In this document: positions 1 to 48,587 of the stretch, one piece after another
Numbering within the stretch: the first letter of the stretch is position 1
Layout of the letters: every line of letters begins with the position of its first letter
From: Oscillospiraceae bacterium
GTDB taxonomy: Bacteria > Bacillota > Clostridia > Oscillospirales > Acutalibacteraceae
DNA length: 48,587 nt
Reading direction: 5' to 3'
Assembly (NCBI GenBank): GCA_022763825.1
Contig: JALEQX010000004.1
Span: forward strand, 1 to 48,587
The notes under the pieces: model-generated
The model's database searches: none
What the model was told of the DNA's origin: nothing
What the model saw: only the letters and a program-made list of their open reading frames with translations
Program-made: the position numbers and the translations under genes

Positions 1-140
1 ATTCAGATATTATCGAAACAAAAAGGATAGAGGATATAGACGCATTGACGTTCGGCGTACTTTACAGAAAGGGCGAAGAGTCGGAAATTGTAAGGGATTT
101 CGTCAGCTTCGCATGCGACGGAGCGAAAATATTTTTATAA
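1..140 (+). CDS. C-terminal fragment, possible LysR-type regulator
   Basis: Only the last 45 codons lie in the window. The reading frame is open from the left edge (first full codon at base 3) to a TAA at 138-140, and it starts outside the window. The visible residues have the hydrophobic/charged alternation of the end of a substrate-binding domain (a GVLYRKGEE stretch, then a short amphipathic helix with DFVSFA). This resembles the C-terminus of LysR-type regulators, but no diagnostic motif is visible, so the family is a guess. The TAA stop runs directly into an A/T-only hairpin that could serve as the gene's 3' end. Confidence 0.4.
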   Translation, partial: SDIIETKRIEDIDALTFGVLYRKGEESEIVRDFVSFACDGAKIFL

Positions 141-282
141 ACAATAATTTGTCGAGACAAATTATTGTTTCAGTGATTAGCGGTTAGTTGTCAGCAGTCA
201 GTATTACGTAATTTCTAACCGCTGCCCGCTGTCTGCTGTCCAAAACAATAATTTATTGCGATAACGCAGTAAATTATTGTTT
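138..282. repeat. Composite REP-like intergenic repeat, full copy
   Basis: The element has three parts. A perfect A/T palindrome (138-171, arms AAACAATAATTTGTC) is followed by a G/C-richer inverted repeat (TAGCGGTTAG pairing with CTAACCGCTG, and CAGCAGTCAG with CTGTCTGCTG around 176-239). A second A/T hairpin (244-282, arms AAACAATAATTTA) completes it. Diverged full or partial copies occur near 7.53, 25.86, 27.34 and 40.84 kb, always between genes. The sequence between copies is unrelated. Confidence 0.75.
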
Positions 283-299
283 CCACGGGGGGAGAATTC

Positions 300-1013
300 A
301 TGACTCAAAAAAGCAAAGAAACATTAAAAATAATTCTGCGGGGCGTTGTTGCGCTCATTTTATTCGCCGTCGCGATATGGAAATACGACGAATTGTCCTC
401 AATCGACCTTGAGTCAATCATCGCGTCGATAGATAACCGCCGGCTCGTATGGGTCGTCGTGCTCGGCGTTTATCTCGTAAAAGCTCTTGTATTCGTTATC
501 CCCGCCTCGGTCATATACGTCGCGGTCGGCGCGGCGCTACCGACGGCGCAGGCAGTGCTCATAAACGTGCTGGGTATTACGCTCGAGGTCACGGTAACGT
601 ATTTCCTCGGCAGATTTTTAGGCGCGGATTACGTCGAGAGATTGTTGTCAAAAAAAGAAGCGGGCAGAAAACTTCTGAACATGGATTTGCAGAATAAAAA
701 ATCGCTTATGTTCACCGTCCGTTTTCTCCCCGCGTTCCCGATAGATTTCGTAAGCCTGTTTTTCGGAGCCTCGCACAGTAATTTTCTCGTTTATTTCGCT
801 TTTTCCGTCCTCGGAATCGCGCCGAGAGTTATTCTTTTCACGATACTCGGCGACGGCATTTTCGCGTGGATTCCGATGGATAAAATCGTGCTTATAGTAA
901 TCTGTGCAATCCCCATAGGTGTTATCGCATATTTCATAAAAAAGTTTGTTATAGAAAAGAAAAAGGCGGAAAAAGAAGCGGAAAAAACATTCGAAAATAA
1001 AGATAAAAATTAA
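300..1013 (+). CDS. TVP38/TMEM64 (VTT/DedA-like) membrane protein
   Basis: This is a 237-aa integral membrane protein of the SNARE-associated/VTT (TVP38/TMEM64) family. Hydrophobic segments lie near residues 10-27, 50-80, 85-105, 137-157, 162-185 and 195-214. The family signature is the RFLP-x-FP-x-D region at 141-150 followed by a G-x-S turn at 156-158. The C-terminus is a lysine-rich cytoplasmic tail. Bacterial members are implicated in lipid scrambling or membrane homeostasis, and the substrate of this one cannot be read from sequence. The start is set by a GGGGGGAG ribosome binding site 7 bases upstream. The gene is single and ends in a strong terminator. Confidence 0.85.
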   Translation: MTQKSKETLKIILRGVVALILFAVAIWKYDELSSIDLESIIASIDNRRLVWVVVLGVYLVKALVFVIPASVIYVAVGAALPTAQAVLINVLGITLEVTVTYFLGRFLGADYVERLLSKKEAGRKLLNMDLQNKKSLMFTVRFLPAFPIDFVSLFFGASHSNFLVYFAFSVLGIAPRVILFTILGDGIFAWIPMDKIVLIVICAIPIGVIAYFIKKFVIEKKKAEKEAEKTFENKDKN

Positions 1014-1053
1014 AAAATCGGCGGATCGCTTGTGACGGTTCGCCGATTTTTTT
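1013..1053. terminator. Bidirectional Rho-independent terminator
   Basis: AAAAAATCGGCGGA pairs with the downstream TCGCCGATTTTTTT across a short loop. A-runs and T-runs flank the stem on both sides, so it can end both the TVP38 gene and the convergent regulator gene on the minus strand. Confidence 0.85.
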
Positions 1054-2467
1054 AACTTTTAATTCTGAATTTTCCCTTGCCGTGACCGGTAACAGGTTCA
1101 ACAACTTTTGCAGATTTCATTTGATTGAGCAGTATTCCCGCCGATGTGTTCGATTCTTCAAAAATTTCAGCAATATCTGATCTTCCGAAATACTCCTTAT
1201 CTCTCAAAAGCTCGATTGCAGCCCGCATCTTTTCTTTTGCTTTCGGTGTAAAATTATTTATACCAACCGCAACTTTTTCCGAATCAACCGCAACTTTTTC
1301 CTTATTTAATTTGTAATTAAGATTTGAAAGAATTACTGTAAATTGAGTTGAATCCGAATAAAAAACCGGCTCGCATCCTTTTGTAAAATTCGCGGAATTT
1401 TCATATGCGTTTCGTATTTTATTCAAACCGCTTCCCTGACGTTCCATATAGCCTAATTTTGAAAACACATCAGCCAAAATCGGATTTCTTCTATATGACG
1501 GAACATTGTTTAAATCTCTGTTTTGTATAAATGTACCGTCAGGCATTCCGCCGGGAGAATAAATACTAAGCCTATCATCAAACATATCAATATGGATTTC
1601 GCTTCCTAATATCAAATAGTCTCTGTGTATCAAGGCGTTGACAACAGCTTCAAAAAAGCTCCGCTCACAATAATCGGGCATTTCTATCCTTGAATCGGCA
1701 GTTTTGCTCCAAAGCGTTCTCATGTTTCTTTTGATAAAGCCGATACTTTCATTCAACAGGGTTATTAAACTGCCGGAAAATTCCGCACTGTCTAAAGCAT
1801 CAATTTTACCCCCGCTCTTATCTGTTCCGTTCCACCTGGTACAAAATACACGGGAATTCAAAACAGGCGAATCATCGGCTAATAAGGCTCCCGTATTTGT
1901 AAGCTTTCCCGAATTATCACGCAAACAAAATGAATCGAAAAATTTTTCAGACATACTCTCTTTCGTCCATGATTTGTATCTCTCTCTAAGCTTTGAAAAA
2001 GAATAATCATTAAAATCAAAAGGCGTTATAAGAGAATCAAAAGATTTATTCAGTCCGTTTAAAATTAAGCGGTTCAGAATATGATTTGAAGCCGGCACAC
2101 TTTCATTGCCGATACGAACATAAGCTTCCGTTACTCCGTCGGCTTTATAATAATAGGGTGTATCATGACCGGGATATACATTGAGAATTATTATATTTTT
2201 TTTATCAAAACGTACGGAATTCAATGAAAAAACAGGGTGAGGCGTTATTCTTGATATTATCAGTTCACTTATTTTCTCCGAGTCTTTTTGAATATCATCA
2301 AGCCCTATAATTGTTTTATTATCCTCAACTCCGAAAATCAATACACCTCCTGTGCCGTTTGAAAATGCACTGACACTTTTTAACCAGCTTTTTGGTTTTC
2401 TTGTTTCGACTGCTGATTTAAAATCACACTCTGTTGATTCAGCAATATAATTATCCAACGGATTCAT
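1052..2467 (-). CDS. AlbA_2 / HATPase_c_4 transcriptional regulator (RecG-like ATP-binding)
   Basis: This 471-aa protein has an N-terminal AlbA_2 (Schlafen AAA_4-type) domain, with ECDFK at 13-17, AFSNGTGG at 34-41 and the following VLIFGVEDN strand. A GHKL-type HATPase_c_4 region follows (ALIHRDYL, then DRLSIYSPGGMP, roughly 275-330). A C-terminal winged-helix segment lies at about 410-471. Such proteins are often labelled putative transcriptional regulators, and some members defend against foreign DNA. The start chosen is the second in-frame ATG, because AAAAGAGG lies 7 bases upstream of it, whereas the ATG six codons earlier has no ribosome binding site. The lower-GC, lysine/asparagine-rich codon use differs from neighbours and suggests acquisition by transfer. 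Confidence 0.8.
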   Translation of the reverse strand: MNPLDNYIAESTECDFKSAVETRKPKSWLKSVSAFSNGTGGVLIFGVEDNKTIIGLDDIQKDSEKISELIISRITPHPVFSLNSVRFDKKNIIILNVYPGHDTPYYYKADGVTEAYVRIGNESVPASNHILNRLILNGLNKSFDSLITPFDFNDYSFSKLRERYKSWTKESMSEKFFDSFCLRDNSGKLTNTGALLADDSPVLNSRVFCTRWNGTDKSGGKIDALDSAEFSGSLITLLNESIGFIKRNMRTLWSKTADSRIEMPDYCERSFFEAVVNALIHRDYLILGSEIHIDMFDDRLSIYSPGGMPDGTFIQNRDLNNVPSYRRNPILADVFSKLGYMERQGSGLNKIRNAYENSANFTKGCEPVFYSDSTQFTVILSNLNYKLNKEKVAVDSEKVAVGINNFTPKAKEKMRAAIELLRDKEYFGRSDIAEIFEESNTSAGILLNQMKSAKVVEPVTGHGKGKFRIKS

Positions 2468-2523
2468 GAAATCGCCTCTTTTCATAACTAAACCGTAAAA
2501 ATGAATTCAAAATAAAAAGTTTG

Positions 2524-3402
2524 TTATATTTTCAGCTTCGCATTATCCATGAACTTAAAGATTCTCGGTTGTACGAATTCTCTGATAATTATATAAACCG
2601 TAAATCCGATAGCCGCGCCCATTACGACGTCCGATAAAAAGTGTGCGCCGGCAATAAGTCTTGCAAACGCGGTGAGCGCGGTGAATACGAACGCGACGGC
2701 AAAGAAAAGTATTTCCTTGTTCTTATGCTCCTTCATTCTGTCCGATACGCTCAGAAGCAGGAACGTTTCCGAAGCCGCGTACGTGTGACCGGAGGGGAAC
2801 GAACGGCATCCTTTCATGCCGGCGATTTTGTACCACGGGGTGAAATTGTCTATCGTAAGACCGTTTACGCCGTTGAGCATATCGCGGTATCTCGGTCTGC
2901 CCCAGACGCGTTTGATAACCTCGACTCCCGCCGCCGTTACGAGAAACGTGAGAAGTCCGACTATCGCAAGCGGGCGCAGACGAATCATTGTCTCACGCTT
3001 TATGAGTCCGCCGAGAAACAAAGTCAATGCGGAGAACGCGACGGCTATGAGTATTAAAAATACCTTTGAAAAATCCTCGCCGAACCAGTCGTCGCCCAGC
3101 TTGAACATGCACAGAACCCAGCCTGCAAGAACCGCGAATGCGTACCCTGCGCCGAGAATTATATTTAACTTTTTATCCTTCATCGTCCGTGCGTAGAACA
3201 TAACCGTAAACGCAAAAGGAATGATGCAGAACATCGGGAACTCCGCGAATTTTTCCATGAAAATTCCGAAGCCGTTTGCCGGATTGTAAAGCGTGTTGTC
3301 TATCGCAAGATCCTTAAACGTCGCGGCGATGAGAAGAATCAGAGCAACGGCGTAAAATCCCGCGTAATAAAAAACGCGCATTTTCGGTTTTCTTTTTTCC
3401 AT
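2524..3402 (-). CDS. PAP2-family membrane phosphatase
   Basis: This 292-aa polytopic protein carries the complete type 2 phosphatidic acid phosphatase signature. The motifs are K164-x4-R169P170, PSGH at 203-206 (His206 in the active site) and R248-x5-H254-x3-D258. Hydrophobic segments lie at about 12-28, 55-70, 82-100, 114-133, 145-162, 231-247 and 258-274. Family members hydrolyse phosphate from lipid phosphates such as undecaprenyl pyrophosphate or phosphatidic acid at the outer membrane face. Which substrate is used here is not determinable. An AGGAGG sits 8 bases upstream of the ATG. It follows the MFS gene in the same direction with a 47-bp gap. Confidence 0.9.
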   Translation of the reverse strand: MEKRKPKMRVFYYAGFYAVALILLIAATFKDLAIDNTLYNPANGFGIFMEKFAEFPMFCIIPFAFTVMFYARTMKDKKLNIILGAGYAFAVLAGWVLCMFKLGDDWFGEDFSKVFLILIAVAFSALTLFLGGLIKRETMIRLRPLAIVGLLTFLVTAAGVEVIKRVWGRPRYRDMLNGVNGLTIDNFTPWYKIAGMKGCRSFPSGHTYAASETFLLLSVSDRMKEHKNKEILFFAVAFVFTALTAFARLIAGAHFLSDVVMGAAIGFTVYIIIREFVQPRIFKFMDNAKLKI

Positions 3403-3449
3403 ACCGAAACCTCCTGTATGTTTGTAATTTTATTTTAGTATATTTATTT

Positions 3450-4658
3450 TTATTTATCAATATTACTGTGTGTGTTTTTAGATTTTTTTAACAATTTAAC
3501 CGACGCGAGTATCATTACAACCGGAAAAACCGAGGCGAAAAGCATACCTTTTTTCAAATCGTCGCCGAATGCGGACGATATCATGCCGACGAGATACGGT
3601 CCCGACGAACATCCCGCGTCGCCCGCAAGCGCGAGGAACGCGAAAACCGACGTTGAGCATACCGGCATTTTAACCGCTGCGAGACTGTACGTTCCCGGCC
3701 ACATAACTCCGACGGCGAATCCGCACACACCCACGCCGATAAGCGACAGCACGGCAGAGGGTGAGAACGCGATTATCATATATCCCGCAAGACACAGCGC
3801 GGAGCAGAGCATTATATATCTTGTAAGTTCGACCTTTTTACTCAGGCGCGAATAAACGACTCTCGCAATGCCCATTAAAAGCGCGAACATACACGGTCCG
3901 GCGATATCTCCGACGGTTTTCGACACGCCGAGTCCCTTTTCGGCAAAAGCGGAAGCCCACTGACTGACCGCGATTTCCGCCGCGCCCGCGCACAGCATCA
4001 TTATCATTAAAACCCTGAATATTCCCGATTTTAAAAGGTGAGTAAGTTTGTCCCCGGATTCCTCCGGTTCGACGGTCTTATAAAGCGGAACGAATATAAA
4101 CAGTATGCCGTTGAGTATCGGGATTATCGACCAGACAGCCGACATTATTTTCCAATGCTCTATGCCTGCGGTCATGAAAAATACGGTTGAGAGGAGTATT
4201 ACGAGCATTTGACCCCAGCAGTAGAATGAGTGGAGTATGCTCATGTGCGCCTCTTTGTTTTTTGTCGGGCAGGACTCGACAACGGGGCTGACGAGCACCT
4301 CTATAAGACCTCCGCCGACGGCATAGAACACGATGGCGATTGTAATGCCTATCATCGGCGACGGCAGAACCGACGGCAGTACGCCAAGTAAAATGAGTCC
4401 GATTCCCGCCATGAAGTGTGAACCGGCAATACAGATTCTGACGCCTATCCTGTCTACGAATTTAGCCGAAAGAAAGTCTACGCAAAGCTGAATGAGGAAG
4501 TTGAACATCGCAAGGAACGACAGCTGTTTGAGCGTTATGCCGTAGTCCTTTTGAAACGTGACGTAGAGTAACGGGGCGAAGTTGTTGACGACGGCCTGCG
4601 TAATGTAGCCTACATAGCTTGCAAAAAGAGTCGATTTGTAATTTTGCCTTAAATTCAT
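3450..4658 (-). CDS. MFS transporter
   Basis: This 402-aa protein has about twelve hydrophobic segments and the typical layout of a Major Facilitator Superfamily carrier: two halves separated by a charged loop around residues 195-205 (YKTVEPEESGDK). Small residues are dense in the first and seventh helices. The N-terminal half has the LSAKFVDRIGVR loop expected between helices 2 and 3. The closest general resemblance is to sugar/nucleoside-type or uncharacterised clostridial permeases, and the substrate is unknown. The start follows AAGGAT. Transcription probably begins in the AT-rich region upstream and continues into the PAP2 gene. Confidence 0.85.
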   Translation of the reverse strand: MNLRQNYKSTLFASYVGYITQAVVNNFAPLLYVTFQKDYGITLKQLSFLAMFNFLIQLCVDFLSAKFVDRIGVRICIAGSHFMAGIGLILLGVLPSVLPSPMIGITIAIVFYAVGGGLIEVLVSPVVESCPTKNKEAHMSILHSFYCWGQMLVILLSTVFFMTAGIEHWKIMSAVWSIIPILNGILFIFVPLYKTVEPEESGDKLTHLLKSGIFRVLMIMMLCAGAAEIAVSQWASAFAEKGLGVSKTVGDIAGPCMFALLMGIARVVYSRLSKKVELTRYIMLCSALCLAGYMIIAFSPSAVLSLIGVGVCGFAVGVMWPGTYSLAAVKMPVCSTSVFAFLALAGDAGCSSGPYLVGMISSAFGDDLKKGMLFASVFPVVMILASVKLLKKSKNTHSNIDK

Positions 4659-4827
4659 TTTTTTATCCTTTTTTACATTTTAGATATAATATTTTATCAT
4701 TTAATTTAAAATAAAGCAAGCCGTATGTGTTTTTCATATTTTTCAACGGTATGATTATCGTTTGTTTTAATAATAAGGATATTTAGTAAATTTTGATATA
4801 AAATTGATAAATTTCGGTAAACTTCTA

Positions 4828-4856
4828 TTGACAATGTAGATTTTCTTTTATATAAT
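4828..4856 (+). promoter_or_regulatory. Consensus sigma-A promoter
   Basis: A perfect TTGACA and a perfect TATAAT are separated by exactly 17 bases. It drives the small membrane protein gene at 5039 and leaves a leader of about 175 nt. Confidence 0.8.
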
Positions 4857-4950
4857 TAAATTACAGAACTAATATATGTAAAAATAAACCGATAGTTTAA
4901 ACAAATAATAACGTATTAACATATTTTTTCATATTTGCATTATTGATATC

Positions 4951-4975
4951 GGAGGTGTTTGCGATGGTTTTATAA
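4951..4975 (+). other. Three-codon leader ORF with strong ribosome binding site
   Basis: GGAGG is followed 8 bases later by ATG-GTT-TTA-TAA (Met-Val-Leu-stop) inside the leader of the next gene. It may be a minimal upstream ORF that modulates translation, or a chance match. No further conservation can be judged from one copy. Confidence 0.3.
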
Positions 4976-5038
4976 TATCGGGCTAAGAATCGATTGTATT
5001 GAAATTTTATGAATTTAATTTAAAGGAGCGGAATACCT

Positions 5039-5281
5039 ATGAACAAAAAACTTACTTATTTTAAAATAAGCGAACCTTTGCTTTTATTCATGTGGCTTGT
5101 GTTATCCTTATTGGGATTTCCGATAGTAAACGTAGGCTTTTTCGCAGATCCGCATAATACCGTCGCCGGTGTGATATTCTACATTCTGATATCGCTGATC
5201 GCGGCGGTCGCAATATTAAACTTAATTATCGGTATAAAAATAAAGCCTAAATCCTATAGCAAAAGAGAGTCGAACTCATAA
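5039..5281 (+). CDS. Small two-helix membrane protein, unknown function
   Basis: This 80-aa protein has hydrophobic segments at about 12-32 and 42-68 joined by a short loop (FADPHNT), and it ends in a lysine-rich tail. An AAGGAG ribosome binding site precedes the ATG and a consensus promoter lies upstream, so it is very likely expressed. The family was not recognised. The last codons (5255-5275) form one arm of a perfect 21-bp inverted repeat whose partner lies at 5516-5536 inside the next ORF. The next ORF encodes a protein of the same helix-loop-helix-basic-tail shape. Confidence 0.65.
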   Translation: MNKKLTYFKISEPLLLFMWLVLSLLGFPIVNVGFFADPHNTVAGVIFYILISLIAAVAILNLIIGIKIKPKSYSKRESNS

Positions 5282-5536
5282 GGTTTATATCCACCCTCTT
5301 TCCGCTTCGACTGCGTTAAAGAAACTTGAAAGCCGTTAGGCTTCCGGCGTTCCTTTGCCTTGCCGAAACGAAAATATGATTGATAAAAACTGCTCCGCAC
5401 CCAAAATACAGCGGATTGCGTCTATGGGGACGGTTCTTTTCCGCTGGAATACTGGCGTATTTCAAGGGAAAAACCGTTCTCAGAGGCGTGAGACGGTGCG
5501 TTTTGGGCTTATGGGGTTCGACTCTCTTTTGCTATA
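5255..5536. repeat. Segment bounded by perfect 21-bp inverted repeats
   Basis: Arms at 5255-5275 and 5516-5536 are exact reverse complements (core AGCAAAAGAGAGTCGAAC on the left). The left arm is coding sequence of the 80-aa protein, and the right arm is inside the following ORF. Inverting the segment would place an ATG in frame directly in front of the second ORF. This is either the scar of an inversion or a live switch. Confidence 0.8.
5286..5332. repeat. 47-bp inverted repeat, left arm
   Basis: The arm matches the reverse complement of 5722-5768 at 45 of 47 positions. It starts 5 bases after the stop of the two-helix protein and includes CGCTTCGACTGCGTTAAAG. Confidence 0.9.
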
Positions 5537-5715
5537 CGATACCGTCCGTGATTTTCAGCGTTGTTATGATAGGCTTTGTATGGGTCGAATCTATTTGGGT
5601 AAGTTATGAACCGAACGCGCTGCCGATTCTCTTTAACGGCGCAGCGTGCTTGTTCCTCGTTCTTTCGATAATAATAAGCGTACTTCCGTTTCGTAAAAAA
5701 GCAAAAACAGCATAG
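5380..5715 (+). pseudogene. Truncated or switched-off paralogue of the two-helix membrane protein
   Basis: The ORF from a TTG at 5380 has no ribosome binding site, and its first 45 codons are low-complexity basic sequence, so they are probably not translated. From about 5537 it encodes two hydrophobic helices, a short acidic loop (YEPNALP) and a lysine tail, the same topology as the 80-aa upstream protein. The natural start seems to be missing. If the segment between the 21-bp inverted repeats were flipped, ATG-AGT-TCG would be joined in frame to this part, giving a protein of about 65-70 aa. I regard it as an interrupted or phase-off gene, and this is an inference. Confidence 0.45.
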
Positions 5716-5721
5716 TAACGT

Positions 5722-5768
5722 CTTTCAAGTTTCTTTAACGCAGTCGAAGCGGAAAAAGGGCGGATATA
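5722..5768. repeat. 47-bp inverted repeat, right arm
   Basis: This is the partner of 5286-5332, with two mismatches. It begins 7 bases after the stop of the second ORF, so each ORF is followed closely by one arm. Confidence 0.9.
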
Positions 5769-5846
5769 TTCCTTTACAGTTCGGTATATTTAATAAAATT
5801 CTCGGAGTTGTAGAAATACGGCTCCGATTTTTATATAAAAGAGCAG

Positions 5847-5876
5847 TTGAAACAAAGTTAATAAACGTATTATAAT
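5847..5876 (+). promoter_or_regulatory. Sigma-A promoter for alpha/beta hydrolase
   Basis: TTGAAA and TATAAT are separated by 18 bases, 39 bases before the hydrolase ATG. Confidence 0.55.
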
Positions 5877-5914
5877 ATACCTATAATAATTATAATATTC
5901 TTGGAGGCTTTTAT

Positions 5915-6868
5915 ATGAACAGGAAATCTAAGATCGCGCTTGTCTCCGCTTGTGCGGCCGGAATATATTCGGCTCTGACCGGACTTGTTTATTACGAGGT
6001 AATGGGCAGACGCGCGCACATTCCGCCGTTTGCTTTCTCGCTCGCCGACAAAAAGGCGCAGAAAAAGCCGGATTATAAACCATATAAGGAGACCGACGGC
6101 GAAAAGTGGTTTAAGGAGCAGTCTCTCATTGAATTTACGAGAACGAACGAGGAAAACCACGCGCTCAAAGCGTATTTTCTCCCGGCGGAGAACGATTCCA
6201 AAAAATTTGTTTTCCTCTCGCACGGCTACCGCTCGAACGCAAGGGACGAGTTCGGCAGATTTGCGAAATTCTATCACGATAACGGCGTAAACGTTTTCAT
6301 GGTTGACCACCAGGCGGCGGGACAGAGCGAGGGCGGACTCATCACGTTCGGTCAGCGTGAGGCTCGCGACGGACTCGGATGGCTCGACTTCATGATCGAT
6401 ACGTTCGGTGATGATATCGAAATATTCCTGCACGGAATCTCAATGGGATGCGCGACGGTTACGGCAATGACGGGCAATGATACGCTTCCCGAAAACGTAA
6501 AGTTTACGGTTGCCGACTGCGGTTATACGTCTATGCTTGACGAATTCAAATCGAATCTTGACAAGGCGCACGTTCCTGCATTTCCGCTTCTTAACGCCGT
6601 CTCGGTGATCCACCGCGCGGCGACGGGCATGAGCATTAAGGAGGGCGCGCCGATTGACATGGTAAAGAACGCGAAAGTTCCCGTGCTGTTCATCCACGGA
6701 GCGACGGACGATTTTGTTCCGACGACAATGGTATTTGAGCTGTACGAGGCGTGTACGAGCGAAAAGGATCTGCTGATTGTCGACGACGCCGAACACGCCG
6801 AGAGCTATAAAAAAGACCCCGCCTCATACGAAGCGAAGGTTAAGGAATTCATGGATAAATATTTGTAA
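5915..6868 (+). CDS. Membrane-anchored alpha/beta hydrolase
   Basis: This 317-aa protein has an N-terminal hydrophobic segment (about 7-27) that can act as a signal anchor, followed by an alpha/beta hydrolase domain. The oxyanion HG is at 103-104, the nucleophile elbow is GISMG with Ser176, the acid is Asp266 in GATDDFVP, and the base is His294 in DDAEH. The layout resembles the YqkD/BAAT-like group of Firmicutes serine hydrolases. The substrate is unknown (esterase, lipase or peptidase). A GGAGG lies 9 bases before the ATG. The gene is monocistronic, between a promoter and a terminator. Confidence 0.85.
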   Translation: MNRKSKIALVSACAAGIYSALTGLVYYEVMGRRAHIPPFAFSLADKKAQKKPDYKPYKETDGEKWFKEQSLIEFTRTNEENHALKAYFLPAENDSKKFVFLSHGYRSNARDEFGRFAKFYHDNGVNVFMVDHQAAGQSEGGLITFGQREARDGLGWLDFMIDTFGDDIEIFLHGISMGCATVTAMTGNDTLPENVKFTVADCGYTSMLDEFKSNLDKAHVPAFPLLNAVSVIHRAATGMSIKEGAPIDMVKNAKVPVLFIHGATDDFVPTTMVFELYEACTSEKDLLIVDDAEHAESYKKDPASYEAKVKEFMDKYL

Positions 6869-6875
6869 TTACAAG

Positions 6876-6920
6876 AAGCAGAATTTTGACAACAAACGAC
6901 AAAGTTCTGCTTTTATTGTA
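6876..6920 (+). terminator. Rho-independent terminator
   Basis: AAGCAGAA pairs with TTCTGCTT around a 21-base loop and is followed by a T-rich tail. It ends the alpha/beta hydrolase gene. Confidence 0.6.
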
Positions 6921-6927
6921 AAATATC

Positions 6928-6982
6928 TTTACAATAATGAAATTTTGTGATAAACTTGAGAAGTTCACGGATATATGTGAAC
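6928..6982 (+). promoter_or_regulatory. Toxin promoter and 5' stem-loop, module 1
   Basis: TTTACA-17-TAAACT (6928-6956) is followed by a perfect hairpin GTTCAC/GTGAAC (6963-6982) at the predicted RNA 5' end. The same arrangement, with a different but still paired stem, is present in modules 2 and 3. Confidence 0.65.
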
Positions 6983-7208
6983 CCCGGAGTTACCTATAAA
7001 CGGTAGGCGGTTTGCCCTTTTTATCTGTTAAGAGGGCGAAAACCCTCTTATTTTTGATAAGGGGGTGATGCTTGTGACTGAATCAGTTATTATTTTAATG
7101 TTAATAATTGTTATCCTTTACATAGCAAAAAAATAACCGCCCGATAAAAAACCCAAGCGGGCGGTTATAAACCAATGCTGGGCGAAACCGTCTGTCCGGT
7201 AACTCCTT
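6963..7208 (+). ncRNA. Structured toxin mRNA, module 1
   Basis: The predicted transcript folds by long-range pairing. GGAGTTACC near 6986 pairs with GGTAACTCC at its end near 7198-7206, and CGGTTTGCCC pairs with GGGCGAAACCG. Between them lie a hairpin AAGAGGG/CCCTCTT just before the ribosome binding site and the stem ATAACCGCCC/GGGCGGTTAT after the toxin stop. All four pairings recur in the other two copies despite sequence changes, including G-U exchanges, so the structure itself seems conserved. Confidence 0.7.
7074..7136 (+). CDS. Type I toxin-like hydrophobic peptide, module 1
   Basis: This 20-residue peptide starts at GTG, 8 bases after GGGGG. An ATG six bases upstream is too close to the ribosome binding site. 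The middle is almost entirely Ile/Leu/Val (VIILMLIIVILYIA) and the end is Lys-Lys, as in single-span membrane toxins of type I systems and small holin-like toxins. The last codons lie over the terminator of an antisense RNA. Two homologous peptides sit at 20914-20988 and 28659-28733, with a shared hydrophobic pattern and identical start spacing. Toxicity is inferred from the layout. Confidence 0.7.
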   Translation: MTESVIILMLIIVILYIAKK

Positions 7209-7210
7209 GC
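7126..7210 (-). ncRNA. Antisense antitoxin RNA, module 1
   Basis: A minus-strand promoter (TTGACA-17-TATAAT, 7217-7245) starts an RNA near 7210. Terminator arms at 7159-7168 and 7133-7142 are followed by seven U, which lie opposite the AAA-AAA codons of the toxin. The RNA of about 85 nt is fully complementary to the 3' end and 3' untranslated region of the toxin mRNA. Confidence 0.75.
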
Positions 7211-7216
7211 ATTTTT

Positions 7217-7245
7217 ATTATAATGGTTTTTTCAGATTTTGTCAA
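7217..7245 (-). promoter_or_regulatory. Antitoxin promoter, module 1
   Basis: Perfect TTGACA and TATAAT with a 17-base spacer on the minus strand. It is much closer to consensus than the toxin promoter, as expected for an excess antitoxin RNA. Confidence 0.8.
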
Positions 7246-7268
7246 TACTTACGTTTCGTAAAATTATA

Positions 7269-7308
7269 ACAGGGCTTTGGCATTTTACGCTCAAAGCCCT
7301 GTTTTTTT
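7269..7308 (+). terminator. Rho-independent terminator
   Basis: ACAGGGCTTTG pairs with CAAAGCCCTGT and is followed by seven T. It is placed to end read-through of the toxin mRNA. Confidence 0.75.
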
Positions 7309-7322
7309 ACACAGACATTTTT

Positions 7323-7450
7323 TGAATGGGAATACGTTGTATTCCGGGGGTAAAGGCAGAAAATTTTAAATATGATTCTGCCGGCGGAAACCCGCAGATT
7401 TCATATTGCCGACGCAGATTTATTACCGATAAAACCGCAAGTCTCATGCG
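7323..7450 (-). repeat. Module-associated ~130-bp repeat, copy 1
   Basis: Read on the minus strand it begins GCATGAGACTTGCGGTTTT and contains AATATGAAATCTGCGGGTTT-like and CTGCCTTTACC blocks. It ends with an imperfect palindrome (GGAATACAACGTATTCC). Diverged copies lie at 21195-21322 and 28863-28990. Each copy is within 80 bp of one toxin module. No conserved reading frame is seen across copies. Confidence 0.7.
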
Positions 7451-7527
7451 GGAAGATACTGCGTCTCAATTTGAATTTTCGCAATTATTTAAATTTGATT
7501 ATCATTCATAATCCTATGAACTCTTTT

Positions 7528-7556
7528 CTGCCCGCTGACCGCTAATCACTGTTTCG
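7528..7556. repeat. Partial REP-like repeat
   Basis: CTGCCCGCTGACCGCTAATC matches the G/C arm of the composite repeat. It contains the stop codon of the M28 peptidase gene. Confidence 0.55.
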
Positions 7557-8802
7557 CGCCGTTATCGAACATCTCCAGTACCTTAACGCTTGCCGCAAAG
7601 CACTTTGCCAGACCCTCTTCGTTCATGTTGTCGTACGAATCGCGTCTCGTATGGTAATAGCTTTCGAGCTTATGGTTAAGTCCCGTAACGCCCGTAGCTC
7701 TGAAGCCCGCCTGAGCAAACGCCGCCGAATCCGTCGCTCCGCCGAGAGGGGGAACCATGCCTTTAAGACAGTGAATGTCAAGCTCCGCGCACGCCTCCAT
7801 AAACAGATCGGAAACGTCTTTATCGGCCGCAACGGTACCGTTCAGGTCACGGTAGTTTGTCATGAGATATTTGGGGTCGTGAATTGTATCGTATGAGAAA
7901 ATAAACGTGGGAACGTCGTCAAATTCGCCCTTGTGCGCCTCGCACCACGCCTTTGCTCCGCGAAGCCCCGCTTCCTCGGAGCCGGTAAGAACCACGCCTA
8001 CCTCCGTGTTTTCAAGCTCGATTCCGGCGTCCTTCATATATTTGAGAATCGCAATACCCATATAGCATCCCGAAAGATTGTCGTTCGCGCCGTCAACGAC
8101 TCTTTTGTAGTTTACCATAAAATAAAGACCTGCAATAAACGGAACGAAGAGAAGTCCCCAAAGTCCGGCCTTAACAACAGGGTCGGAGATATCGGCGGCA
8201 GCAAATGCTATTCCGTTCTTCGCCATATATATAATTGAAATAATAATATAGTAAAGAGCGCCGACTCCGCACAATATGGCGTGACCCTCAAAGCCGACTC
8301 CGCCGAGCGCGTAGTTTACGGGCCACTCCCATGCCGCGTCGGGATGACCGTTGAATATGATGCGTCTCTTTGTTTCGCCCGTACAGTTCTTTATCGCAGT
8401 AACGTTATGACCCGTTTTCTCTTTGAAAAAACGGTCGACGGTTTTCTTATAAAGACCGAACTCGAGAAACGCGAGCGTAAGTCCCGCGACGATAAGAATT
8501 ACAGAAGCGAGCGGGAAGAAGAAAAACAATACGACAGCCGCAAGCACAAATGTAAGCGTGAAAAAAAGCCAGCCGTAGAATGCGCCGGGGTTCTCCTTAA
8601 ACGACTCTACGTCCGCTCTCTCGCAGCCGCAGTCGTTTTTAAGAACGTCCGCCATGTACTCGCACGCCTTTTTCTCGCCCTCGCTGCCGGGGCTTCTCTT
8701 GCCGAACGTCTTGATTATATGGGTTATTTCCTTAACCATATACGACGCGGCGTCTTTCTGCTTGGCTATAATTGATTTGAAATCAACTGTTTTTTCCGAC
8801 AT
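7546..8802 (-). CDS. M28-family metallopeptidase with inserted membrane segments
   Basis: This 418-aa protein is a zinc aminopeptidase-like enzyme. The metal/catalytic set is visible: His153 (NGHPDAAWEW), Asp241 (DGANDNLSG), Glu276-Glu277 (TGSEEAG), Asp305 (SYDTIHD) and His384 (YYHTRRD). The peptidase fold is interrupted by two pairs of hydrophobic segments (about 76-95 with 98-117, and 178-196 with 212-231). The enzyme should therefore sit in the membrane, with the active site probably at the membrane face. There is no signal peptide. AGAGGTG lies 8 bases before the ATG. The gene stands alone. Confidence 0.85.
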   Translation of the reverse strand: MSEKTVDFKSIIAKQKDAASYMVKEITHIIKTFGKRSPGSEGEKKACEYMADVLKNDCGCERADVESFKENPGAFYGWLFFTLTFVLAAVVLFFFFPLASVILIVAGLTLAFLEFGLYKKTVDRFFKEKTGHNVTAIKNCTGETKRRIIFNGHPDAAWEWPVNYALGGVGFEGHAILCGVGALYYIIISIIYMAKNGIAFAAADISDPVVKAGLWGLLFVPFIAGLYFMVNYKRVVDGANDNLSGCYMGIAILKYMKDAGIELENTEVGVVLTGSEEAGLRGAKAWCEAHKGEFDDVPTFIFSYDTIHDPKYLMTNYRDLNGTVAADKDVSDLFMEACAELDIHCLKGMVPPLGGATDSAAFAQAGFRATGVTGLNHKLESYYHTRRDSYDNMNEEGLAKCFAASVKVLEMFDNGAKQ

Positions 8803-8825
8803 TGTAAAACACCTCTAAGTAAGTA

Positions 8826-8880
8826 ATGAGAATCAGACCGGGGTTCGGTCGGGAAGAACGACTCTGATTATTACTATATC
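8826..8880 (-). promoter_or_regulatory. Hairpin in the leader of the M28 gene
   Basis: AATCAGA at 8830 pairs with TCTGATT near 8873, and an inner GACCG/CGGTC hairpin sits between them, just upstream of the M28 ribosome binding site. No known riboswitch class was recognised. Confidence 0.3.
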
Positions 8881-8936
8881 ATATTTCAAAGCATAATTTA
8901 TTTTGAGTAAATTGATAAATTATTAAAATTATTATT

Positions 8937-10676
8937 TTAAGTATACATTTTATACATATTTGCATAGATTCCGTTTTTATTTAACAATTCTTCATGCGTT
9001 CCGCTCTCCGCAATCCCGTCGGGAGTTATGACGAGAATTTTATCCGCGTTCTTAACGGTCGTCAGTCTGTGCGCTATCGTCAGCGTCGTTCTGCCCTTTG
9101 ACAGTCCTTCGAGCGAGAGCTGAACCGCGCGTTCGCTCTCGTTGTCAAGTGCGCTCGTAGCCTCGTCGAGAATAAGTATCGGAGGATTTTTCAGAAACGC
9201 TCTCGCTATCGACAGCTTCTGCTTCTGACCGCCGGAGAGCTTGACTCCGCGCTCGCCGACGTACGTATCGTAGCCGTCGGGCATTGAACGTATAAATTCG
9301 TCTGCACCGGCATAAACGGAGGCTTTTATGATTTCCTCGTCGGACGCATCGGTTTTTCCGTAGGCGATATTGTCCCTGACCGTACCCGAAAAAATGTAAA
9401 CGTCCTGCTGAACAACGCCGATATGCTCTCTTAACGACGTCAGCGTATAATTTTTTATATTGACTCCGTCAACGGTTATTTCGCCGCCGACAGGCTCGTA
9501 AAAACGCGGAATCAGACTGCAAAGCGTAGTTTTTCCTCCGCCCGACGGGCCGACAAGAGCGATATTCTGCCCCGCGCTTATTTTAAGACTTATATGCGAC
9601 AGAACGTCGCCGTTGCCTGTTTTATAAGAGAAAGTCACGTCTTTGAATTCAATGTCTCCGCGCACGTCTTTCATTTCGACGGCGTTTTTTTCATCCGTTA
9701 TCTCGGGTTCCTCGTCCATTATTTCATAAAATCTCTCAATACCGGTCATTCCGCGGTTGAACTGATCCATGAATTCAACGATTCTCTTCACCGTCGAAAT
9801 GAGCGTCGAAACATACATTAAATAGACGACGAGATCGGGAGCTGTTATCGAGCCTTTTATTATAAACAACGCACCTGCGGTGACGACGGTTATATACAAA
9901 AGCCCGTCGAAAAACCCCTCTGCCGCGTGAAAGCTTGCGAGAGCCGTATATATTTTATGCTTTATATCGAGTATCTTCCCGTTTCCGTCGTCAAAACGAG
10001 CCTGTTCTCTTTTTTCATTGGCGAACGACTGAACTACCCTTATGCCCGACAGACTGTCCTCGGTCACGGCGTTCAGTTCTCCTATTTTGACTCTCGATTC
10101 GCGGTTGCCCTGTCTCATTTTCGAATTAAAATACGATAAAAATACGCACATCACCGGGATAATTGCGAATATTATAAGCGTCAGCCATACGTTCATTGTA
10201 GACAAAATACAGAAAAACGCGATAAATTTAACGCCCGCTATAAAAAATTCCTCCGGGCAGTGGTGCGAAAATTCCGTTATATCAAATAAATCGTTGGAAA
10301 GTCTCGACATCAGCGTGCCGACCTTTGCCTCGTCATAAAACGAAAACGACAGCTTCTGTAAATGTGCGAACATGTCTCTTCTCATATCGGTTTCGATTTT
10401 CGCGCCCATTATGTGACCGACGGACGACATATAGTAATTCGCCGCCACGCTTATAATTTTTATAATAAAATAAATTGCCGCCAGCTTTAAAACGTAGCTT
10501 ACCGTAAGCGAGGCGAGGTCGTTTATTCCCCTGTCGGTTATGCTTCTTACAAGCAGAGGCAGAATAACATCGCCCGCCGTCGACATACCCGCACAGAACA
10601 GGTCGAACGCCACGGTCTTTCGGTATTTTTTATAATACGGAGAAAATTTCCGCATCAGTTTTATATTTTCGCTCAT
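8937..10676 (-). CDS. ABC exporter, fused permease and ATPase
   Basis: This 579-aa half-transporter has an N-terminal six-helix ABC transmembrane domain type 1 (about 15-310) and a C-terminal nucleotide-binding domain. The latter shows Walker A GPSGGGKTT near 373, signature LSGGQKQKLS, Walker B ILILDEATSALD and the switch His in IAHRLTTV. It belongs to the MsbA/BmrA-like multidrug/lipid exporter group and probably acts as a homodimer, since no partner gene is adjacent. The start chosen is the ATG at 10676 after GGTGAT. An earlier in-frame ATG at 10733 adds 19 residues from AT-rich promoter-like sequence and is unlikely. Confidence 0.9.
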   Translation of the reverse strand: MSENIKLMRKFSPYYKKYRKTVAFDLFCAGMSTAGDVILPLLVRSITDRGINDLASLTVSYVLKLAAIYFIIKIISVAANYYMSSVGHIMGAKIETDMRRDMFAHLQKLSFSFYDEAKVGTLMSRLSNDLFDITEFSHHCPEEFFIAGVKFIAFFCILSTMNVWLTLIIFAIIPVMCVFLSYFNSKMRQGNRESRVKIGELNAVTEDSLSGIRVVQSFANEKREQARFDDGNGKILDIKHKIYTALASFHAAEGFFDGLLYITVVTAGALFIIKGSITAPDLVVYLMYVSTLISTVKRIVEFMDQFNRGMTGIERFYEIMDEEPEITDEKNAVEMKDVRGDIEFKDVTFSYKTGNGDVLSHISLKISAGQNIALVGPSGGGKTTLCSLIPRFYEPVGGEITVDGVNIKNYTLTSLREHIGVVQQDVYIFSGTVRDNIAYGKTDASDEEIIKASVYAGADEFIRSMPDGYDTYVGERGVKLSGGQKQKLSIARAFLKNPPILILDEATSALDNESERAVQLSLEGLSKGRTTLTIAHRLTTVKNADKILVITPDGIAESGTHEELLNKNGIYANMYKMYT

Positions 10677-10744
10677 GATATCACCGTAAACATTAATAAT
10701 AAATATTTTACCATAATATCTGTTCGGATTCAACCGAAAAAGTC

Positions 10745-10773
10745 TTTACTTTAATGCGGGGATAATGTATAAT
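10745..10773 (+). promoter_or_regulatory. Sigma-A promoter of the mannosidase operon
   Basis: TTTACT-17-TATAAT, 40 bases before the ATG at 10814. Confidence 0.65.
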
Positions 10774-10813
10774 TTTTATTAACTATACGATTTATTTTTA
10801 AGGAGTCAACAGG

Positions 10814-12598
10814 ATGGCAAATGTTATAAAGTTAAAACCGCACGTTGCTAGATTTATAAAACTTTATGAATTAAACGACCCCGCGGTACCCGCCGGGCTT
10901 AAGGAGAAAAAGCCCGTTAAGCCCGATTTAACGAAAATCGAGTACCCGCTCCCCGTTAAAAAGCGCGACTTTACTTGCTTCGACGAGTGTGACGGCATAT
11001 TCTGGTACGGAAGCGAATACGGTCTTGTAAGATACGACGAAAACGCCGAATTCGACTACGATAAAATAATGTATTTCAGCGCGCACAGGGATTTAAAGGA
11101 CAACCATGTAAAAAGCGTGCTTGCCGACAGGGACGGCGTATGGGTTATGACCTCGTCCGGCGCGTCGAGAATCGATATGAAAACGATTACATGCGAGCAG
11201 AAAGCTAATATTCTTCTCGACGAATGCGTGAATATAGTCAGCAGAATGGGCTTCGTCAGTCAGAGGAATCTGCGCGTGCCGGGAGATATCTCGACTCCGG
11301 AGAAATTTGCGGTCTCCGACAACGACGGCGGATTTACCGCGGCGTTCTGCATGGGCGAGCTTATGCATTACGATATATTGAGAAAAACAAAGGGCGAGGA
11401 CGACCCCGAGACAAAGAAAATCAAGGATATTGCCGTCAAATCGCTTGAGGCGTGCCTGCTTCTTGCGTACATTCCCGGCAGAGCCGACGGCTTTATTGCA
11501 AGAACATTTCTGACGCCCGACGCTCCCATACCCGACGACGGTATTTTCATAAGAAGAACGGGGGACAAATCCGTTGTTCTGAACACGACATTCGCAGAGC
11601 ATAAGGGACTCGTCGGCATGGAGATAGATTCGCCCGACCCGATTCCCGAAAGACTCAGACGAGTTTACCGCGACGCGGGATATTCGGACGATAACCTCGT
11701 TTACAAAGCCGATACTTCGAGCGACGAAACGACTCTTCACATGATGAATATATGCTTTGCTCACAAGATAATCGGCGGACAGGACAAAGAGCTTGACGAT
11801 ATAATGATGACGGCGGTCGAGCGTTTTGTCGACCACGTTATAGACAACGATTTTGAATTCGTCGACTTCCACGGCGAGCCTACAAGCTGGGCAAAGTGGA
11901 GCCCGCGCTACTTTTCCGAGGGTCTCGGATGGGTCGACAGCTGTCTTAACAGCGCCGAGGTCATGATGTACATAAGCATGGCGCAGTATCTGTTAGGCGA
12001 AAATAAAAAGAGAACCGACGCGTACAATCATCTTATCGAAATCGGTTATCCCGACCTTACGGCGAAACACTACGACCGTTCGCTGCTTGCGGGCAACGCA
12101 ATGAAGTGCGACGTTATCGAGGATATAATGTTCGGCGATCACATGCTCGTTACGATGTCGTATTTAGGACTTTTCAAAACCGAGAAGAACGAGGAACTGA
12201 GAAAGAAATTCAAAGCCGGCTACATGTCGTGGATAAACACCTCGATAGGCAGAGAGCATCACCCCGTTTACGACATTCCGTTCATGGTTTCGTGTCCCGA
12301 GGAGGACGTCGACACCGACAAGCTCGCGATGTGGTTCTACCGTTTCAATACGAGCACCCTCGCCTCGGGCGTTTCGCTGACCTCGCGTTACGATATAGCA
12401 AAAAAGCTGTACCGCGCAGGCTATGCGGAGACTTCAATACTTCTGCCCCCGGACGAGAAATTTATTTCAAAATACGACAGAAATCCGCTTGAATATAAAA
12501 ACGAGGATTCATCCGGAAACAAAACGGTCGAATCGTGCGCACAGTATACGCTTGCATACTGGATGGGCAGATATTTCGGTATTATAACGGAAGAGTAA
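10814..12598 (+). CDS. Unrecognised 594-aa protein, propeller-like start plus helical domain
   Basis: I do not recognise the family. Residues about 55-140 resemble one to two blades of the two-component-regulator propeller type (WYGSEYGLVRYD, then DNHVKSVLADRDGVWVMTSSG). The rest looks like a helical toroid with conserved-looking acidic/aromatic patches: DNDGGFTA, SSDETTLHMM, DFHGEPTSWAKWSPRYF, GWVDSCLNSAEVM. That composition is common in carbohydrate-active (alpha/alpha)6 enzymes. There is no signal peptide, so it should be cytoplasmic. AAGGAG precedes the ATG. The GH38 gene starts 12 bases after its stop, so the two form one operon, and a role in handling a mannose-containing glycan is inferred only from that context. 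Confidence 0.75.
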   Translation: MANVIKLKPHVARFIKLYELNDPAVPAGLKEKKPVKPDLTKIEYPLPVKKRDFTCFDECDGIFWYGSEYGLVRYDENAEFDYDKIMYFSAHRDLKDNHVKSVLADRDGVWVMTSSGASRIDMKTITCEQKANILLDECVNIVSRMGFVSQRNLRVPGDISTPEKFAVSDNDGGFTAAFCMGELMHYDILRKTKGEDDPETKKIKDIAVKSLEACLLLAYIPGRADGFIARTFLTPDAPIPDDGIFIRRTGDKSVVLNTTFAEHKGLVGMEIDSPDPIPERLRRVYRDAGYSDDNLVYKADTSSDETTLHMMNICFAHKIIGGQDKELDDIMMTAVERFVDHVIDNDFEFVDFHGEPTSWAKWSPRYFSEGLGWVDSCLNSAEVMMYISMAQYLLGENKKRTDAYNHLIEIGYPDLTAKHYDRSLLAGNAMKCDVIEDIMFGDHMLVTMSYLGLFKTEKNEELRKKFKAGYMSWINTSIGREHHPVYDIPFMVSCPEEDVDTDKLAMWFYRFNTSTLASGVSLTSRYDIAKKLYRAGYAETSILLPPDEKFISKYDRNPLEYKNEDSSGNKTVESCAQYTLAYWMGRYFGIITEE

Positions 12599-12610
12599 GG
12601 AGAGAACAGA

Positions 12611-15121
12611 ATGTCAGATAATTCAATTTATATAATAGGCAACGCGCACCTTGACCCCGTATGGCTGTGGAGATGGTTCGACGGATATAACGAGGTTATG
12701 CAGACGTTCCGCTCCGCGCTTGACAGGCTTTCTGAGTACGACTACACAGTATTCAACTGCTCGTCCGCTTCGTATTACAAGTGGGTTGAAAATACCGACC
12801 CCGAGATGTTCAGAGAGATATGCGAACGCGTTAAGGAGGGCAGATGGATCGTCGTAAACGGCTGGAACGTTCAGCCCGACTGCAACATCCCCTCGGCGGA
12901 GAGCTTTGCAAGACAGGCTCTTTACAGCCAGCTTTATTACTATGATAAATTCGGTAGGATATGTCATACCGGCTACAATGTCGACTCGTTCGGTCATAAC
13001 GGCATGCTTCCTCAGCTTCTTATAAAGGGCGGAATGAGAAACTACGTATTCATGCGCCCCGGCATGCACGAAAACGCGAATATACCCGAGGGCGTATTCT
13101 GGTGGGAATCTCCCGACGGAAGTAAGGTCATGACGTACAGAATCCATGAGAGCTACGGCACGAGCGGAACGAATGATATCGACAAGCGTTATAAGCAGGC
13201 GTGCGAAAGAGCCGACGCGGCAGACTGTCCTCAGATGATGTTCTGCGGAATCGGCAACCACGGCGGCGGTCCGACAAAGGGCGATATCGAGCATATTTAC
13301 AATATAAAGCAGACCGCGGACAGAGACGTAAGGTTTTCTTCGCCCGACGAATATTTTTCCGCCGTATGCGAAAACTATACCGACATGCCGACGTGGAAAA
13401 GCGAGATGCAGCACCACGCGAGCGGCTGCTATTCCGCGACGAGCCTCGTAAAACAGCTTAACAGACAGTGTGAAACAGGGCTTTATTCGGCTGAAGCATG
13501 GGACGCGGTATCGGCGAAAATCAAGGACAGAGACACGTCCAAAGAGCAGATTGCCGAGGCGTGGGACACCGTATGCTTCAATCAGTTCCACGATATTCTC
13601 TGCGGCTGCTCGATAATGGAGGCGTATGAGGACTTAAAGCACTCCGCAGGTCACGCGCTGACCGTCGCAGACAGAATCAGAATGCGCGCGTTCGTAAGCA
13701 TTGCAAGAGAAATCGACACATGGATAGACGGCATTTCCGACACGGTAACAAGCGAGGTAAGACATCTCGGTCTGCCGAGAGAATTCCCCCGTCCGGTCGT
13801 TGTGTTCAACTCCCTTTCATACGATATAGAGACTCCCGTCAGAACGATGTACCCGGCGTGCAGGGTCACAGACTGCGACGGTAACGATACCGATTTTTCA
13901 ATCGTACGTTCCTCGCGTTCAAACGATTCGCACTGCGACACGGTATTTCTTGCAAAGCTCCCCGCAATGGGCTACGCGACATACTGGGTATGGCAGGACG
14001 CAACTAACGACAGCGAGTACAGGAAAAGAATCGGCACGTACTGCGAGACATCGGACGATGAGATTGAAATTGAGAACGAGTACATGAATGTTACGTTCTC
14101 GAAGGAGACCGGATATATCGTCTCGCTTATCGACAAGCAGACGGGAAGAGATTTTGCAAAAGAGCACGACCTCGCCGTTCCCGTAATAATCGACGACTCC
14201 GAGACAGACACATGGGCGCATAACGTATTCAAATTCGACTCCGAGATGGGCGAAATGAAGCTCGTTTCAATCGAGCTTGTCGAAAACGGCGGAGTCAGAA
14301 GCGTTGTAAGAGTTAAGCATAAATTCAACGAGTCCGTTCTCACGCAGGATTTCATTCTCTCAAAGAAGCAGAAAACACTCCGCGTTAAGTGCAAGGCTCG
14401 CTGGAGCGAGGAGTTTACAATGCTTAAAATGCAGTTCGACATCGGCGGTAAGAATGAAATTTCCTCCGCTCAGATACCTGCGGGGTACATCGTAAGAGAG
14501 CCTGACGGCGACGAGGAGGTTTGCCATCAGTGGGTCGACATTTCCTCCGAGGATGAGAACGGAAAACTCGGCGGATTAAGCGTTGTCAACGACTCAAAAT
14601 ACAGCTATTCCTGCAAGGGTACGCAGTTAAGACAGACTCTTTTGAGAAACGTTATATTCGCAGACCATTACTCCTCACGCCCCAAGACGGATTTTAACTT
14701 CACCGACGAGGGTATACAGAGATTCGAGTACGGAATTTACCTCCACTCGGGCGAAGCGAGGCTTTCCGACATCGCAAAGGAATCCGCGTTATTCAACAAC
14801 CGCCCGTTCCTTGTTCCCGAGGGATGCCATAAGGGCAAGGGCAGAAAGCAGAAGGATTCGTTCATAAAGATATCTGCGGACAACGTTATAATGACCGCAT
14901 TCAAAGAGTGCGAGGACGACTCGGGCGCGTACATAATCAGAGTTTACGAAACCAAGGGTATCAAGGAGACGCGTTCGTATCTTACGTGCGAACTGCTCGA
15001 CTGCTCGTTCTGGTTTGATATCGGAGCCAATGAGATAATCACATTCAGAGCAGAACCCGACGGAAAGGTAAGCGAAACCGATTTCCTGGAGGGTATCGTT
15101 GATGAAAAAGCGTCCGTCTGA
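12611..15121 (+). CDS. Alpha-mannosidase, glycoside hydrolase family 38
   Basis: This 836-aa protein has the family 38 architecture. The N-terminal seven-stranded barrel carries the zinc-binding AHLDPVW (His13, Asp15), the nucleophile Asp125 in NVDSFGHNG and further zinc ligands around HH in MQHHASG. A three-helix bundle near 300-400 follows (AEAWDTVCFNQFHDILCG), then the C-terminal beta domains. The enzyme releases alpha-linked mannose with retention of configuration. No signal peptide is present, so it acts on oligosaccharides imported into the cytoplasm. The start follows AAGGAG. The gene overlaps the next one by 20 bases, which suggests coupled translation. Confidence 0.93.
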   Translation: MSDNSIYIIGNAHLDPVWLWRWFDGYNEVMQTFRSALDRLSEYDYTVFNCSSASYYKWVENTDPEMFREICERVKEGRWIVVNGWNVQPDCNIPSAESFARQALYSQLYYYDKFGRICHTGYNVDSFGHNGMLPQLLIKGGMRNYVFMRPGMHENANIPEGVFWWESPDGSKVMTYRIHESYGTSGTNDIDKRYKQACERADAADCPQMMFCGIGNHGGGPTKGDIEHIYNIKQTADRDVRFSSPDEYFSAVCENYTDMPTWKSEMQHHASGCYSATSLVKQLNRQCETGLYSAEAWDAVSAKIKDRDTSKEQIAEAWDTVCFNQFHDILCGCSIMEAYEDLKHSAGHALTVADRIRMRAFVSIAREIDTWIDGISDTVTSEVRHLGLPREFPRPVVVFNSLSYDIETPVRTMYPACRVTDCDGNDTDFSIVRSSRSNDSHCDTVFLAKLPAMGYATYWVWQDATNDSEYRKRIGTYCETSDDEIEIENEYMNVTFSKETGYIVSLIDKQTGRDFAKEHDLAVPVIIDDSETDTWAHNVFKFDSEMGEMKLVSIELVENGGVRSVVRVKHKFNESVLTQDFILSKKQKTLRVKCKARWSEEFTMLKMQFDIGGKNEISSAQIPAGYIVREPDGDEEVCHQWVDISSEDENGKLGGLSVVNDSKYSYSCKGTQLRQTLLRNVIFADHYSSRPKTDFNFTDEGIQRFEYGIYLHSGEARLSDIAKESALFNNRPFLVPEGCHKGKGRKQKDSFIKISADNVIMTAFKECEDDSGAYIIRVYETKGIKETRSYLTCELLDCSFWFDIGANEIITFRAEPDGKVSETDFLEGIVDEKASV

Positions 15122-15887
15122 CGCAAATAAAATAAGACTTTCGATATTCGGCAGCTGCGTCACGCGGGATATTCTGATGTTTGACAGTGAAAACCGAATC
15201 GAACTTAAAAATTATATAGCCCGCCAGTCGGTTATATCGGCTGTATGTCCGAAAATCGGTGCAGAGGAGAGCGAAATTGACCTCTCCTCTCCGTTTCAGA
15301 AACGCATGGTTCTGTGCGATATGAATAAGACCGCATTTGATATACTCGGCGGGCGCAAAAGCGATTTTATAATCCTCGACCTTGTCGACGAGCGTTTCCC
15401 GCTCAAAAGGGTCGGGGATTCTTTTTTGACCGCGTCAAACGAATTCAGAATTTCCATGGGTGAAAAATATGAAAAATATCCCGATTTATATAAAAGAGTT
15501 ACCGCTTTCGGACTGTATGCGGGGCACATACGGATAAATAAATATGTAAAATTATTCTGTGAAAACTTAACTGATATTTATCCCGAAAACAGAATCATAC
15601 TTCACCGCGCGCTCACGGCGGACAGATATATAAATAAAAACGGAGAAATAACGCCGTTTGATACTAATATTATTAAAATCAATTCGGAGATAAACGACGT
15701 TTTAAATAAAATGTATGATATGATAATTAAAGCTATCTCACCTATACATGAGATAGCTTTCGACGGCGAAATACTTTCCGATGAAAAACATCGCTGGGGG
15801 CTTGCGCCGATGCATTACACGGACGGATATTATATAAGTATGCTTAATAAAATATATGAGATTGCCGATAATGAATTGAATAAATAA
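15102..15887 (+). CDS. DUF6270-family protein
   Basis: This 261-aa protein begins with the motif FGSCVTRDILMF (about residues 12-23), the hallmark of DUF6270 proteins, which are often found in polysaccharide loci. The GSC start of a first strand and a late histidine (MHYTDGYY) would suit an SGNH-hydrolase-like fold, but that is not proven. The ATG at 15102 is preferred over a TTG three bases earlier because GGAGGG lies 8 bases upstream. It overlaps the end of the mannosidase gene and ends the operon. A lower-GC second half than its neighbours hints at a different origin. Confidence 0.7.
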   Translation: MKKRPSDANKIRLSIFGSCVTRDILMFDSENRIELKNYIARQSVISAVCPKIGAEESEIDLSSPFQKRMVLCDMNKTAFDILGGRKSDFIILDLVDERFPLKRVGDSFLTASNEFRISMGEKYEKYPDLYKRVTAFGLYAGHIRINKYVKLFCENLTDIYPENRIILHRALTADRYINKNGEITPFDTNIIKINSEINDVLNKMYDMIIKAISPIHEIAFDGEILSDEKHRWGLAPMHYTDGYYISMLNKIYEIADNELNK

Positions 15888-15892
15888 AAAAC

Positions 15893-15938
15893 GGAAAAGC
15901 GGGGCAGGTAAAAATACCTGCCTCGCTTCTCTGTTTTT
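15893..15938. terminator. Bidirectional terminator
   Basis: AAGCGGGGCAGGTA pairs with TACCTGCCTCGCTT. A-run before and T-run after, between convergent operons. Confidence 0.75.
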
Positions 15939-15993
15939 GGGGGGTTATTTACGGGTTAGGTCTATATCGACATCACCGTTCGTATTTAAGGGG

Positions 15994-16464
15994 TTAGCCC
16001 TCAATCTGAACGTAATGATTTTCCTCAACCTTGGGCTGAGCCTCTTTCTTGGGAACGCTTATCTCAAGAACGCCGTTATCGAATTTTGCCTTAATGTCGG
16101 ACTCGGTTACGTCCTCGCCTACATAAAAGCTTCTGCTGTACGAACCGTAGAAACGCTCACGGCGGATGAATTTACCTTTCTTGTCCTTCTCGTCGTTGTT
16201 CTCGTTCTTCGTAACGGAAACGGTCATGTAACCGTCCTTAACCTCGGCCTTAATGTCGTCCTTGCTTACGCCGGGCAAATCAATCGAAAGGTCGTAACCC
16301 TCGTCTGTTTCCTTAACGTCGGTTTTCATAAGACCGTTGGAGTTGAACGAAGCCTTGTTCTGACGGTAGAACGGCTCGAAAACATCATCAAATAAATCTC
16401 TTGCATAAATACTGGGCATTAACATATATATCATTCTTTCATTTAAAATTTGTTTTGAACTCAT
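15994..16464 (-). CDS. Hsp20 / alpha-crystallin small heat-shock protein
   Basis: This holdase chaperone is 156 aa from the first ATG. The alpha-crystallin domain spans about 50-140, with the DLPGVSKDDIKAEVKDG strand pair, the RRERFYGSYSRSFYV block and the FDNGVLEISVPK signature ending in an IxV-type motif. Two starts are possible. The ATG at 16464 has AAGGA 10 bases upstream, inside a hairpin. The ATG at 16425 gives the MLMPSIY N-terminus typical of clostridial Hsp20 proteins but lacks a ribosome binding site. The promoter overlaps a CIRCE operator, so HrcA should repress it. Confidence 0.9.
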   Translation of the reverse strand: MSSKQILNERMIYMLMPSIYARDLFDDVFEPFYRQNKASFNSNGLMKTDVKETDEGYDLSIDLPGVSKDDIKAEVKDGYMTVSVTKNENNDEKDKKGKFIRRERFYGSYSRSFYVGEDVTESDIKAKFDNGVLEISVPKKEAQPKVEENHYVQIEG

Positions 16465-16470
16465 TGAGCC

Positions 16471-16502
16471 GGTATCCTTCGGACTCCCGTCCTCTCGGTA
16501 CC
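16471..16502 (-). promoter_or_regulatory. Hairpin covering the hsp20 ribosome binding site
   Basis: On the minus strand GGTACC pairs with GGATACC (one bulged A), enclosing GGAC-GGGA-GTCC. The AAGGA ribosome binding site is partly inside the stem, so heat could expose it. Confidence 0.4.
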
Positions 16503-16522
16503 CTCTCTCTTTGTTCGTCTAT

Positions 16523-16551
16523 ATAATAGCACAATAAATTAGCACTGTCAA
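16523..16551 (-). promoter_or_regulatory. hsp20 sigma-A promoter
   Basis: TTGACA-17-TATTAT on the minus strand. The -35 box lies inside the CIRCE operator. Confidence 0.75.
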
Positions 16552-16565
16552 TAGGAGAGTGCTAA
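16539..16565 (-). promoter_or_regulatory. CIRCE operator of hsp20
   Basis: TTAGCACTC-N9-CAGTGCTAA has one mismatch to the HrcA consensus. The palindrome is longer than usual: arms ACAATAAATTAGCACT at 16531-16546 and their complement at 16558-16573 are perfect. Confidence 0.85.
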
Positions 16566-16642
16566 TTTATTGTTTCAAATTTATTATTAATGATAAAATA
16601 TGTTTATTAATTCTGCGGCTTTTCACCGCCTGAACAGAATGC

Positions 16643-16679
16643 AAAAAAATCCGGCTGTCGGTTTTGCCCGGCAGCCGAA
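16643..16679 (-). terminator. Rho-independent terminator
   Basis: On the minus strand GGCTGCCGG pairs with CCGACAGCC, then seven T. It ends the DUF4430 gene. Confidence 0.75.
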
Positions 16680-16706
16680 ACGCATATATTATGATTTAAT
16701 ACATAC

Positions 16707-17495
16707 TTATTTTTTAGTAAAGAGGTTTTTGAAGAAGTCGAAAATCATCTTAAAGAAATTGACTATCTTATCAAAGAACGAGTGACCCGTTACCTTTACG
16801 GTGAAGTCGGGCGCGAGGCGCAGAACCGCGGGACAGCCTCCCTCAAAGTATTTGTTTATCTGAAGCGAGTACGAACCGTTTCTGAGTTTAGCGAATTTGT
16901 CAACGGTGATATTGCCGTTTTCGTCGGTCGTGTAGTCCTTGCCGTTGAAAGTAACCGTTGCACCGACGATGGGGTTATAGTTATATCCGATTATGTTGTA
17001 ATCCTTATCGAAAATCGGCGAGCCGTATGTGAAGTTTATAATTCCCTCGGTTGAAAGTTTTGACGAATCAACAACGGGAATCTCCATACCCGCATTATAA
17101 TAATCCGAATAGAAAAGCACGACTTCGTCGCCCGATTCGAGTACGTAATCCGTTACCGGGTCGTTCGGGAACTCGCCGTTTACGGTGTATACCCAGCCGT
17201 CCCACTTCTTTTCCGTGTACGAACCTGCTTTAACACCGTTTACCGCGCTGATATAACCTTTTTCAATGCCGGTTACGGTGAGCGAGTCGTCGGTCTTGTC
17301 CGCGTAAGCGATAAGGTCGGCTACGGTGTAATCCTCACCCAGCAGATCCATGCTTGTGTTGTAATAATAATTTTTGTCGGGTCCCTCTATTCGCAGTGAG
17401 ACGGTACCATCTGCCCATACCGTAAGCGAAAGGAAACTCGCCGATATTATCAGTGCCATGAGGACGGATAATATCTTCGTCAGAGTTTTTTTCAT
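16707..17495 (-). CDS. Secreted DUF4430 protein, candidate cobalamin-binding
   Basis: This 262-aa exported protein has a signal peptide (about 1-28, ending VWA-D). A DUF4430 domain follows at about 50-130, with WDGWVYTVNGEFPN and the closing SGDEVVLFYSDYY. A beta-sandwich-like segment lies at about 150-238 (GATVTFNGKDYTTDENG). The C-terminus is amphipathic and rich in Phe/Lys (about 239-262). DUF4430 resembles the C-terminal domain of transcobalamin-type B12 binders. The start is the ATG at 17495 after AAAGGAG. Further in-frame codons to 17552 read through the upstream riboswitch-like RNA and are not coding. Single gene with its own terminator. Confidence 0.8.
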   Translation of the reverse strand: MKKTLTKILSVLMALIISASFLSLTVWADGTVSLRIEGPDKNYYYNTSMDLLGEDYTVADLIAYADKTDDSLTVTGIEKGYISAVNGVKAGSYTEKKWDGWVYTVNGEFPNDPVTDYVLESGDEVVLFYSDYYNAGMEIPVVDSSKLSTEGIINFTYGSPIFDKDYNIIGYNYNPIVGATVTFNGKDYTTDENGNITVDKFAKLRNGSYSLQINKYFEGGCPAVLRLAPDFTVKVTGHSFFDKIVNFFKMIFDFFKNLFTKK

Positions 17496-17534
17496 TTTGT
17501 TTGCTCCTTTATAATATTTTTGCGAAAAATCGGT

Positions 17535-17622
17535 ACAAAGTACATGGAGCATTCCGGCTTGGAAAAGTTTTTTCGTTACGGCAGTGGCTGCTGCGGCGGA
17601 TTTTCACCGCTCTTTCCTCCTG
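17535..17622 (-). promoter_or_regulatory. Probable cobalamin riboswitch
   Basis: The minus-strand leader contains GGTGAAAATCCGCCGCAGC, then GCCACTGCCGTAACG, and near its end AAGCCGGAATGC. These are the conserved core blocks of the cobalamin riboswitch in the usual order. A short peripheral arrangement is implied by the length of about 90 nt. It lies directly before the ribosome binding site of the DUF4430 gene. Confidence 0.72.
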
Positions 17623-17669
17623 ATTTTTCAAATTAATTATAAGATAATAAAAAATGTTTGTCAATCAAA

Positions 17670-17697
17670 TTGACTTTTTATTTTTGCATTGTATAAT
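17670..17697 (+). promoter_or_regulatory. Sigma-A promoter
   Basis: TTGACT-16-TATAAT, 34 bases before the NlpC/P60-dockerin start at 17732. Confidence 0.6.
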
Positions 17698-17731
17698 TAA
17701 TTTGTATAAAAATGAAAGAAGATGTAAATTA

Positions 17732-19474
17732 ATGAAGAAAAATTCCGTGACAGGAATTATAGGTATTGTGCTTTCGGTGATTATTGTTCTTTCCGTCTGC
17801 CCTATATACGTATCGGCTGTCGACGGCAGGTCTTTGAGTGAGTATTACGGTTTTTCATATGAAAGTTATATGAATTATCTGTACTCACACGAGCATGATG
17901 ATTTCTATCTCGGCACTCCGTACAGGAGCGGAAACTGGCGTTCGCCAAACGGCGATACCTCGTATAATAACGGCGCGCGGGGGATGAACTGCTCGGGATT
18001 CGTATGGCATGTTTTAAAGACATGTATTCAAAACGCCGGAGGCAATCCGTCAAAATACCAGATTCTTTCGTATACAACCCCGAGGGGCTGGTTCGGCGTT
18101 CTCGAGGATAACTCAATAGAGTATTATATATTTAATAATAAATATGAGGCGCTCGCGAGCGGAGTCATGAGCAAGGGCGATATCATTATGATGTTCTGCA
18201 ACGAGGCTCTGCGCCCGAGCGGGCAGAATCATATAGGCATATATTGGGGCGACGGTTCGTCGGACGTTTTCTGGCACTCCGCAGGACGCGCGAACTATAT
18301 ATCTCATATACGTTCCGGCGGAGCGGTCGTTAAATTCATAGTCGCAAAAATGAGTCCCAAAAGCGGTACGCTTAAAATCAATTTATACGACAGCAATTCC
18401 GACGCGCTTTCCGGCGGCGAATTTAAAGTTTACACGTCCTCGGGCTCATTCTGCGCCGACGTAAAATCGGGCGGAAGCGTCCGTTTGAATTTGGGAACGT
18501 ATACCGTCGTTCAAACGAAAACCGCCGGCGGGTATAAAATAGATTCGGCAAAGAAAACGGTAAGTATTTCATCCTCGAACTTAAATCCCGTCCTGACATT
18601 TTTAAATAATAAAAAGCTCGGCGCGGCGAGCGTTCAGGTCTGTATTAAGAGATTTATTCCGTCTCTTTTCAGCGATAAATATTTCACATACGCAGGCGTT
18701 TGCGTCGACGTGTATTCTGACGCCGGTTGTACGAAAAAACTTGATACAATAAAGACAAATGCGGACGGCAGCGCGGTTTTCGGATATGAAAACGGCAGAT
18801 ACTCGCTCAGCGAGGGAACTATGTGCTATTTTAAACTGTCAAAGGAAAACGCGGAAAATTTTAAAAATATCGGTTTTGACTATGATTCGGTTCTGAGTGC
18901 AAAAATAGTTTCCGACTGCGTAACAGCCTCGTCTTCGGGCGAAAAAACAATCCTTTCGGGCGAAATGTACGGCGCGGTAAAAGCGTTTTCGGAGCCGGGC
19001 GATATATTCATGATTTATTATGATAATGAATGTACGGACATGTGCTTTACTCCGTGTTCGGATGAAGATTCGCAGACGGTATACGGTATGAATATTGCTT
19101 CGGCGGACGAAAACGCCGTCTCGTTTTTCGGTTACGACAATGAATATAACGGATGTAACGGATACAGGCTCGGCGCGGGGAAATATACCGTCTTGTGCGA
19201 GGACGATTCTGTGATTGACGTTACTGTCAGACGCGGGTGTGTTACCGATTTGCTCACGGGAGAAATCGAAATCGAAGCCGACAGGGGAGATTTTGATTTA
19301 AACGGAAGCGTGAGTGTTTCCGACGCAAGGGGTATGCTCAGAGCGTCGGCAAAAATGTGTGCGCCGGTGAGCGAACAGATGAGAGCGGGAGACCTTGACT
19401 CCGACGGAAAAATAACCGCGTCGGAGGCAAGACGCGTGCTGAGATTCTGCGCGAAATTGGAAAAAGAAATGTAA
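17732..19474 (+). CDS. Secreted NlpC/P60-like hydrolase with prealbumin-like and dockerin domains
   Basis: This 580-aa protein has a signal peptide (about 1-30). The NlpC/P60-type cysteine peptidase-like domain at about 35-200 has Cys87 in GMNCSGFVW and His167 in QNHIGIYWGD. Two prealbumin-like (SpaA/Cna-B type) beta domains follow at about 207-315 and 318-430, and a C-terminal dockerin-like pair at about 515-577 (DFDLNGSVSVSDAR and DLDSDGKITASEAR). It probably cleaves peptidoglycan or peptides at the cell surface. The start at 17732 is preferred because the upstream in-frame codons cover the promoter. No scaffoldin is visible, so the dockerin partner is unknown. The TAA stop begins an A/T hairpin. 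Confidence 0.82.
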   Translation: MKKNSVTGIIGIVLSVIIVLSVCPIYVSAVDGRSLSEYYGFSYESYMNYLYSHEHDDFYLGTPYRSGNWRSPNGDTSYNNGARGMNCSGFVWHVLKTCIQNAGGNPSKYQILSYTTPRGWFGVLEDNSIEYYIFNNKYEALASGVMSKGDIIMMFCNEALRPSGQNHIGIYWGDGSSDVFWHSAGRANYISHIRSGGAVVKFIVAKMSPKSGTLKINLYDSNSDALSGGEFKVYTSSGSFCADVKSGGSVRLNLGTYTVVQTKTAGGYKIDSAKKTVSISSSNLNPVLTFLNNKKLGAASVQVCIKRFIPSLFSDKYFTYAGVCVDVYSDAGCTKKLDTIKTNADGSAVFGYENGRYSLSEGTMCYFKLSKENAENFKNIGFDYDSVLSAKIVSDCVTASSSGEKTILSGEMYGAVKAFSEPGDIFMIYYDNECTDMCFTPCSDEDSQTVYGMNIASADENAVSFFGYDNEYNGCNGYRLGAGKYTVLCEDDSVIDVTVRRGCVTDLLTGEIEIEADRGDFDLNGSVSVSDARGMLRASAKMCAPVSEQMRAGDLDSDGKITASEARRVLRFCAKLEKEM

Positions 19475-19515
19475 ACAATGATTTATCGCTTTATATATAA
19501 TAAATTATTGTTTTC
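19473..19515 (+). terminator. A/T-only hairpin starting at the stop codon
   Basis: AACAATGATTTAT at the stop codon pairs with ATAAATTATTGTT. It ends in a T-run and probably ends the dockerin gene transcript. Confidence 0.5.
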
Positions 19516-19545
19516 TTGACTGTTTGCCGTTTCGTGTGTTACAAT
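19516..19545 (+). promoter_or_regulatory. Sigma-A promoter with very short leader
   Basis: TTGACT-18-TACAAT. The predicted start is only about 10 bases before the ATG at 19562, so the GGTGAT ribosome binding site is at the RNA 5' end. Confidence 0.5.
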
Positions 19546-19561
19546 CGAATCGGGTGATATT

Positions 19562-20770
19562 ATGCAGAGTAATTTTAAATCCTTACATACCGAGTCATTT
19601 TTAAAAAAAGATTCTGACTCCGGCATATTTTTAAAACAGTATCAGCTTATACAAAATACCGATACCGATGAAATTTCCGCCGGTCTTGTATTTGAAAATA
19701 TATCGGACAAAAGCGTTTCATCGGCGGATATCCGCGTTAAATACATCTGTGCCGGCGAGGAAAAGGCGAAGGAATTTACCGCCGAAATTCTCGAGGGCGA
19801 ACCCGGCAAGGTCTGCCCGGCAAAAGAACTTTATTCTCTCGGCTCCGGCGAGGTTTCCGACGTTTCAATAGAAATATTAAGCGTCAATTACGGCGAGGTT
19901 AACAAAAAGCCCCGTCCCCAGGTTTTATCGGTTCAGTCCGAGGGTACGGGCAAAAAGAAGGGCAGTAAGAAACGCGTGATTATTATCGTTCTCGTAATTA
20001 TCGCAGCCGTATGCGCCGTCGCCGGCATTGTACTTCTCGTCACTCCCGATTCCGGTGAAAAGCCGACCGGCATCGGCGCCGTTACCGGCAGGGGCGACCC
20101 GTCGTATGCCGAAACAACCGATAATAACAAAAATGCCGAAACCACCGTTCCGGATGCAAAATCTGCGGGCGGTCACGATTTGGCGGAGTCGGGACAATCT
20201 GTTTCCGTTTCCGCTCTTCCCGATGTTCTGTCGTCATTTTTAAACGGGCATTTTTATATAAGCGGTAAAATCTTTTCCGCGTCGACCGGCACGACCGATA
20301 CGTTTACGCTTGCCGTTGACGGGTCGAATCATTTCATGACCGAGGACAAAAACGGCGTTATAATAGGCGTTTGCAGCAACAGCGGTAAGAATTATTACGT
20401 AAATGTCAAAAAGTCAACGTACCTCGAGGTTACGAACGAGATTATGCAGACTCTCGGCATGACCGCGGACGACTTTAAACTTAAAATATTTGATATGTCG
20501 CTTGTCAAGGATTACAGTCTTTATGCAGCGACGGTTGACTCCGAGGCGGGATTCTGCCTTGACGTAACGTACTCCGACGGGTATAAGGACAAGGTTTATT
20601 ATGTCAATGATAATGTGGTTCAGATAAATGCGTACGACGCACAGTCGAACCTTATAGAGAGCATTATATGCGATAAATTCGACTCGAAGATACCCGATGA
20701 CATGAATGGCGTCGAGGCGTATAAACAGGTAGATTCGTATGAGGAATTTTTTAATTCATTGACCCAATAA
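19562..20770 (+). CDS. Single-span membrane protein with extracellular lipoprotein-like domain
   Basis: This 402-aa protein of unknown function has a cytoplasmic beta-rich domain at about 1-125 (FLKQYQLIQNTDTDEISAGLVFENIS). A lysine-rich stretch and one transmembrane helix follow at about 138-162. A Thr/Asn/Glu-rich linker leads to an extracellular domain at about 220-390 (FYISGKIFSAS, LAVDGSNHFMTEDKNG, YVNVKKSTYLEV), whose strand pattern recalls LolA/DUF4412-like folds. No catalytic motif is visible. GGTGAT is the ribosome binding site. The domain order, with the N-terminal domain inside the cell, would suit a sensor coupling cytoplasm and surface, but that is speculation. Confidence 0.65.
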   Translation: MQSNFKSLHTESFLKKDSDSGIFLKQYQLIQNTDTDEISAGLVFENISDKSVSSADIRVKYICAGEEKAKEFTAEILEGEPGKVCPAKELYSLGSGEVSDVSIEILSVNYGEVNKKPRPQVLSVQSEGTGKKKGSKKRVIIIVLVIIAAVCAVAGIVLLVTPDSGEKPTGIGAVTGRGDPSYAETTDNNKNAETTVPDAKSAGGHDLAESGQSVSVSALPDVLSSFLNGHFYISGKIFSASTGTTDTFTLAVDGSNHFMTEDKNGVIIGVCSNSGKNYYVNVKKSTYLEVTNEIMQTLGMTADDFKLKIFDMSLVKDYSLYAATVDSEAGFCLDVTYSDGYKDKVYYVNDNVVQINAYDAQSNLIESIICDKFDSKIPDDMNGVEAYKQVDSYEEFFNSLTQ

Positions 20771-20804
20771 ACAATAATTTAACCTCGGTAAATTATTGTT
20801 TTGC
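20768..20804 (+). terminator. A/T-only hairpin starting at the stop codon
   Basis: The TAA stop begins AAACAATAATTTA, which pairs with TAAATTATTGTTT and runs into TTTT. It lies directly before the antitoxin promoter of module 2. Confidence 0.6.
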
Positions 20805-20809
20805 GGGTG

Positions 20810-20838
20810 TTGACAAATTGTTTATTCTCATATATAAT
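20810..20838 (+). promoter_or_regulatory. Antitoxin promoter, module 2
   Basis: Perfect TTGACA-17-TATAAT on the plus strand, opposite to the toxin gene. Confidence 0.8.
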
Positions 20839-20844
20839 ATAAGT

Positions 20845-20924
20845 ACCGGGAGCTATCAGATAGACGGCTTACCCTAACGGATTAAAAAATAACCGCCGAG
20901 GTGAAGAGGGCGGTTATTTTTTTT
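20845..20924 (+). ncRNA. Antisense antitoxin RNA, module 2
   Basis: Predicted RNA of about 80 nt. It contains GGGAGCTATCAGATAG, then the terminator stem ATAACCGCC/GGGCGGTTAT with eight U, which overlaps the last toxin codons on the minus strand. Confidence 0.75.
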
Positions 20925-20988
20925 CTTTACAACAAATTGTAACTATGATGATCATAACTATTGTTATGTATATTATAGCCTCTGCCAT
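20914..20988 (-). CDS. Type I toxin-like hydrophobic peptide, module 2
   Basis: This 24-residue peptide starts at ATG, 8 bases after GGGGG. After MAEA it is Ile/Val-rich (IIYITIVMIIIVTI), followed by Cys-Cys and the tail KEKK. The ITIVMII stretch is shared with the module 3 peptide. It should form one membrane helix. A plus-strand antisense RNA covers its last codons. Confidence 0.7.
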   Translation of the reverse strand: MAEAIIYITIVMIIIVTICCKEKK

Positions 20989-21075
20989 AAGCTCCACCCC
21001 CTTATTAATAAGAGGGCGAAACGCCCTCTCAAATAAAAGGGCAAAACCGCCTACCGTTTATAGATAACTCCCGGA

Positions 21076-21102
21076 TCCGCAGATATTTCTGCGGACTTTT
21101 TT
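21076..21102 (+). terminator. Plus-strand terminator, also the toxin 5' stem-loop
   Basis: TCCGCAGATATTTCTGCGGA followed by a T-run on the plus strand. The same palindrome is the 5' stem-loop of the module 2 toxin mRNA on the minus strand. Confidence 0.6.
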
Positions 21103-21131
21103 ATTTTACTGCAATAATAGTTTTTTGTAAA
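21103..21131 (-). promoter_or_regulatory. Toxin promoter, module 2
   Basis: TTTACA-17-TAAAAT on the minus strand, identical in boxes and spacing to module 3. Confidence 0.7.
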
Positions 21132-21194
21132 GGCTGTTTAGAAAGATTTTTGACAAAATACAGCAAGTTTTTTTGCACTTTATAATAAATTTAA

Positions 21195-21322
21195 CATGAG
21201 ACTTACGGTTTTATCAATAATAAATTTGCGTCAGCAATATGAAATTTCCGGGTTTTTGAAGGCAAAATCATAATTAAAAATCTCTGCCTTTACCCCGGGA
21301 AACAATGTCTTCCCCTACATAA
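21195..21322 (+). repeat. Module-associated ~130-bp repeat, copy 2
   Basis: Shares ATGAGACTTACGGTTTTATC, GCAATATGAAATTTCCGGG and CTCTGCCTTTACCCC with copy 1 (opposite strand) and ends in GGGAAACAATGTCTTCCC. It lies 64 bp from the module 2 toxin promoter. Region 20771-21403 holds no other gene. Confidence 0.7.
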
Positions 21323-21364
21323 AGAATGTTTGCGCCTTTAATAAATTATTATTTTTCATAAAAA

Positions 21365-21394
21365 TTTCGGCGGATTCGTATGAATCCGCCGAAA
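21365..21394 (-). terminator. Rho-independent terminator of ldh
   Basis: TTTCGGCGGATTC pairs with GAATCCGCCGAAA. A T-run follows on the minus strand. Confidence 0.75.
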
Positions 21395-21403
21395 ATATTG
21401 TTG

Positions 21404-22351
21404 TTATATTTCTATCTGGTTTATAATCTGTCTCAGGCAGTCCGCAGAATGACGGAGTTTTGCCTGTTCCTCGTCGGTAAGGGGCGTCTTGATTTTTCCT
21501 ATGATTCCGTTCTTGCCGACAATCGTCAGTATACTCAGTGCAACGTCCTTGATTCCGTACTCGCCGTGCATCAGGGATGAAACGGTCATTGATGTGTCCG
21601 CCTCGGAAAAAATGCATTTTACGATATGACATACGGAGATTGCGACGGCGTAGAATGTCGCGCCCTTTTTCGAAATTACCTCTCCGCCGGACTTTTTAAT
21701 ATAATTCTCGACCTCGTTGTAGTCGAGTCTCGGAATGGGTGTGTCCTTATTAAGCTCGAGGCAGTCGTAGTATTTGTCTATTTCGATATTCGATATCGAG
21801 CACATCGACCACGGAACAAATGACGAATCCCCGTGTTCGCCGTAAACACACGCGTGTATGTTCTGCTTGTTTATGTTGTAGTAATCCGCGATTCTCGAGC
21901 GGAGTCTCGCCGTGTCGAGTATCGTTCCCGAACCGATAATTCTGTTCTCGGGGATTCCCGATATTTTGTTGAATACATAAGTAAGAATGTCAACCGGGTT
22001 GCTGACGATTATATAAATCGCGCCGGGTGCATACTTTGTTATCTGCGCCGCTATGGTTTTTAATATCTCTACGTTTGTTCTCGTCAGGTCGAGTCTCGTC
22101 TGTCCGGGCTTTCTCGCGATTCCCGACGTTATAATTACTATGTCCGAGGCTACCGCGTCCCTGTATGTTCCGGCGTAAACCTTTACCGGCGACATGAACG
22201 GCGTGCCCTGGTTTATGTCCATTGCCTCGCCCGACGCTTTCGTGTTGTTTATGTCTATCATTACGATTTCAGATGCTATACCCTGCACCGCCATGGTGTA
22301 GGCAATCGTTGAGCCAACGCTTCCGGTTCCTATTATTGTGACTTTAGTCAT
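21404..22351 (-). CDS. ldh: L-lactate dehydrogenase
   Basis: This 315-aa cytoplasmic enzyme reduces pyruvate to L-lactate with NADH, regenerating NAD in fermentation. The Rossmann motif GTGSVGSTIA lies at the N-terminus, followed by the ITSGIARKPGQTR substrate loop, DLTRTN, VSNPVDILTY, and the catalytic His in CVYGEHGDSSFVPWS. Gln in the GQTR loop (rather than Arg as in malate dehydrogenase) supports lactate dehydrogenase. The length is normal. The start is the ATG at 22351, with AGGAG 10 bases upstream. A TTG two codons earlier is less likely. Single gene with its own terminator. Confidence 0.92.
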   Translation of the reverse strand: MTKVTIIGTGSVGSTIAYTMAVQGIASEIVMIDINNTKASGEAMDINQGTPFMSPVKVYAGTYRDAVASDIVIITSGIARKPGQTRLDLTRTNVEILKTIAAQITKYAPGAIYIIVSNPVDILTYVFNKISGIPENRIIGSGTILDTARLRSRIADYYNINKQNIHACVYGEHGDSSFVPWSMCSISNIEIDKYYDCLELNKDTPIPRLDYNEVENYIKKSGGEVISKKGATFYAVAISVCHIVKCIFSEADTSMTVSSLMHGEYGIKDVALSILTIVGKNGIIGKIKTPLTDEEQAKLRHSADCLRQIINQIEI

Positions 22352-22589
22352 GTACAATCATCTCCTGCTTGTTAATATTTTAACAATTCGTCGTCAATAA
22401 ATCAACTTATATTGCGTTTAATAATTAAATTCTACTTTTTTTATAAAAATTCATATTTTATTTATAAAAATTTATACACTGAGATAGTTTTTAACAAAAA
22501 AAATATGTTGAGATATTTTTTAGATTATGATAGACTATTATAAAAGAAAAAATAAATTTTTATTTAATAAATAACGGAGTGGTAATAAT

Positions 22590-23516
22590 ATGACAAAGGG
22601 TTCCAAAGCTATTATCAGTATTTGTCTTGTGTTCTCGCTTATTCTCATGGGCATGGGCGTTTATCTCATTTTTATGCCCGAAACGGGTTCGCAGGGACAG
22701 GTTCAGCAGGGAGATGTGAACAATAATAATGTTCAGAATCCCAACGTACAGCAGAACGCGGTCAATAACCAGATTCAGCAGAATCCGAATGCGAATGCAA
22801 ACAACCGGGTTCAGACTCCGGCTGATAATGCAAATCAGGCTCAGACTCCCGCCGCCTCTCCCGAGGGCGATCCCTCGTCGTGGAACACACAGCAGATTAT
22901 CGATAAGCTGACTCTTGCCATGAACACGACCAAATCAAGCACGGGCAGCTGCACCGCTCATCATAAGGAGGGCATCACCGTCGAGATAACCGACTGCCCC
23001 GGCGGAAATACCGTTAAGAATCTTATAACTCCTATTGTAGATAAATTTACTCAGCCGACCGAGGAGGATATTACGTTCACAAACGGCGCGGGAACAAACG
23101 CTAAGGGCGAAAGCATTACCTTTAATTCGATTCCCCCCGTTGACAAGAATTTCTCTCTTCCCGCCGCAGGCGCGGCTTCCGCCTCCGCCTCCTCCGACGG
23201 AACAAATACGGTTATAAACGTGACTCTTGTCGAGGAGAAAACGACTCTCGATTCTCCCGTTCCGCAGTACACGAGCAACGTTATAGGATATCTTAATCTT
23301 AACAATCTCGACCTCGGCTCCGTTAAAGTCACCGCGTGCGACTTTACCTACACGGGTTCATCCGTTACTGCGACGATTGACTCGAATAACAGAATCGTTA
23401 ATATCAAGTACAGACTTCCCATGGCGGTAACAGGCTCGGGCAGTATGGGCTTTATCAAAGCCACGGTCGGATTTACCGGCGAGCAGAACGAGGAATGGAC
23501 GTTCAACTGGGGCTAA
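22590..23516 (+). CDS. Membrane-anchored extracellular protein with Asn/Gln-rich linker
   Basis: This 308-aa protein of unknown function has a signal anchor (about 6-28). A low-complexity Asn/Gln/Pro linker (about 34-92) follows, then a globular domain (about 97-308) with two cysteines close together (about 122 and 136) that could pair. The end is beta-rich (YTGSSVTATIDSNNRIVNIKYRLPMAVTGSGSMGF). The final strands look like a membrane-lipoprotein lipid-carrier fold, but no family was recognised. GGAGTGG lies upstream. It precedes the radical SAM cluster by 70 bp with a terminator-like hairpin between, so membership of that cluster is uncertain. Confidence 0.6.
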   Translation: MTKGSKAIISICLVFSLILMGMGVYLIFMPETGSQGQVQQGDVNNNNVQNPNVQQNAVNNQIQQNPNANANNRVQTPADNANQAQTPAASPEGDPSSWNTQQIIDKLTLAMNTTKSSTGSCTAHHKEGITVEITDCPGGNTVKNLITPIVDKFTQPTEEDITFTNGAGTNAKGESITFNSIPPVDKNFSLPAAGAASASASSDGTNTVINVTLVEEKTTLDSPVPQYTSNVIGYLNLNNLDLGSVKVTACDFTYTGSSVTATIDSNNRIVNIKYRLPMAVTGSGSMGFIKATVGFTGEQNEEWTFNWG

Positions 23517-23522
23517 AATAAT

Positions 23523-23575
23523 TAATCAATTTTCGGCGGACGGCATCTTTATGTCCCCGCCGCTTGATTTTTTAA
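23523..23575 (+). terminator. Terminator-like hairpin
   Basis: ATCAA and CGGCGG pair with CCGCCG and TTGAT, then six T. Confidence 0.5.
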
Positions 23576-23585
23576 CGGTGATACT

Positions 23586-24455
23586 ATGACTCTTGATTTT
23601 AAATTCGCAGGTGTTCATGTCAGAATCGACAGCGATACGGATATTAAACAGAGCGGACATTCTCCCGTATTTTTATGTAAAAACAATTCCCGCCCTGATA
23701 TTGTGTACAAAATTAAGACGGCAAAATTGGACGCTGTACCCGAAAAGAGCGTGAAAAATCCCGATTCGTCGTATTCATATACCGATTACAGGGGCGTATA
23801 TCATAAGGTTTTTTTTGACCTTGATAAAAATAAGACTTACGCGGATTTGTTGTATGAGACGTCGGATTCTTACACTTTGATAATCGATGAAGAATATAAA
23901 GAAACGATATCGGACATGTATTACCTTGTGCGGGTTATGGATTTGCCGGGCGCGTTTTTGAAATTCGGACGGCTTATGCTCCACGCTTCGTATTGCGACA
24001 TAGGGGGCGAGGCTCTGCTGTTTGCGGGGCTGTCCGGCGCGGGAAAGAGTACGCAGGCGGATTTGTGGGAGAAGTACGAAAACGCCGTGACGGTAAACGG
24101 CGACAAGTGTTTTGTATATTCAAAAAACGGACAGGTTTATGCGGGCAGTCTGCCCGTCGCCGGAACGTCGGGAAAGTGCCTTGACCGCGATCTGCCCGTA
24201 AGACTCATTGTATTTCCAATAAAGGATAAAGAAAATAAAATTACGAAATTAAGAGCCGTAAACGCGATAGCTTCGCTTATGAAATGCTCTGTTTTCGATA
24301 TATTCAGGCGTGAAAATCAGAACACGGCTCTCGGGCTGTGCGCTGATATCGTCTCACGCGTTTCACTGTGCAGTCTGAATTGTCTGCCGGACGACGGCGC
24401 GGTCAATGAGGTTAAGTCATTTATGAATTCAACGAGCAAGGCGGAGATAAAATGA
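23586..24455 (+). CDS. HPr kinase-like P-loop protein of a radical SAM/PqqD cluster
   Basis: This 289-aa protein has the C-terminal P-loop fold of HPr kinase/PEP carboxykinase relatives: GLSGAGKST at 148-156 preceded by His133, with a second conserved NGDK at 171-174. The N-terminal half (about 1-120) is beta-rich and unrelated to HPr kinase. Similar HprK-like proteins accompany radical SAM and PqqD genes in cassettes such as SynChlorMet (ScmC), where they are thought to take part in peptide modification. GGTGAT precedes the ATG. The stop overlaps the start of the radical SAM gene by 4 bases, a sign of coupled translation. Confidence 0.75.
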   Translation: MTLDFKFAGVHVRIDSDTDIKQSGHSPVFLCKNNSRPDIVYKIKTAKLDAVPEKSVKNPDSSYSYTDYRGVYHKVFFDLDKNKTYADLLYETSDSYTLIIDEEYKETISDMYYLVRVMDLPGAFLKFGRLMLHASYCDIGGEALLFAGLSGAGKSTQADLWEKYENAVTVNGDKCFVYSKNGQVYAGSLPVAGTSGKCLDRDLPVRLIVFPIKDKENKITKLRAVNAIASLMKCSVFDIFRRENQNTALGLCADIVSRVSLCSLNCLPDDGAVNEVKSFMNSTSKAEIK

Positions 24456-25579
24456 AGAGTACCGAACCTCCGTATTTAAAACACCTTTTTTCACTCGCGT
24501 CAAAAAGCAGAACTCCGCTGTCCGGCACGCTCGAAATTACGCCGAGATGCAATTTAAACTGCCGTATGTGCTATATTCATACGCCGGACTGCAAGGAAGC
24601 TGAAAAACGCGAAATGCCGAAGGAAAAAATATTCGGCATATTGGACGAACTGCAAAAGGCGGGAACGCTTCTTCTGCTGATAACGGGCGGTGAACCGCTC
24701 ATCCGCGCGGATTTCAGGGATATTTATATTAAAGTAAAAGAACTCGGAATTTCGGTGTGCGTAAACACGAACGGTACGCTGATAAATCGTGATATTATAA
24801 ATTTATTTAAAGAATACCCGCCCGCGAGGGTCAACGTCACTCTCTACGGCGCGAACGGTGAGACGTACAAGAATGTTACCGGCGTTTACTCTGCATGCGA
24901 AAAGGCATACGCGGGAGTCGGCATGCTTCTTGACGCCGGAATTGCGGTAAAACTTAATATGAGCATTAATCCGCAGAACGTCTGCGATATTAAAAAGGTT
25001 TATAAATTTGCACGTGAACACGATTTATTCATAGAGGGCGCAAGCTACATGTTCCCGCCTGCGCGTTCGGGGCGTGAATTTTCGGATGGCGACAGGATGA
25101 CTCCCGAGATGTCCGGCGTTATCGCCGCCGAGTGCGAGAGACTTGTGTACGACAGTGAGCATTACAGAATCAGAGCCGAAGCCGTCGGTTCGCTTGCGCG
25201 CGTCGAGGGCGGTCTTATATCGGGCTGTTCTGACGAGAGCGGTGAGAAAATAACGTGCCGTGCGGGTACGACATCGTACTGGATATCGTATGACGGAAAA
25301 CTCTCGCCGTGCGGAATGATGAACGAGCCGTACGAGGATTTATTGAATTCTCCGTTTATCGAGGCGTGGAATAAATTAGGCGGAAAAATCGCGGAAATCC
25401 GTCTGCCCGCAGAGTGTTCGGCATGTAAATACAAACCGATATGCTCCGTGTGCGCCGCATCGTGCAAGGCGGAGACGGGTCGGTTTGATATTGTTCCCGA
25501 ATATCAGTGCAGAAGAACGCGGTCGTTTTATCTTGAAAATATAAATTATTTAAGGCAGGCGGTAAAAGAGGATGAGTAA
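24452..25579 (+). CDS. Radical SAM/SPASM peptide maturase-like enzyme
   Basis: This 375-aa protein has the radical SAM motif C33-x3-C37-x2-C40 (CNLNCRMC), then GGEPL and NTNGT as expected for the SAM-binding barrel. It ends in a cysteine-rich SPASM region (CRAGTTSYWISYDGKLSPCG, then CSACKYKPICSVCAASC and a final YQCRR). SPASM members bind auxiliary Fe-S clusters and modify peptide or protein side chains. With PqqD immediately downstream and an HprK-like gene upstream, a ribosomally made peptide is the likely substrate, but none is evident nearby. Heme d1-type and AhbD-like enzymes share the fold and cannot be excluded. Confidence 0.85.
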   Translation: MKSTEPPYLKHLFSLASKSRTPLSGTLEITPRCNLNCRMCYIHTPDCKEAEKREMPKEKIFGILDELQKAGTLLLLITGGEPLIRADFRDIYIKVKELGISVCVNTNGTLINRDIINLFKEYPPARVNVTLYGANGETYKNVTGVYSACEKAYAGVGMLLDAGIAVKLNMSINPQNVCDIKKVYKFAREHDLFIEGASYMFPPARSGREFSDGDRMTPEMSGVIAAECERLVYDSEHYRIRAEAVGSLARVEGGLISGCSDESGEKITCRAGTTSYWISYDGKLSPCGMMNEPYEDLLNSPFIEAWNKLGGKIAEIRLPAECSACKYKPICSVCAASCKAETGRFDIVPEYQCRRTRSFYLENINYLRQAVKEDE

Positions 25580-25847
25580 ATATAAAATTTCCGATTCTAT
25601 TGCGTTACGGGACATAATGGGCGAGAGTGTGCTCGTCCCGATTAAGGAGATTGAGGGCTTTAACGGCATTTACGCGCTCAACCCCACGTCGAGAATTATT
25701 TACGACTGTATCGCCGAGGGTAAGGATTCTGACGATGCCGTTAATGCGATATTAAAAGAATATGACGCCGAGAGACAGGACGTCGAAAAGGACGTCATGG
25801 AATGTATCGACGATATGGAGAAGAAAAAAATAATTTATAAGGTATAA
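25572..25847 (+). CDS. PqqD-like peptide-binding protein
   Basis: This 91-aa protein has the winged-helix PqqD/RRE pattern: an N-terminal beta hairpin (SIALRDIMGESVLVPI), the LNPTSRIIYDCIAEGKD helix, and a C-terminal helix pair rich in Glu/Asp/Lys. Such proteins present precursor peptides to radical SAM enzymes. The start overlaps the end of the radical SAM gene by 8 bases and lacks a separate ribosome binding site beyond AGAGG, so translation is coupled. It is the last gene of the cluster. Confidence 0.8.
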   Translation: MSKYKISDSIALRDIMGESVLVPIKEIEGFNGIYALNPTSRIIYDCIAEGKDSDDAVNAILKEYDAERQDVEKDVMECIDDMEKKKIIYKV

Positions 25848-25857
25848 TTTTTTTTCT

Positions 25858-25911
25858 GATCACTGCCCGCTGACTGCTGAAAATAATAATCTGCCCGTCG
25901 GATTATTGTTT
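25858..25911. repeat. Composite REP-like repeat, partial copy
   Basis: CACTGCCCGCTGACTGCTG is followed by AATAATAATC/GATTATTGTT. It probably ends the PqqD transcript. Confidence 0.6.
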
Positions 25912-25912
25912 G

Positions 25913-25941
25913 TTGACAAATCGCTTTATTGATTTTATAAT
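25913..25941 (+). promoter_or_regulatory. Consensus sigma-A promoter
   Basis: TTGACA-17-TATAAT in front of the oxidoreductase at 25976. Confidence 0.8.
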
Positions 25942-25975
25942 TTTAAGTAACATATATTGTATTGGAGGTTTACCG

Positions 25976-27157
25976 ATGCCCAATAAAATTAAACTCGGAA
26001 TTATCGGAGTAGGAAACATGGGAAGCAGTCATATAAAGAATTATACGGACTCGAAGCTTCCCGAGGTTGAGATAACCTGCGTTGCCGATATCAACCCGGC
26101 AAGACTGGAATATGCGAAAGAGCAGATTCCGTCCGTTGCCTGCTTTGACGACGCTTCTTCGCTTATCAAAAGCGGACTGTGCGAGGCGGTTCTCATTGCG
26201 ACTCCGCACTATTCGCACCCGCCGATTGCGATTGAGGCACTTAATTCGGGACTCCACGTTATGAGCGAGAAGCCCGCCGGCGTTTACACAAAGCAGGTTC
26301 GCGAGCTTATTAAGGAAGCCGACAAACATCCCGAGCTTACATACGCGATAATGTTCAATCAGCGCACGAACTGCGTTTACAGAAAAATTAAGGAGCTTAT
26401 TTCGTCCGGCGATTACGGCGAGATTAAGCGCGTAAGCTGGATTATCACCGACTGGTACCGCACTCAGGCATATTACAATTCCGGCGGATGGCGCGCCACT
26501 TGGGCGGGCGAAGGCGGAGGCGTTATGCTCAACCAGTGTCCGCACCAGCTTGACTTATGGCAGTGGCTTTGCGGTATGCCCTGTAAGATTAAGGCCGTAT
26601 GTCACGAGGGCAAATGGCACGATATAGAGGTTGAGGACGACGTAACGATTTACGCTGAGTACCCCAACGGCGCGACGGGCACATTCATCACCACGACGGG
26701 TGATTACCCGGGAACGAACAGACTCGAAATAACGCTCGACAGAGCGAAAATCGTATGCGAGCACGACGGCGAAAAAAATGTTTTCACCATTAAAATGTGT
26801 GAGCTTGCAGAAAATATCAGCGATAATTTAAAGAACTGCCCCGAAGGATTCGCGGATATTAAATGCGAATGGAAGGACGTTGAAACCGACGGCGAAAACG
26901 AACAGCACGTCGGCGTTGTCAACGCGTTCGCGGCTCATCTTTTAAGGGGCGAACCCCTTATCGCCGACGGCAGAGAGGGCATAAACGGACTTACCATTTC
27001 CAACGCGGCATTTTTGTCGTCATGGCTTGACAAGACGGTTGAGATTCCGTTTGACGAAGAGCTTTACTACGAAAAATTACAGGAGAAAATTAAAAATTCA
27101 ACCTATAAAAAGACCGTGGTTGAGCAGGTTCAGTCTGATATGAGTTCGACGTTCTGA
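25976..27157 (+). CDS. Gfo/Idh/MocA-family oxidoreductase
   Basis: This 393-aa NAD(P)-dependent sugar/cyclitol dehydrogenase-type protein has GVGNMGSSHIKNY as its Rossmann motif. The SEKPAGVY segment (about 99-106) carries the conserved EKP lysine, and the C-terminal alpha/beta domain has GGGVMLNQCPHQLDLWQW, with the His/Asp pair expected in the active site. The substrate is not determinable. A sugar-phosphate isomerase-like protein follows 350 bp later under its own promoter, and the pair is typical of inositol or rare-sugar pathways. GGAGG lies 7 bases before the ATG. An earlier in-frame start at 25910 would include the promoter and is rejected. Confidence 0.87.
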   Translation: MPNKIKLGIIGVGNMGSSHIKNYTDSKLPEVEITCVADINPARLEYAKEQIPSVACFDDASSLIKSGLCEAVLIATPHYSHPPIAIEALNSGLHVMSEKPAGVYTKQVRELIKEADKHPELTYAIMFNQRTNCVYRKIKELISSGDYGEIKRVSWIITDWYRTQAYYNSGGWRATWAGEGGGVMLNQCPHQLDLWQWLCGMPCKIKAVCHEGKWHDIEVEDDVTIYAEYPNGATGTFITTTGDYPGTNRLEITLDRAKIVCEHDGEKNVFTIKMCELAENISDNLKNCPEGFADIKCEWKDVETDGENEQHVGVVNAFAAHLLRGEPLIADGREGINGLTISNAAFLSSWLDKTVEIPFDEELYYEKLQEKIKNSTYKKTVVEQVQSDMSSTF

Positions 27158-27170
27158 TTTTTATTTTTAA

Positions 27171-27216
27171 AAAAGCCGTAAACCGCGATTTTTAAACGGT
27201 TTACGGTAATTTTTTA
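27171..27216. terminator. Bidirectional terminator
   Basis: GCCGTAAACCG pairs with CGGTTTACGG. T-runs follow on both strands, serving the oxidoreductase and the small minus-strand ORF. Confidence 0.75.
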
Positions 27217-27318
27217 TTCATTATTAAATAATTCACTCTCCGGACTTAAAAGTTTTACGGTAAACGAGTATTTTTTGACGTCTTTTTCTTCTGTTATCCG
27301 CTCTTTAACCTCGGGCAT
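27214..27318 (-). CDS. Small acidic/basic peptide, 34 aa, unknown
   Basis: ATG at 27318 is preceded by GAGGAG at good spacing. The peptide is rich in Glu and Lys, with the core KKYSFTVKLLSPESE, and the stop merges with a terminator. A good ribosome binding site and a matching terminator support a real gene, but its family is not recognised. It has no cysteines, so it is a weak candidate for a radical SAM substrate. Confidence 0.45.
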   Translation of the reverse strand: MPEVKERITEEKDVKKYSFTVKLLSPESELFNNE

Positions 27319-27339
27319 AATAAATTCTCCTCGACTGAT

Positions 27340-27441
27340 TATGATTTATTACTGTCTGTTATTACGTAATTTCTAACCACTGCCCGCTGCCTGCTGTCCA
27401 TTGCAATAATTTATTGCGTGCAGCGCGGTAAATTATTGTTT
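27340..27441. repeat. Composite REP-like repeat
   Basis: It contains TATTACGTAATTTCTAACCA, CTGCCCGCTGCCTGCTGTCC and a hairpin AATAATTTA/TAAATTATT, in the same order as the first copy at 138-282. The minus-strand small ORF (27214-27318) and this repeat occupy the gap 27158-27503. Confidence 0.75.
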
Positions 27442-27467
27442 ACTGTATTGAAATTATGATATATAAT
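27439..27467 (+). promoter_or_regulatory. Sigma-A promoter
   Basis: TTTACT-17-TATAAT, overlapping the end of the REP-like repeat. Confidence 0.6.
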
Positions 27468-27503
27468 ATGTATATATATTTATTTATATCGGGAGTGATT
27501 AAA

Positions 27504-28280
27504 ATGAAAAAACCTGTCATGGGTATACAGCTTTACACATTAAGGGATTACATAAAAACGGCGGAGGATTTTGATTCGACGCTCGAAAGACTCGAAAAGG
27601 CGGGCGTGCGCGACGTTCAGATTTCCGCGATAGGCGATATTGCGCCCGAAGTACAGCGTGAAATTCTCGATAAACACAACATGCGCGTGTGCGTTACGCA
27701 TAAACCGCTCGAGTCGATTCTCGGCGACGTCGACGGCATGATTGCTCATCACAGGACGATAGGATGCGATGCAATCGGGCTTGGCTGGATGCCGGAAAAC
27801 GAGCGCGAAAACCGCAGGGGACTTATTGATTTTATTAAAAGACTCGAAAATGCGGCGAAAAAATATAAGGAAAACGGTATTTCGTTTAACTATCATAACC
27901 ACGATTTTGAGTTCAAACCCTTTGACGGCGGGGAGAATGTTATGGATGTTATATTATCGGAATCCGATCCCGGTCTTTTTAATTTTATTCCGGACGTTGC
28001 GTGGATAAATTACGCGGGATTTGACCCTTGCGAGGTCTTGAAAAGGATGAAGGGCAGAGTCAAGGTTGTTCATTTTAAGGATTATGTAAGGGACTGTGAG
28101 GGAAAGAAGCACTTTGTTCCGCTCGGCGAGGGCGTTGTCGACCTTGAAAAATGTTACGATACGGTCTGCGAGCTCGAAATTCCGTACGTAATGTACGAGC
28201 AGGACGACGAGTGGCCGGACGGCGACGCGTTCAAGGCGTGCGAAATATCGTGGGAGTATATGAAGAAGCTTCTGAAATAA
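27504..28280 (+). CDS. Sugar phosphate isomerase/epimerase-like TIM-barrel protein
   Basis: This 258-aa protein is of the xylose isomerase-like (AP endonuclease family 2) fold. It begins PVMGIQLYTLRDY. Metal-ligand positions occur in NYHNHDFEF (about 137-145), in PDVAWINYAG with Asp near 168, in KVVHFKDY and in GEGVVD. It is probably cytoplasmic and metal-dependent. The partner oxidoreductase upstream suggests sugar or cyclitol catabolism. The start follows GGGAGTG; sixteen upstream in-frame codons cover the promoter and are rejected. Confidence 0.82.
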   Translation: MKKPVMGIQLYTLRDYIKTAEDFDSTLERLEKAGVRDVQISAIGDIAPEVQREILDKHNMRVCVTHKPLESILGDVDGMIAHHRTIGCDAIGLGWMPENERENRRGLIDFIKRLENAAKKYKENGISFNYHNHDFEFKPFDGGENVMDVILSESDPGLFNFIPDVAWINYAGFDPCEVLKRMKGRVKVVHFKDYVRDCEGKKHFVPLGEGVVDLEKCYDTVCELEIPYVMYEQDDEWPDGDAFKACEISWEYMKKLLK

Positions 28281-28343
28281 TTTACTGCGGATAAATGATT
28301 TCGGCGGGTTGGTAAATATTGTTGTACTTTATCAAAAAAAGTC

Positions 28344-28399
28344 TTTACAATAAAAGCTTATTGCGGTAAAATAAAAAAGTCCGCAGAAATATCTGCGGA
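28344..28399 (+). promoter_or_regulatory. Toxin promoter and 5' stem-loop, module 3
   Basis: TTTACA-17-TAAAAT (28344-28372) precedes the hairpin TCCGCAGAAATATCTGCGGA (28380-28399). Both match module 2. Confidence 0.7.
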
Positions 28400-28402
28400 T
28401 TA

Positions 28403-28562
28403 GTGCTCTGTAATACCTAAAAGTTTACATCTGATTGCAAGTATGGCTGTGTTTAACAAGAATCGAGAACGCAGGCAGGCTTGTCGCCTGTCAAGTTTGA
28501 GGACGCAGTTAAACACTGTCATACGCCGTAATGCTTGTGAAGTTTTAGGTGTTACAGAGTAC
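28403..28562. mobile_element. 160-bp MITE-like hairpin flanked by TA
   Basis: Terminal inverted repeats of about 20 bp (GTGCTCTGTAATACCTAAAA, two mismatches in the other end) are followed inward by a second long stem (GTATGGCTGTGTTTAAC with GTTAAACACTGTCATAC). A small apical hairpin GGCAGGC/GCCTGTC sits inside. TA lies on both sides (28401-28402 and 28563-28564), as after an IS630/Tc1-type insertion. Modules 1 and 2 lack it at the same position, so it is an insertion between the 5' stem-loop and the rest of the toxin leader. It encodes no protein. Confidence 0.65.
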
Positions 28563-28564
28563 TA

Positions 28565-28805
28565 TGGAGCTATCTATTATAACTATAACGGTAGGCGGTT
28601 TGCCCCTTTTATTTAAGAGGGGAATGATCCCTCTTATTTAAGTAAGGGGGTGATGTCGATGTCGGAAGCAATCCTTTACATAACAATTGTTATGATTATT
28701 CTTGCCATCCTCTATTTTTCGGCAGAAAAATAACCGCCCTGACGCCCTAATGTCGGCGGTTATTTATAACCATTGAGGGGCGAACCGTCTGTCGGATAGC
28801 TCCCC
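28565..28805 (+). ncRNA. Structured toxin mRNA body, module 3
   Basis: AGCTATC near 28568 pairs with GATAGCT near 28795. CGGTTTGCCCC pairs with GGGGCGAACCG, and AAGAGGG/CCCTCTT precedes the ribosome binding site, as in the other modules. Confidence 0.65.
28659..28733 (+). CDS. Type I toxin-like hydrophobic peptide, module 3
   Basis: This 24-residue peptide starts at ATG, 8 bases after GGGGG. It has MSEA, then ILYITIVMIILAILYF, and ends SAEK. An ATG six bases earlier is too close to the ribosome binding site. It is the closest relative of the module 2 peptide and should form one membrane helix. Its last codons overlap the antitoxin terminator. Confidence 0.7.
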   Translation: MSEAILYITIVMIILAILYFSAEK

Positions 28806-28807
28806 GT
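28725..28807 (-). ncRNA. Antisense antitoxin RNA, module 3
   Basis: Starts after a consensus minus-strand promoter. Terminator arms ATAACCGCC at 28755-28763 and 28730-28738, with a U-run opposite the last toxin codons. About 82 nt. Confidence 0.75.
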
Positions 28808-28813
28808 ATTTAT

Positions 28814-28842
28814 ATTATAACGGCGAAATTGTTTTTTGTCAA
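28814..28842 (-). promoter_or_regulatory. Antitoxin promoter, module 3
   Basis: Perfect TTGACA-17-TATAAT on the minus strand. Confidence 0.8.
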
Positions 28843-28862
28843 CTGTAAACATTTTTTTGCAG

Positions 28863-28990
28863 CATGAGACCTGCGGTCGGATAAAGATTATCCCCGCGTC
28901 GGCGAGATGAAAATTTGCGGGTTTGAGTTTGCGGATTTGTAATATAAAATCTTTACCAAGGGAAGACAATGTCTTCCCTTACGTAATGTT
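28863..28990 (+). repeat. Module-associated ~130-bp repeat, copy 3
   Basis: Begins CATGAGACCTGCGGTCGG, has AAAATTTGCGGGTTTG and ATCTTTACC, and ends in the palindrome AGGGAAGACAATGTCTTCCC. It is 21 bp from the antitoxin promoter. The stretch 28281-29261 holds this repeat, module 3, the MITE and the hrcA promoter region, and no other gene. Confidence 0.7.
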
Positions 28991-29076
28991 GTATTCTCAG
29001 ATCGATTATCATTTGAATTTGCATGTATTTTTGTCTGTATTTTATATTGGTTATATAAAAACATTGTTAATATCTT

Positions 29077-29107
29077 CGGCGGGTTGAACATTCGCCGTAT
29101 TTTTTTT
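29077..29107 (+). terminator. Weak terminator-like hairpin
   Basis: CGGCG pairs with CGCCG, then eight T. No protein gene ends nearby on this strand. Confidence 0.35.
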
Positions 29108-29178
29108 GTCAAAAAGACGTAATTAGCACTCAAAACGGGTGAATGACAAAAATATTTTAATTTTTTTTTGAAAAAGTA

Positions 29179-29207
29179 TTGACAAAAGCATTTCGGCGTA
29201 TTATATT
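29179..29207 (+). promoter_or_regulatory. hrcA operon sigma-A promoter
   Basis: TTGACA-17-TATATT, directly upstream of the CIRCE element. Confidence 0.8.
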
Positions 29208-29218
29208 ATAGATAAAGA

Positions 29219-29245
29219 TTAGCACTCCAAGAGTGTGAGTGCTAA
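29219..29245 (+). promoter_or_regulatory. CIRCE operator of the hrcA operon
   Basis: Perfect TTAGCACTC-N9-GAGTGCTAA. The flanking bases extend the arms to 11 bp. HrcA binding blocks transcription of all four chaperone genes. Confidence 0.95.
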
Positions 29246-29264
29246 TCAAACGGAGGTCAGCATG

Positions 29265-30284
29265 ATGGAATTATCACAAAGAAAAAGGAAGCTGTTAGCC
29301 CTCATTGTTGAGCGCTATATTGCCTCGGGCGAACCGGTAGGTTCCTCGGTTCTTTGTTCCGCGCTTGCGGTTTCGTCGGCTACCGTTCGTAACGAAATGG
29401 CGGAGCTTTCGGCGATGGGACTGCTCGACCAGCCCCACACATCGGCAGGACGTATGCCTACGCAGAGAGGTTTGAAATATTATCTCGACAACCTCATAAA
29501 TCCCGCGGAATTAAGCAACGCCGACAGATTCCGTATCGAGAGCCGATTTGATATGACTCTCGGCGACCCGGTCAAGATTCTTGAGCAGACCGGACGAATC
29601 CTCTCGTCGATTACGGGATGCGCCGTTGCGATGTCTACTCCGTTTGATTCGCAGGCGTCCATCCGCAGAGTCGAGATTGTCCCCGTCGGAAATTACACCG
29701 CGCTTGTAGTGATGATGATTTCCACCGGCGTTGTCAAGAGTTCGATATGCAAATGCAGCGTCCCGCTTGACATGGACACGGTTCAGCTTTTTTATTCGCT
29801 TGCCGGTTCGTGTTTTATCGGCAGACGAACGGACGAACTTACAGCCGGTGCGATTCAGAGTATAACCGCTTCGCTCGGTGACAAAATGATAGCGATGCTT
29901 CCGCTTATGGTAACGCTCAGGGCTCTTGTTTCGGAGGCTTCGCAGAGTCAGATACTCACTTGCGGAGAGTCAAATCTGCTGTATCTCGACGGATTCGATT
30001 CCGAGGCTCATTCGGTTATGGAATTTATGAAGCACACGGACGCGCTTGCGAGAGTTCTTTCCTCCTCGTCCGACGGCGTACGCGTTACGCTCGGCAGGGA
30101 GAACAGGTACAGAGAACTTGAAAATACGGCGGTTATGACCGTCGGCTATTCGGTTCTCGGACGGCAGGTAGGTTCGCTTGCGGTAATCGGTTCGCTGAGA
30201 AGCGATTATTCACGGCTTATACCGTGTCTTAAATTTACTTCGGAGCTCGTCGGCAGAGCATTATCACAGGCTATCGAAGAATAA
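29265..30284 (+). CDS. hrcA: Heat-inducible transcription repressor HrcA
   Basis: This 339-aa CIRCE-binding repressor of class I heat-shock genes has an N-terminal winged-helix domain (LSQRKRKLLALIVERYIASGEPVGS, SSATVRNEMAELSAMGLLDQPHTSAGRMPT). The central GAF-like and C-terminal parts follow. Its own promoter carries a CIRCE site, so it is autoregulated, with GroE normally acting as cofactor. Two adjacent ATG codons at 29262 and 29265 are possible; the second has 8-base spacing from GGAGG. First gene of the operon. Confidence 0.95.
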   Translation: MELSQRKRKLLALIVERYIASGEPVGSSVLCSALAVSSATVRNEMAELSAMGLLDQPHTSAGRMPTQRGLKYYLDNLINPAELSNADRFRIESRFDMTLGDPVKILEQTGRILSSITGCAVAMSTPFDSQASIRRVEIVPVGNYTALVVMMISTGVVKSSICKCSVPLDMDTVQLFYSLAGSCFIGRRTDELTAGAIQSITASLGDKMIAMLPLMVTLRALVSEASQSQILTCGESNLLYLDGFDSEAHSVMEFMKHTDALARVLSSSSDGVRVTLGRENRYRELENTAVMTVGYSVLGRQVGSLAVIGSLRSDYSRLIPCLKFTSELVGRALSQAIEE

Positions 30285-30304
30285 AAGGAAACAGGGTGAC
30301 GGCA

Positions 30305-30898
30305 ATGGCAGAGGCTAAGAAGTCAGAGAAGACTAAGGATAAGAAAGTAAAAGAAACTCCGAAAAAGGAGTCCGATAAAAAGACGGAATCCGAAAAGCCC
30401 GAAGAGAAGGAAGAAGATAAAAAAGAAACTTCCGGCGGCGAAAAGGATTCTCTCGATTCGGAGCTTGAAAATATAAGAAATCAGCTTTCGCAGGTTAACG
30501 ACAAACTGCTGAGAACGCTTGCAGAGTACGACAACTACAGAAAGCGTACTCAGAAGGAAAAAGAGGCTATTTACTCAGATTCAAAGAGTGAAATAGTTAT
30601 GAAACTTCTCCCGGTTATCGATAATTTCGAGAGAGCGGAACAGGCCGAACAGCCCGATTTCGAAACTTATAAAAAGGGTATTGATATGATATTTACCCAG
30701 CTTACCGAGGCGATGAAGAGTCTCGGGGTTGAGAGTTTCGGCGAGACGGGCGACGGATTTGACCCGAATATGCACAACGGTGTTATGCATATAGACGACG
30801 AGAATCTCGGAGAAAACGTAATAGCCGACGTATTTATGAAAGGCTATAAAATGGGCGATAAAGTTTTGAGACCCGCGACCGTCAAGGTTGCAAATTAA
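30305..30898 (+). CDS. grpE: GrpE nucleotide-exchange factor
   Basis: This 197-aa protein exchanges ADP for ATP on DnaK. It has a long charged Lys/Glu-rich N-terminal region (about 1-45), an extended coiled coil (about 45-115), and the C-terminal beta domain with GDGFDPNMHNGVM and the closing KGYKMGDKVLRPATVKV. The ATG at 30305 after GGGTGA is preferred; a GTG at 30296 is possible. Located 20 bases after hrcA, in the usual order. Confidence 0.93.
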   Translation: MAEAKKSEKTKDKKVKETPKKESDKKTESEKPEEKEEDKKETSGGEKDSLDSELENIRNQLSQVNDKLLRTLAEYDNYRKRTQKEKEAIYSDSKSEIVMKLLPVIDNFERAEQAEQPDFETYKKGIDMIFTQLTEAMKSLGVESFGETGDGFDPNMHNGVMHIDDENLGENVIADVFMKGYKMGDKVLRPATVKVAN

Positions 30899-30967
30899 AA
30901 ACGCTTAATACGGCGAAAGCCGATTAATATAAATAAGATTTTTACTCGTTAAAGGAGATAATAAATT

Positions 30968-32833
30968 ATGTCAAAGGTTATAGGTATTGACTTAGGTACA
31001 ACAAATTCATGCGTAGCGGTTATCGAAGGCGGAGAGCCCGTAGTTATCCCCAACGCGGAGGGCGCAAGAACCACCCCGTCGGTAGTTGCGTTCGGCAAGA
31101 ACGGCGAGAGAATGGTAGGTCAGGTTGCAAAACGTCAGGCCATTACCAATCCCGACCACACCGTTTCTTCTATCAAGAGACAGATGGGCTCCGATTATCA
31201 TGTTACAATCGACGACAAGAAATATACTCCCCAGGAAATTTCGGCTATGATTCTTCAGAAGCTGAAATCGGATGCAGAGAGCTACCTCGGCAGCAAGGTA
31301 AGCGAGGCTGTTATCACCGTTCCCGCATACTTCACCGATTCACAGCGTCAGGCTACCAAGGACGCAGGCAAGATTGCCGGTCTTGAGGTTAAGAGAATTA
31401 TAAACGAGCCTACGGCTGCGGCTCTTGCATACGGTATTGATAAAGAAAACGATCAGAAGATCATGGTTTACGACCTCGGCGGCGGTACGTTCGATGTTTC
31501 AATCATTGAAATGGGCGACGGCGTTCAGGAAGTTCTCGCTACCGCAGGTAACAACAGACTCGGCGGCGACGACTTCGACCAGAGAATTATCAACTGGATT
31601 GCCGACGAATTCAAAAAATCAGACGGAGTCGACCTCAAGGGCGACAAGATGGCTATGCAGAGACTTAAAGAGGCTGCCGAGAAGGCTAAGATTGAACTTT
31701 CCGGCGTTACAACCTCTACAATAAGCCTTCCCTTCATCACCGCGGACGCAACAGGCCCGAAGCATCTTGAAATGACTCTTACCAGAGCTAAATTCAATGA
31801 GTTGACCGCAGACCTCGTAGAGGCTACCATGGGACCCGTACGTCAGGCTATTTCGGACTCCGGTCTTAAAATCAGCGAGATTGACAAGGTTCTTATGGTC
31901 GGCGGTTCTTCGAGAATCCCCGCTGTTCAGGAAGCTATTAAATCATTCACCGGCAAGGAGCCCTTCAAGGGTATCAACCCCGACGAGTGCGTTGCAATAG
32001 GCGCCGCTATTCAGGCAGGCGTTATGGGCGGCGAAGTTGAGGGTATGCTTCTTCTTGACGTTACGCCCCTGTCGCTGGGTATCGAAACTCTCGGCGGCGT
32101 ATGCACCAAGATTATAGAGAGAAACACCACTATCCCCACTAAGAAGAGTCAGATTTTCTCCACCGCGGCGGATAATCAGACCTCTGTTGAGGTTCACGTC
32201 CTCCAGGGCGAGAGAGAATTTGCAAAGGATAACAAGACCCTCGGCGTATTCCACCTCGACGGTATTCTTCCCGCAAGAAGAGGCACGCCTCAGATTGAAG
32301 TAACGTTCGATATCGACGCTAACGGTATCGTACACGTCTCCGCTAAGGATCTCGGCACCGGCAAGGAGCAGTCCATTGCCATCACGTCCTCGACCAACAT
32401 GTCAAAGGACGATATAGACAAGGCTGTCCGCGAGGCTGAGCAGTTTGCTGAGGAAGATAAGAAACGTAAGGAAGAGCTTGACGTAAGAAACGCCGCAGAC
32501 CAGATGGTTTACCAGAGCGAGAAGATTGTTTCCGAGAACGGCGACAAGTTCACTTCAGAGGAGAAGAGCTCGCTTGAAGCAAAGATCGACGCTCTTAAAG
32601 AGGCTCTTAAGGGTCAGGATCTTAACCTTATCAAGTCCAAACAGGAAGAACTCGAAAAGGATTTCTACGCAGTTTCCGAGAAACTTTACAAGGCTGCTCA
32701 GGAAGCTAACGGCGGCGCGGCCGCAGGTCAGCCGGGCGCGCAGGGCTTTGACCCCAACCAGCAGGCAGGCGGTCAGTCCGCACCCGGAGCCGACGGATAC
32801 TATGAGGCTCCCTACACCGACGTAAACGAGTAA
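30968..32833 (+). CDS. dnaK: Chaperone DnaK (Hsp70)
   Basis: This 621-aa ATP-dependent chaperone has the ATPase domain at about 1-380, with [27 protein letters not shown] and [13 protein letters not shown], and the substrate domain from about 385 ([16 protein letters not shown]). A helical lid and a short Gly/Ala/Gln-rich tail end in TDVNE. AAGGAG lies 11 bases before the ATG. It works with DnaJ and GrpE encoded on either side. Confidence 0.97.
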
Positions 32834-32923
32834 TTATAAGTAATCGTTACCTCACTCCGTTTTGGGGTGGGGTACGTTCGGTAAATACAGTGATCCCGTT
32901 TATGAGATCGGAAGGAAACATAT

Positions 32924-34117
32924 ATGGCGGAGAAAAGAGATTATTACGAGGTACTCGGCGTTTCCAAGGACGCGAGCGAGGCCGATATTAAAAAAGCATA
33001 CAGACAGATGGCGAAGAAGTACCATCCCGACCTCAACCCCGGCGATAAGGACGCGGAAGCTAAATTCAAGGAAGTCAACGAGGCTTACGAGGTTTTGTCT
33101 GACAGCGAGAAAAAGGCTAAGTACGACAGATTCGGTCATGCCGGCGTAGACCCGAGCTACGGCGCGGGCTCAGGCGGATTCGGCGGAGGATTCGGCGGAT
33201 TCGACGGCGGAATGGATTTTGACCTGGGCGACATATTCTCAAGCTTTTTCGGAGGCGGATTCGGCGGTTCGTCAAGATCTGCAAATCCCAACGCGCCCCA
33301 GCGCGGAAGCGATATTCAGACGAATGTTTCCGTTTCGTTTGAAGAGGCGGCTAAGGGATGCAGAAAGACCGTCGACGTTTACCGTATAGAGGTGTGCGAC
33401 CAGTGCTCCGGCACGGGAGCTGCGAAAGGCTCGACTACTCAGACGTGTCCCGACTGTAAGGGCAAGGGGCAGATAAATACACAGCAGCGTACTCCGTTCG
33501 GAGTTATCTCATCAACTAAAGTCTGCTCGCGCTGCGGCGGCAAGGGAACCATAGTTACATCCCCCTGCCCGAGATGTAAGGGCAAGGGCATGATTCGCCG
33601 TCCCGTTAAAATTGACGTCGATATCCCGGCGGGCATTAACGACCGCCAGGCAGTAAACGTCAGAGGTCAGGGTAACAAGGGTATAAACGGAGGCCCCGCC
33701 GGCGATTTGAGAGTCGGAATAAACGTACGTCCGCATCCGTTCTTTGAGCGCGACGGCTATAATATATGGTGCGACGTCACCGTATCGTTTGTTCAGGCGG
33801 CTTTGGGCGACGAACTTCTCGTCCCCACGCTCGACGGCAAGATTAAATATACACTCCCCGCGGGAACGCAGAGCGGAGACGTGTTCAAGATAAAGGACAA
33901 GGGCATTCAGATGCTCAATCAGCGCGGTAAAGGCGATATGCTTATAAGAATTATCGTCGAGGTTCCCAGACAGCTTACCCAGAGGCAGAAGGAGCTTTTA
34001 AGAGAATTCGACAGTCTTTCGGGCAAGAAGAATCCGTTTTCGGCAAGCGCGAATCCTGCGGCGGCGGCGAACGCCGAACCGGAAAAGAAAGGCTTTTTCG
34101 GCAAGAAGAAAAAGTAA
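32924..34117 (+). CDS. dnaJ: Chaperone DnaJ (Hsp40)
   Basis: This 397-aa co-chaperone has a J domain at about 1-68, with HPD in [10 protein letters not shown], and a Gly/Phe-rich linker (about 75-125). The four CxxCxGxG zinc repeats ([32 protein letters not shown], about 152-215) are followed by the C-terminal peptide-binding domain. It stimulates DnaK ATP hydrolysis. AAGGAAAC precedes the ATG. The dnaK-dnaJ gap of 90 bases holds only a weak hairpin. Confidence 0.96.
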
Positions 34118-34130
34118 ATTATAATAATTA

Positions 34131-34160
34131 AAGACGGAGGCAACAGCTTCCGTCTTTTTT
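34131..34160 (+). terminator. Rho-independent terminator of the heat-shock operon
   Basis: AAGACGGA pairs with TCCGTCTT, then six T. A second, imperfect copy of the 3' arm (GAGCTTCCGTCTTTTC) follows at 34184. Confidence 0.8.
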
Positions 34161-34225
34161 CGACTATCCGGGGACGTAGGCAGGAGCTTCCGTCTTTTCT
34201 TGATATTATGAATAAATCGAAAAAT

Positions 34226-34267
34226 ATTTCGGCTGAAACAGAGTGCAGTCCTATTTCAGCCGAAGTT
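34226..34267. repeat. 42-bp direct repeat, left copy
   Basis: It is itself a hairpin (TTCGGCTGAAA with TTTCAGCCGAA around CAGAGTGCAGTCC). It matches 35572-35613 at 41 of 42 positions in the same orientation, so it brackets the AAA ATPase gene. Confidence 0.9.
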
Positions 34268-34277
34268 ATTTATTATT

Positions 34278-35507
34278 TTATATTAACCAAATCGGAACAA
34301 TTAGGTTATCCTTGTCAAACGCCCCGAGCGTATCGGCAAGGCAGAGAACCGCCGAGGTGCCGAGGGAAAGCGGAGACTTATCTATAATTTTAAATGTATT
34401 TGTAATTCTCCTGTCGGGAGATGCCGTTTTCTTTATTTCAAGCGGACACAGCTTTCCGTCGCCCTCGATTATTACGTCGATTTCTTTCGAGTCGCGGTCG
34501 CGGTAGTAATTGATATACGGTTCGAGTCCCGCGTTCTGATAGCTTTTCATTATTTCCGAAACAGTGAAATTCTCAAGAATCGCACCGCTCATCGCGCCGT
34601 TCATCGCGACTTCGGACGATGACCATTTCGTAAGATAACAGATAAGTCCCGTATCGTAAAAATAAAGCTTAGGGGTTTTGATCGTTCTTTTTAATACGTT
34701 ATTCGAATAAGGGTGCAGAAGAAAGACAATTCCGAGCGTTTCGAGAATATTAAGCCATGATTTTGCCGTGACCTGATCTATGTCCGCGTCGTCCGCCATC
34801 GCTTTATAATTTACAAGCTGTGAAGCGCGTGCCGCCGCGGCGGTGATGAATTTTGAAAATTTCAAAGCGTCTATCGCTCCCGACAGCTCGCGTACGTCGC
34901 GTTCTATATAAGTCGACAGGTATGACGAATAGAATATATTTCTGTCGGTGTAATCCCCGCCGAGCATGCCCGGCATACAGCCGTTCCATATCCGATTGTA
35001 CATCTTAACCGCCGAAACGGGCTTTATCTCCCTGCTGTCGGACAAAAGCGCACTGAAATCGGTCGTAAACGGGCGTGACGGCGAGTCTGTTATCTCCCTT
35101 TGCGACAACGGCGACATGTGCAAAAGCGCGACCCTCCCCGCAAGCGATTCCTGTACCCCCTGCATTAATCTGAAAATCTGTGACCCCGTGAGCCAAAAAT
35201 CGCCCGGATTGTGATGAGCGTCAATATAAATTTTTATATATGTGAATAATTCGGGAGCGTACTGAATCTCGTCAATAATGATCGGCGGGGTGTAAAGCTC
35301 CAAAAACAGTTTCGGGTCGTTTTTTGCCGTCTCCCTCACCGTCAGGTCGTCAAGAGAGATATATTTTCGTCCTGTATTTTCTTTTTCGGCGAGGTTTTTG
35401 AGCATAGTCGTTTTGCCCGACTGTCTCGGCCCCGTCAGAAGTATTGCGGACCATGTTTTTGAAAGAAGCGTTATACGCTGTTCAATATGTCTGTTTATAT
35501 ATCCCAT
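34278..35507 (-). CDS. AAA-family ATPase with DUF4143 domain
   Basis: This 409-aa protein has Walker A TGPRQSGKTT at 25-34, Walker B PIIIDEIQYAP near 76, and a C-terminal DUF4143 (restriction-endonuclease-like) half. This pair of domains is common in mobile or accessory bacterial genes of uncertain role, possibly in stress or defence. It has no predicted partner gene. The 1.3-kb unit, gene plus bracketing 42-bp direct repeats, sits between two unrelated operons. Confidence 0.85.
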   Translation of the reverse strand: MGYINRHIEQRITLLSKTWSAILLTGPRQSGKTTMLKNLAEKENTGRKYISLDDLTVRETAKNDPKLFLELYTPPIIIDEIQYAPELFTYIKIYIDAHHNPGDFWLTGSQIFRLMQGVQESLAGRVALLHMSPLSQREITDSPSRPFTTDFSALLSDSREIKPVSAVKMYNRIWNGCMPGMLGGDYTDRNIFYSSYLSTYIERDVRELSGAIDALKFSKFITAAAARASQLVNYKAMADDADIDQVTAKSWLNILETLGIVFLLHPYSNNVLKRTIKTPKLYFYDTGLICYLTKWSSSEVAMNGAMSGAILENFTVSEIMKSYQNAGLEPYINYYRDRDSKEIDVIIEGDGKLCPLEIKKTASPDRRITNTFKIIDKSPLSLGTSAVLCLADTLGAFDKDNLIVPIWLI

Positions 35508-35571
35508 AATGCACCTTCCGAAAATATTTCATACTTATTATATATTATTATTTCCTGAAAAGTCAATGATT

Positions 35572-35613
35572 ATTTCGGCTGAAACAGAGTGCAGTCCTAT
35601 TTTAGCCGAAGTT
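35572..35613. repeat. 42-bp direct repeat, right copy
   Basis: This is the partner of 34226-34267, with one C/T difference inside the hairpin arm. Confidence 0.9.
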
Positions 35614-35706
35614 TTGCGCAGTTTCTTGCTTAAAAATTCGTAGTAAGTAATAATTTTTTGTATTTTATCATATAAATTCACAAGTAAGTTTTACGGAGCG
35701 GTGTTT

Positions 35707-35991
35707 ATGAACGAAGAAAACAAGATAAAATTTCCGCACAATGTTTTTCTCGAGGACAGGAAGAAACTGAGCGTTTCGGGGGTGAACGACATCGGCAGTT
35801 TCGACGACGAGACGATAGTCGCGTATACGGATATGGGCGAGCTGACCGTGCGCGGAGAGGGGCTTCACATTAATAAAATGAGCGTCGATACGGGCGAACT
35901 TTCAGTTGAGGGCGAAATCTCAGCGCTCATATATTCCGAAAATGAAAACCCGAAAAAGAACGGCGGATTTTTTGCGAGGCTGTTCGGATAA
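35707..35991 (+). CDS. yabP: Sporulation protein YabP
   Basis: This 94-aa YabP/YqfC-family protein acts in the mother cell during spore formation. The family pattern is visible in NVFLEDRKKLSVSGVNDIGSFDDETIVAYTDMGELTVRGEGLHI. The ATG at 35707 lies 8 bases after GGAG; a GTG two codons earlier is less likely. The order yabP-yabQ-divIC-yabR matches Bacillus subtilis, where the first two are sigma-E dependent. A CATATAAAT box at 35670-35678 resembles a sigma-E -10 element, but this is weak. Confidence 0.9.
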   Translation: MNEENKIKFPHNVFLEDRKKLSVSGVNDIGSFDDETIVAYTDMGELTVRGEGLHINKMSVDTGELSVEGEISALIYSENENPKKNGGFFARLFG

Positions 35992-36545
35992 TGTACGGCG
36001 ACAGTCTTAATTTACAGTATGAAAATCTGCTCGCGTCGCTCGGCGCCGGTTTTTTATTCGGCGCGCTGTACGACGTTATCAGATTTTTGAGAATAGCGGC
36101 GGCGAAAAAAAAATACTTCCTTATCGCGCTCGATATAATATTTCCGCTTATCGTCGGGATTGCGACATATCTTATTGCTCTGAGCGTAAATTACGGCTTC
36201 GTCAGGTTCTATATCGCTGCGGGGGAGCTTCTCGGAGCCGTCGTTTATAATCTGACAGTTTCAAAAACTCTGTTTTCGTTTATTTTGAACGCATATTCTT
36301 TTATTCTCAATAAAATAAAACGCGTTTTGTCGTTTATTTTAAAGCCTCTGAACTTTATTGACTCGAAACTTTTCAGAAAAAAGAACGACATCGGTACAAA
36401 AATTAAAAAAAGAGTTAAAAATTCGAAACTTTTTCGTAAAATCGACTTGAAACCCCGCATTGCAATGTTGTATAATAAAAACAAATATAATTTTTTTTAT
36501 CGTATGAAAGGCGGCGGGCGCGATGAAGGAGAAGAAAAACCGTAA
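35991..36545 (+). CDS. yabQ: Spore cortex protein YabQ
   Basis: This 184-aa membrane protein has four hydrophobic segments in its first half (about 10-30, 44-64, 68-85, 90-110) and a strongly basic C-terminal tail. It is required for spore cortex in Bacillus subtilis and localises to the forespore outer membrane. The ATG shares a base with the yabP stop, so translation is coupled. The end overlaps divIC by 23 bases. Confidence 0.85.
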   Translation: MYGDSLNLQYENLLASLGAGFLFGALYDVIRFLRIAAAKKKYFLIALDIIFPLIVGIATYLIALSVNYGFVRFYIAAGELLGAVVYNLTVSKTLFSFILNAYSFILNKIKRVLSFILKPLNFIDSKLFRKKNDIGTKIKKRVKNSKLFRKIDLKPRIAMLYNKNKYNFFYRMKGGGRDEGEEKP

Positions 36546-36798
36546 GTTCAGCATAATTCTCGCCTGCGCCGCAATATTGCTTGTGTGCGTTATGGTCTTT
36601 CTGCTGACGGGCTACATGCGCGACATACGCCAGAGTCAGGAAAATCTCAGCCGTAAGCAGGAACAGCTCGACGAGATTTCCCGTGCGAACGACGATCTTA
36701 AAAATTATATAGACGAGGACGAAACGAGCCGTATTCTTCGTTCGGCAAGGGATAACGGATATGTATACCCGGACGAAAACGTTTACGTTGAAAAATAG
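36523..36798 (+). CDS. divIC: Septum formation initiator DivIC/FtsB family
   Basis: This 91-aa bitopic protein has a basic cytoplasmic start, one transmembrane helix (about 10-28), and an extracytoplasmic coiled coil (about 30-68, heptad-like with RQSQENLSRKQEQLDEIS). It ends in the short C-terminal motif ARDNGYVYPDE. It joins FtsL and DivIB at the division septum. The gene overlaps yabQ and is followed by the S1-domain gene, as in other Firmicutes. Confidence 0.87.
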   Translation: MKEKKNRKFSIILACAAILLVCVMVFLLTGYMRDIRQSQENLSRKQEQLDEISRANDDLKNYIDEDETSRILRSARDNGYVYPDENVYVEK

Positions 36799-36840
36799 GC
36801 TCGCGGAATATAAAACCTTACAGGAGGATAAAGGCTTACT

Positions 36841-37308
36841 ATGCAGGTAAAAATCGGTGATATCGTTGAGGGTAAAGTAACCGGACTTACGAATTTCGGG
36901 GCGTTTGTGAAACTTACGACCGGTGAGGTCGGTATGGTACATATTTCGGAGGTCGCCTCTGCGTATGTCAAGGATATCAAGGATCACCTTTCCGAGGGGC
37001 AGGACATTAAGGTCAAGGTGCTCGCTGTCGGCGACAACGGCAAGATAAGTCTGTCGATAAAGCAGGCTCAGCCCGAACAGCCGAAGGAGAAAGAGTTCAA
37101 GCAGTCGGACAGAAAGCCTTACCGCAAGCCGAACAGAGGAAATCCCCCCGTATGGCAGGGCAGACCCGCAGAGGATAAACCCCAGTCGTTCGAGGATATG
37201 ATGGCGAAGTTTAAGCAGATAAGCGACGAGAAACAGGCGGATATCAAGCGCTCCGGCGAATCAAGACACGGCGGCGGATATAACAGGCGCGGGTCGAATA
37301 AGTATTAA
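36841..37308 (+). CDS. yabR: S1 RNA-binding domain protein YabR
   Basis: This 155-aa protein has an S1 domain at residues 1-72 (VGDIVEGKVTGLTNFGAFVKL, GMVHISEVASAYVKDIKDHL, VKVLAVGDNGKISLSIKQ). An unstructured basic/Arg-Gly-rich tail follows. Members bind RNA and are near-ribosomal; the exact role is unknown. It is the last gene of the yabP cluster, with AGGAGG 14 bases before the ATG. Confidence 0.88.
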   Translation: MQVKIGDIVEGKVTGLTNFGAFVKLTTGEVGMVHISEVASAYVKDIKDHLSEGQDIKVKVLAVGDNGKISLSIKQAQPEQPKEKEFKQSDRKPYRKPNRGNPPVWQGRPAEDKPQSFEDMMAKFKQISDEKQADIKRSGESRHGGGYNRRGSNKY

Positions 37309-37336
37309 TTAATACATAATAATAAACAAGAAACGG

Positions 37337-37365
37337 CGAGCCGAAATTTTCGGCTCGTTTTTTTT
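37337..37365 (+). terminator. Rho-independent terminator
   Basis: GAGCCGAAA pairs with TTTCGGCTC, then eight T. It ends the yabP-yabR operon. Confidence 0.85.
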
Positions 37366-37442
37366 GTTTGTGGAAAATAGCCAATTGAATACAACTATAA
37401 ATATGCAAAAAGTAGAATTATTTTAATGAAATATGAAAATTA

Positions 37443-37471
37443 TTTACTTTTATTTTTCGATAGTGTAAAAT
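37443..37471 (+). promoter_or_regulatory. Sigma-A promoter of the protease/inhibitor operon
   Basis: TTTACT-17-TAAAAT, about 115 bases before the inhibitor ATG. Confidence 0.55.
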
Positions 37472-37584
37472 AAAAGTGCAAAAATTAGGAAAGGATGATT
37501 TGATTGTTCAAAAAGAACTCAAAAAAGTCAAAAGTGCGTATTTGACTTTTCCGACCGTATATTTTTTTAAAGGATGATATTCTT

Positions 37585-38304
37585 ATGAAAAATAATAAGT
37601 TGTTAATTGCAGTTCTGATTTCTGCGGTCTCTGTCTTTTCTTTTGCATTTTATGCGTATGCAGGAACCGTCGAAACCGATTACGACGGACGAAAATATAA
37701 TTGCGTTGAACCCGAAACAAATCAAGACGGTACCGCGTCACCCGAAAATTTGTGGTGGGATTCGATGACAAACCATTCGTTTGCTAGAAGAGGCGATTTA
37801 AACAGCGACGGACATGTAACTGCCGAGGATGCGAGACTTTGTCTGCGTTATGCTGCGAGGCTCGTCGGCTTCTTTGAATATGAACATTCCGTATATATCG
37901 GCGACGTTGACGAAAACTCTGTTCTCACTGCCGGTGATGCGCGGTTGATTCTCCGTTGTGCTGCAAGGCTTGATCCGCCTTTTAATATGACAGGAGAAGT
38001 TCTGCCGGCTGTTACTTATCATTTGGTCGGACTTCAAAGTGCGGACGACGGGTCTTACAAGTGGATTGCAGCATGTGACAAGGCGGACGGGTTTACTCTT
38101 GAGGAAACTCGCTGGAATAATAAAAATGTTGATATAAGCGGAGATTTCAGGGAGCATTTGCAGATGTTCAGTTTTAAAGCGGATGAAGCGGGTGAATATA
38201 CCGTGAAATTCGAATACATATCAAGGGACGGAAAAACAGTAGCGGATGAATTTTATGTTACTTATATTTTGAAGGAGGAAAAAAATACTTGGATAAGCGG
38301 TTAA
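37585..38304 (+). CDS. Secreted dockerin protein with candidate chagasin-like inhibitor domain
   Basis: This 239-aa protein has a signal peptide (about 1-26). A dockerin-like repeat pair follows at about 69-129 (GDLNSDGHVTAEDARLCLRYAA, GDVDENSVLTAGDARLILRCAA). The C-terminal beta domain at about 135-230 has a strand-loop pattern (YHLVGLQSADDGSYKW, MFSFKADEAGEYTVKFEYIS) that recalls chagasin-type inhibitors of cysteine proteases. The three chagasin key motifs are not perfect, so this assignment is moderate. The downstream papain-like protease overlaps by 16 bases and also has a dockerin, which supports an enzyme-inhibitor pair. AAAGGATG precedes the ATG. Confidence 0.6.
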   Translation: MKNNKLLIAVLISAVSVFSFAFYAYAGTVETDYDGRKYNCVEPETNQDGTASPENLWWDSMTNHSFARRGDLNSDGHVTAEDARLCLRYAARLVGFFEYEHSVYIGDVDENSVLTAGDARLILRCAARLDPPFNMTGEVLPAVTYHLVGLQSADDGSYKWIAACDKADGFTLEETRWNNKNVDISGDFREHLQMFSFKADEAGEYTVKFEYISRDGKTVADEFYVTYILKEEKNTWISG

Positions 38305-39422
38305 AAAAGTTTTTATCTTTAGTTGTTTCTTTTACTGTATTTTTTAATGTATGTTGTGTATACAGCTTTGCGTATGATGCAATTGAAATGAACGAAAACA
38401 GTTTCATTAATATTAAAACAACGCCGGAAGATCTCCAAGGAATTAAAAGGTATTCGGAACTCACGGCGTCAGTAAACGCAAATGGAAATGTTTCGTTGCC
38501 CAGGTCTGTCGATTTAAGCAGGTACTTGCCTGCCCCGGGTTCGCAGCTTTTGACAGGGACATGCACTTCATGGGCATTTTCTTATTGTTTAGCCGCAGAG
38601 CAGACTATTCGGCGCGGGTGGAATGCAAAATCAAGTAATCATATGTTTAGTCCGTCATTTCTTCATAAAAAAACGGGGAAAGATACAGCTTTTGGCGCAT
38701 CATCTGCTAAATGTTTGGATATATTAAAAACCTACGGTGTTTGTACATTAACTTACCGTCCGTTTTCTCCGGATACTGTTTCGGAGAACATTTCTTCAAT
38801 CCAATCAGAAAATGCACAACTTTACAGAATTACGACATTTTTTTCTGTTTGGGGGATTGATGAAATAAAAAAAGCTCTGAGTGACGGTCATTGTGTTGTT
38901 ATTGCAATAAGGGCATTGTCTGATTTTGAAACAATTGGAATTGACGGAAATGAAATGTACAATGACTATGAAACAAAAGAAATTGATGTTAGTAAATCTC
39001 AAGGACACTCAATTTGTTTAGTCGGATATGATGAAAACAAAAAGGCGTTTAAATTTATTAACTCATGGGGTCCGACGTGGGGATTTAGCGGATATGGTTG
39101 GATTGCGGAGGGGTTATTGACGGATCGAAATATAATATGTCAAGATCCCGGTGATAAAAATGAAAGTGATGTTATTATCGGACGAGGAGTAATTATACCG
39201 AGTTTAGATAGTTATTGTATGGGTGATATGAACGGAGACGGTAAAGTTACTGCGGGAGATGCAAGGTTAGCATTAAGATTTTCTTCTCGTCTTGAGTCGT
39301 ATACGGATAGACAGTATGTTCTTGCGGATGTGGATGGTGATGCAAAGCTTACGTCTACAGATGCATCAAACATATTAAAATATTCTTCCAAGCAAATTTC
39401 AAAATTCCCACTTTATGAATAA
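38289..39422 (+). CDS. Secreted papain-like cysteine protease with dockerin
   Basis: This 377-aa protein has a signal peptide (about 1-28) and a papain (C1)-type protease domain at about 70-285. The nucleophile Cys92 is in the GTCTSWAFSY pattern of the bacterial GSCVGWA subgroup, with His240 in QGHSICLVGYD and Asn258 in FINSWGPTWG. A dockerin pair at about 307-370 (GDMNGDGKVTAGDARLAL, ADVDGDAKLTSTDASNIL) ends the protein. The start is TTG with GGAGG 10 bases upstream, overlapping the inhibitor gene, so translation is coupled. The base composition is more A/T-rich than its neighbours, a sign of possible transfer. Confidence 0.85.
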   Translation: MDKRLKKFLSLVVSFTVFFNVCCVYSFAYDAIEMNENSFINIKTTPEDLQGIKRYSELTASVNANGNVSLPRSVDLSRYLPAPGSQLLTGTCTSWAFSYCLAAEQTIRRGWNAKSSNHMFSPSFLHKKTGKDTAFGASSAKCLDILKTYGVCTLTYRPFSPDTVSENISSIQSENAQLYRITTFFSVWGIDEIKKALSDGHCVVIAIRALSDFETIGIDGNEMYNDYETKEIDVSKSQGHSICLVGYDENKKAFKFINSWGPTWGFSGYGWIAEGLLTDRNIICQDPGDKNESDVIIGRGVIIPSLDSYCMGDMNGDGKVTAGDARLALRFSSRLESYTDRQYVLADVDGDAKLTSTDASNILKYSSKQISKFPLYE

Positions 39423-39468
39423 GCAGCCGGCTGATAATAAAGCATAAAGTTATATCTAAAAAATTTTT

Positions 39469-39535
39469 ACCCCCTAAAAGAGAGAGCAAATTTGCAAAAC
39501 GCATTTTTCTCTCCCCTTTAGGGGGGGCTTTATTA
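39469..39535 (+). terminator. Rho-independent terminator
   Basis: CCCCCTAAAAGAGAGAG pairs with TCTCTCCCCTTTAGGGGG across a loop, then a short T-run. Confidence 0.65.
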
Positions 39536-39558
39536 TATGTGTTTGGTTCGTTTTGGGT

Positions 39559-40800
39559 TTAAGTTAATTCATGTATAAACAGTCCGCTCAAAAGTTTCGG
39601 CTCGAACCACGTTGATTTCGGGGGCATTATAAGTCCCGCGTCGGCGATATCCATAAGGTCGTCGAGCGTGGTCGGGTACATTGAAAACGCAATCTTCATA
39701 TCGAGCGCGCATCTTCTCTCGAGCTCTTCGAGACCGCGGATTCCGCCTACGAAGTCAATGCGCTTGTCCGTTCTCGGGTCGGATATACCGAATACGGGCG
39801 TGATGCAGTTCTTCTGCAAAATCGAAACGTCGAGTCTGTCAACGGGGTCGGAGTCGTCGTATGTGCCTTTCTTCGCGGTGAGCTTGTACCACTTTGAGTC
39901 GATATACATTCCGAAGTCGTGTTTATGCTCGGGATGATACGGCTTGTCACCGTAAAGCGAAACGTCGAATTTTTCGCCGATTTTATTAATAAGCTCGTCC
40001 TTTGTCATGCCGTTATAATCGGCGATAAGGCGGTTGTAGTCCATAATCGCGAGGTCGTCGCTCTTGAAGTAAACCGCAAGGAAGAAATTAAACTCCTCGT
40101 CGCCCGTATAGCCGGGGTTAGCTTCTCTGCGCTTTTGTCCGACCTTAACGGCGGAGGCTGCACGGTGGTGACCGTCGGCGATGTAGAGACAGGGGATTGA
40201 CTTAAACTGCGAAACGAGCGAGGCAATGTCATTTTCGTCGTCGATAACCCAGACGGTGTTCGTTACGCCGTCATTTGTAATAAAGTCGTATTCGGGAGTT
40301 CTTGCAGTGTACTTTGCGACGATTGAATCAATCTCGTCCTTACCGCGGTATGTAAGGAATATCGGGCCTGTGTTCGCATTGCAGGTATCTACGTGGCGGA
40401 TTCTGTCCGCCTCTTTGTCGGCTCTCGTGAGCTCGTGTTTTTTAATAATGTTGTTCATGTAGTCGTCGATTGAAGCGCATCCGACAATACCCGTCTGCGA
40501 ACGCGAATTCATAATCTGACGGTAAACATAAAGACAGGGCTTGTCCTCTTTAAAGCAGATTCCGTCGTCGGAGAGCTTTTTAAGATTCTCCGCCGCCTTT
40601 TTGTATACCTCGTCGGAATAAAGGTCAACGTCCTCGGGCAGGTCGACCTCCGCTTTGTCGACGTGCAGGAACGAGTACGGATTGCCCTTAACCGCAATTC
40701 TCGCCTCCGCGCTGTTCATAACGTCGTAGGGGAGAGCGGCGACGGAGGAAGCGTATTCCTTTTTCGGTCTGACGGCTCTGAACGGTCTGATAACTGACAT
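39559..40800 (-). CDS. DUF1015-family protein
   Basis: This 413-aa cytoplasmic protein of the DUF1015 family begins VIRPFRAVRPKKEYASSVAALPYDV and contains CLYIADGHHRAASA (about 215-228) and the IVGCASIDDY region typical of the family. The family is widespread and without assigned reaction. The ATG at 40800 is preferred over one three codons earlier because AAAGGATG fits its spacing. It stands alone, with a REP-like repeat directly upstream. Confidence 0.82.
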   Translation of the reverse strand: MSVIRPFRAVRPKKEYASSVAALPYDVMNSAEARIAVKGNPYSFLHVDKAEVDLPEDVDLYSDEVYKKAAENLKKLSDDGICFKEDKPCLYVYRQIMNSRSQTGIVGCASIDDYMNNIIKKHELTRADKEADRIRHVDTCNANTGPIFLTYRGKDEIDSIVAKYTARTPEYDFITNDGVTNTVWVIDDENDIASLVSQFKSIPCLYIADGHHRAASAVKVGQKRREANPGYTGDEEFNFFLAVYFKSDDLAIMDYNRLIADYNGMTKDELINKIGEKFDVSLYGDKPYHPEHKHDFGMYIDSKWYKLTAKKGTYDDSDPVDRLDVSILQKNCITPVFGISDPRTDKRIDFVGGIRGLEELERRCALDMKIAFSMYPTTLDDLMDIADAGLIMPPKSTWFEPKLLSGLFIHELT

Positions 40801-40836
40801 ATAAATCATCCTTTCGTGACAAAAAAATAATTTATT

Positions 40837-40953
40837 GAATTATTTTTTTGCAGTGGTTAGTGTTCAGCGGTCAGCGGTCAGTATTACGCAGTTTCTGACT
40901 GCTGCATGCTGCCTGCTGTCCGCTGCAATAATTTACGGACGTAAATTATTGCT
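40837..40953. repeat. Composite REP-like repeat
   Basis: CAGTGGTTAGTGTTCAGCGG, the block GTCAGTATTACGCAGTTTCT, then CTGCATGCTGCCTGCTGTCC and the hairpin AATAATTTACG/CGTAAATTATT. The stop codon of the OppA-like gene (40946-40948) lies inside the hairpin arm. Confidence 0.75.
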
Positions 40954-42556
40954 TTATTTTTCCGTTTATAAAATATACTTCGCTCTGTGACAGTGCGTAA
41001 ATTCCCGAAACCGAAGAATTCAGAACAAAATAGCTGTTCTGCGTAAGCACCGGGAGCAGAACGCAGTCGTCTATGAGTTTCTGTTCGAGCTGTTTATATA
41101 TTTCGATTTTCGCCTGCGCGCCGTTCGCCGTTCTTACCGAATCGAAAAGCGCGTCATAGCTTTCGCTTTTATATCCCATTAAATTCGACGACGATTCCGA
41201 CGTAAATCCGCCGAGCATCGCATAAACTTTATTTGACGAATACGAAACGGGGCAGAACGCAATCTGATAACTGCCGTTTTTGACCTGCGCCGTTACGTTT
41301 TCGAGCGTATCTGTCTTTATTTTTACGTCCGTTCCGAGCGCCTTCTGCCACTTCTGAATCTGAAGCTTTACCTGCGGGGCAAAATCCTCGGTTGTCAGAA
41401 CCGTCACGGCGGCGGAGTCAAGTTCCGCATTTTTTAATCCGAGATTGTACAGCTCCGAGGCTTTGGTTTCGCTATACTCGTTCATTTTCGGCGTAAATTC
41501 GTACGACGGGGTCATGTATGTGCTCGAAATTCTCGACGTTTTTTCAAAATACGCGCTGTCGGGTTTTATCACCGACGGGTCGTATGCGTATGTGAATGCG
41601 GTTCGTATCGATTCGTTTTTTATGTACGAATCGTTTAAATTAAAACAGTATGCCCAAACCGTGTCGGAAAACGCTGTCGACATAAATTTCTTTTCGTTAT
41701 TTAACTGTCTGTTGAACGTCTGAGCGGAAACGAATCCGCCGTCGTATTTTTCACCCTTTATTTTCTGCGAGGCGGTTTCCTCATCGCAGTTTAAGTAAAT
41801 GTAAACGTTGTCGGGGCTTACCTCGTTTTCGCCCTTATAGTCGTCATTAGAAGTAATGAGAACGTATGCGTCCTCAGAAAACGTGTAGACGAAAAACGGA
41901 CCGTTGCACAGCATGTATTCGAGCGCAAGACCGTATCTGCCGGAGCAGGCGTTGAAAAACGTCTCATTGCACGGCATGGCGGCGGGGCGCGTCAGCGCGT
42001 AGAGAAGGTCGGAATCAGCGTATTCAAGCGTTATTTCGAGAACGGTATCGGAAACGGCTCTGACTCCCAGTTCCTGAGGGTTCATCTGTCCGTCGGTTAT
42101 TTTCGACGCATTTTTTATTGAATTAAAAAGCGACGCGTCGGGGCTTTGCGTCGTCGGGTCGACGACTCGTCTTAATGCGAAAACAAAGTCGTTTGCCGTG
42201 ACGGACGGGGCAAAATTCTCACCGAGTTTATCGCCCAGTTTTTTCTGCGCGGTTTTCGTGACGTGCCATTTTGCATCGGGGCGCAGTGTGAACGTGTACG
42301 TAAGCCCATCTGATGACACGTCCGTTTTTTCGGCGGCGCCGGGCTGAATGTCCCCGTTTTCGTCGAGTCTGACGAGTCCCTCAAAACAGTTTGCCGATAT
42401 GATTCGCTCCGCCGTCGAGTCGGCAATCTGCGGGTCGAGGTACTGTGCGTTGTCGCTTACGGGATAGTAGAACGTGACCGACTCCGATTTTGAGCACGAG
42501 GCGAATATGCAGACAATTATTATTAATGATAAAATAAGTGAAATGACGCGTTTCAT
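40946..42556 (-). CDS. Solute-binding lipoprotein, SBP_bac_5 (OppA-like)
   Basis: This 536-aa lipoprotein has a signal with a lipobox ending FASC (Cys near residue 20) and a family 5 solute-binding domain. Features include YLDPQIADSTAERIISANCFEGLVRLDENG near the start and WHVTKTAQKKLG further on. It probably binds oligopeptides. No permease or ATPase gene is adjacent, so it depends on a transporter encoded elsewhere. The ATG at 42556 is preferred: the upstream in-frame ATG at 42580 lacks a ribosome binding site. Confidence 0.85.
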   Translation of the reverse strand: MKRVISLILSLIIIVCIFASCSKSESVTFYYPVSDNAQYLDPQIADSTAERIISANCFEGLVRLDENGDIQPGAAEKTDVSSDGLTYTFTLRPDAKWHVTKTAQKKLGDKLGENFAPSVTANDFVFALRRVVDPTTQSPDASLFNSIKNASKITDGQMNPQELGVRAVSDTVLEITLEYADSDLLYALTRPAAMPCNETFFNACSGRYGLALEYMLCNGPFFVYTFSEDAYVLITSNDDYKGENEVSPDNVYIYLNCDEETASQKIKGEKYDGGFVSAQTFNRQLNNEKKFMSTAFSDTVWAYCFNLNDSYIKNESIRTAFTYAYDPSVIKPDSAYFEKTSRISSTYMTPSYEFTPKMNEYSETKASELYNLGLKNAELDSAAVTVLTTEDFAPQVKLQIQKWQKALGTDVKIKTDTLENVTAQVKNGSYQIAFCPVSYSSNKVYAMLGGFTSESSSNLMGYKSESYDALFDSVRTANGAQAKIEIYKQLEQKLIDDCVLLPVLTQNSYFVLNSSVSGIYALSQSEVYFINGKIKQ

Positions 42557-42649
42557 ATATAAATAATCTCTCGAATTCATAGTTTGATTAAATTATAGCA
42601 GAGATTTTATGCGTTTTCCATAAGGAATGTTAATTTTTTTGAAAATCTA

Positions 42650-42678
42650 TTAACTTTTAATATTTTATTTGATATAAT
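42650..42678 (+). promoter_or_regulatory. Sigma-A promoter
   Basis: TTAACT-17-TATAAT, directly before the GGTGAT ribosome binding site of rmuC. Confidence 0.5.
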
Positions 42679-42699
42679 TAAACTCGGTGATATGTGAAA

Positions 42700-43980
42700 A
42701 TGCAGACTTTACTCTATATTTTATCGGCTTTAGCCGTCATCGCGGTTATACTTCTTGTTATTTTGATTATAAAAGTGACGCGTTTGTCCTCTGATAAAAA
42801 TGATTCGGAGCTTAAGGAACTTTCGGTCAAGTCCGATGTTATTTTAAAATCCATAGGCAATGAGTCGGCGAGAGTCGGAAATGAGGTTAAAAACGTATCG
42901 GAGTCGGTAAACGCGAAACTTGCCGACGTGACAAAGGCAAATTACGACTCTCAGCTCGCGCTTACGAAACTCGTTACGAATTCGCTTAACGAAATGAGCG
43001 AATTAAACAGAAACCAGAATGAAAAAAACACCGAGAAAATCGAACGTTCGCTTGATAAAATGCGCGAGAATAACGAAAAGAAACTCGACGAAATGCGCGC
43101 TACCGTCGACGAAAAACTGACCGCAACGCTTACGAAGAGACTTGATTCGTCGTTCAAAACGGTGTCCGACCAGCTTTCGAACGTGTATAAATCGCTCGGC
43201 GAAATGCAGGAACTCTCGGGCGGAATCACAAATTTAAATAAACTGTTCACAAACGTAAAAACGCGCGGAACGTGGGCGGAGTATCAGCTCGGAGCGATTC
43301 TGGACAGCGTTATTCCGAATATGTACGTCACAAATTACAGCGCAAGGGACGGCGCGGGAGTCGTCGAATTCGCGGTCAAAATTCCGTCATCCGATTCTAA
43401 GAAAATCACGTACATGCCGATAGATTCGAAATTCCCGACAGAAGACTATGTCAGACTGTGCGAATTAAGCGAATCGGGCGACGTGCAGGGCGTCGAAAAC
43501 GCGAGAAAAGCGCTCGAAAAAAGAGTTATCGACGAAGCGAAAACAGTATCAAAATACATAAACGAACCCGACACAACTCCGTTTGCCGTTATGTACCTTG
43601 CGACGGAGGGACTTTACGCCGAAATAGCTTCGTCAAAAAATATGCTTTTAGAGAGAATTCAGAACGAATTCAGAGTAATTATCGCAGGCCCCTCGACCGT
43701 GACCGCGCTTTTAAGCTCGCTTGCCGTGGGATTCAGAACCGCCGCCATAAACGAAAAGGCGAGCGAGATAAGGGAAATTCTCTCTGCCGTAAAGAAGCAG
43801 TATGAGACATTTGACAAGGTGCTCAATTCAGTCAAGAAAAAACTTGAATCCGTTGACAAAGAAATAGACAACGCGGTTTCGAGAAACAATATTATTAATA
43901 GAAAACTTAAAAATGTCGAAGATATCGACGCGGACAGAGCCGACAGACTTCTGTTCGGGAATACGGAGGTTGAATTATGA
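42700..43980 (+). CDS. rmuC: DNA recombination protein RmuC
   Basis: This 426-aa protein has an N-terminal membrane anchor (about 4-22), a long coiled coil (about 40-180), and a C-terminal nuclease-like domain with GTWAEYQLGAIL and IDSKFPTEDY. It ends in a second coiled coil (NEKASEIREILSAVKKQYETFDKVL). RmuC limits inversions at short inverted repeats and is predicted to act as a nuclease. The ATG follows GGTGAT by 8 bases; a GTG two codons earlier is possible. The gene overlaps the GH3 gene by 4 bases. Confidence 0.9.
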   Translation: MQTLLYILSALAVIAVILLVILIIKVTRLSSDKNDSELKELSVKSDVILKSIGNESARVGNEVKNVSESVNAKLADVTKANYDSQLALTKLVTNSLNEMSELNRNQNEKNTEKIERSLDKMRENNEKKLDEMRATVDEKLTATLTKRLDSSFKTVSDQLSNVYKSLGEMQELSGGITNLNKLFTNVKTRGTWAEYQLGAILDSVIPNMYVTNYSARDGAGVVEFAVKIPSSDSKKITYMPIDSKFPTEDYVRLCELSESGDVQGVENARKALEKRVIDEAKTVSKYINEPDTTPFAVMYLATEGLYAEIASSKNMLLERIQNEFRVIIAGPSTVTALLSSLAVGFRTAAINEKASEIREILSAVKKQYETFDKVLNSVKKKLESVDKEIDNAVSRNNIINRKLKNVEDIDADRADRLLFGNTEVEL

Positions 43981-46418
43981 AACATTCAGACATCATCTCA
44001 CAGATGACTCTCGAGGAAAAAGCGTCTTTCTGCGACGGCGCGGATTTCTGGAATCTGCAAAGCTGTGAAAGACTCGGTATTAAAAGCATAATGGTTACCG
44101 ACGGCCCTCACGGACTCAGAAAGAAAAAAGAGAAAAAGGATCCCGGCGAACTTATGAGTTCGAACCCCGCAACATGCTTCCCGACTGCAGTTACGACCGC
44201 GGCTTCGTGGGATCCCGACCTTATTTACGAAATGGGACAGGCTCTCGGCGAGGAGTGCCTTGAGGAAAAGGTTTCCGTCCTTTTGGGACCGGGCGCAAAC
44301 ATGAAGAGAAGCCCCCTGTGCGGAAGAAACTTCGAATATTTCTCGGAGGATCCTTATCTTGCGGGTAAAATGGCGGCTTCGTTTATCAACGGCGTTCAGT
44401 CAAAGGGTATCGGCACGTCGTTAAAGCATTTCGCCGCGAACAGCCAGGAGTGCAGACGTATGACGGTTGATTCAGTCGTCGACGAGAGAGCGCTGAGAGA
44501 GATTTATCTCACCGCTTTCGAAATTGCGGTAAAAGAGGCTCAGCCGTGGACTGTCATGAACGCTTATAACAGATTGAACGGAACGTACTGCGCCGAGAAC
44601 AAATGGCTTCTTTCCGACGTTCTTAAAAAGGAATGGGGCTTTAAGGGAATCGTAGTCACCGACTGGGGTGCGGAGAACGACAGAGTCGAGGGACTCAAAG
44701 CCGGTCAGGAGCTCGAAATGCCCACGTCCTCGGGCAGGGGAGCAAAACAGATATGCGAAGCTGTCAGAAACGGAAAACTTGACGAGAAAATTCTCGACGA
44801 AGCGGTTGACGCGGTTCTCGATTTGATTATAAGAGGAAACGAGAATAAACGCGATTATAAATTCGATAAGAAAGAGCATCACGCGCTCGCAAGAAAGATC
44901 GCCGGAAATTCGATGGTTCTTCTTAAAAACGAGGATAATATTCTTCCTCTTAAAAAGAATTTGAAATACGCCGTTATCGGCGAAATGGCGAAATCTCCCC
45001 GCTATCAGGGCGCGGGCAGTTCGCTTATAAATCCCCTTAAAATAGACAATGCGTTCGACGAGCTTATGGACAACGGCGTTTCAATGACATACTGCGCGGG
45101 CTATGACAAAAAGAGCGACAGACCCGACGACGTTCTCATAGGCGAGGCTGTCGCGGCTGCGAGAAACGCCGATATCGCAGTAATTTTCGCGGGTCTTACC
45201 GAGACTTATGAGGCAGAGGGCTTTGACAGAAGCCACATCAGTCTGCCCGAAAGCCATGACGAGCTTATCCGCGAGGTTGCGAAGGTGAATAAAAATACGG
45301 TTGTCGTTCTCTCGGGCGGTTCGCCCGTAACCATGCCGTGGCTTTCTGACGTTAAAGCCGTTCTCAACGGTTATCTCGGCGGCGAAGCCGGAGGCAGCGC
45401 GGTTGTCGATATCCTTTTGGGCAAGGTCAACCCCTCGGGCAAGCTTGCCGAAACGTATCCCTGCATGCTTGCGGACGTTCCGTGCGTAAATTACTTCCCC
45501 GGCACGACCGTTACGACCGAGTACAGGGAGAGTGTTTATATCGGTTACAGATATTACGACACGGCGAAGAAGGATGTTCTGTTCCCATTCGGCTACGGAC
45601 TTTCGTACACGACGTTTGAATATTCCGATTTAAAACTTTCTAAGAAAAAGATAAAAGATACCGATACTCTCAAGGTATCGTTTAAAATTAAGAATACGGG
45701 TTCCGCCGCGGGTGCCGAAATCGCGCAGGTTTACGTAAGCGATGTTGACAGCACGATATTCCGTCCCGAAAAGGAATTAAAGGGCTTTAAGAAGGTATTT
45801 TTAAATCCCGGCGAGGAGACGACGGTTGAAATTGAGCTTGACAAGAGAAGCTTCGCGTTTTATAACGTTCTCGTCCATGACTGGTGCGTAGAGAGCGGTG
45901 ATTTCGTAATCAAAGTCGGCGCTTCGAGCCGTGACATTAAGTTAGAGGGCAAGGTTAACGTTTCGGCTCAAGAGGTTGAAATCCCCGACTACCGTCAGAG
46001 CGCGCCCCAGTATTACACCGCAGACGTAAGAAACGTTCCCGACTCACAGTTTGAGGCGGTTCTCGGCAGACCCATCCCCGCAAATAAGAGAGACAATGCC
46101 TCGGAGCTTGACCTTACCTCGACTCTCGAGGACGCGAACTTCACAAAGCAGGGTAAGTTCGTAAACAACGTTATCGATAAGGCGGTCAATACGTTCCTCT
46201 CCTCCGACGACGCGAACCGCGGTATGATAAAGGCTATGGCTCTCCAGATCCCGATAAGAAACTTTATCTCCATGAGCATGGGCGTGTTCTCGGACACGAT
46301 GGCGCAGGGACTCCTTGACATACTCAACGGAAAAGGAACCGTAAAGGGAATTGCAAGGATTTGCTCGGGACTCGGCAATGCGCTTAAAAACATGAAGAAT
46401 TTGTTCAATTCGATTTGA
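43977..46418 (+). CDS. Glycoside hydrolase family 3 beta-glucosidase
   Basis: This 813-aa enzyme cleaves terminal beta-linked sugars. The N-terminal barrel has MVTDGPHGLR, the KH pair at 150-151, and the nucleophile Asp229 in GIVVTDWGAENDR. The alpha/beta sandwich (about 330-540) has EAEGFDRSHISLPE, and a fibronectin III-like domain follows (about 590-665). The last 130 residues (about 680-813) are an extra helical segment not part of the minimal family. There is no signal peptide, so it acts on imported oligosaccharides. Its start overlaps the rmuC stop, so it is read from the same mRNA although the functions differ. Confidence 0.93.
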   Translation: MKHSDIISQMTLEEKASFCDGADFWNLQSCERLGIKSIMVTDGPHGLRKKKEKKDPGELMSSNPATCFPTAVTTAASWDPDLIYEMGQALGEECLEEKVSVLLGPGANMKRSPLCGRNFEYFSEDPYLAGKMAASFINGVQSKGIGTSLKHFAANSQECRRMTVDSVVDERALREIYLTAFEIAVKEAQPWTVMNAYNRLNGTYCAENKWLLSDVLKKEWGFKGIVVTDWGAENDRVEGLKAGQELEMPTSSGRGAKQICEAVRNGKLDEKILDEAVDAVLDLIIRGNENKRDYKFDKKEHHALARKIAGNSMVLLKNEDNILPLKKNLKYAVIGEMAKSPRYQGAGSSLINPLKIDNAFDELMDNGVSMTYCAGYDKKSDRPDDVLIGEAVAAARNADIAVIFAGLTETYEAEGFDRSHISLPESHDELIREVAKVNKNTVVVLSGGSPVTMPWLSDVKAVLNGYLGGEAGGSAVVDILLGKVNPSGKLAETYPCMLADVPCVNYFPGTTVTTEYRESVYIGYRYYDTAKKDVLFPFGYGLSYTTFEYSDLKLSKKKIKDTDTLKVSFKIKNTGSAAGAEIAQVYVSDVDSTIFRPEKELKGFKKVFLNPGEETTVEIELDKRSFAFYNVLVHDWCVESGDFVIKVGASSRDIKLEGKVNVSAQEVEIPDYRQSAPQYYTADVRNVPDSQFEAVLGRPIPANKRDNASELDLTSTLEDANFTKQGKFVNNVIDKAVNTFLSSDDANRGMIKAMALQIPIRNFISMSMGVFSDTMAQGLLDILNGKGTVKGIARICSGLGNALKNMKNLFNSI

Positions 46419-46432
46419 TTGAATAACAAATA

Positions 46433-46463
46433 CCGCCCGCATGCAGTTTCAGCATGCGGGCGG
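46433..46463. terminator. Perfect hairpin between convergent genes
   Basis: CCGCCCGCATGC pairs perfectly with GCATGCGGGCGG. The T-run is weak on both sides, so it may act as a bidirectional block. Confidence 0.5.
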
Positions 46464-46470
46464 CAGTATT

Positions 46471-47565
46471 TCATAAAGAAATAATTTTTTTCTTATTTTC
46501 TTTTGCAAATTCGCTTAAGGTATAGGAACGTATTCTTTCATTTACGATATTCGGGATTAAGAATCCGTTTGAGACAAGGGCTGCGCATCGGTTTATTATT
46601 GTTTTATTCGTAACGGACAACTGTTTGCTCAATTCGATAGGTGTGAACTGTGTTATATTATTCTTTAAAAGATATATAAGCAGTTCCTTTTCCTTTACAT
46701 TGAGAAACGACAGACTGCCCGACAGCGTATCTTCGGCGGATTTTTGAGATATTTCGCGTACTTTCTCGGAATATAATCCGACCATTCGCAGAAAATAATT
46801 TATCCATATCTCGGGGTGAGGCGGGTTTTCCCTGCCCGAATAATACAGCGCGGGAAGCCCCATCTGCAATGACGAATAGTATTCGTCCGGGTCGTATGCA
46901 AAATATTCCTCGAGCGAGCCGATACCGTTGAATCCGTAGCCGTTCAAATCGAGAATGTACCCGGACATAAGTCTTGCCGTTCTGCCGTTGCCGTCCTCAA
47001 ACGGGTGTATCGTTACAAGCTGATAATGTACGACAGCGGAGACTATCAGCGGGTGGTCGTCCGTCGTGTTTACATAGTCGACAAGTTCATCGAGAAGCGG
47101 GTCGATATCGCAGTACTCGGGCGGAATATAATCGGGCTTCCCGGTTTGAGAATCGTATACCGCGAACAGCACTCCCGGAGGCATTTCACCTCTTAGTCCG
47201 ATTTTTTCTTTCGACGCGCCTTTTTCGACAACTGCCTGAACTTCAAGTATCAGGTCTTTTGAAAACGGCTCTCTTTTTTTCAGTTTTCCTTCGAGCAGAT
47301 TCAGCGCGAGAAAGTAATTTCTGACCTCCTGTTCGGGTTTCAGAAAATGCTTGTGTCCGTCGCTTTCCATGGCTTTGTTCGCCTGTTCCTCACTTAGGGG
47401 GTTGCCCTCTATTTTATTGGACGCATAGGAACTTTTTTTCTTTGAATTTTTTCTGAGCCTGTTTTCCGTGATTTTCGGGAGTATGGTATTTTTTATTAAA
47501 AAGCGGTTTTCGTCAACGGCGGATATGGCTTTTAATATATCGTTTGTCAATGTAACTTTTATCAT
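46471..47565 (-). CDS. Fic-family protein (adenylyltransferase fold)
   Basis: This 364-aa protein has the Fic motif HPFEDGNGRTAR with His187. The self-inhibitory helix motif lies near the N-terminus (SNKIEGN, Ser49-Glu53-Gly54), as in the group with an N-terminal inhibitory helix. The C-terminal winged helix (about 290-364) could bind DNA. Fic proteins AMPylate or otherwise modify target proteins; no target can be read here. AAAGGACT precedes the ATG. Single gene, no antitoxin gene alongside, consistent with in-built inhibition. Confidence 0.88.
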   Translation of the reverse strand: MIKVTLTNDILKAISAVDENRFLIKNTILPKITENRLRKNSKKKSSYASNKIEGNPLSEEQANKAMESDGHKHFLKPEQEVRNYFLALNLLEGKLKKREPFSKDLILEVQAVVEKGASKEKIGLRGEMPPGVLFAVYDSQTGKPDYIPPEYCDIDPLLDELVDYVNTTDDHPLIVSAVVHYQLVTIHPFEDGNGRTARLMSGYILDLNGYGFNGIGSLEEYFAYDPDEYYSSLQMGLPALYYSGRENPPHPEIWINYFLRMVGLYSEKVREISQKSAEDTLSGSLSFLNVKEKELLIYLLKNNITQFTPIELSKQLSVTNKTIINRCAALVSNGFLIPNIVNERIRSYTLSEFAKENKKKIISL

Positions 47566-47670
47566 TCAATCAGTCCTTTTATACATTATATTTTACACCG
47601 AATGATAAAAAAAATCCACTGGAATTTCACTATTTTTTCACTATTTTTTCACTGTTTCATTTTCTGAGAT

Positions 47671-47706
47671 AAAAAACGGAGCCGTCAAAGCAATCGACGG
47701 CTCCGT
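47671..47706 (-). terminator. Rho-independent terminator
   Basis: ACGGAGCCGTC pairs with GACGGCTCCGT, then a T-run on the minus strand. Confidence 0.8.
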
Positions 47707-47745
47707 AAATTCTAATTATAAATTACGGTTTTGTTGTCATTCAGA

Positions 47746-48587
47746 TCAAGAGAATATCCATCCGAATATTCTGAGGAAAGATATTATTTTCAATATAATC
47801 AGGCGGATTTGGCGGATCAGATATTCGAACCCGCTGCCGTTTACGGTTATTTCAATTTCGGAGCTTACTCCGCTGTCGGGATCGGTTACGGTTACTGTCG
47901 CAGTGCCCTTGCCGACGGCGAGAAGCGTGATTTGATTAGCGATCTGAGCCCATTCCGGGTCTGACGGTTCGATAACGTATACGACGTTTTCATCCGAGCT
48001 TGTTACCTCGAGATTTTTAAAATGTATGCTCGAGCTAAGGGGTCTCAAATAAGCATTGAGATATATTTCCTCTCCGACGAAAATTTTATTTACATCTTCG
48101 AAATGCGAGAGGTACAGCTCGATTTTTTCGGGAGCTATCGACCATGCATTGTCCGTGATCGTAACGGTGTGCGGGATAAATTCGTCGGTTATATCATAAT
48201 GTCCGCACTCCTCGGGTTCTTCATTATATTTGTATGCGATTGATGTTATTATATACTCTTTGCCTTTTTCGAGGTAATAGCTGTAATTGCCGAAGCACGT
48301 ATAATTTTCGTCGATTTCGAGCTGCGACTCTTCAATATACACAAATTTATACGAATCACTGTCGTCGGCATCGGTTATACCATTCCGAATTCGATAACGC
48401 TTGAACGGAAATTATAGTAATCGCTCTTATCGGGGATAAAGGTATACTCCTCGTCCTTTTTGTCAAAATTGAGAACGGAGGAACCCGTTATCGTTTTTCC
48501 GTCCTCTGCGGAAGCGGTAAAGCATACCGCGAACGACATGAGCATAAGCAGGGAGAGCATAATTGATGTCACGCGTTTAAAAGAAGT
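47746..48587 (-). pseudogene. Frameshifted secreted protein with Big_2-like domain, 5' end outside window
   Basis: Two minus-strand reading frames together read as one protein. The upstream frame (48587 down to 48375) gives a signal peptide (hydrophobic LLMLMSFAVCFTASA) and a beta-rich start; it stops soon after EFGMV. The downstream frame (to 47746) continues with a Big_2-like domain (EVTSSDENVVYVI, LLAVGKGTATVTVTDPDSG) and an amphipathic tail rich in Ile/Leu/Phe. A single missing base after GAATTCGG near 48381 would restore GNGITDADDS and join them. It may be a real mutation or an assembly error. The start codon lies beyond the right edge. Confidence 0.65.

What the first reader, a model, noticed from the sequence alone, without database searches (positions are those of the whole stretch)
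6928..28842. Three diverged type I toxin-antitoxin modules with antisense antitoxin RNAs
At 6928-7245, 20810-21131 and 28344-28842 the same modular layout recurs: a TTTACA-17-TAAAHT-like sense promoter, a 5' stem-loop, long-range 5'-3' pairing, a ribosome-site-proximal hairpin, a 20-24 residue hydrophobic peptide, and a perfect TTGACA-17-TATAAT promoter on the other strand. The antisense RNA of about 80-86 nt ends at a terminator that overlaps the last toxin codons. Known type I systems such as txpA/ratA have this 3' overlap. The peptides and RNA sequence are unlike any family I can name with certainty, and compensating base changes support the structure.
Basis: partly seen in the sequence, partly recalled or inferred. 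Interest (0 to 1): 0.85.

Follow-up and report, generated by a model that had tools for sequence, protein, structure and literature searches.

The report
Clostridial bsrG-like toxin–antisense RNA cassettes
Each of these three spots holds a tiny gene for a membrane peptide, probably a bacterial self-toxin, apparently locked by its own RNA folding and by a short antisense RNA; they belong to a large group of such cassettes in Clostridia built on the same RNA plan as a studied Bacillus system.

Summary
The window has three copies of one module: a sense mRNA whose ends pair, a sequestered ribosome site, a 22-26-residue hydrophobic peptide, a perfect antisense promoter, and an antisense terminator over the last toxin codons. 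The same genome gives 13 strong matches to a model of the antisense RNA (11 with leader and ORF, 2 orphans); 87 of 291 sampled class genomes match. The peptide is under purifying selection (8 copies tested). The 5'-3' helix is supported by compensatory change (0 of 10,000 permutations in each of three locus sets). Terminators just past the antisense promoter (25 of 61 modules) suggest that the mRNA runs through it. On the same chassis other Clostridia carry Pfam Hol_Tox peptides (8 of 38 scanned), and B. subtilis bsrG, a proven type I toxin mRNA, shows the same plan. The window peptides match no curated family over cut-off, and profile comparison shows no homology to Hol_Tox; toxin-family membership is not shown, the RNA plan is. 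Best reading: a divergent, multi-copy, bsrG/SR4-like type I toxin-antitoxin group with exchangeable peptides. Toxicity and transcripts are untested. My own relay-switch idea was not supported by folding.

The parts
6928..6956 (+). module 1 sense (toxin) promoter TTTACA-17-TAAACT
6962..6983 (+). module 1 5' stem-loop
   Evidence: paired bases differ in a compensating way from module 2 and other own-genome copies (read by eye)
6985..7017 (+). module 1 leader: 5' arm (6985-6994) and core CGGTAGGCGGTTTGCCC (7001-7017) that pair with the 3' arm
7030..7067 (+). module 1 hairpins predicted to sequester the SD AAGGGGGTG
7068..7136 (+). module 1 toxin ORF, 22 aa (alternative start GTG 7074)
7128..7210 (-). 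module 1 antisense RNA, about 83 nt (ends inferred from promoter and terminator)
7133..7168 (-). module 1 terminator hairpin of the antisense RNA, overlapping the toxin stop codon
7180..7206 (+). module 1 3' arm of the sense mRNA, pairs with the leader
7217..7245 (-). module 1 antisense promoter TTGACA-17-TATAAT
7268..7308 (+). module 1 candidate distal terminator of the sense mRNA
   Evidence: read by eye; module 1 is not among the 25 of 61 hits
21103..21131 (-). module 2 sense promoter TTTACA-17-TAAAAT
21075..21097 (-). module 2 5' stem-loop
21039..21072 (-). module 2 leader: 5' arm (21063-21072) and core (21039-21056)
20914..20988 (-). module 2 toxin ORF, 24 aa
20882..20917 (+). module 2 terminator hairpin of the antisense RNA over the toxin stop codon
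20848..20874 (-). module 2 3' arm of the sense mRNA
20845..20922 (+). module 2 antisense RNA (ends inferred)
20810..20838 (+). module 2 antisense promoter
20766..20801 (-). module 2 candidate distal terminator of the sense mRNA
   Evidence: read by eye; module 2 was not in the set
28344..28372 (+). module 3 sense promoter TTTACA-17-TAAAAT
28378..28400 (+). module 3 5' stem-loop
28401..28564 (.). multicopy MITE-like repeat inserted in the leader of module 3; palindromic ends, TA at both edges
28566..28606 (+). module 3 leader: 5' arm (28566-28574) and core (28589-28606)
28653..28733 (+). module 3 toxin ORF, 26 aa (or 24 from the second ATG)
28730..28763 (-). module 3 terminator hairpin of the antisense RNA over the toxin stop codon
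28777..28803 (+). module 3 3' arm of the sense mRNA
28725..28807 (-). module 3 antisense RNA (ends inferred)
28814..28842 (-). module 3 antisense promoter

Best explanation
Each site is a type I toxin-antitoxin cassette built on the RNA plan of Bacillus subtilis bsrG/SR4. The sense promoter makes an mRNA that (inferred) reads through the stop-codon hairpin and the antisense promoter to a distal terminator. Its leader pairs with its own 3' end in a long helix (supported by compensatory change) and its SD lies in a stable hairpin (predicted), so the mRNA is silent by default. A strong promoter on the other strand makes an ~80-nt antisense RNA that covers the 3' arm and ends in a hairpin over the last toxin codons (promoter and terminator conserved; RNA not seen). 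The antisense RNA would bind the 3' end of the mRNA and mark it for RNase III decay, as txpA/RatA and bsrG/SR4 do (by analogy). If the antisense RNA is lost or outrun, and the mRNA is processed or refolds, the peptide is made, enters the membrane and stops growth (inferred). The cassettes are multi-copy, differ in place or presence between sister species, and the chassis carries quite different peptides in different lineages.
For: Peptide selection: 8 copies, 20 codons, pN/pS 0.34 against 1.04 and 1.79 in the other frames. 5'-3' helix: 56 distinct loci (65 of 72 usable), matched -18.7 against mismatched -10.6 kcal/mol, 0 of 10,000 permutations; 23 of 28 loci found without the leader in the query, -40.7 against -28.6, 0 of 10,000; 12 of the 23 Hol_Tox matches, -49.8 against -35.3, 0 of 10,000; the three sets share no locus at 97% identity over 250 nt. 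Sense mRNA spanning the module: terminator just past the antisense -35 in 25 of 61 modules against 2 of 60 in the next 75 nt and 1 of 61 on the other strand. Antisense promoter: TTGACA in 65 of 70 scorable loci, perfect -10 in 50. SD closed: 0.041 against 0.255 with shuffled leaders, 65 loci. Same chassis with Hol_Tox peptides: 8 of 38 scanned (of 64 distinct) match PF16935 at E <= 0.01; 4 of 10 exceed the curated cut-off. bsrG mRNA has the same plan: leader:3' arm -42.8 (0 of 1000 shuffles), leader:post-stop -20.3 (2 of 1000). Distribution: 87 of 291 class genomes, the window's own included. bsrG/SR4 facts from passages of PMC6562991 and PMC7430163.
Against: No transcript or toxicity data. 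Window peptides reach no Pfam or NCBIfam cut-off (only a sub-threshold PsbT match, E 0.16, for module 3), the own genome has no Hol_Tox match, and profile comparison with Hol_Tox peptides gives 1.7% probability. Folding shows no state in which the SD opens in most loci, so how the toxin is ever made is unexplained. BsrG has 38 aa and SR4 180 nt; here 22-26 aa and ~80 nt. The leader:stop complementarity shows no covariation within the Clostridial set (3977 of 10,000 permutations as good). Neither module 1 nor 3 is among the 25 terminator hits (module 2 was not in that set). L041 lacks the 3' arm and five loci lack an exact TTGACA.
Confidence: 0.87

Rival explanations
1. The peptide is a non-toxic small membrane regulator (as ComI, a competence inhibitor) and the antisense RNA merely tunes it.
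For: The NCBIfam ComI model gives weak matches, all below its cut-off of 55 bits, to 4 of 10 scanned chassis peptides from other Clostridia (best 26.0). PepG1, a type I toxin model, likewise matches 3 of 10 weakly. Toxicity is not tested here.
Against: Eleven copies with leader and ORF in one small genome, with divergent peptides and presence/absence between sister species, fit selfish or addiction cassettes better than a dedicated regulator; the closest RNA plan, bsrG, belongs to a proven toxin.
Confidence: 0.1
2. A mobile or repetitive structured-RNA element (MITE-like) in which the ORF is incidental.
For: Multicopy and intergenic in the window: module 3 with flank is absent at the collinear site in sister species G001, with a 12-bp direct repeat at the window edges; module 2 lies on the other side of a gene there. 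Orphan antisense parts exist.
Against: Codon-level purifying selection only in the toxin frame; an ORF behind an SD in 72 of 72 loci (mostly pattern-selected) and 23 of 28.
Confidence: 0.05
3. A cis-regulatory attenuator with leader peptide controlling a neighbouring gene.
For: Terminator hairpin just after a short ORF, alternative leader hairpins.
Against: Module 2 lies in a different place relative to its neighbour gene in the sister species and module 3 is absent there; a conserved opposing promoter has no role in attenuation.
Confidence: 0.02

Closest known systems
bsrG/SR4 of Bacillus subtilis prophage SPbeta (TxpA/BsrG family)
   Same: Leader pairs with the mRNA 3' end, leader complementary to the post-stop region, distal sense terminator; SD sequestered, antisense RNA interacting at the 3' end, helix P1 contacted by SR4, small membrane toxin (paper passages).
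   Different: BsrG 38 aa and SR4 180 nt against 22-26 aa and ~80 nt here; no sequence similarity of the window peptides shown; the antisense terminator here contains the toxin stop codon; several copies scattered in one genome.
Pfam Hol_Tox (PF16935) loci of Clostridia
   Same: Same layout and 5'-3' helix with other, mutually compensating letters in the 12 of 23 matches examined; some Hol_Tox peptides sit on the very same CGGTAGGCGGTT chassis.
   Different: Window peptides fall below detection.
txpA/RatA
   Same: Antisense RNA and toxin mRNA pair at their 3' ends; small hydrophobic toxin (paper passages).
   Different: TxpA 59 aa, RatA 222 nt (paper passage); its locus was not compared here.
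AapA/IsoA (Helicobacter pylori) and hok/Sok
   Same: 5'-3' long-distance interaction keeps the full-length mRNA inert, with transient SD hairpins for AapA3 (PMC6733600 passages).
   Different: There the 3' end itself covers the SD; here the SD is predicted closed by local hairpins and the 3' end pairs further upstream.
Fst/RNAII (par)
   Same: Converging transcripts over a terminator hairpin (recalled).
   Different: Fst uses direct repeats giving complementary RNAs (recalled); here the repeats are inverted, so both RNAs begin with alike, not complementary, sequence.

Membership tests
Type I toxin-antitoxin system | small hydrophobic peptide gene under coding selection | tested here: met
   pN/pS 0.34 in frame; modules 2 and 3 included, module 1 not; mean hydropathy 1.47 to 2.10 for the three window peptides
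Type I toxin-antitoxin system | cis-encoded antisense RNA with own promoter and terminator overlapping the toxin mRNA | tested here: met
   sequence level only:
Type I toxin-antitoxin system | peptide toxic, antisense RNA relieves it | not testable with these tools
   needs bench work
Pfam Hol_Tox PF16935 (protein family) | profile match over the curated cut-off | tested here: not met
   no match for window peptides or own genome
Pfam Hol_Tox PF16935 (protein family) | profile-profile similarity to Hol_Tox peptides | tested here: not met
   probability 1.7%; 5.5% for the MEYY group
Hol_Tox/BsrG RNA chassis | long leader : 3' end helix of the toxin mRNA | tested here: met
Hol_Tox/BsrG RNA chassis | SD sequestered in hairpin | tested here: met
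   prediction only:
Hol_Tox/BsrG RNA chassis | same chassis found with Hol_Tox peptides | tested here: met
   8 of 38 scanned chassis peptides (64 distinct in all)
Hol_Tox/BsrG RNA chassis | leader complementary to stop region, with covariation | tested here: inconclusive
   complementary in window, Hol_Tox and bsrG branches but no covariation inside the Clostridial set
txpA/bsrG-type control | RNase III cleavage of the duplex | not testable with these tools
   needs bench work
hok/Sok and AapA/IsoA | SD covered by the mRNA 3' end in the long-distance interaction | tested here: not met
   the SD pairs with local leader segments in the folds shown; prediction only
Fst/par | direct repeats at both transcript starts (recalled) | tested here: not met
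   the repeats are inverted
any Rfam 15 RNA family | covariance-model match | tested here: not met
   gathering, whole window: 0; E up to 5, 3-kb stretches around modules 1 and 3: 4 weak matches, none overlapping the modules

The most novel reading that the evidence does not exclude
The antitoxin RNA is a mimic of the toxin mRNA's own leader: its 5' half repeats the leader's outer arms and its terminator repeats the leader's core, so leader and antitoxin compete for the same docking sites on the 3' half of the mRNA; the leader core, transcribed first, also opens the stop-codon hairpin and makes it a terminator for the antisense direction only. The whole is a reusable RNA lock into which Clostridia swap unrelated membrane peptides.
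Probability: 0.25. Interest if true: 0.75.

Novelty: new variant of a known kind. Interest (0 to 1): 0.52.

Why it matters
It adds a large group of type I cassettes without an Rfam model (matches in 87 of 291 sampled genomes of the class; 13 and 14 in two sister species) that protein-family searches miss because the peptides are short and drift. It suggests that the RNA lock, not the peptide, is the conserved and searchable part, links it to the studied bsrG/SR4 plan, and supplies a covariance model and many natural variants with which to test how such mRNAs stay silent and how toxins are exchanged.

Tried and rejected
Relay-switch idea (the 5'-3' helix frees the SD, the antisense RNA closes it): tested by constrained folding on 65 loci; mean SD openness 0.04 nascent, 0.08 full length, 0.04 with the 3' end blocked, 0.03 with the 3' arm scrambled; full length exceeded nascent by more than 0.2 in 7 of 65 and fell below it by as much in 2. 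5' trimming left at best 17% of loci open. Not supported by thermodynamic folding.

Leader:stop pairing as a covarying helix: not supported within the Clostridial set. Protein homology of window peptides to Hol_Tox by profile comparison: not found (window against MEYY group 45.7% over 5 columns). Searching phages and plasmids with two Clostridial Hol_Tox-like peptides found nothing.

Rows dropped: the pattern fixes the leader core, SD and stop motif by construction; tests used other stretches. One search used 65 of 72 loci (7 skipped for lack of the anchor string or cut ends, among them window module 2), then 56 distinct. In 67 of 72 loci the ORF ends at the stop motif; in L013, L020, L023, L032 and L077 it ends elsewhere. 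One search kept 56 antisense sequences of 72; one search aligned 55. One search used 8 copies of the ungapped MAEA group. One search used 12 of the 23 matches, chosen after 16 were printed; of the four printed but not used, L148 and L158 do not show the layout to my eye, L145 is cut, L157 was left out. One search used 28 of 29 class loci and 23 of those for pairing (L132's ORF is doubtful). One search's ORF finder was unreliable for L107-L135 and was replaced. One search scanned 38 of 64 distinct peptides.

Literature: the rows listed by the searches show no paper describing these Clostridial modules; I saw listings, and passages of PMC6563280, PMC6562991, PMC7430163, PMC6733600 and PMC8040213. 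The library holds only open papers, and the supplement of PMC8040213, which lists thousands of microbiome structured RNAs, could not be read here.
Full report
Observation. The three modules are present as described, with sense promoters, perfect antisense promoters (6 matches of TTGACA-N17-TATAAT in the window, none in 100 shuffles), short hydrophobic ORFs behind strong SDs and an antisense terminator that includes the toxin stop codon. Module 2 reads on the minus strand. Module 3 carries a 164-nt repeat, 28401-28564, with TA at both edges; the same repeat matches several contigs of the sister species at 87-95% identity, so it looks like a MITE-like insertion next to the 5' stem-loop.

Same genome. 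A pattern search and then a covariance model (R1: antisense RNA plus promoter, 55 sequences, 122 positions) found 13 strong matches in the 2.10-Mb genome (E below 1e-11) and two weak ones (E 0.006 and 0.011) on the opposite strand of modules, and 14 in another species of the genus, G001. By leader and ORF finder, 11 of 13 have both and 2 have neither (L087, L090: orphan antisense genes); in G001 9 of 14 have a leader, 8 an ORF passing the criteria (one, L101, probably frameshifted), and 5 have neither. Two copies stand in tandem on contig C50.

Elsewhere. The pattern CGGTAGGCGGTT..GGGGGTG..ATAACCGCC gave 61 stretches in the collection of species genomes. By record title 59 of 61 are Clostridia and their kin, many of them animal-gut assemblies, and they include the isolates Eubacterium coprostanoligenes ATCC 51222, Pseudobutyrivibrio ACV-2 and Lachnospiraceae A4 and G11; the other two are titled Veillonellaceae (L024) and Phoenicibacter (L025, a 3-kb contig). 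Two viral contigs match. With R1, 87 of 291 sampled class genomes match at E <= 0.001, the window's own among them; 72 of 237 good-quality genomes; 60 of 181 genera; 11 genomes show 10-12 matches, 12 being the number of candidates scored per genome. In Rfam the window has no match at gathering score, and at E up to 5 nothing overlaps modules 1 or 3.

The peptide is coding. Eight related copies from the two sister species (modules 2 and 3 among them) differ over 20 codons mostly at third positions (183/63/289 differences at positions 1/2/3); pooled pN/pS is 0.34 in the toxin frame, 1.04 and 1.79 in the others. All 72 loci have an ORF behind an SD with mean hydropathy 0.66 to 2.54, and in 67 of 72 it ends at the stop motif (SD and stop motif are part of the search pattern). 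Of 28 class loci found with the antisense model, 23 have such an ORF.

The mRNA folds back on itself. The leader's outer arm and the region next to the antisense start are complementary and change together: 56 distinct loci, matched -18.7 against mismatched -10.6 kcal/mol, 0 of 10,000 permutations; reverse-complement control -7.6 against -7.3. A set found without the leader in the query gives -40.7 against -28.6, 0 of 10,000, control -21.5 against -22.2. One locus, L038, is a chimera with the leader of one type and the 3' half of another, and its helix is weak (-8.5). For the helix to form, the sense mRNA must run through the antisense promoter; in 25 of 61 modules an intrinsic terminator stands on the sense strand within -15 to +60 of the antisense -35, against 2 of 60 in the next 75 nt and 1 of 61 on the opposite strand. 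Of the window's own modules none is among the 25 (module 2 was not in the set); modules 1 and 2 have a hairpin-and-T stretch a little further on, seen by eye. The antisense promoter is conserved: TTGACA in 65 of 70 scorable loci, with -10 at five or six of six letters in 57 and perfect in 50. The SD is predicted closed in nearly every locus and state tried.

What it is. In Lachnospiraceae and others the same chassis carries peptides such as MVTYEELFLFGTLLVSIIALVINITKKK, which Pfam calls Hol_Tox over its cut-off (4 of 10; 8 of 38 scanned match at E <= 0.01). Hol_Tox was sought by profile in 148 class genomes: 20 match, 12 over the cut-off. Several of these loci have the same layout with different, mutually compensating letters: for instance leader AAGGTAATCGG..GCAGGGTGTGGTTGCCACC, stop region ATCACCCTGC, 3' arm GTGGCAACCGCA..CCGATTACCTT; 12 of the 23 matches were tested, -49.8 against -35.3, 0 of 10,000. 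The proven B. subtilis toxin mRNA bsrG, read from the SPbeta record, has the same plan: leader:3' arm -42.8 (0 of 1000 shuffles), leader:post-stop -20.3 (2 of 1000) and a distal terminator. Reviews (passages only: PMC6562991; PMC7430163) report that bsrG mRNA (294 nt) and SR4 (180 nt) interact at their 3' ends, that SR4 contacts the 3' part of helix P1, that the SD is sequestered in 4 bp extended to 8 bp on SR4 binding, that RNase III cleaves the duplex, and that bsrG loci of other Bacillus can encode BsrE/H instead, a precedent for toxin exchange on one chassis. The original structure paper (PMC3834814) is not held. The window peptides themselves reach no family cut-off and hhalign finds no homology to Hol_Tox. 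So: it works like bsrG/SR4 and shares its RNA plan; membership in the Hol_Tox protein family is not shown.

Mobility. In G001 the genes flanking module 3 are collinear and the stretch about 28311-29069 is absent, with the 12-bp repeat TTCGGCGGGTTG at both edges in the window: an insertion here or a deletion there. The orthologue of module 2 lies upstream of the gene 19562-20770 in G001 and downstream in the window. Module 1's site is rearranged in G001. G001:C96 coincides in length and coordinates with contig DJEG01000105 of Ruminococcaceae bacterium UBA5904 (L020; L097), which places the window in that neighbourhood (inference).

Mechanism. Supported by comparison: coding peptide, 5'-3' helix, conserved antisense promoter and terminator. 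Predicted: closed SD, sense read-through. Inferred by analogy: duplex formation, RNase III decay, membrane toxicity. Unexplained: how the SD ever opens. Because the inverted repeat makes both RNAs start with alike sequence, the antisense RNA resembles the mRNA's own leader; that it works as a competitor of the leader is a hypothesis not tested here.

Changes on checking: ComI matches corrected to 4 of 10, the direct repeat to 12 bp, the antisense promoter counted, module 2's helix computed, denominators added.

Noticed in passing
7342-7448, 21195-21301, 28866-28990: A second repeat family (85% between the first two) beside all three modules; in sister species G001 it matches about twenty places, a few beside antisense-model matches and the others not near one, so it looks like an independent multicopy repeat.
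   Followed up: partly
28401-28564: MITE-like 164-nt repeat with palindromic ends and TA at both edges inside module 3; further copies in G001.
   Followed up: partly
5271-5338 and 5716-5783: Inverted repeats around a small ORF (5380-5715); parts of 5255-5540 match many G001 contigs, mostly above 90%.
   Followed up: no
34214-34267 and 35560-35613: Two 54-nt repeats, 89% alike and with palindromic stretches, flank a gene that looks like an ATPase (34278-35507).
   Followed up: no
165-255, 27323-27413, 40845-40935: Three copies of a 91-nt intergenic repeat.
   Followed up: no
L087, L090 (own genome); L096, L100, L103, L105, L106 (G001): Orphan antisense genes without leader or toxin ORF: decayed modules or possible trans-acting antitoxins.
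   Followed up: partly
L038 minus strand about 6996-7140: Chimeric module: leader of the Hol_Tox (MVTYEEL) type, peptide and antisense part of the MEQETF type, with a weak 5'-3' helix.
   Followed up: partly
L023 5703-5845: Peptide reads through the terminator in frame (..SIKNNRPTP..), so the terminator's AATAACCGCC codes NNRP here.
   Followed up: no
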